Below, piece after piece: positions 1 through 64,000 of a stretch of 64,000 nt of DNA. This stretch comes from Cornus controversa (taxonomy: Eukaryota; Streptophyta; Magnoliopsida; Cornales; Cornaceae): the NCBI GenBank assembly GCA_026545225.1, contig CM048854.1, positions 29,611,230-29,675,229 of the forward strand, given 5' to 3'. Position numbers and translations under genes: made by a program. Under the pieces are notes generated by a model. It saw nothing but the letters and a program-made list of their open reading frames with translations. It did not search any database and was not told the DNA's origin. Position 1 is the stretch's first letter, and each line of letters opens with the position of its first letter.

Positions 1-703
1 TAATGAAGATGTGAATAAAATGTGTTACAGGAGCATATGATGCAATACGAAATTGAGAGCTAGCTAATAAACAGTCTCACCAATATATATACGGCATGTG
101 AGAATTGTCTATTTATATTTATATATTGTTATTGTTCTTTATTATGTTATAATCATAGTAAATAATGAAATGTTTACGGGTGTGGAATTGGAATATTTAC
201 CATGTAGTTTTGGTTATTTGGATGAAAGATGATTGGTTTATCAATTCTCTAATTGGGATGTAATAGAGAGGACTTACTCGTGTGTTTAACCCACTCTTTG
301 TAAACATTTCAAGTCATAGGCAGTTCCAGCCATGACGTTGATGACATTATTATTTCTCATAACTCGTATTCATCTACTCTTTTAAATTATTCATTGAAGG
401 GACTCTATATGGATTATTAGATTATCGTTTATTTCCAAATTATAGGTTTAGGGGTTCTTAAATTACTGGATTTTCGAGTTGTGTTTAAATGGGGGATTTT
501 GGTATTTACTCCAAATTATTTATGAATTAAATTACATGGAGATTTATGGAATTGGAATTTATTATTTATTATTATTTTTTTCTATTATTTAATTCTTTCT
601 TTATTACAACTTATATTATGTGCTTGTTTATTATCAGTTGTCGATGCTTCCTGTTTTCATGTGTAAGCCTAACCAATTTATGCATGAAAATTAGGGGGTG
701 TCA
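1..703 (+). mobile_element. Ty3-type LTR, 3' part (fossil, copy A)
   Basis: This matches the 3' half of the LTR seen whole at 21,974-23,494, at roughly 94% identity by eye. It ends just before a primer-binding-like site (ttggtttcaaagc, from 708) followed by gag. The window starts inside the LTR, so its 5' end is not visible. It is an old, broken copy. Confidence 0.75.
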
Positions 704-1680
704 GAGTTGGTTTCAAAGCATTCCAGGTTCTAATATTCTCGAATTCTTAAGGTATGTCGTTATGATATCTTTTGCGTTGCGTATTTAAACAATTAGAGAC
801 TAAGTATTAGGTTTCGTTGTATTCTTTTCAGTTTACGTACTGATCAAAGTTGTTTCCGTCTTAACAGATGGCACCTAAGAGGAGGATGTTAAAAAATCTC
901 ACAACCCGCCTTAGAGTTTGGGGGTGAATCTGCCTCAGAATCAGGGGATGAACCAAATTCTGAATCAAAATGCTAATCAGGGTGGGAATCTAGTGCTTCC
1001 TCCTAACATTGCTAATATTATTGCTGAGGCTATAGCTACAGGAGTGGTAGTAGCTCTTCAAAATCAACAGCCTCCCCAACAGCTTATCCAGCAGGCAGTT
1101 GCTACCATACCAGCAGGGCAGCCTAATACTTGGGAAAAATTCAGGAATTCCTTCACCAAAAAGCACCCACTAGAGTTTTCAAGGTCAAGGGATGTGAAAG
1201 TAGCCTATCAATAGAAAAAGGACATTGCGCATCATCTTCACATGGTAGAGTGTACTACGATTTAGAAACAGATGCTTGCTCTTTCAAGTTAGTAGGAGAT
1301 GTCTTATAGTGATGAGAGTCAATTACCACAATTAAGGAGAAGACTACTTTGACTAATGCTCAGTTTCAGGCTCGCTTTGACGACAAATACTTTCCATTTG
1401 CAGTAAGGGCAGCTAAGAAAAAGGAATTTTTAGACCTACAATAGGGGGTATGACTATTGCAGAGTATGAACATGAGTTCACCAATTTGCCTTTATTTGCA
1501 ATTGAGGAGGTGGACTCTAAGGAGAAGAAAATGAATTGCTTTGTTAATGGTTTAATTTGGCCCATTCGGCAGGTGATAGTGGGAAATCCAGCTTATACTA
1601 CCTATGCTCAGGTGATTGATGCAGGCTTACAACATTGTCAGATACGGAGGGATTACAGGAAACAAGGGTGAAAAGCGGGA
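704..1680 (+). mobile_element. Ty3/gypsy gag region (fossil, copy A)
   Basis: Open stretches at 918-1214 and 1450-1671 encode gag-like peptide. There is a Gln/Asn-rich N-terminal part, then NTWEKFRNSF and, further on, MTIAEYEHEFTNL and RRDYRK, typical of the plant Ty3 gag (Retrotrans_gag) region. The piece is broken in several places and is not followed by protease, reverse transcriptase or integrase. The same remnant lies at 23,495-24,436, so it was copied with the segment. Confidence 0.8.
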
Positions 1681-1688
1681 TGACAAAG

Positions 1689-2190
1689 TGTAAAGACCGA
1701 GTCTTTTTGGACCGATTTTCTTTTTCTTTTCATTTATCAATTTAAGTCATGGAAATGATTTTTCAAGAGTTTTAATGATGAAATGGAAGTATGAAAACTC
1801 ATTTTGAGGTTTAGGAAGGTTTAGTCACCCATTCACATCTAATCATAATTGTGGACTGCAGATTTCGATTGCGCAAAATCTGTTTTTCACACGGTCGAAA
1901 TGTTTCGATCAATTGAAGTCCTATCTAGATCGTTCTGGAATTTGACCTACTTCCATTGAAATATTCAAATACTAGCTCGAACAATCGAAGGCTTTGCGCA
2001 ATCGAAGGCTTTGCGCAATCGAAAAAGGGTTTTCGCATAATCGAAGGATTTTGATCAATTGAAAAGGGGATTTCGATTCATTGAAATACTCTTTGACAGC
2101 AAATCCTGATACTTTACACTTCGCAAATTTTATGCTCAAATTCCATTCTAACCCCCTATAATCATCCATACAACATTTACAACATATTCC
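1689..2190. mobile_element. LTR-like end fragment joined to the gag fossil
   Basis: Sequence begins TGTAAAGACCGAG right after the gag remnant, where pol would be expected. It contains repeated short motifs of the type caatcgaa / cgattgcgc (1,860-2,060). The homologous stretch at 27,927-28,400 is longer. The start resembles that of the remnant at about 5,033, so it may be an LTR of another Ty3-type family. Classification is uncertain. Confidence 0.4.
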
Positions 2191-2194
2191 AATT

Positions 2195-2990
2195 TGTATG
2201 CTTTATTTAGTGGGCAAAAATTACTACATTTTTTCTCTAATATAAATTTCAATTAACTTTCATATTTAACCATTAAAAAGTATTGATTAATAAAAAGTCG
2301 TGTGATTTTTAGTAATGGAGTGGTATTCACACTCCCAAAATTTTTTTTTCTATTAATGCAATTTTTTTTTGGTCTTTTTATTAATTACAATGAATAAAAT
2401 ATTCCTAACAATTTATTACATTTTATTTATGAATTTTTTTTTTTTTGCATCGAACTTATAACACCTTATAATCTACCACCGGACACATGCAATCTCTTGT
2501 TTTCACATCCTACGGGCACTGAGAAATTTTCTTGAGGATGAGCCAAAAACACTATTTATTGAGATTATTTAAAAGAAAATTTTATGTAATGTTCAAAACA
2601 TGAAAATTGATCGATGGTGATGTTGAGTTTAAAGCACCACATGCAGTCTCCTTTTTTCACATGCAAACGGGCAATTACAAAAAAAATTTGAGGGTGGCCC
2701 AAAAACACTAATTTATTAGAATTATTTCAATATCAAAAGAAATTATTATGCAATGTTCAAAACATGAAAATTGATCAATAATGATAATAAATAAATAAAA
2801 ATAGTATCAATTGATATTTTAGATTGCTTAGCTATCCTTTGAGACTTGGACAAACTGTAGTATCAGACTTTGATTGCAATATCACATAATGCCAAGGGAA
2901 CATATAAGAAATCTTGAAAAGATTCTCCAGTTAAATATAAGGAACTAATATTAGCATAGGTTCATACCTAAATTATTTATTTATTCTTTT
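2195..2990 (-). repeat. Orphan 5' flank of a lost RFL-PPR gene (copy A)
   Basis: This stretch is closely similar to 28,925-29,710 and more distantly to 45,000-46,060, which lies directly upstream of PPR-3. No PPR coding sequence is attached here, so it appears to be promoter-distal DNA of a cluster member whose coding region was deleted or displaced by the retroelement at its left. Confidence 0.6.
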
Positions 2991-3530
2991 TTCGTTGGAA
3001 GGAAACTCACTCACTTTGGAAGGTAGAGGATATACCACTTGGCTACACCCCTTGGTGGTCTTCAAAAAGCTTCTCTACTCTATTCAACTTCACCAAAGAG
3101 CTTCATAGTTGGATTGTACTAGAGAATTAACCAGATAGAGATTACAGTCTCCTGCAAGAATTTTAATAAAAATTAGTAGACAGCACAACAAAACCTACCA
3201 TGTCACAAAGATAAGTGACTTGACTGAACATCAAGTAATTCTACCCTTCTGAATTGAAATGCCATCATACATGACATGAATGTGTTAGTAAATATACAGA
3301 ATTTTAATCTTACCACTTGAATCTTTAAATTCTACAAGAATGCCAAATTATAGGAGTTACAGTCGTCACACAGTCATCTCCATTTGCTTTTGAGTCTTAG
3401 TACTAGGTTGCATCACAGGAGAGCGAAGATTGGTGTTAGCATTCTAGAGGCAGGGCATGAGAGATTGAAAGAACCAAGTTTCAAGATGTTTAAACTTCCC
3501 ACAAAAGAAAAACTGTTCATATGATATCAC
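2966..3530. repeat. Duplicated intergenic block, copy A
   Basis: Nearly identical to 35,206-35,725; part of it (3,108-3,300) is also seen at 41,150-41,330. No gene is visible. The homology with the second copy stops at about 3,500, inside aaacttcc, where the second copy passes abruptly into PPR coding sequence. Confidence 0.8.
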
Positions 3531-3539
3531 TAAGGGAAA

Positions 3540-3960
3540 GGAAAAGCAATTTTATTTTACAAACCAAGTAAATAATAAAAGTAAGCGCATTTAAATGGTA
3601 ATGTCATGAGAGAAGATAACAAATTACTGATTCATCCCTGCAATGTTTTTAAATTCAAAAATGTTCCGCTTGCTTGCTGCCACTCTTTTCATCTTCTTAG
3701 CAACTGAACAGGCATAAAAGTTTTCCAAAATCATAGATTAATAATAAACAAACTGAAATTAAATGTTAGGAATTGTTCAAGAGCAATTATTTTTTGGTGA
3801 TTCAATCCCATTAGTGATTGCAGTCAAATGATCAGATATATACTAGTATAGTACACAGAAATGATGTCTAAAAACTATCTAGCATTATGCTTTTGCAATA
3901 GCAATTCTTCTACGAACGGATTATGGAACATATCCAATGATCCTAACATATTTTCATTTT
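3540..3960 (-). repeat. 3' flank of a deleted RFL-PPR gene
   Basis: Matches the DNA just beyond the stop codon of PPR-1 (9,610-9,690 plus 10,248-10,540) and of PPR-3 (42,650-42,950). It lacks the LINE relic present in both of those flanks. Immediately to the right, where the PPR reading frame should start, the sequence jumps to PPR 5'-flank DNA. Confidence 0.7.
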
Positions 3961-5030
3961 ATTTCTGTCAAAAATCTTGTAACGAATTTTAGGTTACCAA
4001 ACATACTTTCAATCACCATTTAACACATTCTACAACCAAAATATTATTTATGTTTCGAATGAAAACAGAAACACAAACGAAAACGATTGCCAAAAAGGTC
4101 CTAAGGGCGTTCACTAACATAAACGTTTTATGTTTTTTGTTGTCAAACCTCAAAAAGGAGAAATAAAAATTTGTTTTTGCTTTTTCGTACGTTTTTCATT
4201 TTTGGCTAGAAAGGAGAAAACATTTTCTAATTCTGCCGCCACTAATTTAAATATTTTAACTTGGCCTCTTTTTTTAAGCAAACTTTTTTTTATCTAAACA
4301 TGAAACTGTAGCACCCACATTGTCCCTGGATTTGAACCCTCACCCTTACACTTTAAAAGTTAAAAAAGTATCACAATGCTACTGTGCTTGGTCTGCTTTC
4401 AAATTGATAGGATAAATTATTAGATGACCATAAACCATTTGGTCGAGAACAATCAAAATTCTCCGACTAAGAAAATTGGACATAAAAAGTTTAATAAAAT
4501 ATTATAAAAAAACTTGAACAACTGTTTCGACCAAGACCATGTAATAATTTCTTGTAAAATAAATGATGTATATGTAAATAGCTTAGAAAATTTGGGGTAT
4601 CAGACTTTGATTGCATTGCCAAGAAAACGTTATAATTTGAATGATGATAGATTGCAATATAAAAGTGAATGAGCTTTTAAGATAATCCGAAGCATTTGGT
4701 TCACACTTTGCAAATAAAAAATTGAATTTTATAGTAAAATTTAAGCTTTCAGAGACTTTCAAACTCTTGAACTGAGCTACAGCCCTTAGATCTGTTAGAG
4801 ATTATTCGATGAGAGAGTGTCTTTCCATCGGCCATTTGATCTAATTTAGTCACAACTTTTCAATTAGAAAAGTGGACCCATAAAAGTTTAATAAGATATT
4901 ATAAAAAAATTCAAACATGAGTTTTGATTGAACTTAACATCAAGTCGCTTATGATTAGAACCATCTAATAATTTATCTATATCGTGACTTGTTGGAAAAC
5001 AAAGACTTATAATTCTAAAAGAGACGTGAT
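3961..5030 (-). repeat. 5' flank of a deleted RFL-PPR gene
   Basis: Homologous to 38,140-39,425, the region about 0.8-2 kb upstream of pseudogene PPR-2, and to 47,900-48,300 upstream of PPR-3. No coding region. The homology ends at gagacg near 5,030, where unrelated LTR-like DNA begins. Confidence 0.7.
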
Positions 5031-5885
5031 GTAGAGACCGTGACCAATTTTGGCCGGTTTTGCTTTTTTTGCATCATAATTTCTATAAATGCATTTTGAG
5101 TGGTGTTTAACATGTTTTAAGTGTGAAAAACATGTTTGGGAAGTGTTTTAAGGGTTTTGAAAAAAAATTTAGAGATTCAAATAAGTTTGACTTTTTGGTC
5201 AAACCGGAGCTCGAGATGCAACTTAAGTGGGTCTGGGAATCCGAAAAAATTTTAAAAATATTTATTTTTAGGAATGACTTAGATGAAATTTTTAGAATAG
5301 ATGAAGTGATTTTGAGACTGTAGGAGTTTTCGAAATTGAAAACGAAGTTCGAGAAGGTACATTAAATGACCCGGGGGCGTAATAGTCATTTCGTGCCCCC
5401 AAAGCACTTTTAAATTCATGGCTGAGAGTGATTCCAATCATTTCACATGGTTCCTTCTCTCTCTAACATTTCCTTCTTCCTCTCTCTCACTTCTTTCTAG
5501 ATTTCGGTTAGCTTCGGTGGTGATTCGAGTTTCACCGAAGAAGGGAGATACGTAGGGGACGACAATAGCTTCATTTTGAACCGAACAAACGCAAGTCACA
5601 ACAAGGTAGACATTGCTGGGATTTTCGGGAAGTGCTTGGGAAGTCATCACTTCAATGGATCGAAGTCACTATTCACAACATACACCGAAATTTGTCCAAA
5701 CTTTAATCAAGCATAACTTCTTCGTTTTAAATTGAAATTGAGTGTAGTTTTTTTTAAAATTTAGTATTTTTGAATTCTCTATCCAATGGTGTGGGTATCA
5801 ATTTTAGATTCCAAACACATGAATCGTTGAGTCTTGAAAGTGAGTGATTCACGAAAGTGCGGATAAATAAAATCCCCACTAAGGT
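5031..5885 (+). mobile_element. LTR-like remnant (probably Ty3 type)
   Basis: Starts at TGTAGAGACCGTGACC within the cluster 5' flank and is absent from the equivalent place near 39,425. It includes a CT-rich stretch (5,450-5,500) of the kind common in LTRs and retroelement leaders. Only one end is clear and no protein domain is visible. Old fragment; family uncertain. Confidence 0.45.
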
Positions 5886-5889
5886 GATA

Positions 5890-6689
5890 TGATTTGATGT
5901 ATGGCCCATTGGGTTTGGTTAAAGTAAAGTTGTGCATATCTATGTGCAAGAATAAAGTTAAGCTTCTACGATAATTGAGGGTAATGAGGGCCCATTGGGC
6001 TTAATGGACGAGTTAAGCTTCTACGATAATATAGCTGTTAGAAGGTAGTTGTAAGCATTAAATGCACTAAACTAGCCATTGTATTCAAGCTCAGCTACTT
6101 TCAGTTGGCTGAAAATAAATTTTCAGTCAGTTGAAAAGGTGCTCTAGAAACATCAAAGCCTACTGTCATTTTCAGTCACCTCAAAATGCATTTTCAGCAA
6201 CTTGAAACTAAACTTTTAGTAAGCTCAAACTTAACATGTCTTAGAAGGATTTTCAACAAAGTGCAGGAAAGACTTTTGATCTTTGAAAAATGTCCCTAAG
6301 GCTTTAAGACAAATTTCTTAGTGATAAAATGACCAATAGATGATATGTATGTGAATGCATCATGGTCATGTTATGCAAGTGAGCTTCAAACAAGTTATTC
6401 AAAAATAACTTTGACAAATTAAGTTCTATCTCTCACCAGGCTATAACTACCCCATTTCTTCATGCTTGAATATGTCTTAAAGCTTTGAGGTACTTCCTTC
6501 TTCTTCAATGAATGTTTCTCTTATGTCATTGTCTCCTTTCATGATCATTCCACAATGTGAATGCTTTCTTTGTTTATGACAATTATCATAAGCAATCACT
6601 CAATTTAAACGTTAGTGTTTAACATCATTAATGATTTGTTATCATCAAAATTACTGGATTACCCTTAGGTTAAAACCTTTGGGTCAACA
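5890..6689 (-). mobile_element. LTR remnant next to a polypurine tract
   Basis: Read on the minus strand, a purine tract (aaaaaagggggagatt, 6,690-6,706) is directly followed by TGTTGACCC, the usual layout of polypurine tract then 3' LTR. The other LTR end was not located with confidence (about 5,890). Copia-type assignment rests only on general resemblance. Broken fossil. Confidence 0.5.
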
Positions 6690-8640
6690 ATCTCCCCCTT
6701 TTTTATGGTGACAAATCATTGAAGTGTTCTAAGAAAATGTGGAGTTGCATTTAAAAATGCTCCCCCTATCAATATGCATAATTTGAACACAATATTGAAG
6801 AAATGACAATTCTAGTATGTCTTTACATGGTATATGCATTTGTAAGCTCATAAGTTATGCTTCAAATTGATCATGATATCTATGTATAGAGATAATCAAT
6901 CTCCCCCTATCGATATGCTTTCATTCAAAATGATAACCACATATAATGTGAAGTTTGTGATAGAAATGATATTTTAAGTCCACAACTCAACCCATAAACC
7001 ATCAATCATATCCCATCCTCCTTTAAGCATCAATCATCATAAGTTATATCATTGAATTCTCATAACATTCATAATGCAACTCATGTATGCATTAATCATC
7101 ACACAATCATCATTGAATTCGTAAGAATAAACATAAACATAATCATGATAAAATATTGAAAGATATTTCTTAAAAGGCATCAAAACATTAAAGCACGGAT
7201 GTTCAAAACATAATAAATGCCATAAGTTCATTCAATAGCCATAACAATCAAAATATAATGTCTAAGTTCAACAAGAGACATAATGGCAAATAATCATAAA
7301 AACTAAACTGTAAACTATCCCCATAACCTACTAACACATCATCATGCTTCTCCCCCTTTGGCAACATCGAAAAGAAAAGGTAGAACTAATGTCATGGCAC
7401 CAAAGAACGAGGAGGAATGGAGAAGTAATGCTGAATATCAGCTAGCCTTTCAGTGATGTCATGAAGTTGTTTTCTAGTGGCCTCCGAATCCTCTTAGTAT
7501 TCAGTCCTGAATTGCATACGATCATTGCTCAAAGTGTCCACTTTTTCTTCTGTCCTACAAGCAATGACAAGCTAGTCATCCATCCAGGATATAAGTTGGC
7601 TCATCATTGAGGAGTGAGCATCCATGATAAGTGGGGCATCCGTAGTCATAGGCACAGAGTGCTCAGCCTCTTCCTGTTCTTCCTCATCATTGTCCATTTC
7701 TTCTTCATCTCCATCATATTCACCTTCACCAAGGACAGGGGTTGCACCTCTAGGACAATGCCAATAACCATTGGCATCTTGCTCCATTTTCATAAGCAAG
7801 AGGGTTGTGTGATTTAGAAAATCTCTCTGTCCAACAGTCCAAGATTCCTCCTCAGAAAGATCCACTTGGTGTGCCTCGAAAATCTGTGTAAGGGGCAAGG
7901 CATAGTAGCACTGAGTTGCCTTGCTTTTGCTCTCTATCATGTGGTGATAAATGATATGGGCAAGATCCAATTTTTTCCCATTGAGCAAGCACCAGATAAT
8001 GAAGACTTCCATGCAAGTAACATCTTTACGACCACCAGATTTGGGTAGAATAGTGTTTGAAATGATATTGTGTAGAAATCTAGCCTCAGATGTCAATCTA
8101 TTCGCATACAATCTCCCAATACTAGTGATGGATTGATCATTGCATATTTGTCGAACAGTCGTGGCCCGTGAGTGGATCAAATTAAACCATGAAAATGTGA
8201 CCAGTTGTGTGTCTGAAAAAATTGAAATTCTCCTTTGGAAATCCCCAGGTAAGTTCTTAGTTCTGTTTTTGAAAAGGAGATTTTCTATCCTTTGGCAAAT
8301 GAGACTAACATAGGTTATTGAGAACTTCAGGCCATTAGAAATTAGAAGTTCATGAAATAGCATTTTGGTTCAGGCTTGACAAGAGTGGGGGCATCTGGTT
8401 GGTGAATAGGGCAATTTAGCTTGGCAAGTGAAATGGGCGCGATGCAAAGTGCTCTTGATTGGAGGAATTGCATGGCAGTTCCAACATCTTCTTCCATGAG
8501 CTTAGCAACACTACGTTGTGTCTCAAATGTCTTCTTCCATGAGCATAACAATTTTTCTTCAAATGTCTGTTCAAAACATGTCAAAACTGATTGCGGTGGG
8601 GATGTTATAGGTAGGAGAATAAATAGTAATATAAATAAAA
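6690..8640 (-). mobile_element. Internal remnant of the same LTR element
   Basis: Lies on the internal side of the polypurine tract. It carries repeated tctccccctat-c-atatgc motifs (6,760, 6,900) and the reading frame at 7,572-8,363. No reverse transcriptase or integrase is recognisable. Confidence 0.4.
7572..8363 (-). CDS. Retroelement-associated 'putative plant transposon protein' ORF
   Basis: A 263-residue frame. Its middle (about 90-150) reads [18 protein letters not shown], then a cysteine and hydrophobic segment ending [14 protein letters not shown]. This pattern matches what I remember of the plant transposon-associated domain often labelled Transposase_32 (PF20167). The C-terminal third is strongly acidic ([20 protein letters not shown]), followed by a Met/Ser-rich tail. 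No catalytic motif is visible and its biochemical role is not known to me. Such ORFs commonly sit between gag/pol remnants and the polypurine tract of LTR elements, as here. Most likely a relic frame rather than a host gene. Confidence 0.5.
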
Positions 8641-9479
8641 AAATCTGCTTTGGATAAAAAACTAATACACATATACACCATCCGATTCATGTAACTTAAT
8701 ACATTCAACTGAAACCGCAGAAAGGCCTTGGTATGGCTGCTTATGCCGGTGACATGATTAGGTCCATCAGCAAATTAATACTAGCCTGACAGGGCCCTAA
8801 GTAATTAGAACGCATATATGAATAACTAATATAAGCATGCCTATACACAAATTCACCTCTCCCAAAAATCTCAAATTGGTTAGAAAACACTAGTTACTTG
8901 TGTTTGTCTAGCAATTGGTGACTAAATTCATGGAAGGTTTAACAAAATTGGTAAAAAATAAAAAATATCAGCAATCATCAGAGCATTCATGGAAAAACAA
9001 CTTATGTCTAATGCTTTGAGAATTATATCATCTAGGAGCGAATAAACGTGCATATGACCAACTAACTATAAGTGCCTCAATGTCATGCTGTACACTACTT
9101 CAATAACAACATTATATAACCTCAGTACATGTTGAGGTTTTGGTGAAGGAAAATGATAAAAGCGCCGATTGGTTGTTGTTACCATTTGATGTGGGAGTCA
9201 TTGAGATAAACACTTGAGATGAGAGAAATTTTATTCTCATCTAAATACTAACTAAGAGTGACACTATCTATTGGACATGGTAACATTACTCTTTGGTGAA
9301 AGATCAACACTTCAATGTGCAGTTAACCCTGTTTGTCAAACAGAACATTCATTAGGCCCAAGGCATGTTTTTCCATATGGAGATAATGACATGTTTTTCA
9401 AATATATGTGACAATATCTTGCGCATTTACATCTTCAAAACGATGGCTTTACCCAAGGCATCGTCGCTGGTACACTAAA
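8640..9479. other. Intergenic cluster DNA without a recognised gene
   Basis: No coding signal. Part of it (8,930-9,100) is diverged from 29,830-29,990, so it belongs to the duplicated cluster backbone. Confidence 0.5.
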
Positions 9480-9605
9480 CAGAACATTCATGTTTCCCCT
9501 TGGCACCAACTCTGAATCATTTTGAGGAGTGCAGGGTCTACACCTCTAGTGTAGTGTAGAGTGGATGTGCCACTGCCTTGTCACACTTTTCCCTTTTTAA
9601 GACAT
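9480..9605 (-). pseudogene. RFL-PPR 3'-end relic
   Basis: About 125 bp resembles the last codons of PPR-1 (10,597-10,790). It keeps acattcatgttt, the block gaatcattttgaggagtgc (also in PPR-1 at about 10,635), gtagagtggatg, and the segment for the end of the penultimate repeat (cactgccttgtc). Internal stretches are deleted and nothing precedes it on the 5' side. It is followed on the right by PPR 3'-flank DNA, so it is a separate, largely deleted cluster member about 1 kb from PPR-1's own stop codon. Confidence 0.65.
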
Positions 9606-9689
9606 CCTTTACAACAGCAATTTTCTTTTACAAAACCAGTAAATAAGAAAAGTAAGCATTTAAATGGTATCAGCATGAGAGAAGATGAC

Positions 9690-10247
9690 AAATTAAAGAA
9701 TTTTTATTTTTCAAGTGCAAGCTAGAAATTGTCATCAAAAGCATCAAACAGAATTACAATCTTGGACTTGGAAGGCCAAATTTACAACTGAAACAGGAAA
9801 CTAACAGGCACAAAAAAACTACATTTTCCTTTGCATAGCCATTTGACTCAGCATATGGGCAACCTTGTTATCGTCACGGTTCACCCAATTACGACCCAAC
9901 AATCCCCTTCAATAATAATAATGGCAGTTCCCAAATTCCATTCCAAAGACCACTTAAGTGCTTGTTTTGCTACCAGAGCTTCAGCTAAATTCACTGAGGC
10001 GGATTTTAAAACACTCCAACAGTCTTCATGAGTCAAACATTGTTGCAGCAAAGAGCTATCCCAATCTTTAGTGTGGGGTTGAATAATTCATGAACTTTTT
10101 GGATGGCTATTTGGAAGGAGGTGGGATCTAACACAAAAATCAGGAACATCAGGGAGCAAAGCGTCCTGCCAAACATCCACTCCATCTCCCTTAGCAATAT
10201 AGCATCTCATGCCATACAGAATTACCTCTCTACTATAACAAACACTC
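9690..10247 (-). mobile_element. LINE (L1-type) ORF2 3' relic
   Basis: On the minus strand, about 10,120-10,215 encodes AKGDGVDVWQDALLPDV, the segment before the zinc-binding region of plant LINE ORF2. About 9,900-10,010 encodes AEALVAKQALKWSLEWNLG and IIIEGDCWVV, and 9,840-9,875 NRDDNKVAHMLSQM. These are RNase H-like (RVT_3) signatures. The reading frame is interrupted. The left edge (AT-rich, T runs) fits a LINE 3' tail on the minus strand. The same relic occurs in the PPR-3 3' flank (41,590-41,953) and is missing at 3,620. Confidence 0.65.
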
Positions 10248-10592
10248 TTCCCTGCAACGTTTTTAAATTCAAAAATGCTCCACTTGGTTAAATTCACATC
10301 TTTTTATCTTCTTAGCAACTGAACATGCATAAAAGTTTTCCGAATTCATAATAGACAAACAGAAATTAAATGTTAGGAATCATTCAAGCGCAATTATTTT
10401 TTGGTGATTCAATCCATTTAGTGATTGCAGTCAAATGATCACATTCTACACAAAGATGATGTCTAAAAACTATCTAGCAAGATAGTTTCGGAACAGTAAT
10501 TACAAATGGATTATGGAATATATCCAATAATCCTAACAAATAAACACCAACAATATTATCCAACCTGAGAAGTGCAGAACTCCATGCAGCAC
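10248..10592 (-). repeat. 3' flank of PPR-1
   Basis: Duplicated at 3,635-3,960 and 42,650-42,996. It presumably holds the 3'UTR of PPR-1; a poly(A) site cannot be fixed from sequence alone. Confidence 0.6.
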
Positions 10593-12470
10593 TTAGGCTT
10601 GGACATTCATGTTTTCCTTTGGCACAAACTTCTGAATCATTTTGAGGAGTGCAGGGTCTTGACCAGTAGTGTAGAGTGGATGTAGTAACATAGAAAAAGT
10701 AGACGAATCCGGTGAAAAACCCTTCTTGGTCATTTCCTCTAAAAGTGTCACTGCCTTGTCCAACTTTTCCTTCCTAATACATCCTTGGATTATAGTGTTG
10801 TAAGTGACACGATTAGGCAAGCAACCAGACTCTTCCATTTTCCTGAGCAGCTGTTCTGGTTCCTCCAGTATTCCTTCTAGACAAAGTCCCTGTATAAGTA
10901 TATTATATGTAATAACATCAGGCTGTAGCCTTTTAAGAAAAAGGTTACCATAAAGACCCCAAGCAACATCAAATTTTCCATTCTTGCAAAGTCCATCAAT
11001 GAGGATGTTGTAAATAGAAATATGAGAACTTAATCCCTGGCTTTCCATCATGTGAAATATTGACAACGCTTCAGAAATGTGCCCGTTTTTGCACAGGCCA
11101 TCCAACAGGACACAGTACGTGTAAATACTTGGAACTTGGCCCCTAGCTTGCATCTCATTCAGAAGCTTTCTCGCTACAGCACATCTACCATTTCGGAACA
11201 ACCTCTGCAGCATAGTGTTGTAAGTACCAATTGTAGGTTCCAATCCTTTACTTGGCATTTCTCGCAAGAGATGCATGGCCTCGTCAATCTTCATTTGATT
11301 GCAATATCCATTGATTAAAATGGTATAGGTAAAAGTGTTAGGCACAATTCCCCTGTCCACCATGGAATTGAATGCTTTCATTGCTTCATCCATCTGCCCT
11401 TGCAAACAATATCCATCGATCAAAGCACTGTAAGTGACTACATTAGGATCCTCACCTCTTTGAATCATGATTTCAACTATATTCTCTGCATCTTTTACCA
11501 TCCCTTCTTTGCAAAGTGCATCTACCAAAATACTGAAGGTACATACATCTGGAAAAATTTTCCGATCCACCATCTCATTCAATAATCTTTTAGCATCTTT
11601 CCATCGACCAAAATTGCAAAGTCCATGAATCAATGAATTGTATGTGATAACATTAGGCGAGATGCCTTTCTGAATCATTTCAGAGAAAAGGACCAAAGCA
11701 TCATCTACCATTCTGTCCTTGCAAAGACTATCGATTATCATGTTATACAATACTACTAAGTTAGCACTAGAAATACTTGTTTTCTCCAAAGCCTTAAGTA
11801 GCCCAATGGCCATGCAAGTGTTCCCTGTTTTGCAAAGACCATTTACCACTGTTATATACATGATTTCATTAGGTTCAATCTGTTTCTCCCTCAGCAGCAG
11901 CAGCTTGTTGAATAACTCCATTGCCTCGGCACTTTTACTTTCTAAGAAAAGCCCTTTTATCAGAGTGGTGAAGGTAGTCACATCTGGTACATAACCACGT
12001 TTGAATAGGTCGGCTGAAGTAGCAAACCCGAAACCGACTCGACTCAGGTGGCAATAACAGTTGATTACAATGTTCATGGTGTAAAGATCAACAGAAATAC
12101 CCAGCAAACGCATTTCATTGTACAGACTAACAACAGCTGAGTAATGTTTCATTCTGGTAATAGAACCTAATAGTTTATTAAATTCAATAACACAAGGCAG
12201 AGGTCGCGTTCGGACCATCCGATTGAATAAATTGAGAGCGTCTTCAAGTTTATTATGATTAATTGTTGGCTTCCCAGACAGTGATTTGCGAATTGAATTA
12301 GTAGAATGAGAGTGAAATGAAGTAACAGATGATAATGGGTTTAGGGTTAGAGAGAGAATCAGAAATGAAGTACCTTTTGGGAAATAGAAGTAATCATGGA
12401 GAGGAAATATCAATCTTCTGCAAACCAAAGCAACAGCTTCAGACCCATTTCTCTTCAATGTCGTCTTCAT
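10593..12470 (-). CDS. PPR-1: Restorer-of-fertility-like P-class PPR protein
   Basis: Intronless, 625 aa. The Arg/Lys-containing, acid-poor N-terminus (about 1-60) looks like a mitochondrial targeting peptide. The stretch LFNRMVRTRPLP (81-92) before FNKLL is a hallmark of the RFL clade (Rf1 / Rf-PPR592 / At1g12300 relatives). Fifteen tandem repeats follow from residue 95. Most are 35 residues; the third is 39 and the fifth 36, and the last (590-625) is degenerate. There is no E, DYW or other C-terminal domain, so it is P-class: expected to bind one mitochondrial transcript and promote cleavage or block translation. Base-specifying residues (position 5/last), repeats 1-14: ND, ND, TN, TN, NN, ND, SN, SN, TT, NS, CH, ND, NN, ND. 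The ATG matches that of both other copies. A foldback transposon sits about 70 bp upstream, and the TATA-bearing region kept upstream of PPR-3 is missing. The ORF is intact, but expression is doubtful. Confidence 0.92.
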   Translation of the reverse strand: MKTTLKRNGSEAVALVCRRLIFPLHDYFYFPKGTSFLILSLTLNPLSSVTSFHSHSTNSIRKSLSGKPTINHNKLEDALNLFNRMVRTRPLPCVIEFNKLLGSITRMKHYSAVVSLYNEMRLLGISVDLYTMNIVINCYCHLSRVGFGFATSADLFKRGYVPDVTTFTTLIKGLFLESKSAEAMELFNKLLLLREKQIEPNEIMYITVVNGLCKTGNTCMAIGLLKALEKTSISSANLVVLYNMIIDSLCKDRMVDDALVLFSEMIQKGISPNVITYNSLIHGLCNFGRWKDAKRLLNEMVDRKIFPDVCTFSILVDALCKEGMVKDAENIVEIMIQRGEDPNVVTYSALIDGYCLQGQMDEAMKAFNSMVDRGIVPNTFTYTILINGYCNQMKIDEAMHLLREMPSKGLEPTIGTYNTMLQRLFRNGRCAVARKLLNEMQARGQVPSIYTYCVLLDGLCKNGHISEALSIFHMMESQGLSSHISIYNILIDGLCKNGKFDVAWGLYGNLFLKRLQPDVITYNILIQGLCLEGILEEPEQLLRKMEESGCLPNRVTYNTIIQGCIRKEKLDKAVTLLEEMTKKGFSPDSSTFSMLLHPLYTTGQDPALLKMIQKFVPKENMNVQA

Positions 12471-12540
12471 CTTCGACTGTTAGTTTCTGTCAGAAATGAG
12501 CTGAGCAGTGTCTCTCATTTATGGTTTGTGTAACGTTAAA

Positions 12541-13457
12541 AAAAAATTAGAGGAGTGGTAGCCGCAGTGGCTTAAGCGACTGTTTTTGCACAATCTCTCC
12601 ATTAATCGGTGAAAATTAACCCCAAAATTAAATGCTTTCCTACAATAAATGTTCTACTTTTTCATCAATCAATATACCCTTCCAATTCTAAAGTATTTAC
12701 AGTGGTGTCATCAACAAACAAATAAAATTATAAACATAAAGCATTAAAATATTAATAAAAATAAAATTATAAACATAAAGTATATAGATTAATTGAATAT
12801 ATATATAGATTATTAAAAATATTAATAAAAATAAAATTATAAACATAAAGTATATAAATTATTAAAAATATTAATAAAAATAAAATTATAAACATAAAGT
12901 ATATAGATGAATTGAATAAGTATATAGATTATTTTAATTAATTGAATAAGTATATAAAAAAAATATTCATAAAAATATTTTAATACTTTAAAAATATGTT
13001 CTTTAATTCAATTAACCATAATTACAAAATTTTAATAAAAGAACATATTTTTAAAGTATTAAAATATTTTTATGAATATATTTTTTTATATTTTCTTGCT
13101 TTTAAATATTTTTAATAATCTATATACTTATTCAATTAAAAATAATTACAAATTTTTAAAAATTATATAGGAAATGATTATAATAAGTATATAGATTATT
13201 AAAAATATTTAAAAGTAGGGCAATATAAAAAATATATTAATAAAAGTTTTTAATACTTTATGTTTATAATTTTATTTATTTGTTGATGGCACCACTGTAA
13301 ATACTTTAAAACTAGAAGGGTACATTGATTGATGAAAAAATAGGACATTTATTGCATAAAAGCATTTAATTTTGGGGATTGATTTCCACCAATCAATGGA
13401 GCGACTGTGCAAGGACACTCGCTTGAGCAACTGCCGCTAGCACTCCTCAAAAAATTA
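12541..13457. mobile_element. Foldback/MULE-like element with 9-bp target duplication
   Basis: An 899-bp element (12,550-13,448) is flanked on both sides by the identical 9-mer aaaaaatta (12,541-12,549 and 13,449-13,457). The ends are long inverted repeats of about 195 bp starting GAGGAGTG-TAGC-GCAGT, with arms 12,550-12,745 and 13,255-13,448. A second inner inverted repeat (12,965-13,005 against 13,038-13,085) makes most of the element one hairpin. Nine-bp duplications and long TIRs point to a non-autonomous Mutator-like element. There is no transposase. It is absent from the homologous flanks of PPR-2 and PPR-3. Confidence 0.85.
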
Positions 13458-14569
13458 TCATGACATTATTTTACGTTCCTCTAACTAATTTAAGGCCTTT
13501 GGAATCGGTTTTGAAAAACTGCTTTTGACTTTTGACTTATTAATCGGTTATTGGGAGGAATTGAACTTGATTGAGGACGACTTCTAAATTAATGGAATGC
13601 TTTTACTACTAACTCACCAACGAGTTTTGTTTACATATGTCACAATAATAATATTTAATCTATAATAATTAAAGTTTGAACTTAATAAAATTTGAAACAT
13701 TAATTAAATTACAATAATATTTCTCCCCTCATTTTGAATCTAACAAACAAACTTTATTAATTATATTAACTAAGTAATTAAATCAATAACACAATTTTCA
13801 CTATTTTGAAATCAAATAAAAACATTAATCTCAATCAAATAAAAGAGCATTTAGAACAAACATTAAGTACATATCTCATTAAATTAACATATTTTATAAT
13901 ATATATTAATATTGAAATATTATTGACAAAAAATAAAGGAGTGGTTTAACTCATATTACTTTAACTATTATATGTTATAATATATATCTCGGGACAATAA
14001 AGAAAACTTAATTTCATAAAATTAGATATTCAAATCAAATGGTTTAAACTCGTCAATTATTCTAATTGATTTTTTAGACACTTAACTAATTAATCAAAAT
14101 TTGAAGAAATATAAGAAAATAGTTTAACTTATATTACTTATAGCTGTTATATGTTATATTATATATCTCAGGATACTAAAGAACAATTATGGCCATCATT
14201 TATATAAATAAATAAATATATATATATATATATATATATCCTCCATATATATAATTATATATATATCCACCATATATTACCAGCACCCCATAATCTGATA
14301 TACATTCACATCTCCTTCTGAAAATTAAATAATAAGGAAGAAAAGAAAAGACATTATTATCTTCGGTAATCATCACTCCCATGGTCAAGTATGATACAAT
14401 CAAGCCCACATCGGTGTAACATAAAAAAAATCGATTATCGCAAGAATTTGATAGAAATGATTTATTGATTTCTTGGAGACCATTTAGCATAAGTAATTAT
14501 TTATTTATAAATTGAATGTCCATGTCTTTATTAAAAAAGTGAGTAGCTGTTTTTTTACTAAATCAATTA
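13458..14569 (-). other. Distal 5' flank of PPR-1, no gene
   Basis: AT-rich DNA; from about 13,545 it is homologous to 46,250-47,251 upstream of PPR-3. It includes an (AT)n tract at about 14,210-14,240. Short open frames here lie in low-complexity sequence and are not supported as genes. Confidence 0.6.
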
Positions 14570-15229
14570 TGTACACACAAATTTCGTGTCCGAAAATCTA
14601 GGAACTAAAATTAGTGACAAATAAACAATTTTTATTGATTCAAGAAAAAGGGTACAATCCTCTGTAAATCTTTACAAAAGAAATATGAAAATAAGGTCCT
14701 CTGATTCGATCTCCTTGGTAATCCGACTTCAAGGGCTGCAAGAGCTTGATCTTGAGCTGGATTGAAACTTTAGTGAAGAACTACACGTGGATGATGTGCT
14801 TGTTGTTCTTCTCCTTCAAGGTTTATGTGTTTTGGAGCTTTGGATTTTGAGTAAAGACTTCTGTAGAATTTAAGCTTTTTTCTGAGAATCTTCTGGCCCC
14901 TTCTCCCACCTCTGGACCTTTATTTATAGGTTCACCGGATGGGTAGATTTGTAACTTTCTTTTCCTTTAATAATTATCCTATAATTATCTTCTATGATAA
15001 TTTTGATAATTATCCAATATATATATATATATATAAAATTATCCATTAGACCCATTTTCAAGTGGGCTTTGACTTCTTAGACAATTTAGACCAGCCCATA
15101 ACTCATTTATTTGTGGTGGGTCTGGGCTTCAAATTATCTGACTCATTGGGCCACATTTCAAAGTAGGCTAAACTGAAGATAAACCCAAATTGTATTTTGG
15201 GTCTATTATGTAATTTTTTAATGTCTACA
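14570..15229 (-). repeat. 3' LTR (element sense) of the 14.6-21.0 kb element
   Basis: Starts tgtacacacaa and ends atgtctaca. Partner of 20,377-21,038. Confidence 0.9.
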
Positions 15230-15299
15230 AATTGCCTCCACTTCAAGTGTCGCGCTATCTTGAGCTTATTACAAACCTAAAGCGGGACTTAAAGTATTT

Positions 15300-15620
15300 A
15301 ACTTTCGCAATTTTTTTTTTTTGCAAAAATCCAACTGCAAGGATTTTTTTTTTTTTCTTCCAAATGGAATTGTAAACTTGAGGATCCTATTGCAAATAAT
15401 AAAAATTTTCATTATCCAAGTGGAATTGAAGACTTGAGAATCCTATTGCAAATAAGATTTTTTTTTTATCCAAGTGGAATTGAAGACTTGAGCATCCTAT
15501 TGCAAATAGGATTTTTTTTTCTTGTCCAACTGAAATTGTATACTTGAGGATCCTATAGCAAATAGGATTTTTTTTCTTATCCAACTGAAATTGTAGACTA
15601 AAAATCCAATAGCAAATAGA
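15300..15620. repeat. Tandem array of about 60-bp units inside the LTR element
   Basis: Five to six diverged units built on 'tccaa-tggaattg-agacttgag-atcctattgcaaatag' separated by T runs. Non-coding. Confidence 0.8.
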
Positions 15621-15714
15621 ATTAATTCACATCTATATATATGTGACTTATGCTTGAAACTCTTCACATCAAAGATAATTGAAGAAAATCTTCTGAACTT
15701 TTGTAACGGTACGC

Positions 15715-16505
15715 TCTTCTCTTCTTCTTCTTCTTCTTTTTTTTCTTCCTGTTCTATCTTTTTTTTTTTTTTGACGCTGCCTTCTGTTATACATTCTGCC
15801 TTTCTTTTTTTTTTTTTTTCTTGCACAGCTTTTTCCTTTTTTTTTTCTTTTCTTTTTTCTTCTCCTCTTCCAGCGCCTGTATTTTTTTTCCCTTTTTTTT
15901 CTCTCTTTTTCTTCTTCTTTCTTTTCTTCTCTTCTTTCTTTCTTTTTTTTCTTTTTCTTCTTCTTTCTTTTCTTCTTCTCTTCCAGGCGGATGCTTCTTT
16001 TTTTTTTTCTTCTTTCTTTCTTTCTTTCTTCTTCTTTCTTTTCTTCTTCTCTTCCAAGCACATGTCTTTTTTTTTTTCTTCTCTTATTTTTTCTTTCCTT
16101 CCACGCCACTTTTTTTTTTCTCTTTTTCTTCTTCTTTCTTTTCTTCTCTTCTTTCTTTTTTTTTTTTTCCAGGCACATGTCTTTTTTCTTTTTTTTTTTC
16201 TTCTCTTCTATTTTTCTTTCCTTCCACGCCACTTTTTTTTTCTCTTTTTCTTCTTCTTTCTTTTCTTCTCTTCTTTCTTTTTCTTCTTCTCTTCCTTCTT
16301 TTTTTTTTTCTTCTTTTTCTCTTTCTTTTCTTCTTCTCTTCCAAGCACATGTCTTTTCTTTTTTTTTTCTTCTCTTCTTTTTTCTTTCCTTCCATGCCAC
16401 TGTTGGATCTTTTTTTTCTTTTTTTCTCTTTTCTTCCTCTCTATTTTTTTTTCTCCTTCTTCTCTTCTTTTTCTTTCCTTCCACGCCACTGTTTTTTTTT
16501 TCATG
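15715..16505. repeat. Long polypyrimidine (CTT-rich) tract
   Basis: About 790 bp of almost pure pyrimidine on the plus strand, interrupted by short recurring words such as ccaagcacatgtc and ccttccacgccac that mark an underlying tandem structure. Lys/Glu- or Phe/Ser-rich open frames here come from composition and are not genes. Confidence 0.9.
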
Positions 16506-16944
16506 ACTGGTTGTGTAGAAACATGAAAAAAAAATAAAGGTTTCAATGTTGCTAGCTGATGTTAAACTTAAGACCTCAAGGAGCTTTATTATAGTATCAA
16601 ACCATCTTTTCTACACCACTCTTATGTATTATAAACTCTTGAAACAAAATATATATGTGGCTAAACTTTGAAATGAACATTTTTCTTTAGTAACAACTTT
16701 ATTTTCCGTGACCGCTATTAATCAAATCTATTTTTTTTTCAAATCAGATTTCACTTGTGGGCCCTGCTCGAATTTTGTGTTGTCTCTGGAACGACGAATA
16801 GATCTATCGAACTCATTGAGGAAGATAACTTTACGTAAATCACTCAACTTTTCTTGGCAAGTTTTAAAATTTTTTTTTTTTTCAATTCTTGCAGGTCAAA
16901 TCGTCTTTCTCAGAATATGGAGTTTCAGACGCCATTCATTAGTC

Positions 16945-17275
16945 CCTTCGGGGTCCCTTAGTGCACTTCGGTGTCACTTTTTTTTGTCCCTTCGGGGTCC
17001 CTTAGTGCACTTCGGTGTCACTCGTTCGTCCCTTCGGGGTCCCTTAGTGGTCCCTTCGAGGTCCCTTAGTGCACTTCGGTGTCACTCTTTCGTCCCTTCG
17101 GGGTCCCTTAGTGCACTTCGGTGTCACTCTTATTGTCCTTTCGGGGTCTCTTAGTGCACTTCAATGTCACTCTTTCGTCCCTTCGAGGTCCCTTAGTGCA
17201 CTTCGGTGTCACTCTTATTGTCCTTTCGGGGTCCCTTGGTGCACTTTGGTGTCACTTTTTCGTCCCTTCGGGGTC
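16945..17275. repeat. Tandem array, about 42-bp unit, 8-9 copies
   Basis: The unit is gtcccttcggggtccctta + gtgcacttcggtgtcact + c/t run, quite homogeneous and GC-richer than its surroundings. Because 42 is divisible by 3 it yields repetitive open frames, which I regard as by-products. Confidence 0.9.
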
Positions 17276-17379
17276 AAGCCAAGTCACCACGATGCAGCAG
17301 ACATCCGTCAATATCTCGGCGGTAGGTCAGGTCACCCAACTCTTCTATTGCAAGCTTCAATTTTTTTTTTTTGTAAAGA

Positions 17380-17900
17380 TAGTTTATACTCATATCAAGA
17401 AATGATTATTATTATTTTTTTCATGCTGACAGTTTATATTCTTGTCATGAGTTTTTTTTTTTTTTGGTAGACAGTTTATACTCGTGTTAAGGAGTGTCAT
17501 CTTTTTTTTTTTTTTGATATACAGTTTATACTCGTATCAAGGAGTGTTTTTTTTTTTTGTAGACAATTTATACTCGTGTCAAGGAGTGTCATCTTTTTTT
17601 TTTTTTTGTAGACAGTTTATACTCGTATCAAGGAGTATCATCTTTTTTTTTTGGTAAACAGTTTATACTCGTGTCAAGGAGTGTCATTTTTTTTTTTTTT
17701 TTGGTAGACAGTTTATGCTCGTGTCAAGTAGTGTCATCTTTTTTTTTTTGGTAGACAGTTTATACTCGTGTTAAGGAGTGTCATCTTTTTTTTTTTTTGA
17801 TAGACAGTTTATACTCGTGTCAAGGAGGTTCATCTTTTTTTTTTTTTGTAAACAATTTGTACTCGTGTCAAGGAGTGTCATCGACAGTTTAGGCTCGTAT
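17380..17900. repeat. Tandem array, about 45-50-bp unit, 12 copies
   Basis: The unit is agtttatactcgtgtcaa + ggagtgtcatc followed by 9-15 T. Twelve cores can be counted, with the outer ones more diverged. Confidence 0.9.
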
Positions 17901-19050
17901 CGGGGAGTACTTTTAGCTTTAATTAGTCTTTAGCTTTGCAAGACTCAGGAAACAATCCAAACTTGTGTTGAAAGGTGTGAATCAGTTCGGCGTCAATTTG
18001 AAGATTTTCTTCTTCTTTTATTTCTTCATTATACTCTTCTCGTACTTGAGAAGAAACATCGTCTTCGTACTCGTCTCCCCACCCAGAAGGAAGAGGTATT
18101 TCATTCGTCGTGGTCCATGTAGGAGGATTGAACCTCACCCAATATGCTTTTATTCCGCTACGAGATTCGATCTAGACAGCATCTTCGGGCTTTGGTCCCC
18201 ACACTTTTCCTTTTTCTAGTCTTTTAATTTTTGACCATCTCGTTCCATCTGGGATTGTAAACAATTTTGTTCTTGTTCCTCGCTTTCTTCTTCGAGACCT
18301 TCGTTTCGCTGATTGTTAGAGACAGTTCGAGAAAGTGACTGTTGAGACATCACTCGTGTGTTTCTAAGTCATGATTCTTGCGAGATCTTTTCATAATCAT
18401 TCCCTTCTTGAGCATTCTTCTTTGGCCTCTAAGCAAGCACAGTATTTTGAACTCTCCTAGTTGAAGTTGTTTAAGTGAAATTTGACAAAATATTCCGATA
18501 CCGCATCTTCAACACAAATCCTCGAGATTTGTCATTTTGGTTATGCTTTTGTTTTTCTTGTTTTCTTCTTGGGACTTCTTTCTTATTTCTGGATTTGATA
18601 AAATGTGTAGGCCTTTTTAAAAGACAGCCGTGAATCTTGCCCCATGCCAAGGATATTCATGTGAGAAAGTTGGGAATGAGTCTTGTATGCAAGATTTGCC
18701 CCCTGTCTATTCAGTCTTCTATCAAGGTTTTCTTGACTTAATGTCTTATTTAATCGAGAACTATCAGATGAATTCACGGAAGGAACACGATGTGTTTTTT
18801 GATACAGTTCATTAGAGACGATACTTGTAACATAAGATGTATTTATTTCATCGTCCGAGTTAGGAAGTATTTCGTCTTCCTCTTTCTCTTCAAACTCAAC
18901 CTCTTCATCTTTAAGACAGTTGTCAGACAGATTAGGAAAGACAAAAGCCTTTGCACCATGACTTGTTATACTGAGTTCTATATCATAGGCACGAGTAACC
19001 AATTCTTCAAATGTACGAGGCTTGATTCCTTGTAGAATGTAAAGAAGATC

Positions 19051-19415
19051 CTAGTGCATGCCTTGCATACACATTTCAACTGCTAATACTTCAGAAAAAC
19101 GGTCCTTACAATCAAGACTTAGAGCTCGCCAACGGTTGATATAGTCGACCACAAGCTCGTCCTTAATTTGTTTCATGCTAGTGAGTTCTAGCATGCTTGC
19201 TGTTCTACGAGCACTGTAGAAGCGGTTAAGAAACTCTCGCTCCATCTGCTCCCAACAGTCAATACTTCTAGCTTTGAGGTCCGTGTACCAATCAAATGCA
19301 TTCCCTTTGAGGGAACGAACAAATTGCTTGACCAAGAGATCCTCTTCGGTGCCAGCATTATTGCAGGTCTCCACAAAGTGTGCAACATGTTGTTTGGGAT
19401 TGCCTCTTCCATCAA
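19051..19415 (-). mobile_element. gag core fragment (Retrotrans_gag type, fossil)
   Basis: Minus-strand peptide with FVRSLKGNAFDWYTDL, CWEQMEREFLNRFYS and VVDYINRWRALSLDC. This is the typical plant Ty3 gag core (x-L-x-G-x-A-x-x-W-Y; x-F-x-x-R-F). It is not continuous with the N-terminal frame at 19,604-20,288. Confidence 0.8.
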
Positions 19416-19603
19416 ATTATTAGAACTTTGGCAGTTGATATCCCACTGGCGTCTTTAAACTGTCAATTCTTTCGGTGTAGGGTTTTGAGTACACAAGAGT
19501 GCTTTGAGGGGCACCATCATACTGTGCTCAGATTGTGTTCATTATTATATCTTGCAACTGTTGGACAGATAACAAAGCAACTGACGAAACAGGGTTAGTT
19601 TTG

Positions 19604-20288
19604 TCAGCCATGTGTCTTGACGTAGATGTGTGATGACACTCTTTTGATTAGGCACCTTGAAGAGGAATTTGAAGTATTCGCAGGCAAATGTGTTGACTTG
19701 TCAGGATTTTGGATTTCAAGCTTCCTCATTAGCGCGGCGATCTGCAAGTCCTTCTCTTCGACAGTCTTTGCGAGGTTTTTTATTACACGCGCCATGACTG
19801 CCAGTTGGTCTTCCATTGAGGTTGTTCCAGTCATCATAGCTACGACAACATTCGAATAGGAAAAACCTTGAGGGCCAATATTCTTTGAAGGGATCGATTG
19901 CTCTGAAATCTCAAGTAACGACTCTGAAAGCGAACCGACGCTAGAGTTAGCGTCAGAGACGGAGTGGGGTGAATGTGGTGGCACCGAATTTTCTGAAACT
20001 ACATCAGAGTTTTTTGCCCCCTGAAGACCAATGGTGTTAACATGTTTAGTTTTCACATCCATTGGTTTAGCAGGATTAGTTTTCACCAAATATTGCTGAT
20101 TCTTGAACGAAGCAATTGCTTTGGTCTTGCTACGCGTCATAAGACCTACTGAGGTGCTGTTGGCACTTGACAGGTTCCTAGTGTTCTTATCACTGCTTAC
20201 AGCAACTTTGGTGTTAACCATTGCAGCAGCGGTTTCTTTTATTTTTTTTGAGTTTTTCTTGTTTGTCGTCTGAACCTTGATAGGAGCC
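19604..20288 (-). mobile_element. gag N-terminal region (fossil)
   Basis: A minus-strand frame with a natural start at MAPIKVQTT (about 20,288). It is Ser/Lys-rich with a predicted coiled coil near the end (MEDQLAVMARVIKNLA, then VEEKDLQIAALMRKLE), as in the N-terminal part of gag in many plant Ty3 elements. It lies directly downstream of the LTR and primer site in element sense. Confidence 0.65.
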
Positions 20289-20376
20289 ATAGATTCTGAT
20301 GAACAGAGTTTTGGAGGTATGATGTAGGAGACAGAGATGAGAGGCAAAGATGGTCCCACCTGGCGTGCCAGAAATT

Positions 20377-21038
20377 TGTACACACAAATTTCGTGTCCGA
20401 AAATCTAGGAACGAAAATTAGTGACAAATAAACAATTTTTATTGATTCAAGAAAAAGGGTACAATCCTCTGTAAATCTTTACAAAAGAAATATGAAAATA
20501 AGGTCCTCTGATTCGATCTCCTTGGTAATCCGGCTTCAAGGGCTGCAAGAGCTTGATCTTGTGTTGGATTGAAACTTTAGTGAAGAACAGCACGTGGATG
20601 ATATGCTTGTTGTTCTTCTCCTTCATGGTTTATATATTTTGGAGTTTTGGATTTTGAGTGAAGACTTCCGCAGAATTTAAGCTTTTTTTTTTAAAATCTT
20701 CTGGGCCCCTTCTCCCACCTCTGGACCTTTATTTATAGGCTCACCAGAGGGGTAGATTTGTAACTTTCTTTTCCTTTAATAATTATCCTATAATTATCTT
20801 TTATGATAATTTTGATAATTATCCAATATATATATATATATATATAATTATCTATTAGACCCATTTTCAAGTGGGCTTTGACTTCTTAGACAATTTAGAC
20901 CAGCCCATAACTCATTTATTTGTGGTGGGTCTGGGTTTCAAATTATCTGACTCATTGGGCCACATTTCAAAGTGGGCTAAACTGAAGATAAACCCAAATT
21001 GTATTTTGGGTCTATCATGTAATTTTTTAATGTCGACA
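20377..21038 (-). repeat. 5' LTR (element sense) of the 14.6-21.0 kb element
   Basis: Starts tgtacacacaa and ends atgtcgaca. Followed by the target repeat aatga and then cluster DNA that continues the PPR-1 5' flank. Confidence 0.9.
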
Positions 21039-21259
21039 AATGAATACTAATAGATTTAAGAATGAAATAAATAAACATTTATACTATATCTAACATATTA
21101 GAAGATTAAATAAATAAATAAATAAATATATATATATATATAATACACGTCAGAACAAATAGTATGAAAATATATGTTTACATGTTTTTAACATTCTAAA
21201 ACAAATTTACAATATTAAGCTTTTTGTTTTTTACATTTTAAAATAAATTAATAAATATT
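21039..21259 (-). other. Continuation of the PPR-1 5' flank
   Basis: Homologous to 47,252-47,460 upstream of PPR-3; AT-rich, no gene. Confidence 0.7.
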
Positions 21260-21476
21260 AACGCTAAACGGGTTAAACTGATTAAACGGGTCGATTCCAC
21301 TCATATTGACCCGACACGACCCGTTAAATTAAACGGGTTATGCGAGTTGAACCCAAACCCGACATATTTTTTTTATGTCGACTCATTTACGACCCGAACC
21401 CGTTTAACCCAAATCTGCTAACTTCATGTTGATTTCGAGTCATGTTGGTGGGTCGTGTCGAATTTTGCCACCCCTA
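21260..21476. mobile_element. hAT-like MITE fragment
   Basis: Contains several acccgacacgacccgtt-type words and ends ttttgccacccccta-like (tgccacccctac), the complement of the taggggtggcaa end common to non-autonomous plant hAT elements. Related ends occur at 41,956 and 46,128. Neither terminal duplication nor a partner end was found. Confidence 0.45.
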
Positions 21477-21593
21477 CCCCCACCCCCCCCTCTCTCTCTC
21501 CATGAATATATACCTATGAATCATTTATTTCAACAATATCATGCCCTCACAATCCACCAAGCATAAGAGAGTACTCCACAATCCCACAACAAA

Positions 21594-21722
21594 ATAGGAG
21601 CAAACTCAGTGCACGAGGCACTCACCATTGCAGAGTTTGGTAAGTTAGATGTAGACAACCTTATCTTTGCATACGAAGAAGTTATTTCGGTGTTTCAAAC
21701 TCGTGACCTCTAGGTCACAATG
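21594..21722 (-). mobile_element. Au-like SINE remnant
   Basis: The minus strand reads gtgacctagaggtcacgag (tRNA B-box region ggtcacgagttt), then an aaagataaggttg block and tgcctcgtgcactgag at the 3' side. These three landmarks occur in this order in the widespread angiosperm Au SINE family. The A-box half is not clear, so the copy is probably 5'-truncated or diverged. Confidence 0.7.
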
Positions 21723-21973
21723 CATATGCAGATAAATTAAAAAATTTGTGATATTAGACTTTGATTGCATTACCAAATTAGAAACATATTTTTGAGTAAT
21801 AATAGATTGAAATATAAAAGTGAATGAGCTTTAAGGCCATTAAAAATTAGAAGTTCATAACTAAGCATTTCGTTCACGCTTGACAATGGATAAGTGTTAA
21901 ATGTTATGTATTTAGGCCCTTAAACATGCATATAATAGTATCTTAGTGATGCATTTTTATGTGTTTTGAGTTC

Positions 21974-22570
21974 TGTAATACCCCACATTTTTATAAATAA
22001 ATTAATTGAGTGTAATTGGATTTATGTTGGGTTAAATATTTTTTTGAATTTAATTGGATTTATTTGTATGTTATTAATTAGGTTTTAATTTAATTATATT
22101 TTAATTATTTAAATATTTTAATTGAATGTAATTTATTTAATTATTTTTATTTATTTGGGTTGTGTTTTGTTTTAATGTATGTTTGGGCTCATGAGTGAAA
22201 GTGATGGGTTTATTTTATTTAGGCCTACGTCCATGTGTTTTAAGAAAGAATATATATATATATATATATATATATGTTAGGATTTTGTACAAATTTCATT
22301 ATACGTACATTTTTAGAGAGAGATATAGAGAGGGAGATACAAAATCCTATAGGGGATTTGAGAAGAGAAATTGAAGAGAATTGTGATTTTGGGCAAAGGG
22401 TTTTGTGCTTACGTGATTTTTACCTTTATTTTCGAAGAGGCTAGCACTTTTTCTTCTCTTCCCCTTTTAATTTATAAACCTTTCACCTCTAAAACGATAT
22501 CTCTATGTATATGTTTTATTTTATAACACATGAATGTATTGTGTTAAACTAGAGTTTTGTCTCTAGTATG

Positions 22571-22616
<46 letters not shown>

Positions 22617-23494
22617 TGATAATGTATTTATTATAAATATTGCGTAAAGTGTGTGAACAGTGTCATGAACAGTACCCGTGAATAGTGTCGGTGAACAATA
22701 TTTTATTTATTTAATAAAAAATGATAAATTAGTTTAAATACATGGTTATGTGCATTTAACTTACTCTTTGTAATAATAAAGATAGAAATAAAATATGTTA
22801 CAGGATTATATGATGCAATACGAAATTGAGAGCTAGCTAATAAACAATCTCACCAATATATATACGGCATGTGAGGATTGCCTACTTATATTTATATATT
22901 GTTATTGTTCTTTATTATGTAGAATTGTTCATCAAATTACGTTATAATCATAGTAAGTAATGAAATGTTTATGGGTATGGAATTGGAATCTTTGCCATGT
23001 AGGTCAGGTTGTTTGGATGAAAGATGATAGGTTTATCGATGCTCTGATTGGGATGTAGTAGAGATGACTTGCTCGTGTGTTTAACCCACTCTTTATTAAC
23101 ATTTCAAGTCATAGGCAGTTCCATCCATGACGTTGATGACATTATTATTTCTCATAACTCGTATTCATTTACTCTTTTAAATTATTCATTGTAGGGACTC
23201 TATCTAGATTATTAGATTATAATTTATTTCCAATTATAGGTTTAGAGTTCTTGAGTTACGGGATTTTCGAGTTGTGTTTAAATAAGGGATTTTGGTATTT
23301 ACTCCGAATTATTTATGAATTAAATTACATGGAGATTTATGGAATTGGAATTTATTATTTATTAGTTTTTTTCTATTATTTAATTCTTTCTCTATTACAT
23401 CTTGTATTATGTGCTTGTTTATTATTAATTGTCGATGCTTCCTGTTTTCGTGTATAAGCCTGACCAATTTATGCATGCAAATTATGGAGTGTTA
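21974..23494 (+). mobile_element. Ty3-type LTR, complete length (fossil, copy B)
   Basis: Starts tgtaatacccca and runs to just before a tRNA-iMet-like primer site (ttggtatcaaagc, from 23,498). It contains two (TA)n microsatellites (about 22,252-22,274 and 22,572-22,613). About 1.52 kb long. No matching second LTR was found downstream. Confidence 0.7.
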
Positions 23495-24436
23495 GAGTTG
23501 GTATCAAAGCATTCCAGGTTCAAATATTCTCGAATTCTTAGGGTATGTCATTATGATATCTTTTGCGTTGCGTATTTAAACAATTAGAGCCTAAGTATTA
23601 GGTTTCGTTGTATTCTTTTCGGTTCATTATTATGTACCGATCAAAGTTGTTTCCGTCTTAACAGACGGCACCTAAGAGGAGGATGTTAAAAAATCTCACA
23701 ACCCGCCTTAGAGTTTGGGGGTGAATTTGTCTCATAATCAGGGGGTGAACCAAATTCTGAATCAAAATGCTAATCAGGGTGGGAATCTAATGCTTCCTCC
23801 TAACATTGCTAATATTATTGCTGAGGCTGTAGCTACAGGAGTGGCAGCAGCTCTTCAAAATCAACAGCCTCCCCAACAGCTTATCCAGGCAGTTGCTACC
23901 ATACCAGCAGGGCAGCCTAATACTTGGGAGAAATTCAGGAATTCCTTCACCAAAAAACACCCACTTAAGTTTTCAGGGTCAAAGGATGTGAAAGTAGCCT
24001 ATCAATGGAGGAAGGACACTGAGCGTCATCTTCACATGGTAGAGTGCACTAAGGTTTAGAAACAGATGCTTGCTACCTTCAAGTTAGTAAGAGATGCCTT
24101 ATAGTGGTGACAGTGAGTTACCACAATTGAGGAGATGACTACTTTGACTAATGTTCAGTTTCAGGCTCGCTTTGATGACAAATACTTTCCATTTGCAGTA
24201 AGGGCAGCTAAGAAAAATGAGTTTTTAGACCTACAATAGGGGGTATGACTATTGTAGAGTATGAACATGAGTTCACCAATTTATTTTTATTTGCACTTGA
24301 GGAAGTGGACATTAAGGAGAAAAAAATGAATTGCTTTGTTAATGGTTTAATTTGGCCCATTCAGTAGGTTATAATGGAAAATCCAGCTTATACTACCTAT
24401 GCTCAGGTGATTGATGCAGCCTTGCAGCATTGTCAA
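23495..24436 (+). mobile_element. Ty3/gypsy gag region (fossil, copy B)
   Basis: Second copy of the gag remnant at 704-1680. The open part at 23,715-24,059 encodes the Gln/Asn-rich N-terminus through AYQWRKDTERHLHMVECT. It is broken and is interrupted by the composite insertion that starts at 24,437. No pol. Confidence 0.8.
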
Positions 24437-24760
24437 TGTAATACCCCGCTCCAACACATGGTATGATATTGTCCGCTTTGGGCCTGAGCCCGCACGGTTT
24501 TGCTCTTGGGTTTTACCCCCAAAAGGCCTCATACTATTTGAAGAGAACATACTACATATAAGCACATCCCCTTTTCCACATCCAGGCGATGTGGGATTGA
24601 GCACCCTGTACCCTGTCAGTATAGTAGCTCAGCCCAGTGTCTGTCTTCGCACCTGCCCACTCACACCCGTCCACAAGGGTTACTACAATCCACCCCCCTA
24701 CGAGACCCGACGTCCTCGTCGGCACACTTCCGACTGGGTTCAGGCTCTGATATCAACTGA
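24437..24760 (-). mobile_element. TRIM LTR plus internal stub, minus strand (fossil)
   Basis: LTR 24,437-24,687. It is followed, as expected in reverse, by the purine-tract complement (atccacccccctacgag) and the primer-site complement (ggctctgatatcaa, 24,743-24,756). The second LTR is cut off almost at once. Confidence 0.75.
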
Positions 24761-25427
24761 AATACCCCCCAAAAAATTTCGCGCATGAGGTGGCCAATCT
24801 CATACACAAAACCTGGGAGATAGATACAACTGGTAGCAACAAGCATAGAGGCAAAAGACAAAAATAAAATAACCACTAAAAGCTGAACAGAAATCTCATT
24901 GAATTGAAATAATTGATAAATAAATAATTATATATCTGGTAATACAATTTGGAAGTCCCGTAACCCAAGGACCCCTTAACAAGAAAGAACAAAAGTTTAA
25001 AACTTTAATTGAAAACCAATAACTAAAACCTCTAAATGAGTTCATAGTTTGACTCCTGAATAAAAAGTAGATTCCTACCCTGTGACTGATGAGAGTAAAT
25101 GTATGTCACAACCAACCCTAGTACACTATCCTTGTGGGGGAAACTGCATGGGACCTGAAATATCAACAAAGTGGGTTAAACCCACGAGCAAGTTTTATCT
25201 ATTGCATCCCAATCAGAGAACCAATACGCATACCCTGAGTGTGAGAAACACAAGAGATAAATATAGGTGCAACTATTCAAAATATTCCTTATTCAGTTCA
25301 TGTTTTCAAAGTAAAACTCATCTTATACATTATCCTAACATTATTATTTAAAACGAACACTTTCTTTAAGTTAAATAAATCAAGAAACATATGCAAGCAT
25401 ATTATCAATCTATGCAATCATGATATG

Positions 25428-25650
25428 CCAAATATAATGTATGGATACCTTATTAGGTATGGGCGATCCTGACACGTCGGGTAATCCTTATATGCCAAAT
25501 AAAAATGTATAGATACCTTATTAGGTATGGACGATCCTAACACGCCGAGCAATCCTTACATACCAAAATAAAATGCATAGATAGCTTATTAGGTATGGGC
25601 AATCCTGACACGCCGGGCAATCCTTACATGTCAATTAAAAACGTATAGAT
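25428..25650. repeat. Tandem array, about 75 bp x 3
   Basis: The unit contains ttattaggtatgggcgatcc + tgacacgccgggcaatcctt and an AT-rich spacer. It lies in the middle part of the composite. Confidence 0.85.
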
Positions 25651-25929
25651 GTATTCCAATATGAAACATAAAATAAATAAGGTGCATTATGATTTAAATT
25701 TGCACAAACCATTATTTCAAATTATCCAACATGAAATTATCATCATAAGACAAATCGTTCACAAGTAAACTATAATCAAGTATTTGATGGGCATTTATAT
25801 CCTTAAAGGAAAATACATTCAAGTAAATCAAATAACTCAAACATTTATTATAGAAGCAATTTTCCAACTCAACCTCCAATACACTCAAATATACGAGGGA
25901 GTCTAAACCTAACTTTTATCTAGGTTTCT

Positions 25930-26700
25930 GGGTGTATTCTACTTCTAAGAACTCTATTAAATCATTCTGAAATTTTTTAGAAATCTTGGGAATTTAAAAA
26001 AATATTTTTCTAACAAAAAGAAAATAAAACATAATTTGAGGCATACATTTACAACCAACACAATCACAAGGGAGACTCATCTTCACATGAAATTTAAAAT
26101 CCAAGTGCATTATAATCCTATAAAGTTACCTAAATTTTTCAAGAATTTTTTGGAATTTTAAAATATTTTCTAAAAATAAAAGAAGGTGAAAATCCAACTT
26201 TTAGACTACTTTAAAAATTAATTTAACACCAAGGGAAACTCATTTCCAGATGAACATTTACAACCAAGTTTCTTTAACCTCCAAAAATTTACAATAAAAA
26301 TTTGGGAATTTTTGGAGTTATAAAAGTATTTTCTAAAATTACAGAAACTGAAAAACCTAACTTTTGGACACTTTAAAAGTCAATTGAACAACAAAGAAAG
26401 ATTATTTTGAGTTGAAAATTTAAACCCAAGTGTATTTAGCCTCCAAAAGGTTACAGTAAAATTTTCAGAATTTTTGAAAATTTTTAAGTATTTTCTAAAA
26501 TTAAAGAAGCTGAAAAATCCAGGTTTTAGACACTTTAAATATTAATTTAAAGACAATGGTAAATCATTTAAACATGAAATTTAAACCCCAAACTCCTTAA
26601 GCTCCCAGGAAGTTGACATAAAATTTTGGGAATTTTTAGAATTATAAAAGTATTTTAAAAAAATGATTTTCTGAATTTTCAAGTTTCTCCAAAATTTTCA
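25930..26700. repeat. Tandem array, about 160 bp x 5
   Basis: Diverged AT-rich units, each with a core like ttttgggaatttttagaatt then tattttctaaaatta and tttagacactttaaa. Unit starts fall near 25,950, 26,115, 26,278, 26,440 and 26,600. Confidence 0.75.
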
Positions 26701-27313
26701 AAAATTCAAAACAAATACTAAAATAATTCGGAATGGGCCCATATCGGACCCAAAGGTAGGCCCCCGCGAGTGGGGCCCAAAAATAACTTTCTGGTCATAT
26801 GCCGGCGTCGACGTCGGTCGCACGCGCCCCCACGCGCCGGCGGTGCGCTTGAGGTTCACGCGCTGGCTGGGTCATCTTCCCCAGCGCGCTTGGGGTTTTC
26901 TGGCTCGTTTTCCGGCCTCTCCCGAGCTCCATTCACCCTGATTTTTGTATCATTCTTCTTCTCTTGATCCCCTCTACCCATTTGTATAAAAAGCCCTATC
27001 AAAAATTGCCCGAATCAAAAACCCCTAATTCACAAATTCTAGGGTTCTTCACAAAAATTCAAAAGTTTAAGCCAAATTCCTCACGATCTGTTTTCCTAAA
27101 GATCAATGGTCATTTGTTGGACATTCACAACTCAAAAGCTTTACAAATCAACAACCCTTTCTATCCCAAATTCATACATGTACGAATTTCTATCCATTAA
27201 ACACATACATTAACTATATATGCATATATTCATACATATACAATTCTAGACTCCTATATATAATTTGCATAATCATTCTCACAAAATTTATCATTTTGTT
27301 TTGGCATGTAAAT

Positions 27314-27880
27314 TGTAGTAACCCTTGTGGACGGGTGTGAGTGGGCGTGTGCGAAGATAGACACTGGGTTGACCACACTGACAGAGTACAGGGTGCTTAA
27401 TCTCACATCGCCTGGGTGTGAAAAAGGGGATGTGTTTATATGTAGTATGTTCTCTTCAAATGGTATGAGGCATTTTGGAGTAAAATCCAAGAGCAAAATC
27501 GTGCGGGCTCATGCCCAAAGCGGACAATATCATACCATGTGTTGGAGCGGGGTATTACAGTTGGTATCAGAGCCAGAACCCAACCGAAAGTGTGCCGACG
27601 AGGACGTCGGGTCTCGTAGGGGGGTGGATTGTAGTAACCCTTGTGGACGGGTGTGAGTGGGCGGGTGTGAAGATAGACACTGGACTGAGCTATCACATTG
27701 ACAGGGTATAAGGTTGTTTAATCCCACATCGCTTGGGTGTGGAAAAGGGGATGTGCTTATATGTAGTATGTTCTCTTCAAATGGTATGAGGCCTTTTGGA
27801 GTAAAACCCAATAGCAAAAACGTGCGGGTTCAGGCCCAAAGCGGACAATATCATACCATGTGTTGGAGCGGAGTATTATA
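27314..27880 (+). mobile_element. TRIM retrotransposon, whole in structure
   Basis: Two direct LTRs (27,314-27,559 and 27,630-27,880, about 250 bp, tgtagtaaccc ... tatta-a) flank a 70-bp interior. The interior holds an exact tRNA-iMet primer site, ttggtatcagagcc (27,561-27,574), and a polypurine tract (gtaggggggtggat). It has no coding capacity, as is usual for TRIMs. The LTRs differ at roughly 10% by eye, so it is old. It is not a 5S-carrying Cassandra type as far as I can see. Confidence 0.85.
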
Positions 27881-28780
27881 GTCAGATTCGGAGGGATTAC
27901 AGGAAACAAGGGTGAATAGCGAGATGACAAAGTGTAAAAATCAAGTCTTTTTGGACCGATTTTCTTTTTCTTTCCATTTATCAATTTAAATCAATGGAAA
28001 TGATTTTTCAAGAGTTTTAATGATGAAATGTAAATATGAAAACTTGTTTTGAGGTTTAGGAAGGTTTAGTCACCCATTCAAATCCAATCATAATTGTGGA
28101 CTGCAAATTTCGATTGCGCGAAATTTATTTTTCACACGATCAAAATGTTTCGATCAATTGAAGTACTATCGAGATCGTTTTGGAATTTAACCTACTTCTA
28201 TTGAAATATTCTAATACTAGCTTGCACAATCGAAGGCTTTCGCGCAATCGAAACATGGTTTTCGCATAATCGAATGATTTCAATTAATTGAAAAAGGGAT
28301 TTCAATTAATCGAATATTCTTTAACAACAAATCCTGATACTTACACTTCGCAAATTTTATGCTCAAATTCCATTCTAACTCCTTATAATCATCCATACAA
28401 CATTTACAACATAAATGAATTACCACAATCTCATAATCTCATACATTTGAATCAAATTACACGTATCATTGGTCACAAGTCCCATATCCTTGTGTCTTCC
28501 TCATTTCTCATACATAAATGATTCAAATCATACATTTCATAAAAATAGCCTTACAAGTCCATATTCATCATTTGAATTACACGTTTACGGTTCAAAAATG
28601 CCAGTAATTCAACTATGACTACAAGTACAACAAATTAACATGCCATAAGCCAACATGAATGGCCATATACAAAATATCCAAAATAAAGCCAAAAGCTATA
28701 AGGATGCTCAAGTCCCGTTCGTCATAGGCGCCTTATCTGCAAAAAGGTTTGGGAGAAAAAAGTGAGCAAATCAACGAGCT
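27881..28780. mobile_element. Gag end plus LTR-like fragment (copy B)
   Basis: Resumes the gag fossil (gattcggagggattac). From 27,927 it gives the longer version of the LTR-like fragment at 1,689-2,190, with caatcgaa-type motif repeats (28,110-28,310). Copy A lacks about 500 bp at the right side. No gene. Confidence 0.5.
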
Positions 28781-29710
28781 CAATGGCAGTGTGTGTGTCA
28801 CTTCACATACACTATAATACTATAATGACTTTCATCTGGGTTAGGCACTACTCCGGATCCGATTATACCATATATGGAGCATTAGAGCTCAAGCTCCAAC
28901 TCTTATCGATCGGGTCTCTTTTTCCATTGTATGCTTTATTTAGTGGGCAAAAATTACTACAATTTTTCTCTAATATAAATTTCAATTAACTGTCATATTC
29001 AACCATTAAAAAGTATTGATTAATAAAAAGTCGTGTGATTTTTAGTAATGGAGTGGTATTCACACTCCCAAATTTCTTTTTCTATTAATGCAATTTTTTT
29101 TTTTGGTCTTTTTATTAATTACAATGAATAAAATATTCCTAACAATTTATTACATTTTATTTATGAAATTTTTTTTTTTTGCATCGAACTTATAACAGCT
29201 TATAATCTACCACCGAACACATGCAATCTCTTGTTTTCACAACCAACAGGCAATTACTAAGAAATTTTCTTGAGTATGAGACAAAAACACTATTTATTGA
29301 GATTATTTAAAGGAAAATTTTATGTAATGTTCAAAACATGAAAATTGATCGAACGTGATGTCGAGTATAAAGCACCACATGCAGTCTCCTTTTTCACATG
29401 CAACAGGCAGTTATAAAAAAAATTTGAGGGTGGCCTAAAAACACTAATTTATTAGAATTTTTTCAATATCAAAAGAAATTATTATGCAATGTTCAAAACA
29501 TGAAAATTTATCGATAATGATAATAAATAAATAAAAATAGTATCAATTGATATTTTAGCTTGCTTAGCTATCCTGTGGAGACTTGGACAAACTGTACTAT
29601 CAGACTTTGATTGCAATATCACATAATGCCAAGGGAACATATAAGAAATCTTGAAAAGATTCTCCAGTTAAATATAAGGAACTAATATTAGCATAGATTC
29701 ATACCTAAAT
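28781..29710 (-). repeat. Orphan RFL-PPR promoter/5' flank (copy B)
   Basis: The left part (gggttaggcactactccgga ... tatatggagc, 28,838-28,890) corresponds to the TATA-proximal region upstream of PPR-2 (37,400-37,450) and PPR-3 (44,950-45,000). The rest matches 2,195-2,990. No PPR gene is attached on the left, where the retroelement fossils begin. Confidence 0.6.
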
Positions 29711-29904
29711 TTACGCTACCAGCATCTCAGGTTGGCCGGACAAGCATGGGGTACTTAACAAGTAATATGATCCTAGTAGTTGGTGATGATATTGCAGTAG
29801 AGTTGAATTTGCAAATGAAAGTGATCAATTCATGGAAGTTTAACAAATTGATAAAAAATAAATATATTGGACAATGGAGATCATAATTCGGTATTCATCA
29901 GAGC

Positions 29905-30302
29905 AATAATGGGAAAACAACTTACGTCTAACACTTGACAATAATATCATCTAGGAGGGAATAGACATGCAAAGATGACCAAGAGACCTCCTCAAGAATA
30001 CAAGTCTTTTGGAACTTGATTATGATTAGGATAGTTTTTGTTAAACAATAACAAAGATTGCCAATTAGTAGTAAAATAGCAGCTCAAAGGGAAAGAAACA
30101 GTTTGAACTATAGTGGAACTACTTGTAGTACTGCTTTACCTTGATTTAGAGTTGTAAGTATTCACATAATCCAGAATTTCATATGTCTGCAGAAAAAAGA
30201 AAGTTCGATAAATAACTATTGTGAGAAAAAAAAAAAATGAACTTTAATCATTTCAGGCATAGGCCCATAGCTTCTTAAAATTCCTGATTACTCACATGTA
30301 AT
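29905..30302. repeat. Local duplication, copy 1 (about 400 bp)
   Basis: About 96% identical to 31,507-31,907 in direct orientation, 1.6 kb apart. No gene. Confidence 0.85.
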
Positions 30303-31110
30303 TTTTTTTTTTTTTTTGATAAAAAAATTTTCATGAAAAGACGCTCAAAGGGGAGCGAACCCGAGGGACTACAAAAAGCCGGAAGTCGGCCGACTATAAG
30401 CTTAAACTATTAATAAAGTCCACTACTTGACCATCCGATGTACAATTTTTCCCGTATACCAAAAAAAATAAGAGTTAAAATATTGTATTTGAGAGACCAA
30501 ATAGAAGTCTCCACATCCTTAAAGCACCTCCTATTCCTCTCTTGCCACAAACCCCACCATAAATAAAGGGGAGTGACCCTCCAAGGGAAAGAGAGGCTCG
30601 TGTGGTCGGATAGGAATCTGTAGTAGGAGCGAACCTCAAAGGATCCCCTCTTGGATCCCATCCAAACCATCTCGTCAATCCCCTCCCCCTCGATCGCCTG
30701 ACTATACAAGAGCGTTAGAAGCTCCGCTACCACTGAAAGCTCCCAGTCATGAAAAGCCTTACGAAAGCTCACATCCCAAGATAGTCTTCCGCTATCAAGC
30801 TGATAACAGTCGGCTACTAAGGCTTGTTTGTTCGTAGCAATCCTGAAAAGTCTAGGAAACTTACAGGTCAAACATAGATCCCCGCACCAAACGTCCTCCA
30901 AAAAACTGATGTCTCCCATTTCTTACCCTAAATCGAATGAGTTTGGAAAACTCATCCCATCCTTTACGAATACTTTTCTAACCCCCCACCCCCACAGGAA
31001 GATTCATCTTCGTAGACCTCCAACCACTAGCTCCTTCTCCACTCCGACAAACAACAACCATCCTCCACAGTCTGGACCTCTCAAAATTGATTTTTTAATT
31101 AAAATAAACT
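30303..31110 (-). mobile_element. 5'-truncated LINE, zinc-binding region of ORF2
   Basis: On the minus strand, 30,410-30,919 encodes a peptide typical of the zf-RVT part of plant L1-type ORF2: EDVWCGD, FPRLFRIA, FRKAFHDWELSVV, FEVRSYY, then LWWGLWQERNRRCF. Upstream, in a different frame, SIRKGWDEFSKLIRFRV is readable, so a frameshift lies near the junction at about 30,920. The part between FPWR and LYLWWGLW is shorter than usual. A T run at 30,302-30,318 is the poly(A) tail on the plus strand and marks the 3' end. Dead copy. Confidence 0.8.
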
Positions 31111-31506
31111 AAAATAAAGTCCTAAAAAATATAATTTCGGAGGAAAGAATATACATTATCACATTTATGTTGGTTAAAATGAGTTTGAACTATATTACTC
31201 AAACACAAGTTTTAGTCAAAGATACCACTATTTTTTTTTTTTTTGAAATTTAATTTTGGGTTAGCAAACATATTTTTAAATTTGGGCTTTTAAAATTTCA
31301 TCAGCATATGACGTTACCAAACCCATTATATTTTGACAGAAATGGAAATACAGCAGGTTTTCAGATTTTATTTTTCAGAAATCAGAAAAATGAAATCCGT
31401 ATTACCAAACAATGTGATAACAATCATCATACGCTTCACCAGAGACCATGAGCAATCTTTTGTTTCCCTGATACAAGGTAGACCGGACTATAATAAGAAA
31501 AACATG

Positions 31507-31907
31507 GAGCAATAATGGGAAAACAACTTGCGTCTAACGCTTGACAATAATTTGACCTAGGAGGGAATAGACATGCAAAGATGACCAAGAGACCTCCTCA
31601 AGAATACAAGTCTTTTGGAACTTGATTATGATTAGGATAGTTTTTGTTAAACAATAACAAAGATTGCCAATTAGTAGTAAAATAGCAGCTCAAAGGGAAA
31701 GAAACAGTTTGAACTATAGTGGAACAACTTGTAGTACTGCTTTACCTTGATTTGGAGTTGTAAGTATTCACATAATCCAGAATTTCATGTCTGCAGAAGA
31801 AAGAAAGTTCAATAAATAACTATTGCGAGAAAAAAAAAAAACATGAACTTTAATCATTTCAGGCATAGGCCCATAGCTTCTTAAAATTCCTGATCACTCA
31901 CATGTAA
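31507..31907. repeat. Local duplication, copy 2 (about 400 bp)
   Basis: Partner of 29,905-30,302. The LINE and about 400 bp of AT-rich DNA lie between the copies. Confidence 0.85.
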
Positions 31908-31911
31908 TAAG

Positions 31912-34900
31912 CCATAATAGTTCCAAAAGTAAGCATCTAAAAGGAGGCAATGATTTGTCAATTATCTTAATCTCACCCTAGATCTCCAAAAGACATGGAT
32001 TCTACAAAAAGAAAAATAAAAGAATAATAAAATGGAAAAGAAGTAGTCCATTGCAAATGAGAATTCCCAAACAGTATCAGGACAATGTCATCATAACCAT
32101 ATACAATGACAGCCATCCCCTGCATCCACAATAGTACAATACTGCAACATGCCAATTGCCCATGGCTTCTGGTATCAAAATTAATTTATATGAGAAATGT
32201 ACTTCAATTAAAGCACAGTTTGTCTCTGGTTTATCCAGTCACTCGATCCTTGCTTGATGCCATTCCATTAATAGAAATACAACTTCTTATTTCTACGCAA
32301 AAATGGTGTCATGTCTCAAGATGTTTGAGGATACATTAAACTTGCATTCAAGCTAAGGAAATAATCTAGTCCATAATCACACATGGAGGAAAAATTTGAA
32401 TATTTTTTCATGACCATTGGCCAAATGAAAATATAATTAAAGATGGAGAACTTTAATATAGAAGACATTGGGACCACAAGCAACTAGGCAATATAAAGTA
32501 TTTCTTTAAGCAACAATGAAATGGCACAGACCTTGTTGCAGCAGGGAACATGTTCCTGCAAAGTCTTTATTCCTTTTGCTATCCTTTCTCTACGCAATTG
32601 TTAAAGAGAAATGGAGCTGTCAATGTGAAGCAATGGCAAAAAGGCAACGATATGCAAAGATAAAACTCTCCCCACCATGTTCACCAAAACAGAAACATAT
32701 GTAATGATAATATTATATTTTGTTTATTTGCTTTTTAAGCTTCCATATGGATTATTTTGTGTTCGAATTTTCTTTAATAATTTTTTTTATAAAAAATAAA
32801 ATAAATAAAAAATGAGTTTATTCATCTTGGAATAAACTTCCGTCTCCCTCCCTCTTCTTACAAGGATTAGGAACAAATGAAATTTTATTTTCCTTGCGTA
32901 AAACAATCCAGGGAGTGTCATCGGCCCCTGCAACCAAAGCCTGCAAGCCTTAATTACTCCATTAACAATAATACATGTTTAGACCAATGAACCAGCTCAA
33001 AATGCAATACAGCAATCATCTACATCGATCAACATTCCTAAAGTAGGACAAAACTACTAATTCATTTCCATGTATGCATTGCATGGATGGTCTAACCCAC
33101 TTTGTCAAAAATGGGCTGAGGCACACATTCATGATTCATGTTTTCACAATTAGTTGAACTCAAATAAACTAAAGGCTCATTTTCGAATTCATTCCATGTG
33201 TGCTCGCAGTTCATATACATGCATACAAACATCCATATATATATATAGAGAGAGAGAGAGAGAACCCTCAATTTGGTTGCACCTTGCTGATGAATTCTCT
33301 CAATAGCTCATTGACAGGAGTATTTTCTAGTAAATTAATTTTCACCACATATACATAATACATATTACAAACTCATCATTAAGTCCATTCTGTATCCCAA
33401 CAACACAACTAGTCGGCTATCCTAACAAGCCCGAGAAGGGCTAAACTAAAATGAAAGCAAAATCACTATGTTAAGATTCTCCTACATCTCCCTCCATTTT
33501 CTTTCCTTTCTTTTCTCATTTTTAGAACTAAATATATAATATTTCCCTCTTTTCCCTTTCATTTCTTTTCTTTTAACTCCCCAATTCCAAACGATCCCTA
33601 ATAAAAAGCCCTTTCGACTAAGAAACACAGATTATTGGAGCATCAACTTAAATTGGACATGGCGAGTGAAAAAAATTTAAAGTGAATACCTTAAAATCAT
33701 AAGAGGTAACTTTCCCGGCATACCATATATCAAACAGTAGGAAGAATGGCCACTTTCCCCATCTATAAGGAGAACAGATAAAATAGAACAAAATAAAAAA
33801 TTATAAGGAGTTATTTCCTCAACTTCAGCTAACATCAAGGAAAAAAAAACTTAGAACAAACTAGATGCATTAGCTTCAACATCAATCTTACAATTTACCA
33901 CATTATGACTATACTCAGTTAAAGGATGAAGTCTCCATCAATTCCAAGAATGAAGTCTGCATCAATGCCTTAGAAATCATTGTTGAAGTTATTGTCACAG
34001 GTAAAATATAAAATTGCAATGGAAACAAAAATGATCTAAATGCCCTTGAACATGGAATTAGTTGTGCAGATCATACCTATCTCAATCAAGATATTCAACA
34101 AATTGTTACTATTTTGCTCAATAAAACCATTAATTGCATACCAACATCACTAGTAGTTGCACAATTTAAGTCTTAAAAATGAATCCCTCAGAAGTTTGAG
34201 CTAACCTGCTATGCCCAAGTTCAAGAAAAGGTTTAAGGCCATATTAGTGAATACCGCAAAAAGTTTAAACAAATATACTAATTTTGACTTCACAAAATCT
34301 TAAACTAACAAAATGCCAAATTGAACTATATTGTCAGAGTAAATTAATACTGAACTTTATTCAAATCCTAATTATTTTTTATTAATTCCAAAAAAAAAAA
34401 AGTGGATTTGTTCAATTCATTAACTGTTGTCATCATGGTAATGAGATTGTGACAACAATCTGAACTATATCATGGTTCGTGAATCATGGTGTAAAGACTC
34501 AAGAAGTCAAATATAATTCTCTTTAAGGAATAAAAAAAAGGAAAAGAGGAAATTATTACTTGTGTTATAAATAGACAGAATTTTCTAACACCCCAAAAAT
34601 TTGACAAAAAGGCAGAAAACACCCAAGATTAAAAAAGAAAATTGGCATATATATGAACATATCAACTCAATAAAACTAAATAAAATCTTTATTGCAATAC
34701 ACATATAAATGAATCTTCGCAAATGAAAATGTGGAAGAATTGAATATATGTTGCCACTTATCCTCTCATGAAACCAAAAACATATTATGTTTTTCTCATT
34801 GGAGCTTGAAAAATCCTCAACCTGAAGTAATCATGCACCATCTAGCTCTCTTGGGCTCACTTGTAGCCATTTTTTAATAACCAAGAGTGTTAGTTTCATT

Positions 34901-35200
34901 TTCCCTCTGTCTCAACTTCCTAAGCATAAATTATTCAACTCATAAGCGTGTTATTGAGTGGTAAAATAGTAATTTATAAAAACATAATTGTGTCAAAGTC
35001 TCCTAAGCTAGAATACTCACAAAATGCAATAAAACTGAAAAGGGGCACATCTAGATATTGGATATGGAAACATGACACTTGTAGCTCTTTTAGCAGAAAT
35101 AAAAGCAAGTATACACTCACACAAAACACAGAAACATGCACGCGCATGCTCACATGCAGAGAGAGATCATCTTCAGTCCATTTAACTTTAGTCCTTCAAA
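31912..35200. other. Intergenic, no gene recognised
   Basis: Only short open frames without domain or codon support. It contains a (TA)n(GA)n microsatellite at 33,235-33,262 and general AT-rich DNA. I found no homology elsewhere in the window. Confidence 0.5.
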
Positions 35201-35205
35201 AAATT

Positions 35206-35725
35206 ATTTATTTATTCTTTTTTCATTGGAAGGAAACTCACTCACTTTGGAAGGTAGAGGATATACCATTTGGCTACACCCCTTGGTGGTCTTCAAAAAG
35301 CTTCTCTACTCTATTCAACTTCACCAAAGAGCTTCATAGTTGGATTGTACTAGAGAATTAACCAGATAGAGATTACAGCCTCCTGCAAGAATTTTAATAA
35401 AAATTAGTAGACAGCACAACAAATCCTACCATGTCACAAAGATAAGTGACTTGACTGAACATCAAGTAATTCTACCCTGCTGAATTGAAATGCCATCATA
35501 CATGACATGAATGTGTTAGTAAATATACAGAATTTTAATCTTACCACTTGAATCTTTAAATTCTACAAGAATACCAAACTATAGGAGTTACAGTCGTCAC
35601 ACGTAGTCATCCCCATTTGCGTTTAAGTCTTAGTACTAGGTTGCATCACAGGAGAGCGAAGATTGGTGTTAGCATTCTAGAGGAAGGGCATGAGAGATTG
35701 AAAGAACCAAGTTTCAAGATGTTTA
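35206..35725. repeat. Duplicated intergenic block, copy B
   Basis: Nearly identical to 2,966-3,500. The right edge fuses directly to PPR-2 coding sequence. Confidence 0.8.
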
Positions 35726-35729
35726 AACT

Positions 35730-37360
35730 TCCCTCCTAATACATCCTTGGACTATAGTATTGTAAGTGACACTATTAGGCAAGCAACCAGCCTCGTCCAT
35801 TTTCCTGAGCAGCTTTTCAGCTTCCTCCAGGAGTCCTTCTAGACAAAGTCCCTTTATTAGTATAGTATACATCTTAACATCAGGCTGTAGCCTTTTAAGA
35901 AAAAGGTTACCATAAAGACCTCAAGCAACATCAAATTTTCCATTCTTGCAAAGTCCATAATTGAAAATGTTGTAAATAGAAATATGAGAATTTAATCCAT
36001 GGCTTTCCATCATGCGAAATATTGACAATGCTTCATAAATGTGCCCATTTTTGCACAGGCCATCCAACAGGACACAGTATGTGTAAATATCTGGAATTTG
36101 GCCCCTAGCTTGCATCTCATTCAGAAGCTTTCTCGCTACAGCACATCTACCATTTCGGAACAATCCCTGCAGCATAGTGTTGTAAGTACCAATTGTAGGT
36201 TCCAATCCTTTACTGGGCATTTCTCGCAAGAGATGCATGGCCTCATCAATCTTCATTTGTTTGCAATATCCATTGATTAAAATGGTATAGGTAAAAGTGT
36301 TCGGCACAATTCCCCTGTCCACCATGGAATTGAATGCTTTCATTGCTTCAGCCATCTACCCTTGCAAACAATATCCATCGATCAAAGCACTGTAAGTGAC
36401 TACATTACGATCCTCACCTCTTTGAATCATGATTTCAACTATATTCTCTGCATCTTTTACCATCCCTTCTTTGCAAAGTGCATCTACCATAACACTGAAG
36501 GTACATACATTTGGGAAAATTTCCCGATCCACCATCTCATGCAATAATCTTTCAGCGTCTTTCCATTGACCAAAATTGCAAAGTCCGTGAATCAATGAAC
36601 TGTATGTGATAACATCAGGCAAGATGCCTTTCTGTATCATTTCGGAGAAAAGGACCAAAGCATCATCTACCATTCTGTCCTTGCAAAGACTCTCGATTAT
36701 CGTGTTATACACTACTACTAAGTTAGCACTAGAAATACTTGTTTTCTCCATAGCCTTAAGTAGCCCAATGGCCATGCTAGTGTTCCCTATTTTGCAAAGC
36801 CCATTTATCACCGTGTCATACGTAACCTCATTAGGTCGAATCTCTTTCTCTCTCAAGAGCTTGTTGAATAATTCCATTGTCGCGACAATTTTACGTTTTA
36901 TCAGAGTGGTGAAGGTAGCCACATTTGGTACATATGCTCATGTTATACCCATTCATCGGAATACCCAACACACACATTTTTTTGTATAGAGAAACAACAG
37001 TTGAGTAATGTTTCATTCTGGTAATAGAGCCTAATAGTTTATTAAATTCAATAACAGAAGGCAGAGGTCGCGTTCGGACCATCCGATTGAATAAATTGAC
37101 AGGTCTTCAAGTTTATTATGATTAATATTATTATTGTAAGAAACCCCAATTCTTGGCTTCTCAGATAGTGATTTGCGAATTGTAGCAGCAGCAGCATGAG
37201 AGTGAAATGAAGTAACAGCTGGTAATGGGTTGAGGGTTAGAGAGAGAATCAGAAACGAAGTACCTTTTGGGGAGTGGAAGTAATCATGAAAGGGAAATAA
37301 CAATCTTCTGCAAACCAAAGCAATAGCTTCAGCCCCATTTCTTTTCAATGTCGTCTTCAT
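35730..37360 (-). pseudogene. PPR-2: broken RFL-PPR gene
   Basis: Homologous along its length to PPR-1 and PPR-3, with the same start (MKTTLKRNG at 37,360). Defects: a 1-bp deletion near 37,098 just after KLED; a deletion of about 75-100 bp in the second repeat (near 36,940) and a smaller one in the third (near 36,885); a CAG-to-TAG stop at 36,356-36,358; a TGG-to-TGA stop at 35,921-35,923; and loss of the last ~55 codons, where the gene is fused to the block ending at 35,725. Surviving repeats carry code pairs that differ from both intact genes (repeat 5 ND, repeat 6 SN). The 5' flank still has the TATA-like stretch at about 37,420. It cannot make a full PPR protein. Confidence 0.93.
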
Positions 37361-39430
37361 CTTCGACTGTTTCTCTCAGAAATGAGCTGAGCACGGAGCA
37401 ACGTGTTCGGATCCGATTACTTTATATTTGTATACGGAGCTTTTAAGCTCCAACTCTTGTCAGGTCTGTTTATTATTTTGGTAAAAATAAAACTTTTTGG
37501 GTGAGTTTGGTAGGAAAGAAATAGAAGGAAAAGAAATGAAAGGATTTGAAGGGTTATGATTTTGTGTGTTTGGTATGAAATTTTTAAAGAAAAGAAAAGG
37601 AAATGGAATGATTTGGAGGGATAAATTAAGGGTGAATAGTTGCTTTTGTTATCCTTTCAAAAATGAGAATAAATGGAAGAAAATGAAAGAAAATGCTATT
37701 TTTTTAATGAAACTTTGTTAATACCAACTTTGACTTTATTTTGATAAAAGCTAAAACTTGTTCTTTTAAATATAAAATGGTATAATGGAAAAAAATTTAA
37801 ATTGTTTCATTTTCTTTCTTTCCCCTAACATGTTAGCTATCATTTCTTTTTTTTTCCTTTACTAATCAACCAAACACGATAAAAGTTTAACATTATCATT
37901 TCCTTTCTTTTATTTTCTTTTCTCTCATTACTAATGTTATCATTTCATTTCTTTTCCATTCTACCAAACAAAGCCTTATCTACAAGGACTTGTTTGCAAC
38001 CGGGTGATGTATTGTAGCGAAACAAAATATTGTGTTTTTGTTGCGATTTGAATAGTATCACATTTGTTCTCGAATAGAGGTACAAATAGGAAACAAAATA
38101 TATCACATTTGTTTTTCAATCCTGCAATACTTTTTTACTAAACATATTTTTATTTTATTCCTTTCAAAAATCTTGTAACAAATTTTATGTTACCAAATAT
38201 ACTTTCAATCACCATTTAACACATTCTACAACAAAAATATTATTTATGTTTTGAATGAAAACAAAAACACAAACGAAAACGGTTGCCAAACAAGTCCTAT
38301 GGGCGTTCACTAACATAAACATTTCATGTTTTCTGTTGTCAAATCTCAAAAAAGAGAAATAAAAACAAAAATCATGTTTATTAATTTGTTTTTGTTTTTT
38401 TCGTATGTTTTTCATTTTTGGCTAGAAAGGAGAAAACATTTTCTAATTCCACCACCACTAATTTAAATATTTTAACTTGGCCTCTTTTTTTTTCAAAAAA
38501 AACTTTTTTATCTAAACATGAAACTGCATCCACATTGTCCTTGGGATTTGAACCCTCACCCTTACACTTTCAAAGTTAAAAAAGTATCACAAGGCTATTA
38601 GCTTGGTGTGCTTTTCTAATTGAAAGGATGAATTATTAGATAGACCCTAAACCATTTGGTCGAGAACAATCAAAACTCTCCAACTAAAAAAATTGGACAT
38701 AAAAAGTTTAATAAAATATTATAAAAAAACTTGAACAACAGTTTCGATTGAATTGAACCATCAAATGACTTGCGTTCCTAGATCATCAAATAATTTCTCT
38801 AATAGACTGTAGACGGGATGACAAGAAAAATAGTGTAATTTATGGCCTCTTTTTGACACAACGCCATCATCTCTCGCTCCTTTAAATAAAGCTGACACGT
38901 TTGCTTGCGTGATAACCTGTAATTAGCCGAGAGCATGTAATAATTTCTTGTAAAATGGATGATGCATATGTAAATTGCTTGGAAAAATTGGAGTATCAAA
39001 CTTTGATTGCATTGCCAAGAAAACATATAATTTAAGTGATGATAGATTGCAACATAAAAGTGAATGAGCTTTTAAGACCATCGGAAGCACTTGGTTCACA
39101 CTTTACAAATAAAAAATTAAATTTTACGGTGAAATTTAAGCTTTCAGTGACTTTCAAACTCTTGAACTGAACTACAGCCTTTAGAGCTATTAGAGATTAT
39201 TTGATCAGAGAACGTCTTTCCATCAGCCTTTTGATCTAGTTCAATCACAACTTTTCAATTAGAAAAAGGGGGCCCATAAAATTTTAGTAAGATAGTATAA
39301 AAAAAATTCAAACATGAGTTTTGATTGGACTTAACATCAATTCGCTTATGATTAGGACCATCTAATAATTTATCTATACTCGTGACTTGTATGGAAAACG
39401 AAGACTTAAAATTCTAAAAGAGACGTAACA
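37361..39430 (-). repeat. 5' flank of PPR-2
   Basis: Homologous to 3,990-5,030 (lost gene) and, in its distal part, to 47,640-48,300 (PPR-3). A TATA-like motif, read on minus as aatataaag, lies at 37,421-37,429. No gene. Several (A/T)-rich low-complexity stretches. Confidence 0.65.
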
Positions 39431-41130
39431 CCAAAAATTATTCTACACTACAACAATGGAATTTGACAATTTGTGCATGACAATTTGCACATGGGAGATG
39501 CTCATTTGGAGGAGAAATTATTTCATATATGTGACTATCACATAGTATTATGATCACTACAATTATATCATTCACCCTGAGGCTCAAGTGTAACTAATTG
39601 TATTTCATCTAACCATATGCATAATGTTAGGAAGGAAATAATGCAAACAAAGAATTACAACAAAGTAAAAAATTAAACAAAAAATATGCGATGATAACAA
39701 AACAAAAAAATCAAAACACTTTAAACACATAGGCTTGACATGGTTCATTTTATAGCAATGTCAACATGTGAAGACGAAGAAAGATTTCACTATATGAAGA
39801 AGAAAGCGCAAGTCTCCAAAACCCCAACTCTTAATACACTATTTTATCTCTCGCTCTCTATTTTGTATTTTCCCTATTCAGTATGAACAATTCAAACCAT
39901 AGTACACCCTTATATGTACCAGGTTGGAGTCGGGTTAGAATACAACCCGGACCTTGAATTCAGGAAACAACTCAACAAAACCTATATAAACTTTGATACA
40001 ATATGTGACCTCCACTAGTTAGTCCAAATCTTAACCATTACACGAAGCAAAATTTTGAATTTTCCCACATCTTCTTCCACATCATTTAGTTGCGCAGGTA
40101 ACATCTGTATTCATAGGTGTCTCTCTAGACATTGAAAAAGCAAAGAAATATTACTCCAAATAAAATATAAGATATCGAAAAGATAGATATGTCAATCTTC
40201 CTTCAATTCCAAATCCAAGGCAACAATTCAATGCTCCCAAACACAAGGTTAATATTTTCATAATTTGTCAATGTCCACTATTCCATCGTTGGATAACTTG
40301 GATTTAAAACACACTCTCTTATCCTCTTGATTTATCGGTTAAAAACTCGAGCTCTCAGTGATTTGTATTCACGAAAGCCTTTTCCTTTTATACATGTGGT
40401 GATAAGATGAGTAACATGTAATTTCTCCATAAAGTTTTAGTCAAAATTTAGCTTTGCTTAGCAATCCTATGGGCACTTCAATATTGTAAGCTTCACAGTT
40501 GACTGATAACATGCAATGAGAAATATGGTGCAATCTAATGCTTCTTTTTGACACAAGGTCATTGTCTCTCTCTTCAATCCACACATAAATATATGTAGAT
40601 ATATTTAAACTATTCTCTTAATAGAACAAGAATGTTTTTAATAGTACTCATCATCTCTTTTACAATGCCCCAAATGTGCACCAATTTAAGGACAGTAGGC
40701 CCAACAAATCCCACTGCAAAATGGGGGAGGTATATGCAGATAAACTGATTTTGATTGCATTGCCACAGAATGCCAGGGAAACATGTACAAGTTAGAAGTT
40801 CATGAAATACCATTTTGGCATTATTGATCAACAACTCAAACTTACAATGAGAATAGTGTTTCTATTTTGTTATAATAATTCTATTCTGAAACATTCCTCT
40901 GTGAGTCCACCATTGTTGTTCAATTATAAGGCCTCGACTGATTGGTCGAGGTCTAGAACTCAAACTCACCATTGTTGTATTTGAATATGTTGTGACTTGT
41001 CCTCTCATGAATTTTCTGATAACTGTTTTTGTTTTTTGTTCTTTGGAAATTGAAAATAAAAAAACTATACAATAATCTGTATGGTTGACAGTTTTGAAAA
41101 CTGTTTTTAGAATACTCAGTTAAAAAAAAA
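39431..41130. other. Intergenic, no gene recognised
   Basis: Short open frames only. The part around 40,440-40,830 shares weak words with other PPR 5' flanks (ttgattgcattgcc, agaagttcatgaaata), so it is probably diverged cluster backbone. Confidence 0.45.
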
Positions 41131-41139
41131 AAAAGTGCA

Positions 41140-41590
41140 TGTCAGATATGTTGGATTGTACATGAGAATTAAGCAGATATAGATTATAGTATCCTGCAAG
41201 AATTTTAATAAAAATTAGTAGACAGCACAGCAAATCCTACCATGTCACAAGGATAAGTGACTGCATACCAAGTTCTACCCTTCTGAATTGAAATTCCATC
41301 ATATATGGCATGAATGTGTTAGTAAATATAAAGTGAGTCTTAGTACTAGGTTCTTTAATTTCTATTAGAATGCCAAATTAAGTTCTTAGTACTAGGTTTC
41401 TTTTACAAAACCAGTAAGAAAAGTAAGCATTTAAATCGTATCAGCATAAAACCAGTAAGTAAAAAAGTAAGCATTTAAATCGTATCAGCATGAGAGAAGA
41501 TAACAAATTACAGAGGTCAAGCTAGAAATTATCATTAAAAGCATCAAACAGAATCACAATCTTGGACTTGGAAGGCCAAATTTACAACTG
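41140..41590. repeat. Duplicated intergenic block plus outer 3' flank of PPR-3
   Basis: 41,150-41,330 matches 3,108-3,300 and 35,340-35,540. 41,395-41,520 matches 9,615-9,700 and holds a short direct repeat (accagtaag ... agtaagcatttaaatcgtatcagcat twice). Confidence 0.7.
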
Positions 41591-41953
41591 AAACAGGAAA
41601 CTCACTGGCACAAAAAAACTACATTTTTCTTCTCATAGCCATTTGTTACCGTCACGGTTCACCCAATTACGACCCAACAATCCCCTTCAATAATAATAAT
41701 GGCAGCTCCCAAATTCCATTCCACAGACCACTTAAGTGCTTGTTTTGCTACAAGAGCTTCAGCTAAATTTACTGAGGGGGATTTTCAAATGCTCCGGCAG
41801 TCTTCATGAGTCAAAAATTGTTGCAACAAAGAGCTATCCAAATCTTTAGTGTGGGGTTGAATAATTGGGATCAAACACAAAAATCAGCAACATCAGGGAG
41901 CAAAGCGTCCTGCCAAACATCCACTCGATCTCCCTCAGCAATACAACATCTCA
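41591..41953 (-). mobile_element. LINE ORF2 relic (copy in PPR-3 flank)
   Basis: The minus strand encodes AEGDRVDVWQDALLPDV (about 41,885-41,940) and AEALVAKQALKWSVEWNLG (about 41,710-41,765). It is the same relic as 9,690-10,247 and was therefore duplicated with the flank. Interrupted frames. Confidence 0.65.
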
Positions 41954-42092
41954 AGTAGGGGTGACAATTTCCTCCGCCTGGCGGGTTTCCGCCCCAGTCC
42001 GCCCCTAATGGAAGGGATTTGGTCCGCCCTTAATAGGAGTAGGGGTGGGTATGGGTTTTTTAAGAAAACCCGTCTAGTACCCGCCCACCCAG

Positions 42093-42132
<40 letters not shown>

Positions 42133-42613
42133 CATAATTGTATGAAGTGTGCTATTTCTTTTATTATTATATTACTTATATAAATATAGTATACTAGATA
42201 TATGACAGTCATTAGGGTTAAATTGTTCTGCGCTATTTCTCTATTTATCTTATGGCTAAAAGAGAACTCTCTCTATCTTGTGTAGATAATAGATTTATAA
42301 TAAAAAAAATTCTTGAAGACCAAAACCGTTTCTATCTCCATCTACATATGTATGTATGTTTGTGTCATTTTCTTTGGTCTTATATATTGGGGTTTTGACT
42401 GTACGAATGTTGTATCATCGTTAAGGTAAATTTAGCCCAAATATCGAATTCAAAGCAAATAAAGCAAAAGATTTTAAGGATTTTGTTATTCCTTTCTTTC
42501 TCTAAATAAGACGGTGATGATATGCTTACCACAAACCTGTTAGGGTTCTTAACGGAAGATGAATTTAGTATTTTCTTGACGGGGCGGGTAGGGTTTTGGC
42601 ATACCCACCCCGT
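41954..42613. mobile_element. 660-bp insertion, possible hAT-like non-autonomous element
   Basis: Exactly absent from the PPR-1 flank, where catctca is followed directly by tgccatac. The ends are agtaggggtgacaa and, reversed, acggggtgggtatgcc, sharing only ggggtg-type termini, and no target duplication is visible. The interior has a (TA)n tract (42,093-42,127) and no coding domain. The taggggtg-ac start links it to hAT-like ends at 46,128 and 21,476. Confidence 0.5.
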
Positions 42614-42996
42614 TGCCATACCGAATTACCTCTCCACTATACCAAACACTCTTCCCTGCAATGTTTTTAAATTGAAAAATGCTCCACTTGGATAAATTCA
42701 CATCTTTTTATCTTCTTAGCTACTGAACATGCATAAAAGTTTTCCGCATTCATAATAGACAAACAGAAATTAAATGTTAGGAATCATTCAAGCGCAATTA
42801 TTTTTTGGTGATTCAATCCATTTAGTGATTGCAGTCAAATGATCACATTCTACACAAGGATGATGCCTAAAAACTATCTAGCAAGATAGTTTCGCAACAG
42901 TAATTACAAACGGATTATGGAATATATCCAATAATCCTAACAAATAAACACCGACAATATTATCCAACCTGAGAAGTGCAGAAATCCATGCAACAC
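42614..42996 (-). repeat. 3' flank of PPR-3
   Basis: Homologous to 10,205-10,592 and 3,635-3,960; expected to hold the 3'UTR. Confidence 0.65.
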
Positions 42997-44871
42997 TTAG
43001 GCTTGGACATTCAAGTTTTCCTTTGGCATGAACTTCTGAATCATTTTGAGGAGTGTAGGGTCTTGACCAGTAGTGTAGAGTGGATGTAGTAACATAGAAA
43101 AAGTAGACGAATCCGGGGAAAAACCCTTCTCGGTCATTTCCTCTAAAAGTGCCACTCCCTTGTCACACTTTTCCTTCCAAATACATCCTTGAATAATAGT
43201 GTTGTAAGTGACACTATCAGGCAAGCAACCAGCCTCTTCCATTTTCCTGAGTAGCTCTTCAGCTTCCTCCAGTAGTCCTCGTACACAAAGTCCCTTCATT
43301 AGTATAGTATACGTCTTAACATTAGGCTGTAGCCTTTTAAGAGAAAGGTTACCATAAAGGCCCCAAGCAACATCAAATTTTCCAATCTTGCAAAGTCCAT
43401 CAATGAGGATGTTGTAAATAGAAATATGAGAACTTAATCCCTGGCTTTCCATCATGTGAAATATTGACAACGCTTCAGAAACGTGCCCGTTTTTGCACAG
43501 GCCATCCAACAGGACACAGTAAGTGTAAATATTTGGAATTTGGCCCCTAGCTTGCATCTCATTCAGAAGCTTTCTCGCTGCAGAACATCTACCATTTCGG
43601 AACAACCCCTGCAGCATAATTGTGTAAGTATCAATTGTAGGTTCCAATCCTTTACTGGGCATTTCTCGCAAGAGATGCATGGCCTCATCAATCTTCATCT
43701 GTATGCAATATCCATTGATTAAAGTGTTATAGGTGATATTATTTGGCACAATTCCCCTGTCCACCATGGAATTGAATGCTTTCATTGCTTCATCCATCTG
43801 CCCTTGCAAACAATATCCATCAATCAAAGCACTGTAAGTGACTACATTAGGATCCTCACCTCTTTGAATCATGATTTCAACTATATTCGCTGCATCTTTT
43901 ACCATCCCTTCTTTGCAAAGTGCATCTACCAAAATACTGAAGGTACATACATTTGGAAAAATTTCCCGATCCACCATCTCATTCAATAATTTTTTAGCGT
44001 CTTTCCATCGACCAGAATTGCAAAGTCCATGAATCAATGAATTGTATGTGATAACATTAGGCAAGATGCCTTTCTGAATCATTTCAGAGAAAAGGATCAA
44101 AGCATCATCTACCATTCTGTCCTTGCAAAGGCTATCTATTATTGCACTATACACTACTAAGTCAGCACTAGAAATCCTTGTTTTCTCCAAAGCCCTAAGT
44201 AGCCCAATGGCCATGCTAGTATTCCCTGTTTTGCAAAGACCATTTACCACTGTTATATACATGATTTCATTAGGTTCAATCTGTTTCTCCCTCAACAGCA
44301 GCAGCTTGTTGAATAACTCCATTGCCTCGGCACTTTTACTTTCTAAGAAAAGCCCTTTTATCAGAGTGGTGAAGGTAGTCGCATCTGGTACATATCCACG
44401 TTTGAATAGGTCGGCTAAAGTAGCAAACCCGAAACCGACTCGATTCAGGTGGCAATAACAGTTGATTACAATGTTCATGGTGTAAATATCAACAGAAATA
44501 CCCAGCAAACGCATTTCATTGTACAGACTGACAACAGCTGAGTAATGTTTCATTCTGGTAATAGAACCTAATAGTTTATTAAATTCAATAACAGAAGGCA
44601 GAGGTCGCGTTCGGACCATCCGATTGAATAAATTGAAAGCGTCTTCAAGTTTATTAGGATTAATTCTTGGCTTCTCTGACAGTGATTTGCGAATTGAAGT
44701 AGTAGAATAAGAGTGAAATGAAGTAACAGATGATAATGGGTTTAGGGTTATAGAGAGAATGAGAAATGAAGTACCTTTTGGGAAATAGAAGTAATCATGA
44801 AGAGGAAATATCAATCTTGTGCAAACCAAAGCAACAGCTTCAGACCCATTTCTCTTCAATGTCGTCTTCAT
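42997..44871 (-). CDS. PPR-3: Restorer-of-fertility-like P-class PPR protein
   Basis: Intronless, 624 aa, the closest relative of PPR-1 and built the same way: likely mitochondrial presequence (about 1-60), the RFL hallmark LFNRMVRTRPLPSV, then 15 PPR motifs with the same 39-residue third repeat and no C-terminal catalytic domain. Base-specifying pairs, repeats 1-14: ND, ND, TN, TD, SN, NN, SN, SN, NT, TN, CH, NN, TD, ND. Seven of these differ from PPR-1 (repeats 4, 5, 6, 9, 10, 12, 13), so it should bind a different RNA. It keeps a TATA-like element about 110 nt upstream and has no transposon between promoter and ATG. It is the best candidate for an active restorer-type gene here. Likely role, from the family only: processing or silencing of a mitochondrial transcript. 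Confidence 0.93.
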   Translation of the reverse strand: MKTTLKRNGSEAVALVCTRLIFPLHDYFYFPKGTSFLILSITLNPLSSVTSFHSYSTTSIRKSLSEKPRINPNKLEDAFNLFNRMVRTRPLPSVIEFNKLLGSITRMKHYSAVVSLYNEMRLLGISVDIYTMNIVINCYCHLNRVGFGFATLADLFKRGYVPDATTFTTLIKGLFLESKSAEAMELFNKLLLLREKQIEPNEIMYITVVNGLCKTGNTSMAIGLLRALEKTRISSADLVVYSAIIDSLCKDRMVDDALILFSEMIQKGILPNVITYNSLIHGLCNSGRWKDAKKLLNEMVDREIFPNVCTFSILVDALCKEGMVKDAANIVEIMIQRGEDPNVVTYSALIDGYCLQGQMDEAMKAFNSMVDRGIVPNNITYNTLINGYCIQMKIDEAMHLLREMPSKGLEPTIDTYTIMLQGLFRNGRCSAARKLLNEMQARGQIPNIYTYCVLLDGLCKNGHVSEALSIFHMMESQGLSSHISIYNILIDGLCKIGKFDVAWGLYGNLSLKRLQPNVKTYTILMKGLCVRGLLEEAEELLRKMEEAGCLPDSVTYNTIIQGCIWKEKCDKGVALLEEMTEKGFSPDSSTFSMLLHPLYTTGQDPTLLKMIQKFMPKENLNVQA

Positions 44872-44980
44872 CTTCGACTGTTAGTTTCTCTCAGAAATGA
44901 GCTGAGCAGTGTGTCTCTCATTTATGGTTTGTGTAACAGTGATTTACACCTGGGTTAGATGCTGCTCCGGATCCGATTAC

Positions 44981-44990
44981 TTTATATATG
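44981..44990 (-). promoter_or_regulatory. TATA-like element of PPR-3
   Basis: The minus strand reads catatataaa, about 110 nt upstream of the ATG, implying a leader of about 80 nt. The equivalent stretch is kept upstream of PPR-2 (37,421) but is absent upstream of PPR-1. Confidence 0.5.
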
Positions 44991-46897
44991 AATATGGATC
45001 CTTTTATGCTTTTGTGGGAATTAATTACTACACTTTTCCTCAAATATAAATTTCAATCTGCACTTATAATTTAAACCTAGTTAAACCTACTTATAAATAA
45101 TTCGTTTAGTGTTAGCTTGAATTTTCAATGAAATGTTTTCTTATATTGAAACATTAGAAACATTATTTTGTTAACATTATTAGATTTCTTTTGATTGTTC
45201 TTTTCAAATAATTAAAATTACTATAGAGTCTTGAAATTTATAGAGATTATTTCAATTTCAATAAAAATTATCATGCAATGTTCTAATCCAATACATTGAA
45301 TTAAAAATAATTTTAATTAATATTTAAGTTTATGAATTTATTATTTTTGAAAAAAAAAATTATCATGACATTATTCTACGTTGCTCTAACTAATTTAAAA
45401 TTTCTAACTCAGTCACCTTTTTTTCTTCTTTTACTTTGAAATGAGAGAAGATATATAAAAAATAAAAACATTCTCACTATGAGTCCACCATTGTTATTTA
45501 TTTATTTAGTTTTTACTTTTTTATCCTAACGTGAAACTCAGGCACCCACATTGTCCCTCAGACTTGATTACACTTTTTTTTTTTTTTTTATCTTGACGAA
45601 GTACTACTAGACTACAATATTTGATCTACACTTTTTATTTTAATATAAATTTCATTTTGCACATTTAAATTTACATATTTAAGAGTTACAACATGTTTAG
45701 TGTTGATGTGATTTTCATTGCAACATTATTTTATATTGAACTAGTAAAAAGTAGCAAGTAATAAAAAGTTATGAGATATTTAGGATCCATTATCTTAAAA
45801 AGTTTTCATGAATTGTTTTTCAGTTTCCATGAAAACTTTTTAAGTGACTGCAGTTTCTTGATAAGAAAAAAAGTAATTCAAATTATTGAGTTAGAGACTC
45901 ATATTTTAATAGTATTTCAATATCAAAAGAAATAATCATTCAATGATCATAATATGAAAATTAACTGAGTACAATTATAAATGAATAAAAATATTATCAA
46001 TCAATGTTTAAGTTTTTGAATTTATTATTTTGGGAAAAAGAACAAATTGTTGAATGTTACTCCCCCTAAATTAAATTTCTAACTTCAGGATATTATATGG
46101 CCTCTTTTTGGCACAATGCCCACCCCTTAGGGGTGGCAATTTGAGTTCGCAGGTCCAGGTCCCAATATTTTTTTGATAGACAGTAATAAGAAAATGGGCA
46201 CACAGCTTGAACACGAACATGACCCACTTATTAAAGTGGTGTTGTGTTATTGGGAGGAATTGAAGTTGATCGAGAACCACTTCTAAATTACTGTGATATT
46301 TTTGCCACTAATCTACCAATGACTTTTGTTTACATATGCCACAATAATAATATTTAATCTATAATAATGAAAGTTTGAACTTAATAAAGTTTGAAACATT
46401 AATTAAATTACAATAATATTTCTCCCCTAATTTTGAATCTAACTAACAAACGTTATTAATTATATTAACTAAGTAATTAAATCAATAACACAATTTTCAC
46501 TATCTTGAAATCAAATAAAAACATTAATCCCACTCAAATAATAGAGCATTTAGAATAAACATTAAGTATATATTTCATTGAATTAACATATTTTTTAATA
46601 TATATTAATGTTGAAGTATTATTAGCAACAAATAATGGAGTGATTTAACTCATATTACTTTAACTATTATATGTTATAATATATATCTCGGGACAATAAA
46701 GAAAAACTTAATTTCATAAAATTAGATATTTAGATTAAATGGTTTAAACTCGTCAATTATTCTAATTGATTTTTTAGACACTTAACTAATTAATCAGAAT
46801 TTGAAGAAATATAAGAAAATAGTTTAACTTATATTACTTATAATTGTTATATGTTATATTATATATCTCAGGACACTAAAGAACAATTATGGCCATC

Positions 46898-46941
<44 letters not shown>

Positions 46942-47317
46942 ACCATATATTACCAGCACCCCATAATCTGATATACATTCACATCTCCTTCTGAAAATTA
47001 AATAATAAGGAAGAAAAGAAAAGACATTATTTTATTCGGTAATCATCATTCTCATGGTCAAGTATGACACAATCAAGCCCACATCAGTGTAACATAAAAG
47101 AATTGATTATCGCATGAATTTGATAAAGATGAGTTTTTAGTGAATTTTATTAATTTTTTGGAGACCATTTAGTATAAGTAATTATTTATTTATAAATTGC
47201 ATGTCTATGTCTTTATTAAAAAAGTGAGTAGTTGTTTTTTTACTAAATCAATGAATACTAATAGATTTAACAATGAAATAAATGAACATTTATACTATAT
47301 ATAACATATTAGAAGAT

Positions 47318-47356
<39 letters not shown>

Positions 47357-48300
47357 CACGTCAGAACAAATAGTGTGAAAATATATGTTTACATATTTTT
47401 AACATTCTAAAACAAATTTACAATATTAAGCTTTATATTTTTTACATTTTAAAAAATCACTTATAAATAATAAATATTTATGATATATATGTTATGTATA
47501 TTATTATCTTTTAACTTGTATCATATTTTTTAATTTAATTTTCACATATATATGATATCAATTTTAATTTAATTTAATTTAATTTTTCCATATATATGAT
47601 ATTTAATTTAATTTAATTTTCATATATACATGATATCATACTTATATAAGACTAGTTGTGCTGAAAAGTTCTTTTGTAGTTAAAGATTCAAATATGAAAA
47701 AAAAAAAATAGAAACAAATGTGTTACTAAATACTATTTTTTATTTTTTGTTCTTAAAAATGTGAAAACAACAAGTTTAATAAATGTTATTTATGCTTTTT
47801 GTTTCCATTAAAAAAACAAAAAAATATATTTTTATTTTTTTTCGAGTGCAAAAACAAAAAATGTTTTCGTTAGTTATTTTTGTCTTTTCGTATTAGAAAA
47901 AGTTTTCATTTTTTCTAGAAACGAGAAAACATTTTTTCTAGAAACGAGAAAACATTTTCTAATTCTGCCACCACTAATTTAAATTTTTTGACTTTGCCTC
48001 TTTTTTTTCAAAAACTTTTTTATCCTGACGTGAAAATCAAGCACCCGCATTGTCCTTGAAATTTGAACCCTCAGCCTTATATTTTAAAATTTGAACAAGT
48101 ACAATAAGGTTACTAGCCTACTACCATCGGTGTATTTTCCTAATTGACTCGATGAATTATTAGATGGCCCTAGACCGTTTGGTCCAATCTAATCAAAACT
48201 CCCAAACTAAGAAATTTAAACCTAAAGAGTTTAATAAAATATTATAAAAAAAATTTGAACTACTGTTTTGATTGGATTGAACCACCAAAGAAAGCGATCG
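44991..48300 (-). repeat. Extended 5' flank of PPR-3, no gene
   Basis: AT-rich. Parts match 13,545-14,569 and 21,039-21,230 (PPR-1 flank, without the LTR element), 2,195-2,990 (orphan flank) and 38,100-38,770 (PPR-2 flank). It holds (TA)n tracts at 46,903-46,939 and 47,322-47,352, and the intact target of the 6.5-kb LTR element near 47,252. Confidence 0.65.
46128..46248. mobile_element. hAT-like MITE fragment
   Basis: Begins taggggtggcaattt and contains gaacacgaacatgacccac, the same word type as at 21,290-21,330. No counterpart in the PPR-1 flank. Confidence 0.4.
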
Positions 48301-50849
48301 TGGGTGACTTTAACTCACAAAGCATTAGGGATGATTGGGGGCAACCTCCCCTTGCGGGTGTGTTTTGGTTGATACCTTAGCATACCCCAGGGCTGTGAGA
48401 AATCACGAGGAATGGACAATCATGTGGCTCCAAACTCATGACCCCAAGTGATAACTCTCATAGCAAGGATCGTGTGGGGGATTACTGGCTCTGCTCTTCA
48501 AGATAGAAAGTAACTAATTGTGACGTTACTTTTATCCTTAAGGGGATGGAGCTCATATGAAGCTATAATGACCCTCATGTCATTTTTGGCACAAAAGCGC
48601 ACTGCGATATGACCCAGACGATTATGGTGTCATAATAGAATATATGACATTATAACTCTAACTGGAAAGATGGGTTAAGTGTGGAATGGAAGATTGAGAG
48701 AAAAGCTAGTTGAGGTCTAAAGCATAACTATTTAACTTGCCAGATGTCTTATGTATTATGCTATAACTAATCGTGCATAATACTTACCCGCGACCATAAA
48801 GAGATGCCCATGACTTCAACCAAGTATGGCAAAGGAAGGGACACATGGCATGATAAGCTCATGCCACTTAAGATGACAAATATTGAAGGCTCACACCCAG
48901 GGGCAGAGCCAAGATTCCAGTGTTAGGGGGGCCAATTTTTTTTTTTTACATCAATTTAATATTAATTTATATATATGTGTACAAAAGTATATATAGGGGC
49001 GAAGTAGGGTAAATTAGTAATATAAATATAAATTTTAAAAATAAAATAAAATAAAATAATTCTAAGAATTTTTATTTCAATGCATTTTTAATGTATACTT
49101 TTTGGAGCATGTCTATAAATGATGCGGTGAAGAAAAAATGGAGAAAAGAAAAGTTGACACCAGATAGATAAAATTGTCAAATATCAAGCATTTTTTTTCT
49201 TATATATGAATATAGTACTTATATGTTGTAGCACTTGTTTTTATTTATTTTTACTAGATTTGAATTTTAAAAATAAGTCTAAAAATGTTGATTGGAATTT
49301 GAAGGAGTTACAAGTAATTTCTTTTGCAAACCACCTTTAATTACCATAGATATATAATCATAAATAGAAATTTTTAAAAAAATTGAAAGTGCCATCCTTA
49401 ATTTTTCTAGGAAAAATTAGATTTTAGTGACCAAAATTGAAAAAATATTGCTTTTTAGTGACCTTAAACTCAATAAAAGGTGAATAATGACCAAACTTAA
49501 AAACTAATTACTAATGAGTGACCATTCAATCTTAAAGTCCAAATTATCATTCATGCTCTCCATAGATCCCCATCCTTTCTTTATTTTTTTCAAACTCAAA
49601 TATCAGAAACTTCAAACAATCCAATGACTTGTATACAATAAATGAACTTCCTCTATATTAATATCTCATTAACAAAAAAAAAAATCTAATTTGGGTGCAA
49701 TTAATTATTAATAAGGAATATTGGAAGATAGGAATAGATTTGGCTAATAAACCTATTGCATATTGCCCCATAATAGTTGATTATCAATATTGGCACAAAA
49801 AATTGCTTGACTAATTTTACCAAACCAATATGTTGCACGTACCCAAAAAATTGAGAAGTATTTTATTTTTCTTTCAATAATCACTCCATTTCTCATTAGT
49901 CTTTTCCAAGTACATGAATTCCTAATACAACCTGGATTACTTGTTAAGTTGGGCCCTTTCCTCTCTAGGCGACTTGACCCATTCTTTTCTTTCAAATTGT
50001 TCCTTGGGGCCTGGTTTACTTATATTATGAAATTGGGCTTAATCTCTCTTAATTAGGACCAACCCGTTTGCGTTTCACCAAGCCCATATGGCCCATTGCG
50101 AATGGCTAGGGGGATTTTCCCCTATACTTTGCCCCTAATTCCTCTCAGTATATGCTTGCTCCAATTATTCTTAAAGGTGCTGGCTCAAATCCTTCGTTTC
50201 TCTCGAGAACTTCTCATAAATTTAGTGTACTAGTGATGACGCTAAAGTATGTAATTACCCTTTTTCTTTTTCATTTGTGCTTATTGTTTTGATATCTTGT
50301 TATTTTTCAGCCATAGACTTCTGTAACTTCTAGCCTTCTCTCTTTGATTCATCTCCTCTGGGTTTTCTAGTACTAGTTCAGTTTCGCAGGTCAGTTTTTC
50401 ATTCATTTTAACCATGCTTTCTTGTTTTACAATGTCCCTAAGTGACAGTGATCGCACATTTTCTGATAACCGAGAGACCACAATGTCTAACTTATCCCTA
50501 CAAATAATCAAAGTCGCCCAACCTATCTTTGTTGTCAAAGAAGCAGTTACATCCGATCAGGGTGTGGATACCGCTGCGGCATTTTGGTAAAAAAAATGTA
50601 TAATTACCGTATTGTAATTATATTATGTTAAGTTAATTTGTATACCAATACTTTTTAGTATTTGTTATATATGTAATTATGGAAAGTTAAGTTTTTTTTA
50701 TATTAAATTTACCCCATATATTATGCCTATATGTATATTTATACTCCGTATATGTTAGATGTTGTACATACATTGATACACATACACATGTTCTTTTGTT
50801 TCTACTGCTTCGTTGCATGGTTGGATCAAGACCATATATTTTTGGTAGC

Positions 50850-50886
<37 letters not shown>

Positions 50887-52100
50887 CGCGCGCGCATGTA
50901 CGTCTGAGTAGCCCCCTCGTTTTGGTTTTGGGCTCTTTTCAATTCATGGTTCGCAGTCGTGATTGCAGTGTAACGGAATCAGGCTTGTATCAGTGTTACA
51001 TAACGGAATCAATCATCGCAGTCGTGATTTTTTTTTGAACTCACACAAAGTGTCTAAAATGCACCCATACATAATTTTTTACAACATAATTCAATAAAAA
51101 TAAATTTTAATTGATTTTTGTTAATTTTTTGAAGAACATTTAACACAAGTAATGACTTATTCATGAATTCAAACTGATCTGATTATTAAAAATGTTTAGT
51201 AATAATGTTTTTTCACAAAATTAATAAATAAAAATAATAAATTTAAGCTTGAAATAAATTAATATTGATCTCATATATATTATGTGATAATTTCACATGT
51301 AATATGTTATATGTGATAATCAAATCACATAAAATAAAAGTAAAATTTAAAAAATGGATAATTTTTTTTACATATATAAATTTAGTTTACATATTCTTTT
51401 ATAATCAAATTTTATTATCATATGTAATAATTAAGCTTAGTTGGGTGGAAAAATAATTGTTTTTGGTAGTTCTCTATATTTCTTGTTTAAATAAGCTAAA
51501 TGTTCCTTATATAACAAGAGTAGTGATAAACACAATGAAAGTTATTACTGAATTGAGAAATTCAATCACTATCATTTCATAGATAATGCAAGTGGAACTC
51601 ATACATTTATTACACTTTCATGAAAAACATTTTTGATACTTATTTTTAGACAAGTATCACTATATAAATCATTATCCATATAACAAATTTGTTGTAACAA
51701 TTTGAGTGGTATAGGGTTCACTTTTCAGATAGGTGGTTTGGGTTTGATTCCAACTTCTTTTAATAAAAGAAACATCACAAATGGACAAAGCGTAATACAG
51801 ATAGGCATCGCTTTGATACCGTTGTGAACCGGTCAGTTTGCGCTGAACATGAACCATGATTGAAATTTTTTTTTGAAAGAAAAATAATTAGGATAGTAAA
51901 AATTATCACCTAATGAATAACTGATTATCTCTCTCATTTATTGGATTAAAGTAAAATAATTATTTCCGTCTCGCATACACTGTTGGATAGATAATAAAGT
52001 GTTGAGCGAGACCATCGTTACTCTTTTCGAAAATTTGAAGCAAAAACGTTCATGTATGCACGCGCAGGCACGGTGGCAAGAGAGGCCTTTTTATTTGTAT
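48301..52100. other. Intergenic, no gene recognised
   Basis: 48,300-48,930 has a more balanced base composition than its surroundings but no frame or domain I recognise. 50,851-50,895 is a compound (TA)n(TG)n(CG)n microsatellite able to form Z-DNA. The rest is AT-rich. Confidence 0.45.
51690..51870 (+). mobile_element. Possible tRNA-derived SINE
   Basis: An A-box-like tgagtggtataggg is followed about 30 bp later by a B-box-like gggtttgattcc, then about 110 bp and a T/A-rich end. No target duplication was identified, so this is only a candidate. Confidence 0.3.
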
Positions 52101-52161
52101 TTTATACCCATAGTTATGTTAAATTATGTAAATGCCCAACTAAAATGTTTAAAAACCCCAG

Positions 52162-52169
52162 TATATATT
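52162..52169 (+). promoter_or_regulatory. TATA box of the SICKLE-like gene
   Basis: tatatatt lies shortly before a CT-rich leader (from about 52,190), which has a telo-box-like aaccctaa at 52,329. Both are common in plant housekeeping promoters. Confidence 0.45.
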
Positions 52170-52189
52170 TTGACCTAATCGATTCCTAT

Positions 52190-52463
52190 CCCTCTTTTAT
52201 TCGTCCACGGTTCATCGACATCGTGATCTCAGACTTCATCCATTGTCTCTGGCCTCTCACTCCGGCGATCCCCATCTCTATCGTCTCTCTCTCTCCTGTC
52301 TCACACAAACACTTGCCAAGAAGAAAGAACCCTAATTTTCAGAGCTCTCCTCTTGCCGGACTCTCAGCTCTGATCATTGCTAGCTACTTGCTGTTCTTGT
52401 GTTGTTGTCTTCAAGACCAGCTTCATCCCTCACTCGCCCTGCCAAGAAGACCTTATCTATGCT
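52190..52463 (+). other. Probable 5'UTR exon 1
   Basis: CT-rich sequence ending ctatgct before a good donor, gtaagttt. The start is estimated from the TATA position. Confidence 0.5.
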
Positions 52464-52545
52464 GTAAGTTTGTAACCTCTCTCTCTATATACATAAACAT
52501 GAAACATATTTGAGCTAATAATTTTTTTTTTAATAAAAATAACAG

Positions 52546-52631
52546 GTGCTTCATCCTTTATTTATGGTGATTGGCTTCATTCGAGTGTACATATATATTC
52601 CGAAGAATTCCGCAAACCTTGTAGTCACTCT
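52546..52631 (+). other. Probable 5'UTR exon 2
   Basis: Bounded by an acceptor (aataacag) and a donor (gtaagttcc). It contains an upstream ATG at 52,564 whose 30-codon frame would end at 53,464 if spliced to 53,440. Confidence 0.45.
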
Positions 52632-53233
52632 GTAAGTTCCAAATACATTGGTATAAGAAGTAATCAAATTGTCTAATCTATGTATATGAATTCACACACA
52701 CACACATATTAGAAGTGGGTTGTCAGGCTGTATTTTGGTCCGACAGACTTCGATTATTAATTTCTCTTTCATGTTCTGTTTGAGAGAAAAATTTAATTGA
52801 GTTTGAATTTCAATTTTCATTGATTTGGACAAAATGTTTTGGGCTCTAAAGGCAGAGAGGTCAGAGGTGGGTTTTGCCTTTGCGTTTCTCTCTTTTCTGT
52901 GTTTGTATTGATTCTTTGTTTGCTCTTGCTGAGAGAATCTGCAAATAGATAAATAAATTAATATTTTTCTCAATTTTCTATTTTCATTTGTTTTGAATAT
53001 GAGAAGAGAAATTATCTTTTTTCAACCGAGCCTGAAAAGACTAGTTTTTCTATGCTTTCTTTGGTGGCTGAGAAAATATGAGACTTTATAAAAATGTGTT
53101 CAATATTTTTTTGTAGAAGATGAATTGTCAATGTACTCAATGAAATTATCAATGAATTAAGGTTAAAGTCTTTTGTTTATTACGGTAGTTGTTAAAGGTC
53201 ACCATCATTAAACAATCCGCACCCCCTCCCCTC

Positions 53234-53234
<1 letters not shown>

Positions 53235-53269
<35 letters not shown>
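53235..53269 (+). repeat. Run of 35 C in the second 5'UTR intron
   Basis: An uninterrupted homopolymer preceded by C-rich sequence. On the minus strand it is G35, a potential quadruplex. The exact length is prone to sequencing error. Confidence 0.9.
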
Positions 53270-53271
<2 letters not shown>

Positions 53272-53439
53272 CACACACAAATTTCTGGCTCTGTCACTGT
53301 ATGTGTGTGGTTGGATATAGTCCTGCAGTTCCATGGTTCTAGGTTTAACTTTATTTGTCCGTTTGGGAAGATTTGAATCAATGCCATGTTATTTGCACAA
53401 ACCCTAGTTTGCTACACACCATTTTGTGTTTTGCTGCAG

Positions 53440-53476
53440 AGTTGGTTGTGATGGTTTGTTTTGACCCTCATATTTA
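53440..53476 (+). other. 5'UTR part of the first coding exon
   Basis: Follows the acceptor ttgctgcag. It contains the uORF at 53,451-53,477 and leads straight to the start codon. Confidence 0.55.
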
Positions 53477-53477
53477 A
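53451..53477 (+). CDS. Eight-codon upstream ORF overlapping the main start
   Basis: MVCFDPHI then TAA; the last A of the stop is the first A of the main ATG (TAATG). This arrangement can permit or limit reinitiation. Coding of a functional peptide is not implied. Confidence 0.55.
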   Translation: MVCFDPHI

Positions 53478-56400
53478 TGGAGGAATCAGCAAAGAGAAGG
53501 GAAAGGCTAAAAGTGATGCGTATGGAAGCGTCACAAGCTGGAAGCTATAATGATGTTGAGAATTCTGCTATGCCTCACAGCTTATCCAATCCGTTAATTG
53601 AAACCTCTATGACTCCACAAGTACAGTTGGAGCAGCATGCTACCCCGAGGTTTGATTATTACACTGACCCTATGGCAGCTTTCTCCAGTGACAAGAGGAG
53701 GAGCAAGGTCAGCAATCAGATTTCACCACAGTATATCAGACCTCCAAGTAATAGCATTTTCTTTTAACTATCTAAGTTTTTTTATTGATGGATTTTCATT
53801 TACTGAAATATTTGCCATGATGACTCTAAAAACTGTTTGGTTTTGACATATGTTTTTGTTTATGTTGTTGTTCTGCGCTGATTTATGATGTTATGTTTCT
53901 TATATTTTTAGTGAATAAGATTTTATATGACTAGGGGAGCATGAAAATTGTTATCAACTCGCAGAAGGGATTTAGGGACATTTTCTTTAGCAGTATATCC
54001 TCAGTCTTTACATTTTTGTTCATATAGTATTAAAAATGCCTAGGTACATGAGCTGCGACATTAGGATGAAACTGAAGGAGGTTATTGAACAGACAATAGT
54101 TGAGCTATATCCTTCTAGTGGAAGATAATGGGAAAAGAGCAGAGAGAAAACCATAAAAGAGAAGTGGATGGATATAGGATGGGAGATATTAAGAGTGTAA
54201 CTAGTACCAAGACCAATCCTCTATTGTGCTCAATATTTGGTGGGACTCATGGGAGAAAACATCAAGAAAAACCAAATTGATGTTAAAGAGTCTGTGACTA
54301 AGAAGGATTATTTCCAAGAAGTAGACATGTGAAGGTGCTACTCCAAGAGTCGCAGAGGGATCTGGGTATAAGACATAAGAGTTTTTGAGTGGTTCTGGTG
54401 GAAACACACACACACACACACAGTGCATCTGACATTAGGAAGCACAGTAAGTGCCCCAGTTAGCTTCTTATGTGGTTCTGTAGATGTGTAATTATGAACT
54501 GGTTTAAGAGAAGGCCTGCTTTGACAGTATTTTTTTGCCATGAGTAATATCTCAAAAGTTTTGTAGCGGAGGTGGCCAGTTAAAAATTGTCAGTTAACCT
54601 CATCCTCAAGTTATTTTGTACACTTAGTCTCAATGCTCACTTAACATGGATAAATGCCCATCTTTTTGAGCTATTATATAAGAATAATTATTTTCAACAA
54701 CCATCCAAGGAAACCTGTAAATGCATGGATATTTTACAAGGGGAGCCATATTTGTATTGCATCCAACCGAATATTGATATTGCTCGGCCACTCATGGATG
54801 CATGGCAGTGTTTCCTAAACACATCCATATTTTCAAAATATGTTCTTCAATTTTAAAAGTATTCATTACTTTTAGGATGTGTCAGGACATGTGTTTTACT
54901 CGTATTGGTATTGAGATATGGTATTTCTTGTATAACTTTATACATTAGGAAAAACATGACAAGGGTTTTAAATTTTTAAGTAATCTTTTAGAAGAAGAAT
55001 TTACATACGACATTAAATCTTGTCTAATTTGGTCCCAACTCCATGTCTATACAACATAACCACCATTTTTTTCGTATGAATTTAACTTTAAATTAAATAC
55101 TTAGTTATTTGGTATACTAATAAAATGAATTGTATGTGCTGTATGTGCATATATCAAGATTCAGGACAACACAATTATTTCATATCCCCACTTTACAGAA
55201 TGTCATTTTGGCATGCAAGTTTTGTTATCCATGTTCACATGTTTATGGAGCAAAAATTTCTCTTTTCATTAGATAGTTGGTGCCTTGTAGAAAACAATGT
55301 TTTTGCATGATGTTTGATTGGAAAAATGCTTGCAATTAATATTGAATTTTGGTGGATTTTCTAATATTTTGGGAAAGTTAAAAACTTAATTGGGCTTGAC
55401 TAAAACAATACACAAAGTACTTTAATATAGCCAAGAGAGTTGTACTTGTGACCTTTTTTAAAAGACATCCATATTTGAAGTGGATGGCTAACTGTCTTCC
55501 ATCTGTATGTGTCATGAGGGCAGCATCTGGTGGAGAGTTGTGAACTGGTGGGAGTAGCAAAATCCTTTGTATGCATGGTGAATTCAATTTTAAGTTATAT
55601 TGTGCCATTGAAAGTTAAATGAATTATTCCAACATAGCACTCTCTCTCTTTCCCCTCCTCCCTGCCTTTTTATTTTCCTTGCGCGCGAGAGAGAGAGGAA
55701 GAGAGGGGGGGGGGGGGGGGGGGGTCAGTGCTGGTTTATAATTAAATGCATTAAAACTATTATTATCCACAACGATAAGGATAAATTATCCTTATCGTTG
55801 TAAGAGTATCATTTATTGAAATTTTTGCTTTGGATTAGTTTTTATATGAACATAATGGATTAAGTTTTTACGTGGTTTAGGAATTTTGAATGTTATGGTT
55901 TGCAATTTATTATAAATGAAAATGAGTAGTTTTCCAGTTTGCTCAAATATTTGATTTGAATTATCAGTTCAAAACAATATTCTGAATGTTCATTATCATA
56001 GTTAGTCACCTGAAACTTCTCTTTTATGTTTATTAATTAACAGTAAATGGAGAATACAAATGTTTGAGAGTGATTATTTATATATTTATTCATTGGTTTA
56101 GCCGGACCAAGGAACCCTGAAATGACTCCCTCTCGAGCTCATCAAGCCCAAACCAATTATTCCCCTGACCAGAGAATGTACCAAGCACGAAGTCCTCATC
56201 ATAGCTCTGGTCCTTACAGAAGCCCAATGGGAATAGCCAGTCCTTTAGCCGGGCATCAAGGGACTCCCTCTCCAGCTCATCAAGCCCAAAGCAATTATTC
56301 CCCTGACCAGAGAATGTACCAAGCACGAAGCCCTCATCATAGCTCTGTTCCTTACAGAAGCCCAATGGCAATAGCCAGTCCTTTCGATGTGCATCAAGGA

Positions 56401-56976
56401 ACTCCTGGGGTTTGGAATGGATCTGGGGGCTCATCTAGCTACTGCTTTCCATACAATTCACCAAGAGGTGGTAACTTCCCCGGCCCTGGACTTGGACAGG
56501 GAGGCAGTCCGGGTTTTTATTCAGGGCAGGGCAGAGGTCACTGGATCAACAACAGTCCCAGCCCTGGTTCAGGACGTGGAGCCTGTTCTAGTCCTAATAC
56601 AGGGAGAGGCAAGGGTCATTGGTTAGGCAGCGGCATGAGCCCTGGTTCCGGACGGAGTGGTGGGAGAGGATTTCGTTCTCGTGATAATGTCTCTGCAGAG
56701 CTGAGGCCAGATCTGTATTACAACAAATCAATGGTAGAAGACCCATGGAAGTTTTTGAAACCTGTTCGCTGTAAGAGTGAAAGCATTGCGGTTAGTAGTT
56801 TGAATACCCCGGACTCTCAAAAGTCCTGGCTTCCGAAATCTATTAGCATGAAGAAAGCCAGAGTTTCTGAAGCTTCAAATTATAACAGCTCTCAGCCAAG
56901 CCTTGCTGAATACCTGGCTGCTTCATTTAATGAAGCCGTCGACAATGAACCTAATACTGATGAACCAAATGTATGA
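53477..56976 (+). CDS. SIC: SICKLE-like proline/glycine-rich protein, CDS join(53477..53747, 56102..56976)
   Basis: Exon 1 (271 nt) ends at a gtaata donor. Exon 2 begins after tttag at 56,101; the phase fits (1+2 nt) and gives 381 aa. It resembles Arabidopsis SICKLE (At4g24500), which is nuclear and implicated in microRNA production, splicing and intron-lariat turnover. From N to C: a charged start (MEESAKRRERLKVMRMEA, 1-18); the conserved RFDYYTDPMAAF (58-69); Pro/Ser/Gln repeats (99-190); a Gly-rich part with RGG/GRG motifs (about 208-281); conserved ELRPDLYYNKSMVEDPWKF (about 290-308); and the tail SLAEYLAASFNEAV (about 357-370). The 46-residue block 99-144 is duplicated as 145-190, which makes the protein longer than I recall for relatives. 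A short extra exon inside the 2.35-kb intron cannot be excluded, since relatives may have more residues after the PP at 89-90. The start is chosen by conservation and the TAATG context. Identity rests on remembered family motifs. Confidence 0.85.
55705..55724 (+). repeat. Run of 20 G in the coding intron
   Basis: Follows a (GA)n stretch. It is on the same strand as the C35 run and could pair with it in the pre-mRNA. Confidence 0.9.
55769..55801. repeat. Perfect 33-bp palindrome
   Basis: Arms acaacgataaggataa and ttatccttatcgttgt are separated by a single a, within the SICKLE-like gene's coding intron. Confidence 0.95.
56125..56400 (+). repeat. 138-bp in-frame tandem duplication in exon 2
   Basis: 56,125-56,262 and 56,263-56,400 differ at about 10 positions (about 93% identity). 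Each encodes a 46-residue unit with YSPDQRMYQARSPHHSS. Confidence 0.95.
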
Positions 56977-57250
56977 CTGTCACAATTCTGCAGGGTAGCT
57001 GTCACTGTACTTCTGCACAATCAATCTAGATGACTAAACAGAGAACCATCTGTTGGGTTGATTGATGCCTAAGAGTGCCAAGAAATTTCATACACCATTT
57101 TCTGGAAGTTGTTAACAAGATCAGAGGTAACATGTAATCAACTATCAGGAAGAAGCAGAGTGGCATTTGAAACTTTTCTAGCAAAGCAAGTTAACATGAG
57201 TTTGACATGTTTGTGAGTTAAAATGTAATTCATGATTTTTCATTGCTGTT
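56977..57250 (+). other. Probable 3'UTR of the SICKLE-like gene
   Basis: Non-coding, less AT-rich than what follows. The poly(A) site is not determined. Confidence 0.4.
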
Positions 57251-59214
57251 AGTGTTGGGTTTCTTCAGTTGGATTACTTAGTTGCTGTCATAGTCAACCC
57301 TCAATGAGTGAACATGAAAAGGAAAAAAAAAAAAATCTTCTTTAAGGTAGAGTTGATATTTATGATGACTATGAGTTAGGGGCAGATTATATCTGAATAA
57401 TTTGTATTGTTCAAAATAACATGATTTTATTTTAGTTTTTTGCATGATATGCTGCTGTTGTTTAGAAGCTCATGCATTTGAAAACGACTTAGGTTTTGGT
57501 ATCTTTGCAAGAAAATAGTCGCAGGATAGAGTAATATCTATATGATGATACTTCTGAAAAATCTGAAAGATCACTCAACTTCTTACGAAGATGCCTTTCT
57601 TGTTTTCAATCAGAATCGCTATCGCGCATTTCAGTCCTTTTGCATATTTAAGTGACATTGTGAAAAGCAAAAAGGCATAACAGGAATTCATTAAATCTTG
57701 TTTGTATAATTAATTAGCAAAGTACTATCAAAATTTTTACTCTCTTATGCAAGCTTCATCAGACCATCCTCCTGAGAGATTAGGTGGTTAATATGTGTGT
57801 GCGCGCGTGTGTGTATTCGTGACAATAAATAAACTAGGAAACATGAGGAAAAGGGCCCGAGGCATCAGCCTCAAGGGCCTGGACGAGCCAGTTGGGCCAA
57901 AGTGGCCAGTGTAAATCACCCTTCTTAGAATGAAAAGCCCGTTCACAAATTTTATGGGTTACAGAGTTTTTTATTTTGTTTTATTATTAGATTATATATT
58001 TTCTATTATATCTATTTAAATTATATATTTTTTCTTAAACCACGTAAGTTTCTTGAAATAAATAATTTAACATTGATGATGTGGAATTCTTCGAACAACC
58101 GGCATTTTGGACTTGGGGGCTGCAAGACAAATTTTGGATATGTGCAGTATTTTTTAGTTCAGGTGTTTTTGCGCTATGTGAGAATTGAACCCAAAACGTC
58201 CCGATCTATAGCTTCCCATGTGAGAAACTTTTATGGGCTGAGAGTGAAATTGCCATGTCTTCAGTCGAGGAGAGATTGTTTGAGGGAATCAAATTGATAA
58301 CATTGAGAGTTGAGACAATCGTTACATGATTATAGCCCCCATTGGTTAATCTGTATATGAAACATCTTCGAGAACAAAAGCAACGTGACTATATGAAGAA
58401 CAAAGATGATATCACACAAGGACTAGTCCAGAGGGCACAGGACTTACCTCGACATGAAAAGGTTATTTTTTATTTTGAATCCGTAACTTTCAAGACTCAC
58501 ACTCAAATGATATCGCACAAAAGTATTGTATATATATATAATTCTCATGATTTAATCCTTTTAGATTGTCCATCAAGTTTTTCTTAGGATTGAGATCAAA
58601 CACAAGCCAACTGATCTACTCCACTTGTAAAAAAAAATCTTGTTGCAACATGGATATCGTTTTCGTGTTCTGGATCTCTTCTGATTTTTTTGAATTACGT
58701 ACGTACATTTGGTTCTAATACCATTTTTTAGGCCCAAGCTCTAGTATTACTTGTTATACGTGAAGAAATGTGTCTACATGGAATTCTAATCATAAGTAAT
58801 AAATAATCATGATAAAACCTACTTACATGCCTATTGTCACACATGAATTTTGACTTTGTTCCAATTATGAGATTTCAGAAATAGTTTCGAAATTAAGTCA
58901 AAGTTAGGTTTAATGCCACAAAAATAGAATTCATGTTAGATGAAGGCCTAGTAAAATATGAATCGTCACGTAATATCGAGTTCAAATGTGTGACCTCACC
59001 TTAAAATCAAGTTTCAAATAAAAATGAATTTAGTAACGATTTTTTCTTAGGGAAATTGTTTTTGAAGGCGATTTTTAGTTGGTAAGACCATACTGATCTA
59101 CGTGAGTCTGTGATTACTATATTCTTTAACAAAAAAATCATTTTATCCTTATTTTTTGTAATTTTTTAAAAATGACTAATTTTTACATTATGTAATACTT
59201 TACAAATTATATGC

Positions 59215-59273
<59 letters not shown>

Positions 59274-60881
59274 TTAATGGGCCAGATTGGGATTGGGATG
59301 AGGGGACAAAAAAATAAATTTAGAGGGTCATTATATAGTGTCACCTCAGTCCAAGCTGGCTCCATCCCTGCTTTTAATGGTATCATATACACTTAATTAC
59401 TCAAAACAACTAACTATCATGTAACGAACAAGTAGTCAACAACAAAATCACAAAAAGAAAATGTAAACAAATTTTTTACAAATTAATATGCACGATCAAA
59501 TGTTGTTTGATGCAGTGGTAAAAGTTTGAGCCAACAAACACTAATTTAAGAATGCACTTTGTGCGAAATAATATCATAAGTTAAATTTATGTTCAACCTT
59601 TTTTTCCAAGTTGGACAGAAGTAAGGCCTTTAATTGATATCCTTGGACACCATGCTTAGAAATCAATTAGCAAAGGTGAAAGAGAGATTGCAATGGCTCA
59701 ACAAAGATTGTCTCATCACTAAGTACTTGTCACAATTGTCATGTGGTGAATCCAAATGATGTTACTTTTTGTGGTAATGGGATTTGCAAAAGATGTAATT
59801 TGTTTTTCATGGTTTCACTTGTTAATTTGGGGGACAACTTTCATTTTCCATGTCATTCCAAGTTTGTCGTATGTCTCATTTTATCATTGTCACAATGGAA
59901 GATTAGTGAAAGTGTAAGTCAGATATTTCAAAAGAAAAAGTGATAAAAATCTTTGTCAATTTAGGTGTTTGACATTTGAATATTGATAGAAGTTTTATAA
60001 CCAATGGAATTGTCAAATATTACAAAATAAAATCAGTCACATCTACTATTACATTTCAAATCTTGAACATAGAAGTCTCACTTAACCACGTTTTAGCTTC
60101 AAGTATTGCGTAATATATACATTTGACTAATATATATACATATATGGAGAATGCAATGATATTAAACTTATTATATAAGAATTTTGATAACTTCGGAAAC
60201 TAAATTTTTATAAATCTATTTCACATTCAATTTAATTAGGCCAAAAATGATAAAAGCTACTAATGACCCTTAAGTTTGAACAAGTAGATAACATTAGAGA
60301 TCTTATTATTTATTTATTTTTTATTTTTTGGGTTTGTCTTATCTCAATTTTTATTTATTTATTTATTTTAATTGGCTTAGAATATTATTTATTTATTTAT
60401 TATTTTCGGGTTTGACTTATCTCAATTCTTTTGTTTATTTATTTATTTTTTAATTGGCTTAGAATTGTTCAAAGAAAAGCTAGTTTTGTTCAAGACATTG
60501 AGTGTGTCCAAAAGTATAAATATTATCCATTTTGCATCCTTTTTGAGATTCATCATTTTAAAACACGTTTACACGAAGGCATTTCCTTTAAGAGTGCCAA
60601 CAGTTTTTACCACTGAAGGGAGGAGTAATTCTATAATATTCCGGAGATTCTTTAAATGTAGGAATTCCACCCGTGATAAAATTCAATTTCTTATGGAGTC
60701 TTGTTAGTGGTGGAATTTCCCCAATATACGAAATTTCTGTGATATATAATAATTTCTCCTAAAGAGGTCACAAGTTATCAATCTCCATATTTCATACTTT
60801 ATAAATAATATAATAACTAAAATTATATTAAAGTTGCTCTAAGAAATTATCAAATGAGAACAATTAAAACTTATACTAGAA

Positions 60882-60941
<60 letters not shown>

Positions 60942-61370
60942 AAAGTGAGAAGATTTAAAAATCATTATCAAGTGGATGTGTTTCTATGTCGGTCATGGGT
61001 GATGCAAGAAAAAGACTAAAGGCAAATATAACATTTAACATTATTTTGTATAAAGTGAATGGATTTGAGACTTCAAGATCCAATTTTATGATCACATAAA
61101 GTCAAAAGAAATATGAATATAATATTCCTACTCTATTTTTCCTCTTTCAACCCATTTGATTTTTTTTACCAAAACAATGATATCATTATTTCTATAATTT
61201 TGAAGTGTAAAAATACTATTTTTTTTCTCTTATTCAGAATGACTGAAATGTAACTTTTTTTAAATAACAATTTGGTGTTAATAAAAGAAATAAGAAATAT
61301 AACTCCAAGAAATCACTGTGAGTTATACAGTCTAGAAACGGTTCAATTAATTCAGTGTGAGATGCTATTT
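57251..61370. other. Intergenic, no gene recognised
   Basis: Short frames only. Microsatellites: (CT)n(AT)n at 59,214-59,268 and (TA)n at 60,885-60,939. 60,300-60,460 repeats ttatttattta-rich and gggtttg/cttatctcaatt words twice. Confidence 0.5.
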
Positions 61371-62440
61371 CTTAGACTTAGAGGGGTGAATAGCTATTTT
61401 ATCCAATTTTTTATGATTGATTAATTACCTACAATGATTAACAATAAAGCATCCAAATCAATCACAAATAAAATAAAGCAAGTAAGGAAAATTAGAGATA
61501 ACTCCAAGAATTTTACATGAAAACTCAATAATAGGGAGAAAAATCACAGGGTGAGACAAACGACTCAGAGAAACCAATCCATTTTGTCCTTCAGGCTAAC
61601 GTCATAATCCTTACAAAATGAATACTTCACAAGTATTTTATCCTTTTCGTAGTGATCGTTTTTTCTTCATCTTCATATAGAATCAAGTAGTATAAAGGAA
61701 CCATCATTACTGCTCTGATCAAACTATACATCTTGATGTAGAATTCAAAGATCCCGTTAATCAGATTGAGAATAGTATCACAACTTAAACACTCCATGTG
61801 TGTGCTCTCAAAAATATATTCTGAAAAAAATTTCTTACATAAATCTCTCTTTAATCTCCACAAAGAATTTTTCTCTACTCTCATTTGACTTTCTAAAAAC
61901 ATATATTTGATTTGAAGCATAAAGAGATACTAGTAAATATAGAGAGTCCTTATATTGTTTGGAAAACAAGTTTAGAAATGTTTTAGGACTTTTCATAAGG
62001 TTTCAAATTGACATAAAAACAAAATTCGGACAAAACAAGTCAATAGGCACATATCAACTAAGTTGGACAGGTTTGGGCTTCATTTGGACCGATATAAGTG
62101 ACCTTTTCTTAGTTGGACCGGTCCGAGCTTCATCTAGACTGGTCCACTATACCCAAAACCATATTTTGAAAGAACCAAGACTACTTGGACTAGTCCGGGC
62201 TTCAAGTGGACTAATCCAACTCTGAAAACTACTAAAATTTGAAATTTTAAATCCTAATTTTCAAAATGGGACTTCAAAATATATAATTCAAAGTGTCCTC
62301 AGTCACATACCTGTGCTAAATGGTCTCATATAATCAAACACATATAAACACTTTCTCATCTGATCAAACACATGCAAACACTTTCTCTTCAGATCCAATG
62401 ATCAAAACAAAAAATTAAACACAAATTACAACTCAATCAA
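61370..62440. mobile_element. Possible LTR-element remnant
   Basis: Begins with agaggggtgaatagc and continues with words (ttttacatgaaaactc, aataatagggagaaaaa) that recur in plant Copia-type sequences as I remember them. 62,060-62,220 has four imperfect repeats of ttggac-ggtccg-gcttca. No protein domain. Low certainty. Confidence 0.3.
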
Positions 62441-63539
62441 TAAGTTTTGACGCCAAAATTTACCAATTACAATTACATATCTCACAACCATCACTGTCAC
62501 GAGATATAGATTGGGATAGAATTAGGGATACACACGAATCTGGTTCAAATTGTGATTCAATCGAAGCCAATCTGATTCATGCAAAGGCAAGTTGGTTTGA
62601 TTATGGATTGATTTTTAGTGAAACCAATTAGATCGGTTCGATTCATGAATTAAGAGTAAAAAAATCCAATCCGATCCTCCATGCATATAAATATACATTA
62701 GGTTTTGTTTTCTCTATTTCTCTAGGAGGGTATGACATCTTTAGCTTTGTACAGATTTCTTTGGTTTTATAAATCATTTGACTAACCAAAAAAGAAAATA
62801 AATAATTATGCGCAAAGTAATTGCACAATTTGATGAATTAAATTGGGTTATTGATATTTATAAATAATTGCAAGTTATAATTATTATTAAGTTGTTTAGA
62901 AAATCCCAATATGTAGAACCAATCTATTGAGGTGCCACAATCTGAATCTAACCGAACCTGAATTGTAATATTATTTTTATTTTAAATATATTATATATAA
63001 TATTAAAATTATGATAACCTTTTTCTTTTCAACTTCCTTTATTTAAATCTTAATTTATTGTATGTTAACATTTTGGAGAATTCATTCCTAAACATTTGTT
63101 TGTATTTTTTAAAAATTGGATTAAGTTCTTTTTTATTTGTGTTTAGGAGTAATCTAATGTGAAACTAATTAAAGATCATATTAAATTTTCAACGTGGAGA
63201 TTGGTCATATAGATAATCCGAATTAATCTGACTTTTTAACATGAAATCTCAACTTGAGTTGCAAAATTCAAGGATGGGTTGAGCTCGGGTTGAATAGTTA
63301 GGGTTGGAGGCCTAATTAGGGTTGGGTTATGGTTGAATATTTTATATGTCTGATTGGGCCCAAGTTGTACCTCTAATCTGCCCGTGTTACAGCCCTACCT
63401 CTAGGTGAAACCATTGGTTAAGTAGTCAAATAGAATATGGACTATTACTTTACTAACAATTCTCCCTATACTAATGCTCCGTTGGTAGGATGGATGAAAA
63501 AATAGATAGGAAGGAAAGGGGGAAGGATGGATGAAGTGT
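62441..63539. other. Intergenic, no gene recognised
   Basis: AT-rich DNA without coding or repeat structure that I can name. Two minor low-complexity stretches. Confidence 0.45.
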
Positions 63540-63646
63540 AGGAAGCACTGATATGGACACGGGATACGAGTACGATACGATACGGACACAACAATACGTG
63601 AAGTCTAAAAAAAAGAAGATACGGGTATGACATGGATAAGATAAAA

Positions 63647-63699
<53 letters not shown>

Positions 63700-64000
63700 A
63701 AGAACTTTTGATCATTTTATCCGTATAATCATGAATAAAATCACTAATTTGAAGTGTTGAGCTAAATGTTTGTTATTTTTGTTTTCTTAAATTTTATATT
63801 ATTTTTCTAATTAATTGAATCTCATTCTTTTGAATTTTTAATTATAAAACTATCCTGTTGTGTCATGAAAGTGTTCAAAACGTATCTTTACCGTGTCCGA
63901 GTTATGTCCAATTAGAAAATAAAATATTTAAAATTTAGGATACTTCTAGCTGTATCCGACACGTGTCCGAGCCATATCAGCGTGTTCGAAACGTATTCGA
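63540..64000. mobile_element. MITE-like element, cut by the window end
   Basis: Left end gcactgatatggacacgggatacg and, near the window end, gtatccgacacgtgtccg + agccatatcagcgtg form inverted ends (gctgatatgg / ctgatatgg). The interior is AT-rich with a (TA)n tract (63,651-63,695). The right terminus may lie outside the window, so no target duplication can be read. Confidence 0.45.

Follow-up and report, generated by a model that had tools for sequence, protein, structure and literature searches.

PPR gene copies and duplicated units

The window, the whole 64-kb stretch of Cornus controversa DNA that was analyzed, contains two intact, intronless P-class PPR genes on the minus strand. PPR-1 (positions 10593–12470, 625 aa) was identified from its open reading frame, a Pfam PPR_2 match (E = 1.1e-151) and a repeat table, which lists 14 full repeats followed by a partial fifteenth. 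Its paralogue PPR-3 (42997–44871, 624 aa), identified from its open reading frame, Pfam matches, self-comparison and a repeat table, is 94.6% identical to PPR-1 in nucleotide sequence and 90% in protein sequence. A third copy, PPR-2 (35729–37360, minus strand), was recognized by alignment and a list of its lesions as a truncated pseudogene, with a 1-nt deletion, a 77-nt deletion and loss of the 3' end; read in the PPR-1 register, it contains two stops. Two relics lie on the same strand. The first (9484–9609) consists of two pieces of the 3' end of a further copy, with 84–86% identity to PPR-1. The second (3632–3948) resembles the sequence 3' of PPR-1 and PPR-3, from which it differs by 13–14%, and lies beside DNA that matches the upstream region of PPR-2, suggesting that it may be the place of a lost copy. 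When the PPR-1 repeats were searched against the 64-kb window (E up to 10), no further PPR gene emerged; the two other places returned had E values of 1.8 and 9.1. An earlier note had described three sister copies; two intact genes and one broken one are indeed present, but the term is loose, as site counts make PPR-1 and PPR-3 the closest pair. In the three-way alignment, 97 sites single out PPR-2, 51 PPR-3 and 29 PPR-1, and five carry three states.

Self-comparison and flank divergence placed PPR-1 and PPR-3 in duplicated units at 9632–14567 and 41448–47473, respectively, the former matching 41448–47252 in pieces. The PPR-1 unit carries an LTR-retrotransposon-like insertion (14570–21038; LTRs at 14570–15229 and 20377–21038) flanked by AATTA/AATGA, and the PPR-3 unit has an empty site at the corresponding place. 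The high identity of the two genes would also be expected if they were two alleles set in tandem by misassembly. This is very improbable, and was rejected on flanks and insertions: the copies lie about 32 kb apart in a single window without N, their flanks differ by 1.6–6.7%, and the units differ in insertions, including the LTR element versus its empty site. The near flanks of the PPR units diverge less than the LTRs of the inserted element.

Repeat register and code residues

PPR-1 and PPR-3 are P-class PPR proteins, with 35-residue tandem repeats and without a PLS, E or DYW extension. Repeat length in PPR-1 is 35 aa in 11 of the 14 full repeats and 36–38 aa in the other three. Pfam matches at E up to 0.001 comprised PPR, TPR-like and helical-repeat models (for example MRP-S27 and Mtf2, and ECSIT_N in PPR-3), and no E or DYW model was among them. 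Positions 5 and 35 are in register with the designer PPR protein of solved structure dPPR-U8G2 (5i9h, E = 3.3e-137), in an alignment limited to query residues 238–420, which run from repeat 5 to the start of repeat 10 (the query started at codon 2, and its residue numbers are one lower). The sequence itself makes the PPR register clear.

Comparison of the code pairs, formed by position 5 and the last residue of each repeat, revealed differences between PPR-1 and PPR-3 in seven of 14 repeats (4, 5, 6, 9, 10, 12 and 13), as the earlier note had read them, amounting to nine of 28 code residues. Its reading of repeat 4 as TN/TD was mistaken: both intact genes carry Ile at position 5 (EIMYI), giving the pair I-N in PPR-1 and I-D in PPR-3, and PPR-2 has Asp there. 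PPR-1 carries one additional residue where repeats 4 and 5 meet, and its residue 35 of repeat 4, counted by the repeat 5 register, may be Leu. PPR-2 had been credited with a third state at repeats 5 (ND) and 6 (SN); both pairs were found, but pairs absent from both intact genes occur in seven repeats rather than two (1 NN, 2 SN, 4 DN, 5 ND, 6 SN, 10 ND and 13 TN), those of repeats 1 and 2 being less sure since they border the 77-nt deletion. When the code pairs of the repeat table were interpreted with published PPR codes (PMC5075784, PMC10487680), the predicted RNA targets were UUA?CUAA?C?UCU for PPR-1 and UUA?ACAACA?CGU for PPR-3, which differ at five of the 11 repeats with a standard pair in both proteins, although two of these five are U/C differences; the base that the earlier note assigned to repeat 4 is unfounded.

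Excess change at code residues

Between PPR-1 and PPR-3, the frequency of differences at code residues is more than three times that at the other repeat residues (9/28 versus 42/466, Fisher p = 0.001; one codon gapped in PPR-3 was dropped). Code residues do not account for most of the divergence, as had been claimed: they hold nine of the 63 amino-acid differences, against 54 at other sites. Permutation of differences within repeats gave p = 0.0006, and the mask (5,35) ranked first among 35 cyclic shifts, with nine differences against seven for the runner-up. When the whole pattern was rotated with its clustering preserved, nine residues were reached in 3 of 493 rotations and seven repeats in 8 of 493. 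Three of the 595 possible pairs of repeat positions score nine, namely (5,35), (1,35) and (22,35), so that (5,35) is tied for best; positions 1 and 22 are as variable as position 5 (4/14 each). Contrasts in the same direction were obtained for PPR-1/PPR-2 (7/24 versus 47/374, p = 0.03) and PPR-2/PPR-3 (11/24 versus 56/372, p = 0.0006), both of which share sequences with the PPR-1/PPR-3 comparison and therefore do not test it independently. For these two, stops, gapped codons and all codons preceding codon 160 were excluded. In the three-way alignment two partly gapped codons were dropped, leaving 465 other residues instead of 466. All tests concern one gene pair, with p values uncorrected for multiple testing. 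The excess change at code residues between PPR-1 and PPR-3 is more than chance.

Analysis of substitution rates gave a whole-gene ω for PPR-1/PPR-3 of 0.61 (counting) to 0.67 (likelihood), consistent with mild constraint. The earlier note had predicted a raised dN/dS at position 5 and the last position, and this was observed, with ω of 1.83 at code codons and 0.61 at the others (LRT p = 0.007). An ω of 1 was rejected for non-code codons (p = 0.04); the code-codon value does not exceed 1 significantly (p = 0.14). The restorer-type interpretation offered in the earlier note is partly supported: the raised ω at code codons did not refute it, but support is limited by that non-significant excess over 1 and by the fading of the contrast when clustered differences, described below, are removed (ω 1.43 versus 0.63, p = 0.17).

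Relaxed constraint or raised mutation could produce such values with no positive selection: in redundant paralogues, code residues would drift between N, D, S and T, residues separated by one or two base changes, while the need to fold would preserve the framework. The mild whole-gene constraint and the code ω would fit this account, as would the four code changes, of nine, that are single-base and isolated. Synonymous change, too, is denser at code codons (2.5 on 12 sites, versus 24.2 on 303 elsewhere), so the local rate may be raised. We nevertheless consider this account unlikely, though it carries appreciable weight. Code codons carry more non-synonymous changes than the rate in flanking non-coding DNA predicts (9.5 counted versus 4.3 expected; Poisson p = 0.03 for at least nine, in a post hoc test with clustered changes counted singly), and in clustered barley RFL genes BEB analysis places selection at positions 5 and 35, according to PMC7380019.

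The nucleotide differences between PPR-1 and PPR-3 are themselves clustered, with 42 of 98 falling inside eight short clusters (at least four differences, gaps of at most 9 nt). Random scatter of 98 differences placed a mean of 15.2 in clusters of at least four, and none of 5000 runs reached 42. The rule was set with knowledge of the alignment; clusters were also listed for gaps of 6 and 12, with re-tests at 9 only, and the 51 cluster codons were dropped only for tests named here as cluster-free. Five of the nine code changes lie within clusters. The four clusters that hold them span 13–28 nt and lie at or just past a repeat boundary, the place at which residues 35 and 5 of successive repeats are neighbours. 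Some clusters include synonymous changes, and one adjoins a 3-nt gap. Using PPR-2 for comparison, six code changes were assigned to the PPR-3 branch, four of them in clusters; this branch is also the longer (51 versus 29 changes, p = 0.018), and both branches are overdispersed (variance/mean 2.5, p = 8e-5, and 1.7, p = 0.015).

These features, together with the recombination documented for rice RFLs (PMC5075784), would fit gene conversion from RFL paralogues outside the sample, which would explain most of the PPR-1/PPR-3 difference, the code excess then reflecting which tracts came in rather than separately selected mutations. We give this explanation somewhat less than even odds. Within the window, every match that the donor search for four of the eight clusters returned outside the three sister copies was short or poor, and no mosaic breakpoint was found among PPR-1, PPR-2 and PPR-3 (runs p = 0.64, maximum chi-square p = 0.46; from coding position 478 onward, p = 0.44 and 0.29). 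Four of the nine code changes are isolated, and the excess persists, weakly, in the cluster-free count (4/22 code versus 25/428 other, p = 0.045). For Brassica and Arabidopsis RFLs, PMC5080715 describes one whole coding sequence replaced via conversion, without clear domain exchange. More tentatively still, the RNA specificity of PPR-3 might have been rewritten mostly by very short imported tracts, which would make sub-repeat gene conversion a code-swapping mechanism in RFL clusters beside whole-motif exchange.

Likeness to known RFL clusters

PPR-1 and PPR-3 are putative RFL genes, so assigned from RFL-type motifs rather than from a tree. Each is a single open reading frame with 14 P motifs, clustered with a pseudogene and relics. 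RFL genes, as described in PMC5075784 and PMC7380019, have few or no introns and at least 10 P motifs and are clustered with partial copies; the 14 full motifs and one partial motif found here compare with the 15 to 20 described for RFL proteins in the former. The pairs NS and NT are unusually rare in RFL proteins (PMC5075784), and one NS in PPR-1 and one NT in PPR-3 are observations against RFL membership.

The locus resembles the rice RFL clusters (Melonek et al. 2016, PMC5075784), in which P-class PPR genes with rare or absent introns are clustered, copies arise by duplication and recombine, and diversity at positions 5 and 35 changes the predicted RNA targets. It differs in belonging to another plant, in having two intact copies in view, and in that the intact pair differs by substitutions and short difference clusters, with no whole motif gained or lost. 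Barley RFL genes (Melonek et al. 2018, PMC7380019) likewise include short sequences beside full ones and show far stronger diversifying selection at positions 5 and 35 (also 2, 7, 8 and 29), more so in clustered genes; that result was obtained with CODEML on many accessions, whereas one pair with a non-significant ω >1 is analyzed here. The radish Rfo mini-cluster (Rfo, g24 and g27; Geddy and Brown 2007, PMC1892557), for which a birth-and-death pattern is discussed, also comprises three tandem restorer-type PPR genes, but with whole-gene Ka:Ks of 1.58–2.16, compared with an ω below 1 and one dead copy here.

The locus is best read as a young tandem cluster of RFL P-class PPR genes in which duplication, decay and change at code sites, possibly with short gene conversion, bring about diversification, a reading to which we assign a probability of about 78%. 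Local duplication would have produced several PPR copies in the nuclear genome, of which PPR-2 and the two relics decayed and PPR-1 and PPR-3 stayed intact. In the intact copies the framework would have been held under mild constraint while the two RNA-reading residues of each repeat changed faster, the clustered code changes perhaps through multi-base mutations or through small conversion tracts donated by other RFL copies, and the remaining four through single-base changes. This mode of diversification is as published for rice and barley, and the locus is an ordinary new example: that PPR code residues change fast in RFL clusters is an established general rule (PMC5075784, PMC7380019). With its recent paralogue pair, dead third copy and an insertion by which events can be ordered, the locus offers material for asking if point mutation or short conversion tracts underlie changes in RFL specificity.

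As a consequence of the code-residue changes, PPR-1 and PPR-3 are predicted to read different mitochondrial RNA sequences. An active pair of CMS restorers, each cleaving or blocking a different CMS transcript, would fit the divergent targets at five of 11 readable repeats and the resemblance of the cluster to the rice restorer locus (PMC5075784), but is improbable. Arabidopsis RPF2 and other RFLs similarly read mitochondrial RNA through residues 5 and 35 and are linked to 5'-end processing; the targets of RPF2 are known (PMC10487680), whereas those of PPR-1 and PPR-3 are predictions. The first 60 aa of PPR-1 contain six K/R, two D/E and 15 S/T residues, a composition compatible with mitochondrial import.

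Code residues of the PPR copies

From its gene content and repeats, we read the window as plant nuclear DNA. Two intact, intronless P-class PPR genes lie on the minus strand, PPR-1 (10593-12470, 625 aa; Pfam PPR_2, E 1.1e-151) and PPR-3 (42997-44871, 624 aa; E 3.9e-157), together with a broken third copy, PPR-2 (35729-37360), which lacks its 3' end and is disrupted by deletions of 1 nt and 77 nt and, when read in the PPR-1 register, by two stops. A piece of the 3' end of a further PPR copy is found at 9484-9609, and 3632-3948 resembles the DNA on the 3' side of PPR-1 and PPR-3.

Repeat boundaries were taken from the VxTYN register, which agrees with the designer PPR 5i9h from repeat 5 as far as the start of repeat 10. 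The code residues (positions 5 and 35 of each repeat, which read the RNA base) are, as PPR-1/PPR-2/PPR-3, ND/NN/ND in repeat 1, ND/SN/ND in 2, TN/TN/TN in 3, IN/DN/ID in 4, NN/ND/SN in 5, ND/SN/NN in 6, TT/TT/NT in 9, NS/ND/TN in 10, ND/ND/NN in 12, NN/TN/TD in 13 and ND/N-/ND in 14; all three copies have SN in repeats 7 and 8 and CH in 11. Seven of the 14 pairs thus differ between PPR-1 and PPR-3, as the earlier note had counted; its TN/TD for repeat 4 was a misreading of IN and ID, and the A/G it assigned there is baseless. One additional residue at the repeat 4/5 junction of PPR-1 and PPR-2 makes residue 35 of PPR-1 repeat 4 uncertain (N or L).

Bases were assigned following passages of PMC10487680 (ND, U; NN, C; SN, A) and of PMC5075784 (TD, G; TN, A; NS and NT, C). 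The predicted targets are UUA?CUAA?C?UCU for PPR-1 and UUA?ACAACA?CGU for PPR-3, differing at five of the 11 repeats readable in both genes (5, 6, 10, 12 and 13). Two of these five differences are U/C, bases that the PPR code separates poorly.

Excess change at code residues

Differences between PPR-1 and PPR-3 affect 9 of 28 code residues, compared with 42 of the 466 remaining residues of the repeats (Fisher p 0.001). Permuting differences within repeats gave p 0.0006, and rotation of the entire difference pattern, preserving clustering, reached nine code residues in 3 of 493 cases. The copies had been said to differ mainly at code residues, which is wrong: these make up 9 of 63 amino-acid differences. 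By position, 35 varied in 5 of 14 repeats, and 5, 1 and 22 in 4 of 14 each.

Our own-script pairwise codon model (GY94 type, F3x4) yielded an omega of 1.83 at code codons versus 0.61 elsewhere (LRT p 0.007); omega = 1 was weakly rejected outside code codons (p 0.04) and was not rejected for the code codons of this pair (p 0.14). By Nei-Gojobori counting, code codons exceeded the other repeat codons both in dN (0.145 versus 0.044) and in dS (0.24, from 2.5 changes, versus 0.084), so the resulting ratios are nearly equal (0.60 and 0.52). The proposed rise in dN/dS at code codons was seen as a contrast in the codon model; as a departure from 1 it was not significant, and the counting ratios barely show it. 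At the non-coding flank rate (115/1946), taken as neutral reference, 9.5 non-synonymous code changes were counted versus 4.3 expected (Poisson p 0.03, at least 9), and 58.8 versus 82.2 outside the code, a deficit (p 0.004). Code sites evolve faster than the framework, and the flank comparison suggests faster than neutral.

Eight clusters (runs of at least four nucleotide differences, gaps of at most 9 nt) contain 42 of the 98 differences between PPR-1 and PPR-3; random scatter gave a mean of 15.2 clustered differences, and none of 5000 runs matched 42. Five of the nine code changes fall inside clusters. With clusters excluded, the excess at code residues was weak (4/22 versus 25/428, p 0.045), and the omega contrast had p 0.17. 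Short gene-conversion tracts with other RFL (restorer-of-fertility-like) genes as donors would fit the clusters; a within-window search for donors of four of them found none, nor was a mosaic break found among the three copies. Multi-base mutation could also have produced them.

Duplication history and an LTR element

The PPR-1 unit (9632-14567) and the PPR-3 unit (41448-47473) are duplicated blocks with 1.6-6.7% divergence in four non-coding flank stretches; the synonymous distance within the genes is 0.079. In the three-copy comparison, 97 sites single out PPR-2, 51 PPR-3 and 29 PPR-1, which places PPR-2 outside the PPR-1/PPR-3 pair; branch changes are more numerous in PPR-3 than in PPR-1 (p 0.018).

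An LTR-retrotransposon-like insertion in the PPR-1 unit, at 14570-21038 (LTRs 14570-15229, 660 bp, and 20377-21038, 662 bp) is flanked by AATTA and AATGA, a target-site duplication agreeing at four of five bases. Near 47250, the corresponding site of the PPR-3 unit is empty, and the insertion therefore postdates the duplication. The LTRs differ at 33 sites (4.9%) of a 667-position alignment, whose ends were set slightly wider than the LTR bounds. This value lies below the outer unit flanks (65/993, 34/506) and above the gene-adjacent flanks (15/383, 1/64), so divergence alone leaves the order unsettled and the empty site settles it. Inside the insertion, long low-complexity DNA with a purine/pyrimidine bias runs from about 15.4 to 17.9 kb. 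A 259-aa ORF in the interior (19604-20383) matched no Pfam model at a threshold of E 0.01.

A second duplicated block links 1-5027 with 22774-39426 in piecewise matches of 88-98% identity. The latter copy carries PPR-2 and is lengthened by insertions, while the PPR gene appears to have been lost from the former. Some pieces, possibly mobile elements, have further matches in other parts of the window.

Comparison with known RFL genes

Fujii et al. (2011) reportedly described rapid divergence of RFL genes and selection on them. Clustering, recombination and variation of residues 5 and 35 are described for rice RFL genes in PMC5075784. Passages of PMC7380019 place the strongest diversifying selection in barley RFLs at 5 and 35, also at 2, 7, 8 and 29, with greater selection in clustered genes and short sequences accompanying full ones. 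For radish Rfo, g24 and g27, Ka:Ks is 1.58-2.16 in an excerpt of PMC1892557. In Brassica and Arabidopsis RFLs, PMC5080715 reports that domain exchange was not clearly seen, and that one coding sequence was replaced through conversion. Given the rice, barley and radish parallels, we regard this putative RFL locus as a further example of an already known pattern.

Elsewhere in the window, an ORF at 7572-8363 matches Pfam Transposase_32 (putative plant transposon protein, E 7.6e-14). A 284-aa ORF at 56122-56976 with glycine/proline/serine-rich repeats has a modest Pfam MPLKIP match (E 8.8e-8, above the curated cut-off) and resembles plant SICKLE-type proteins.
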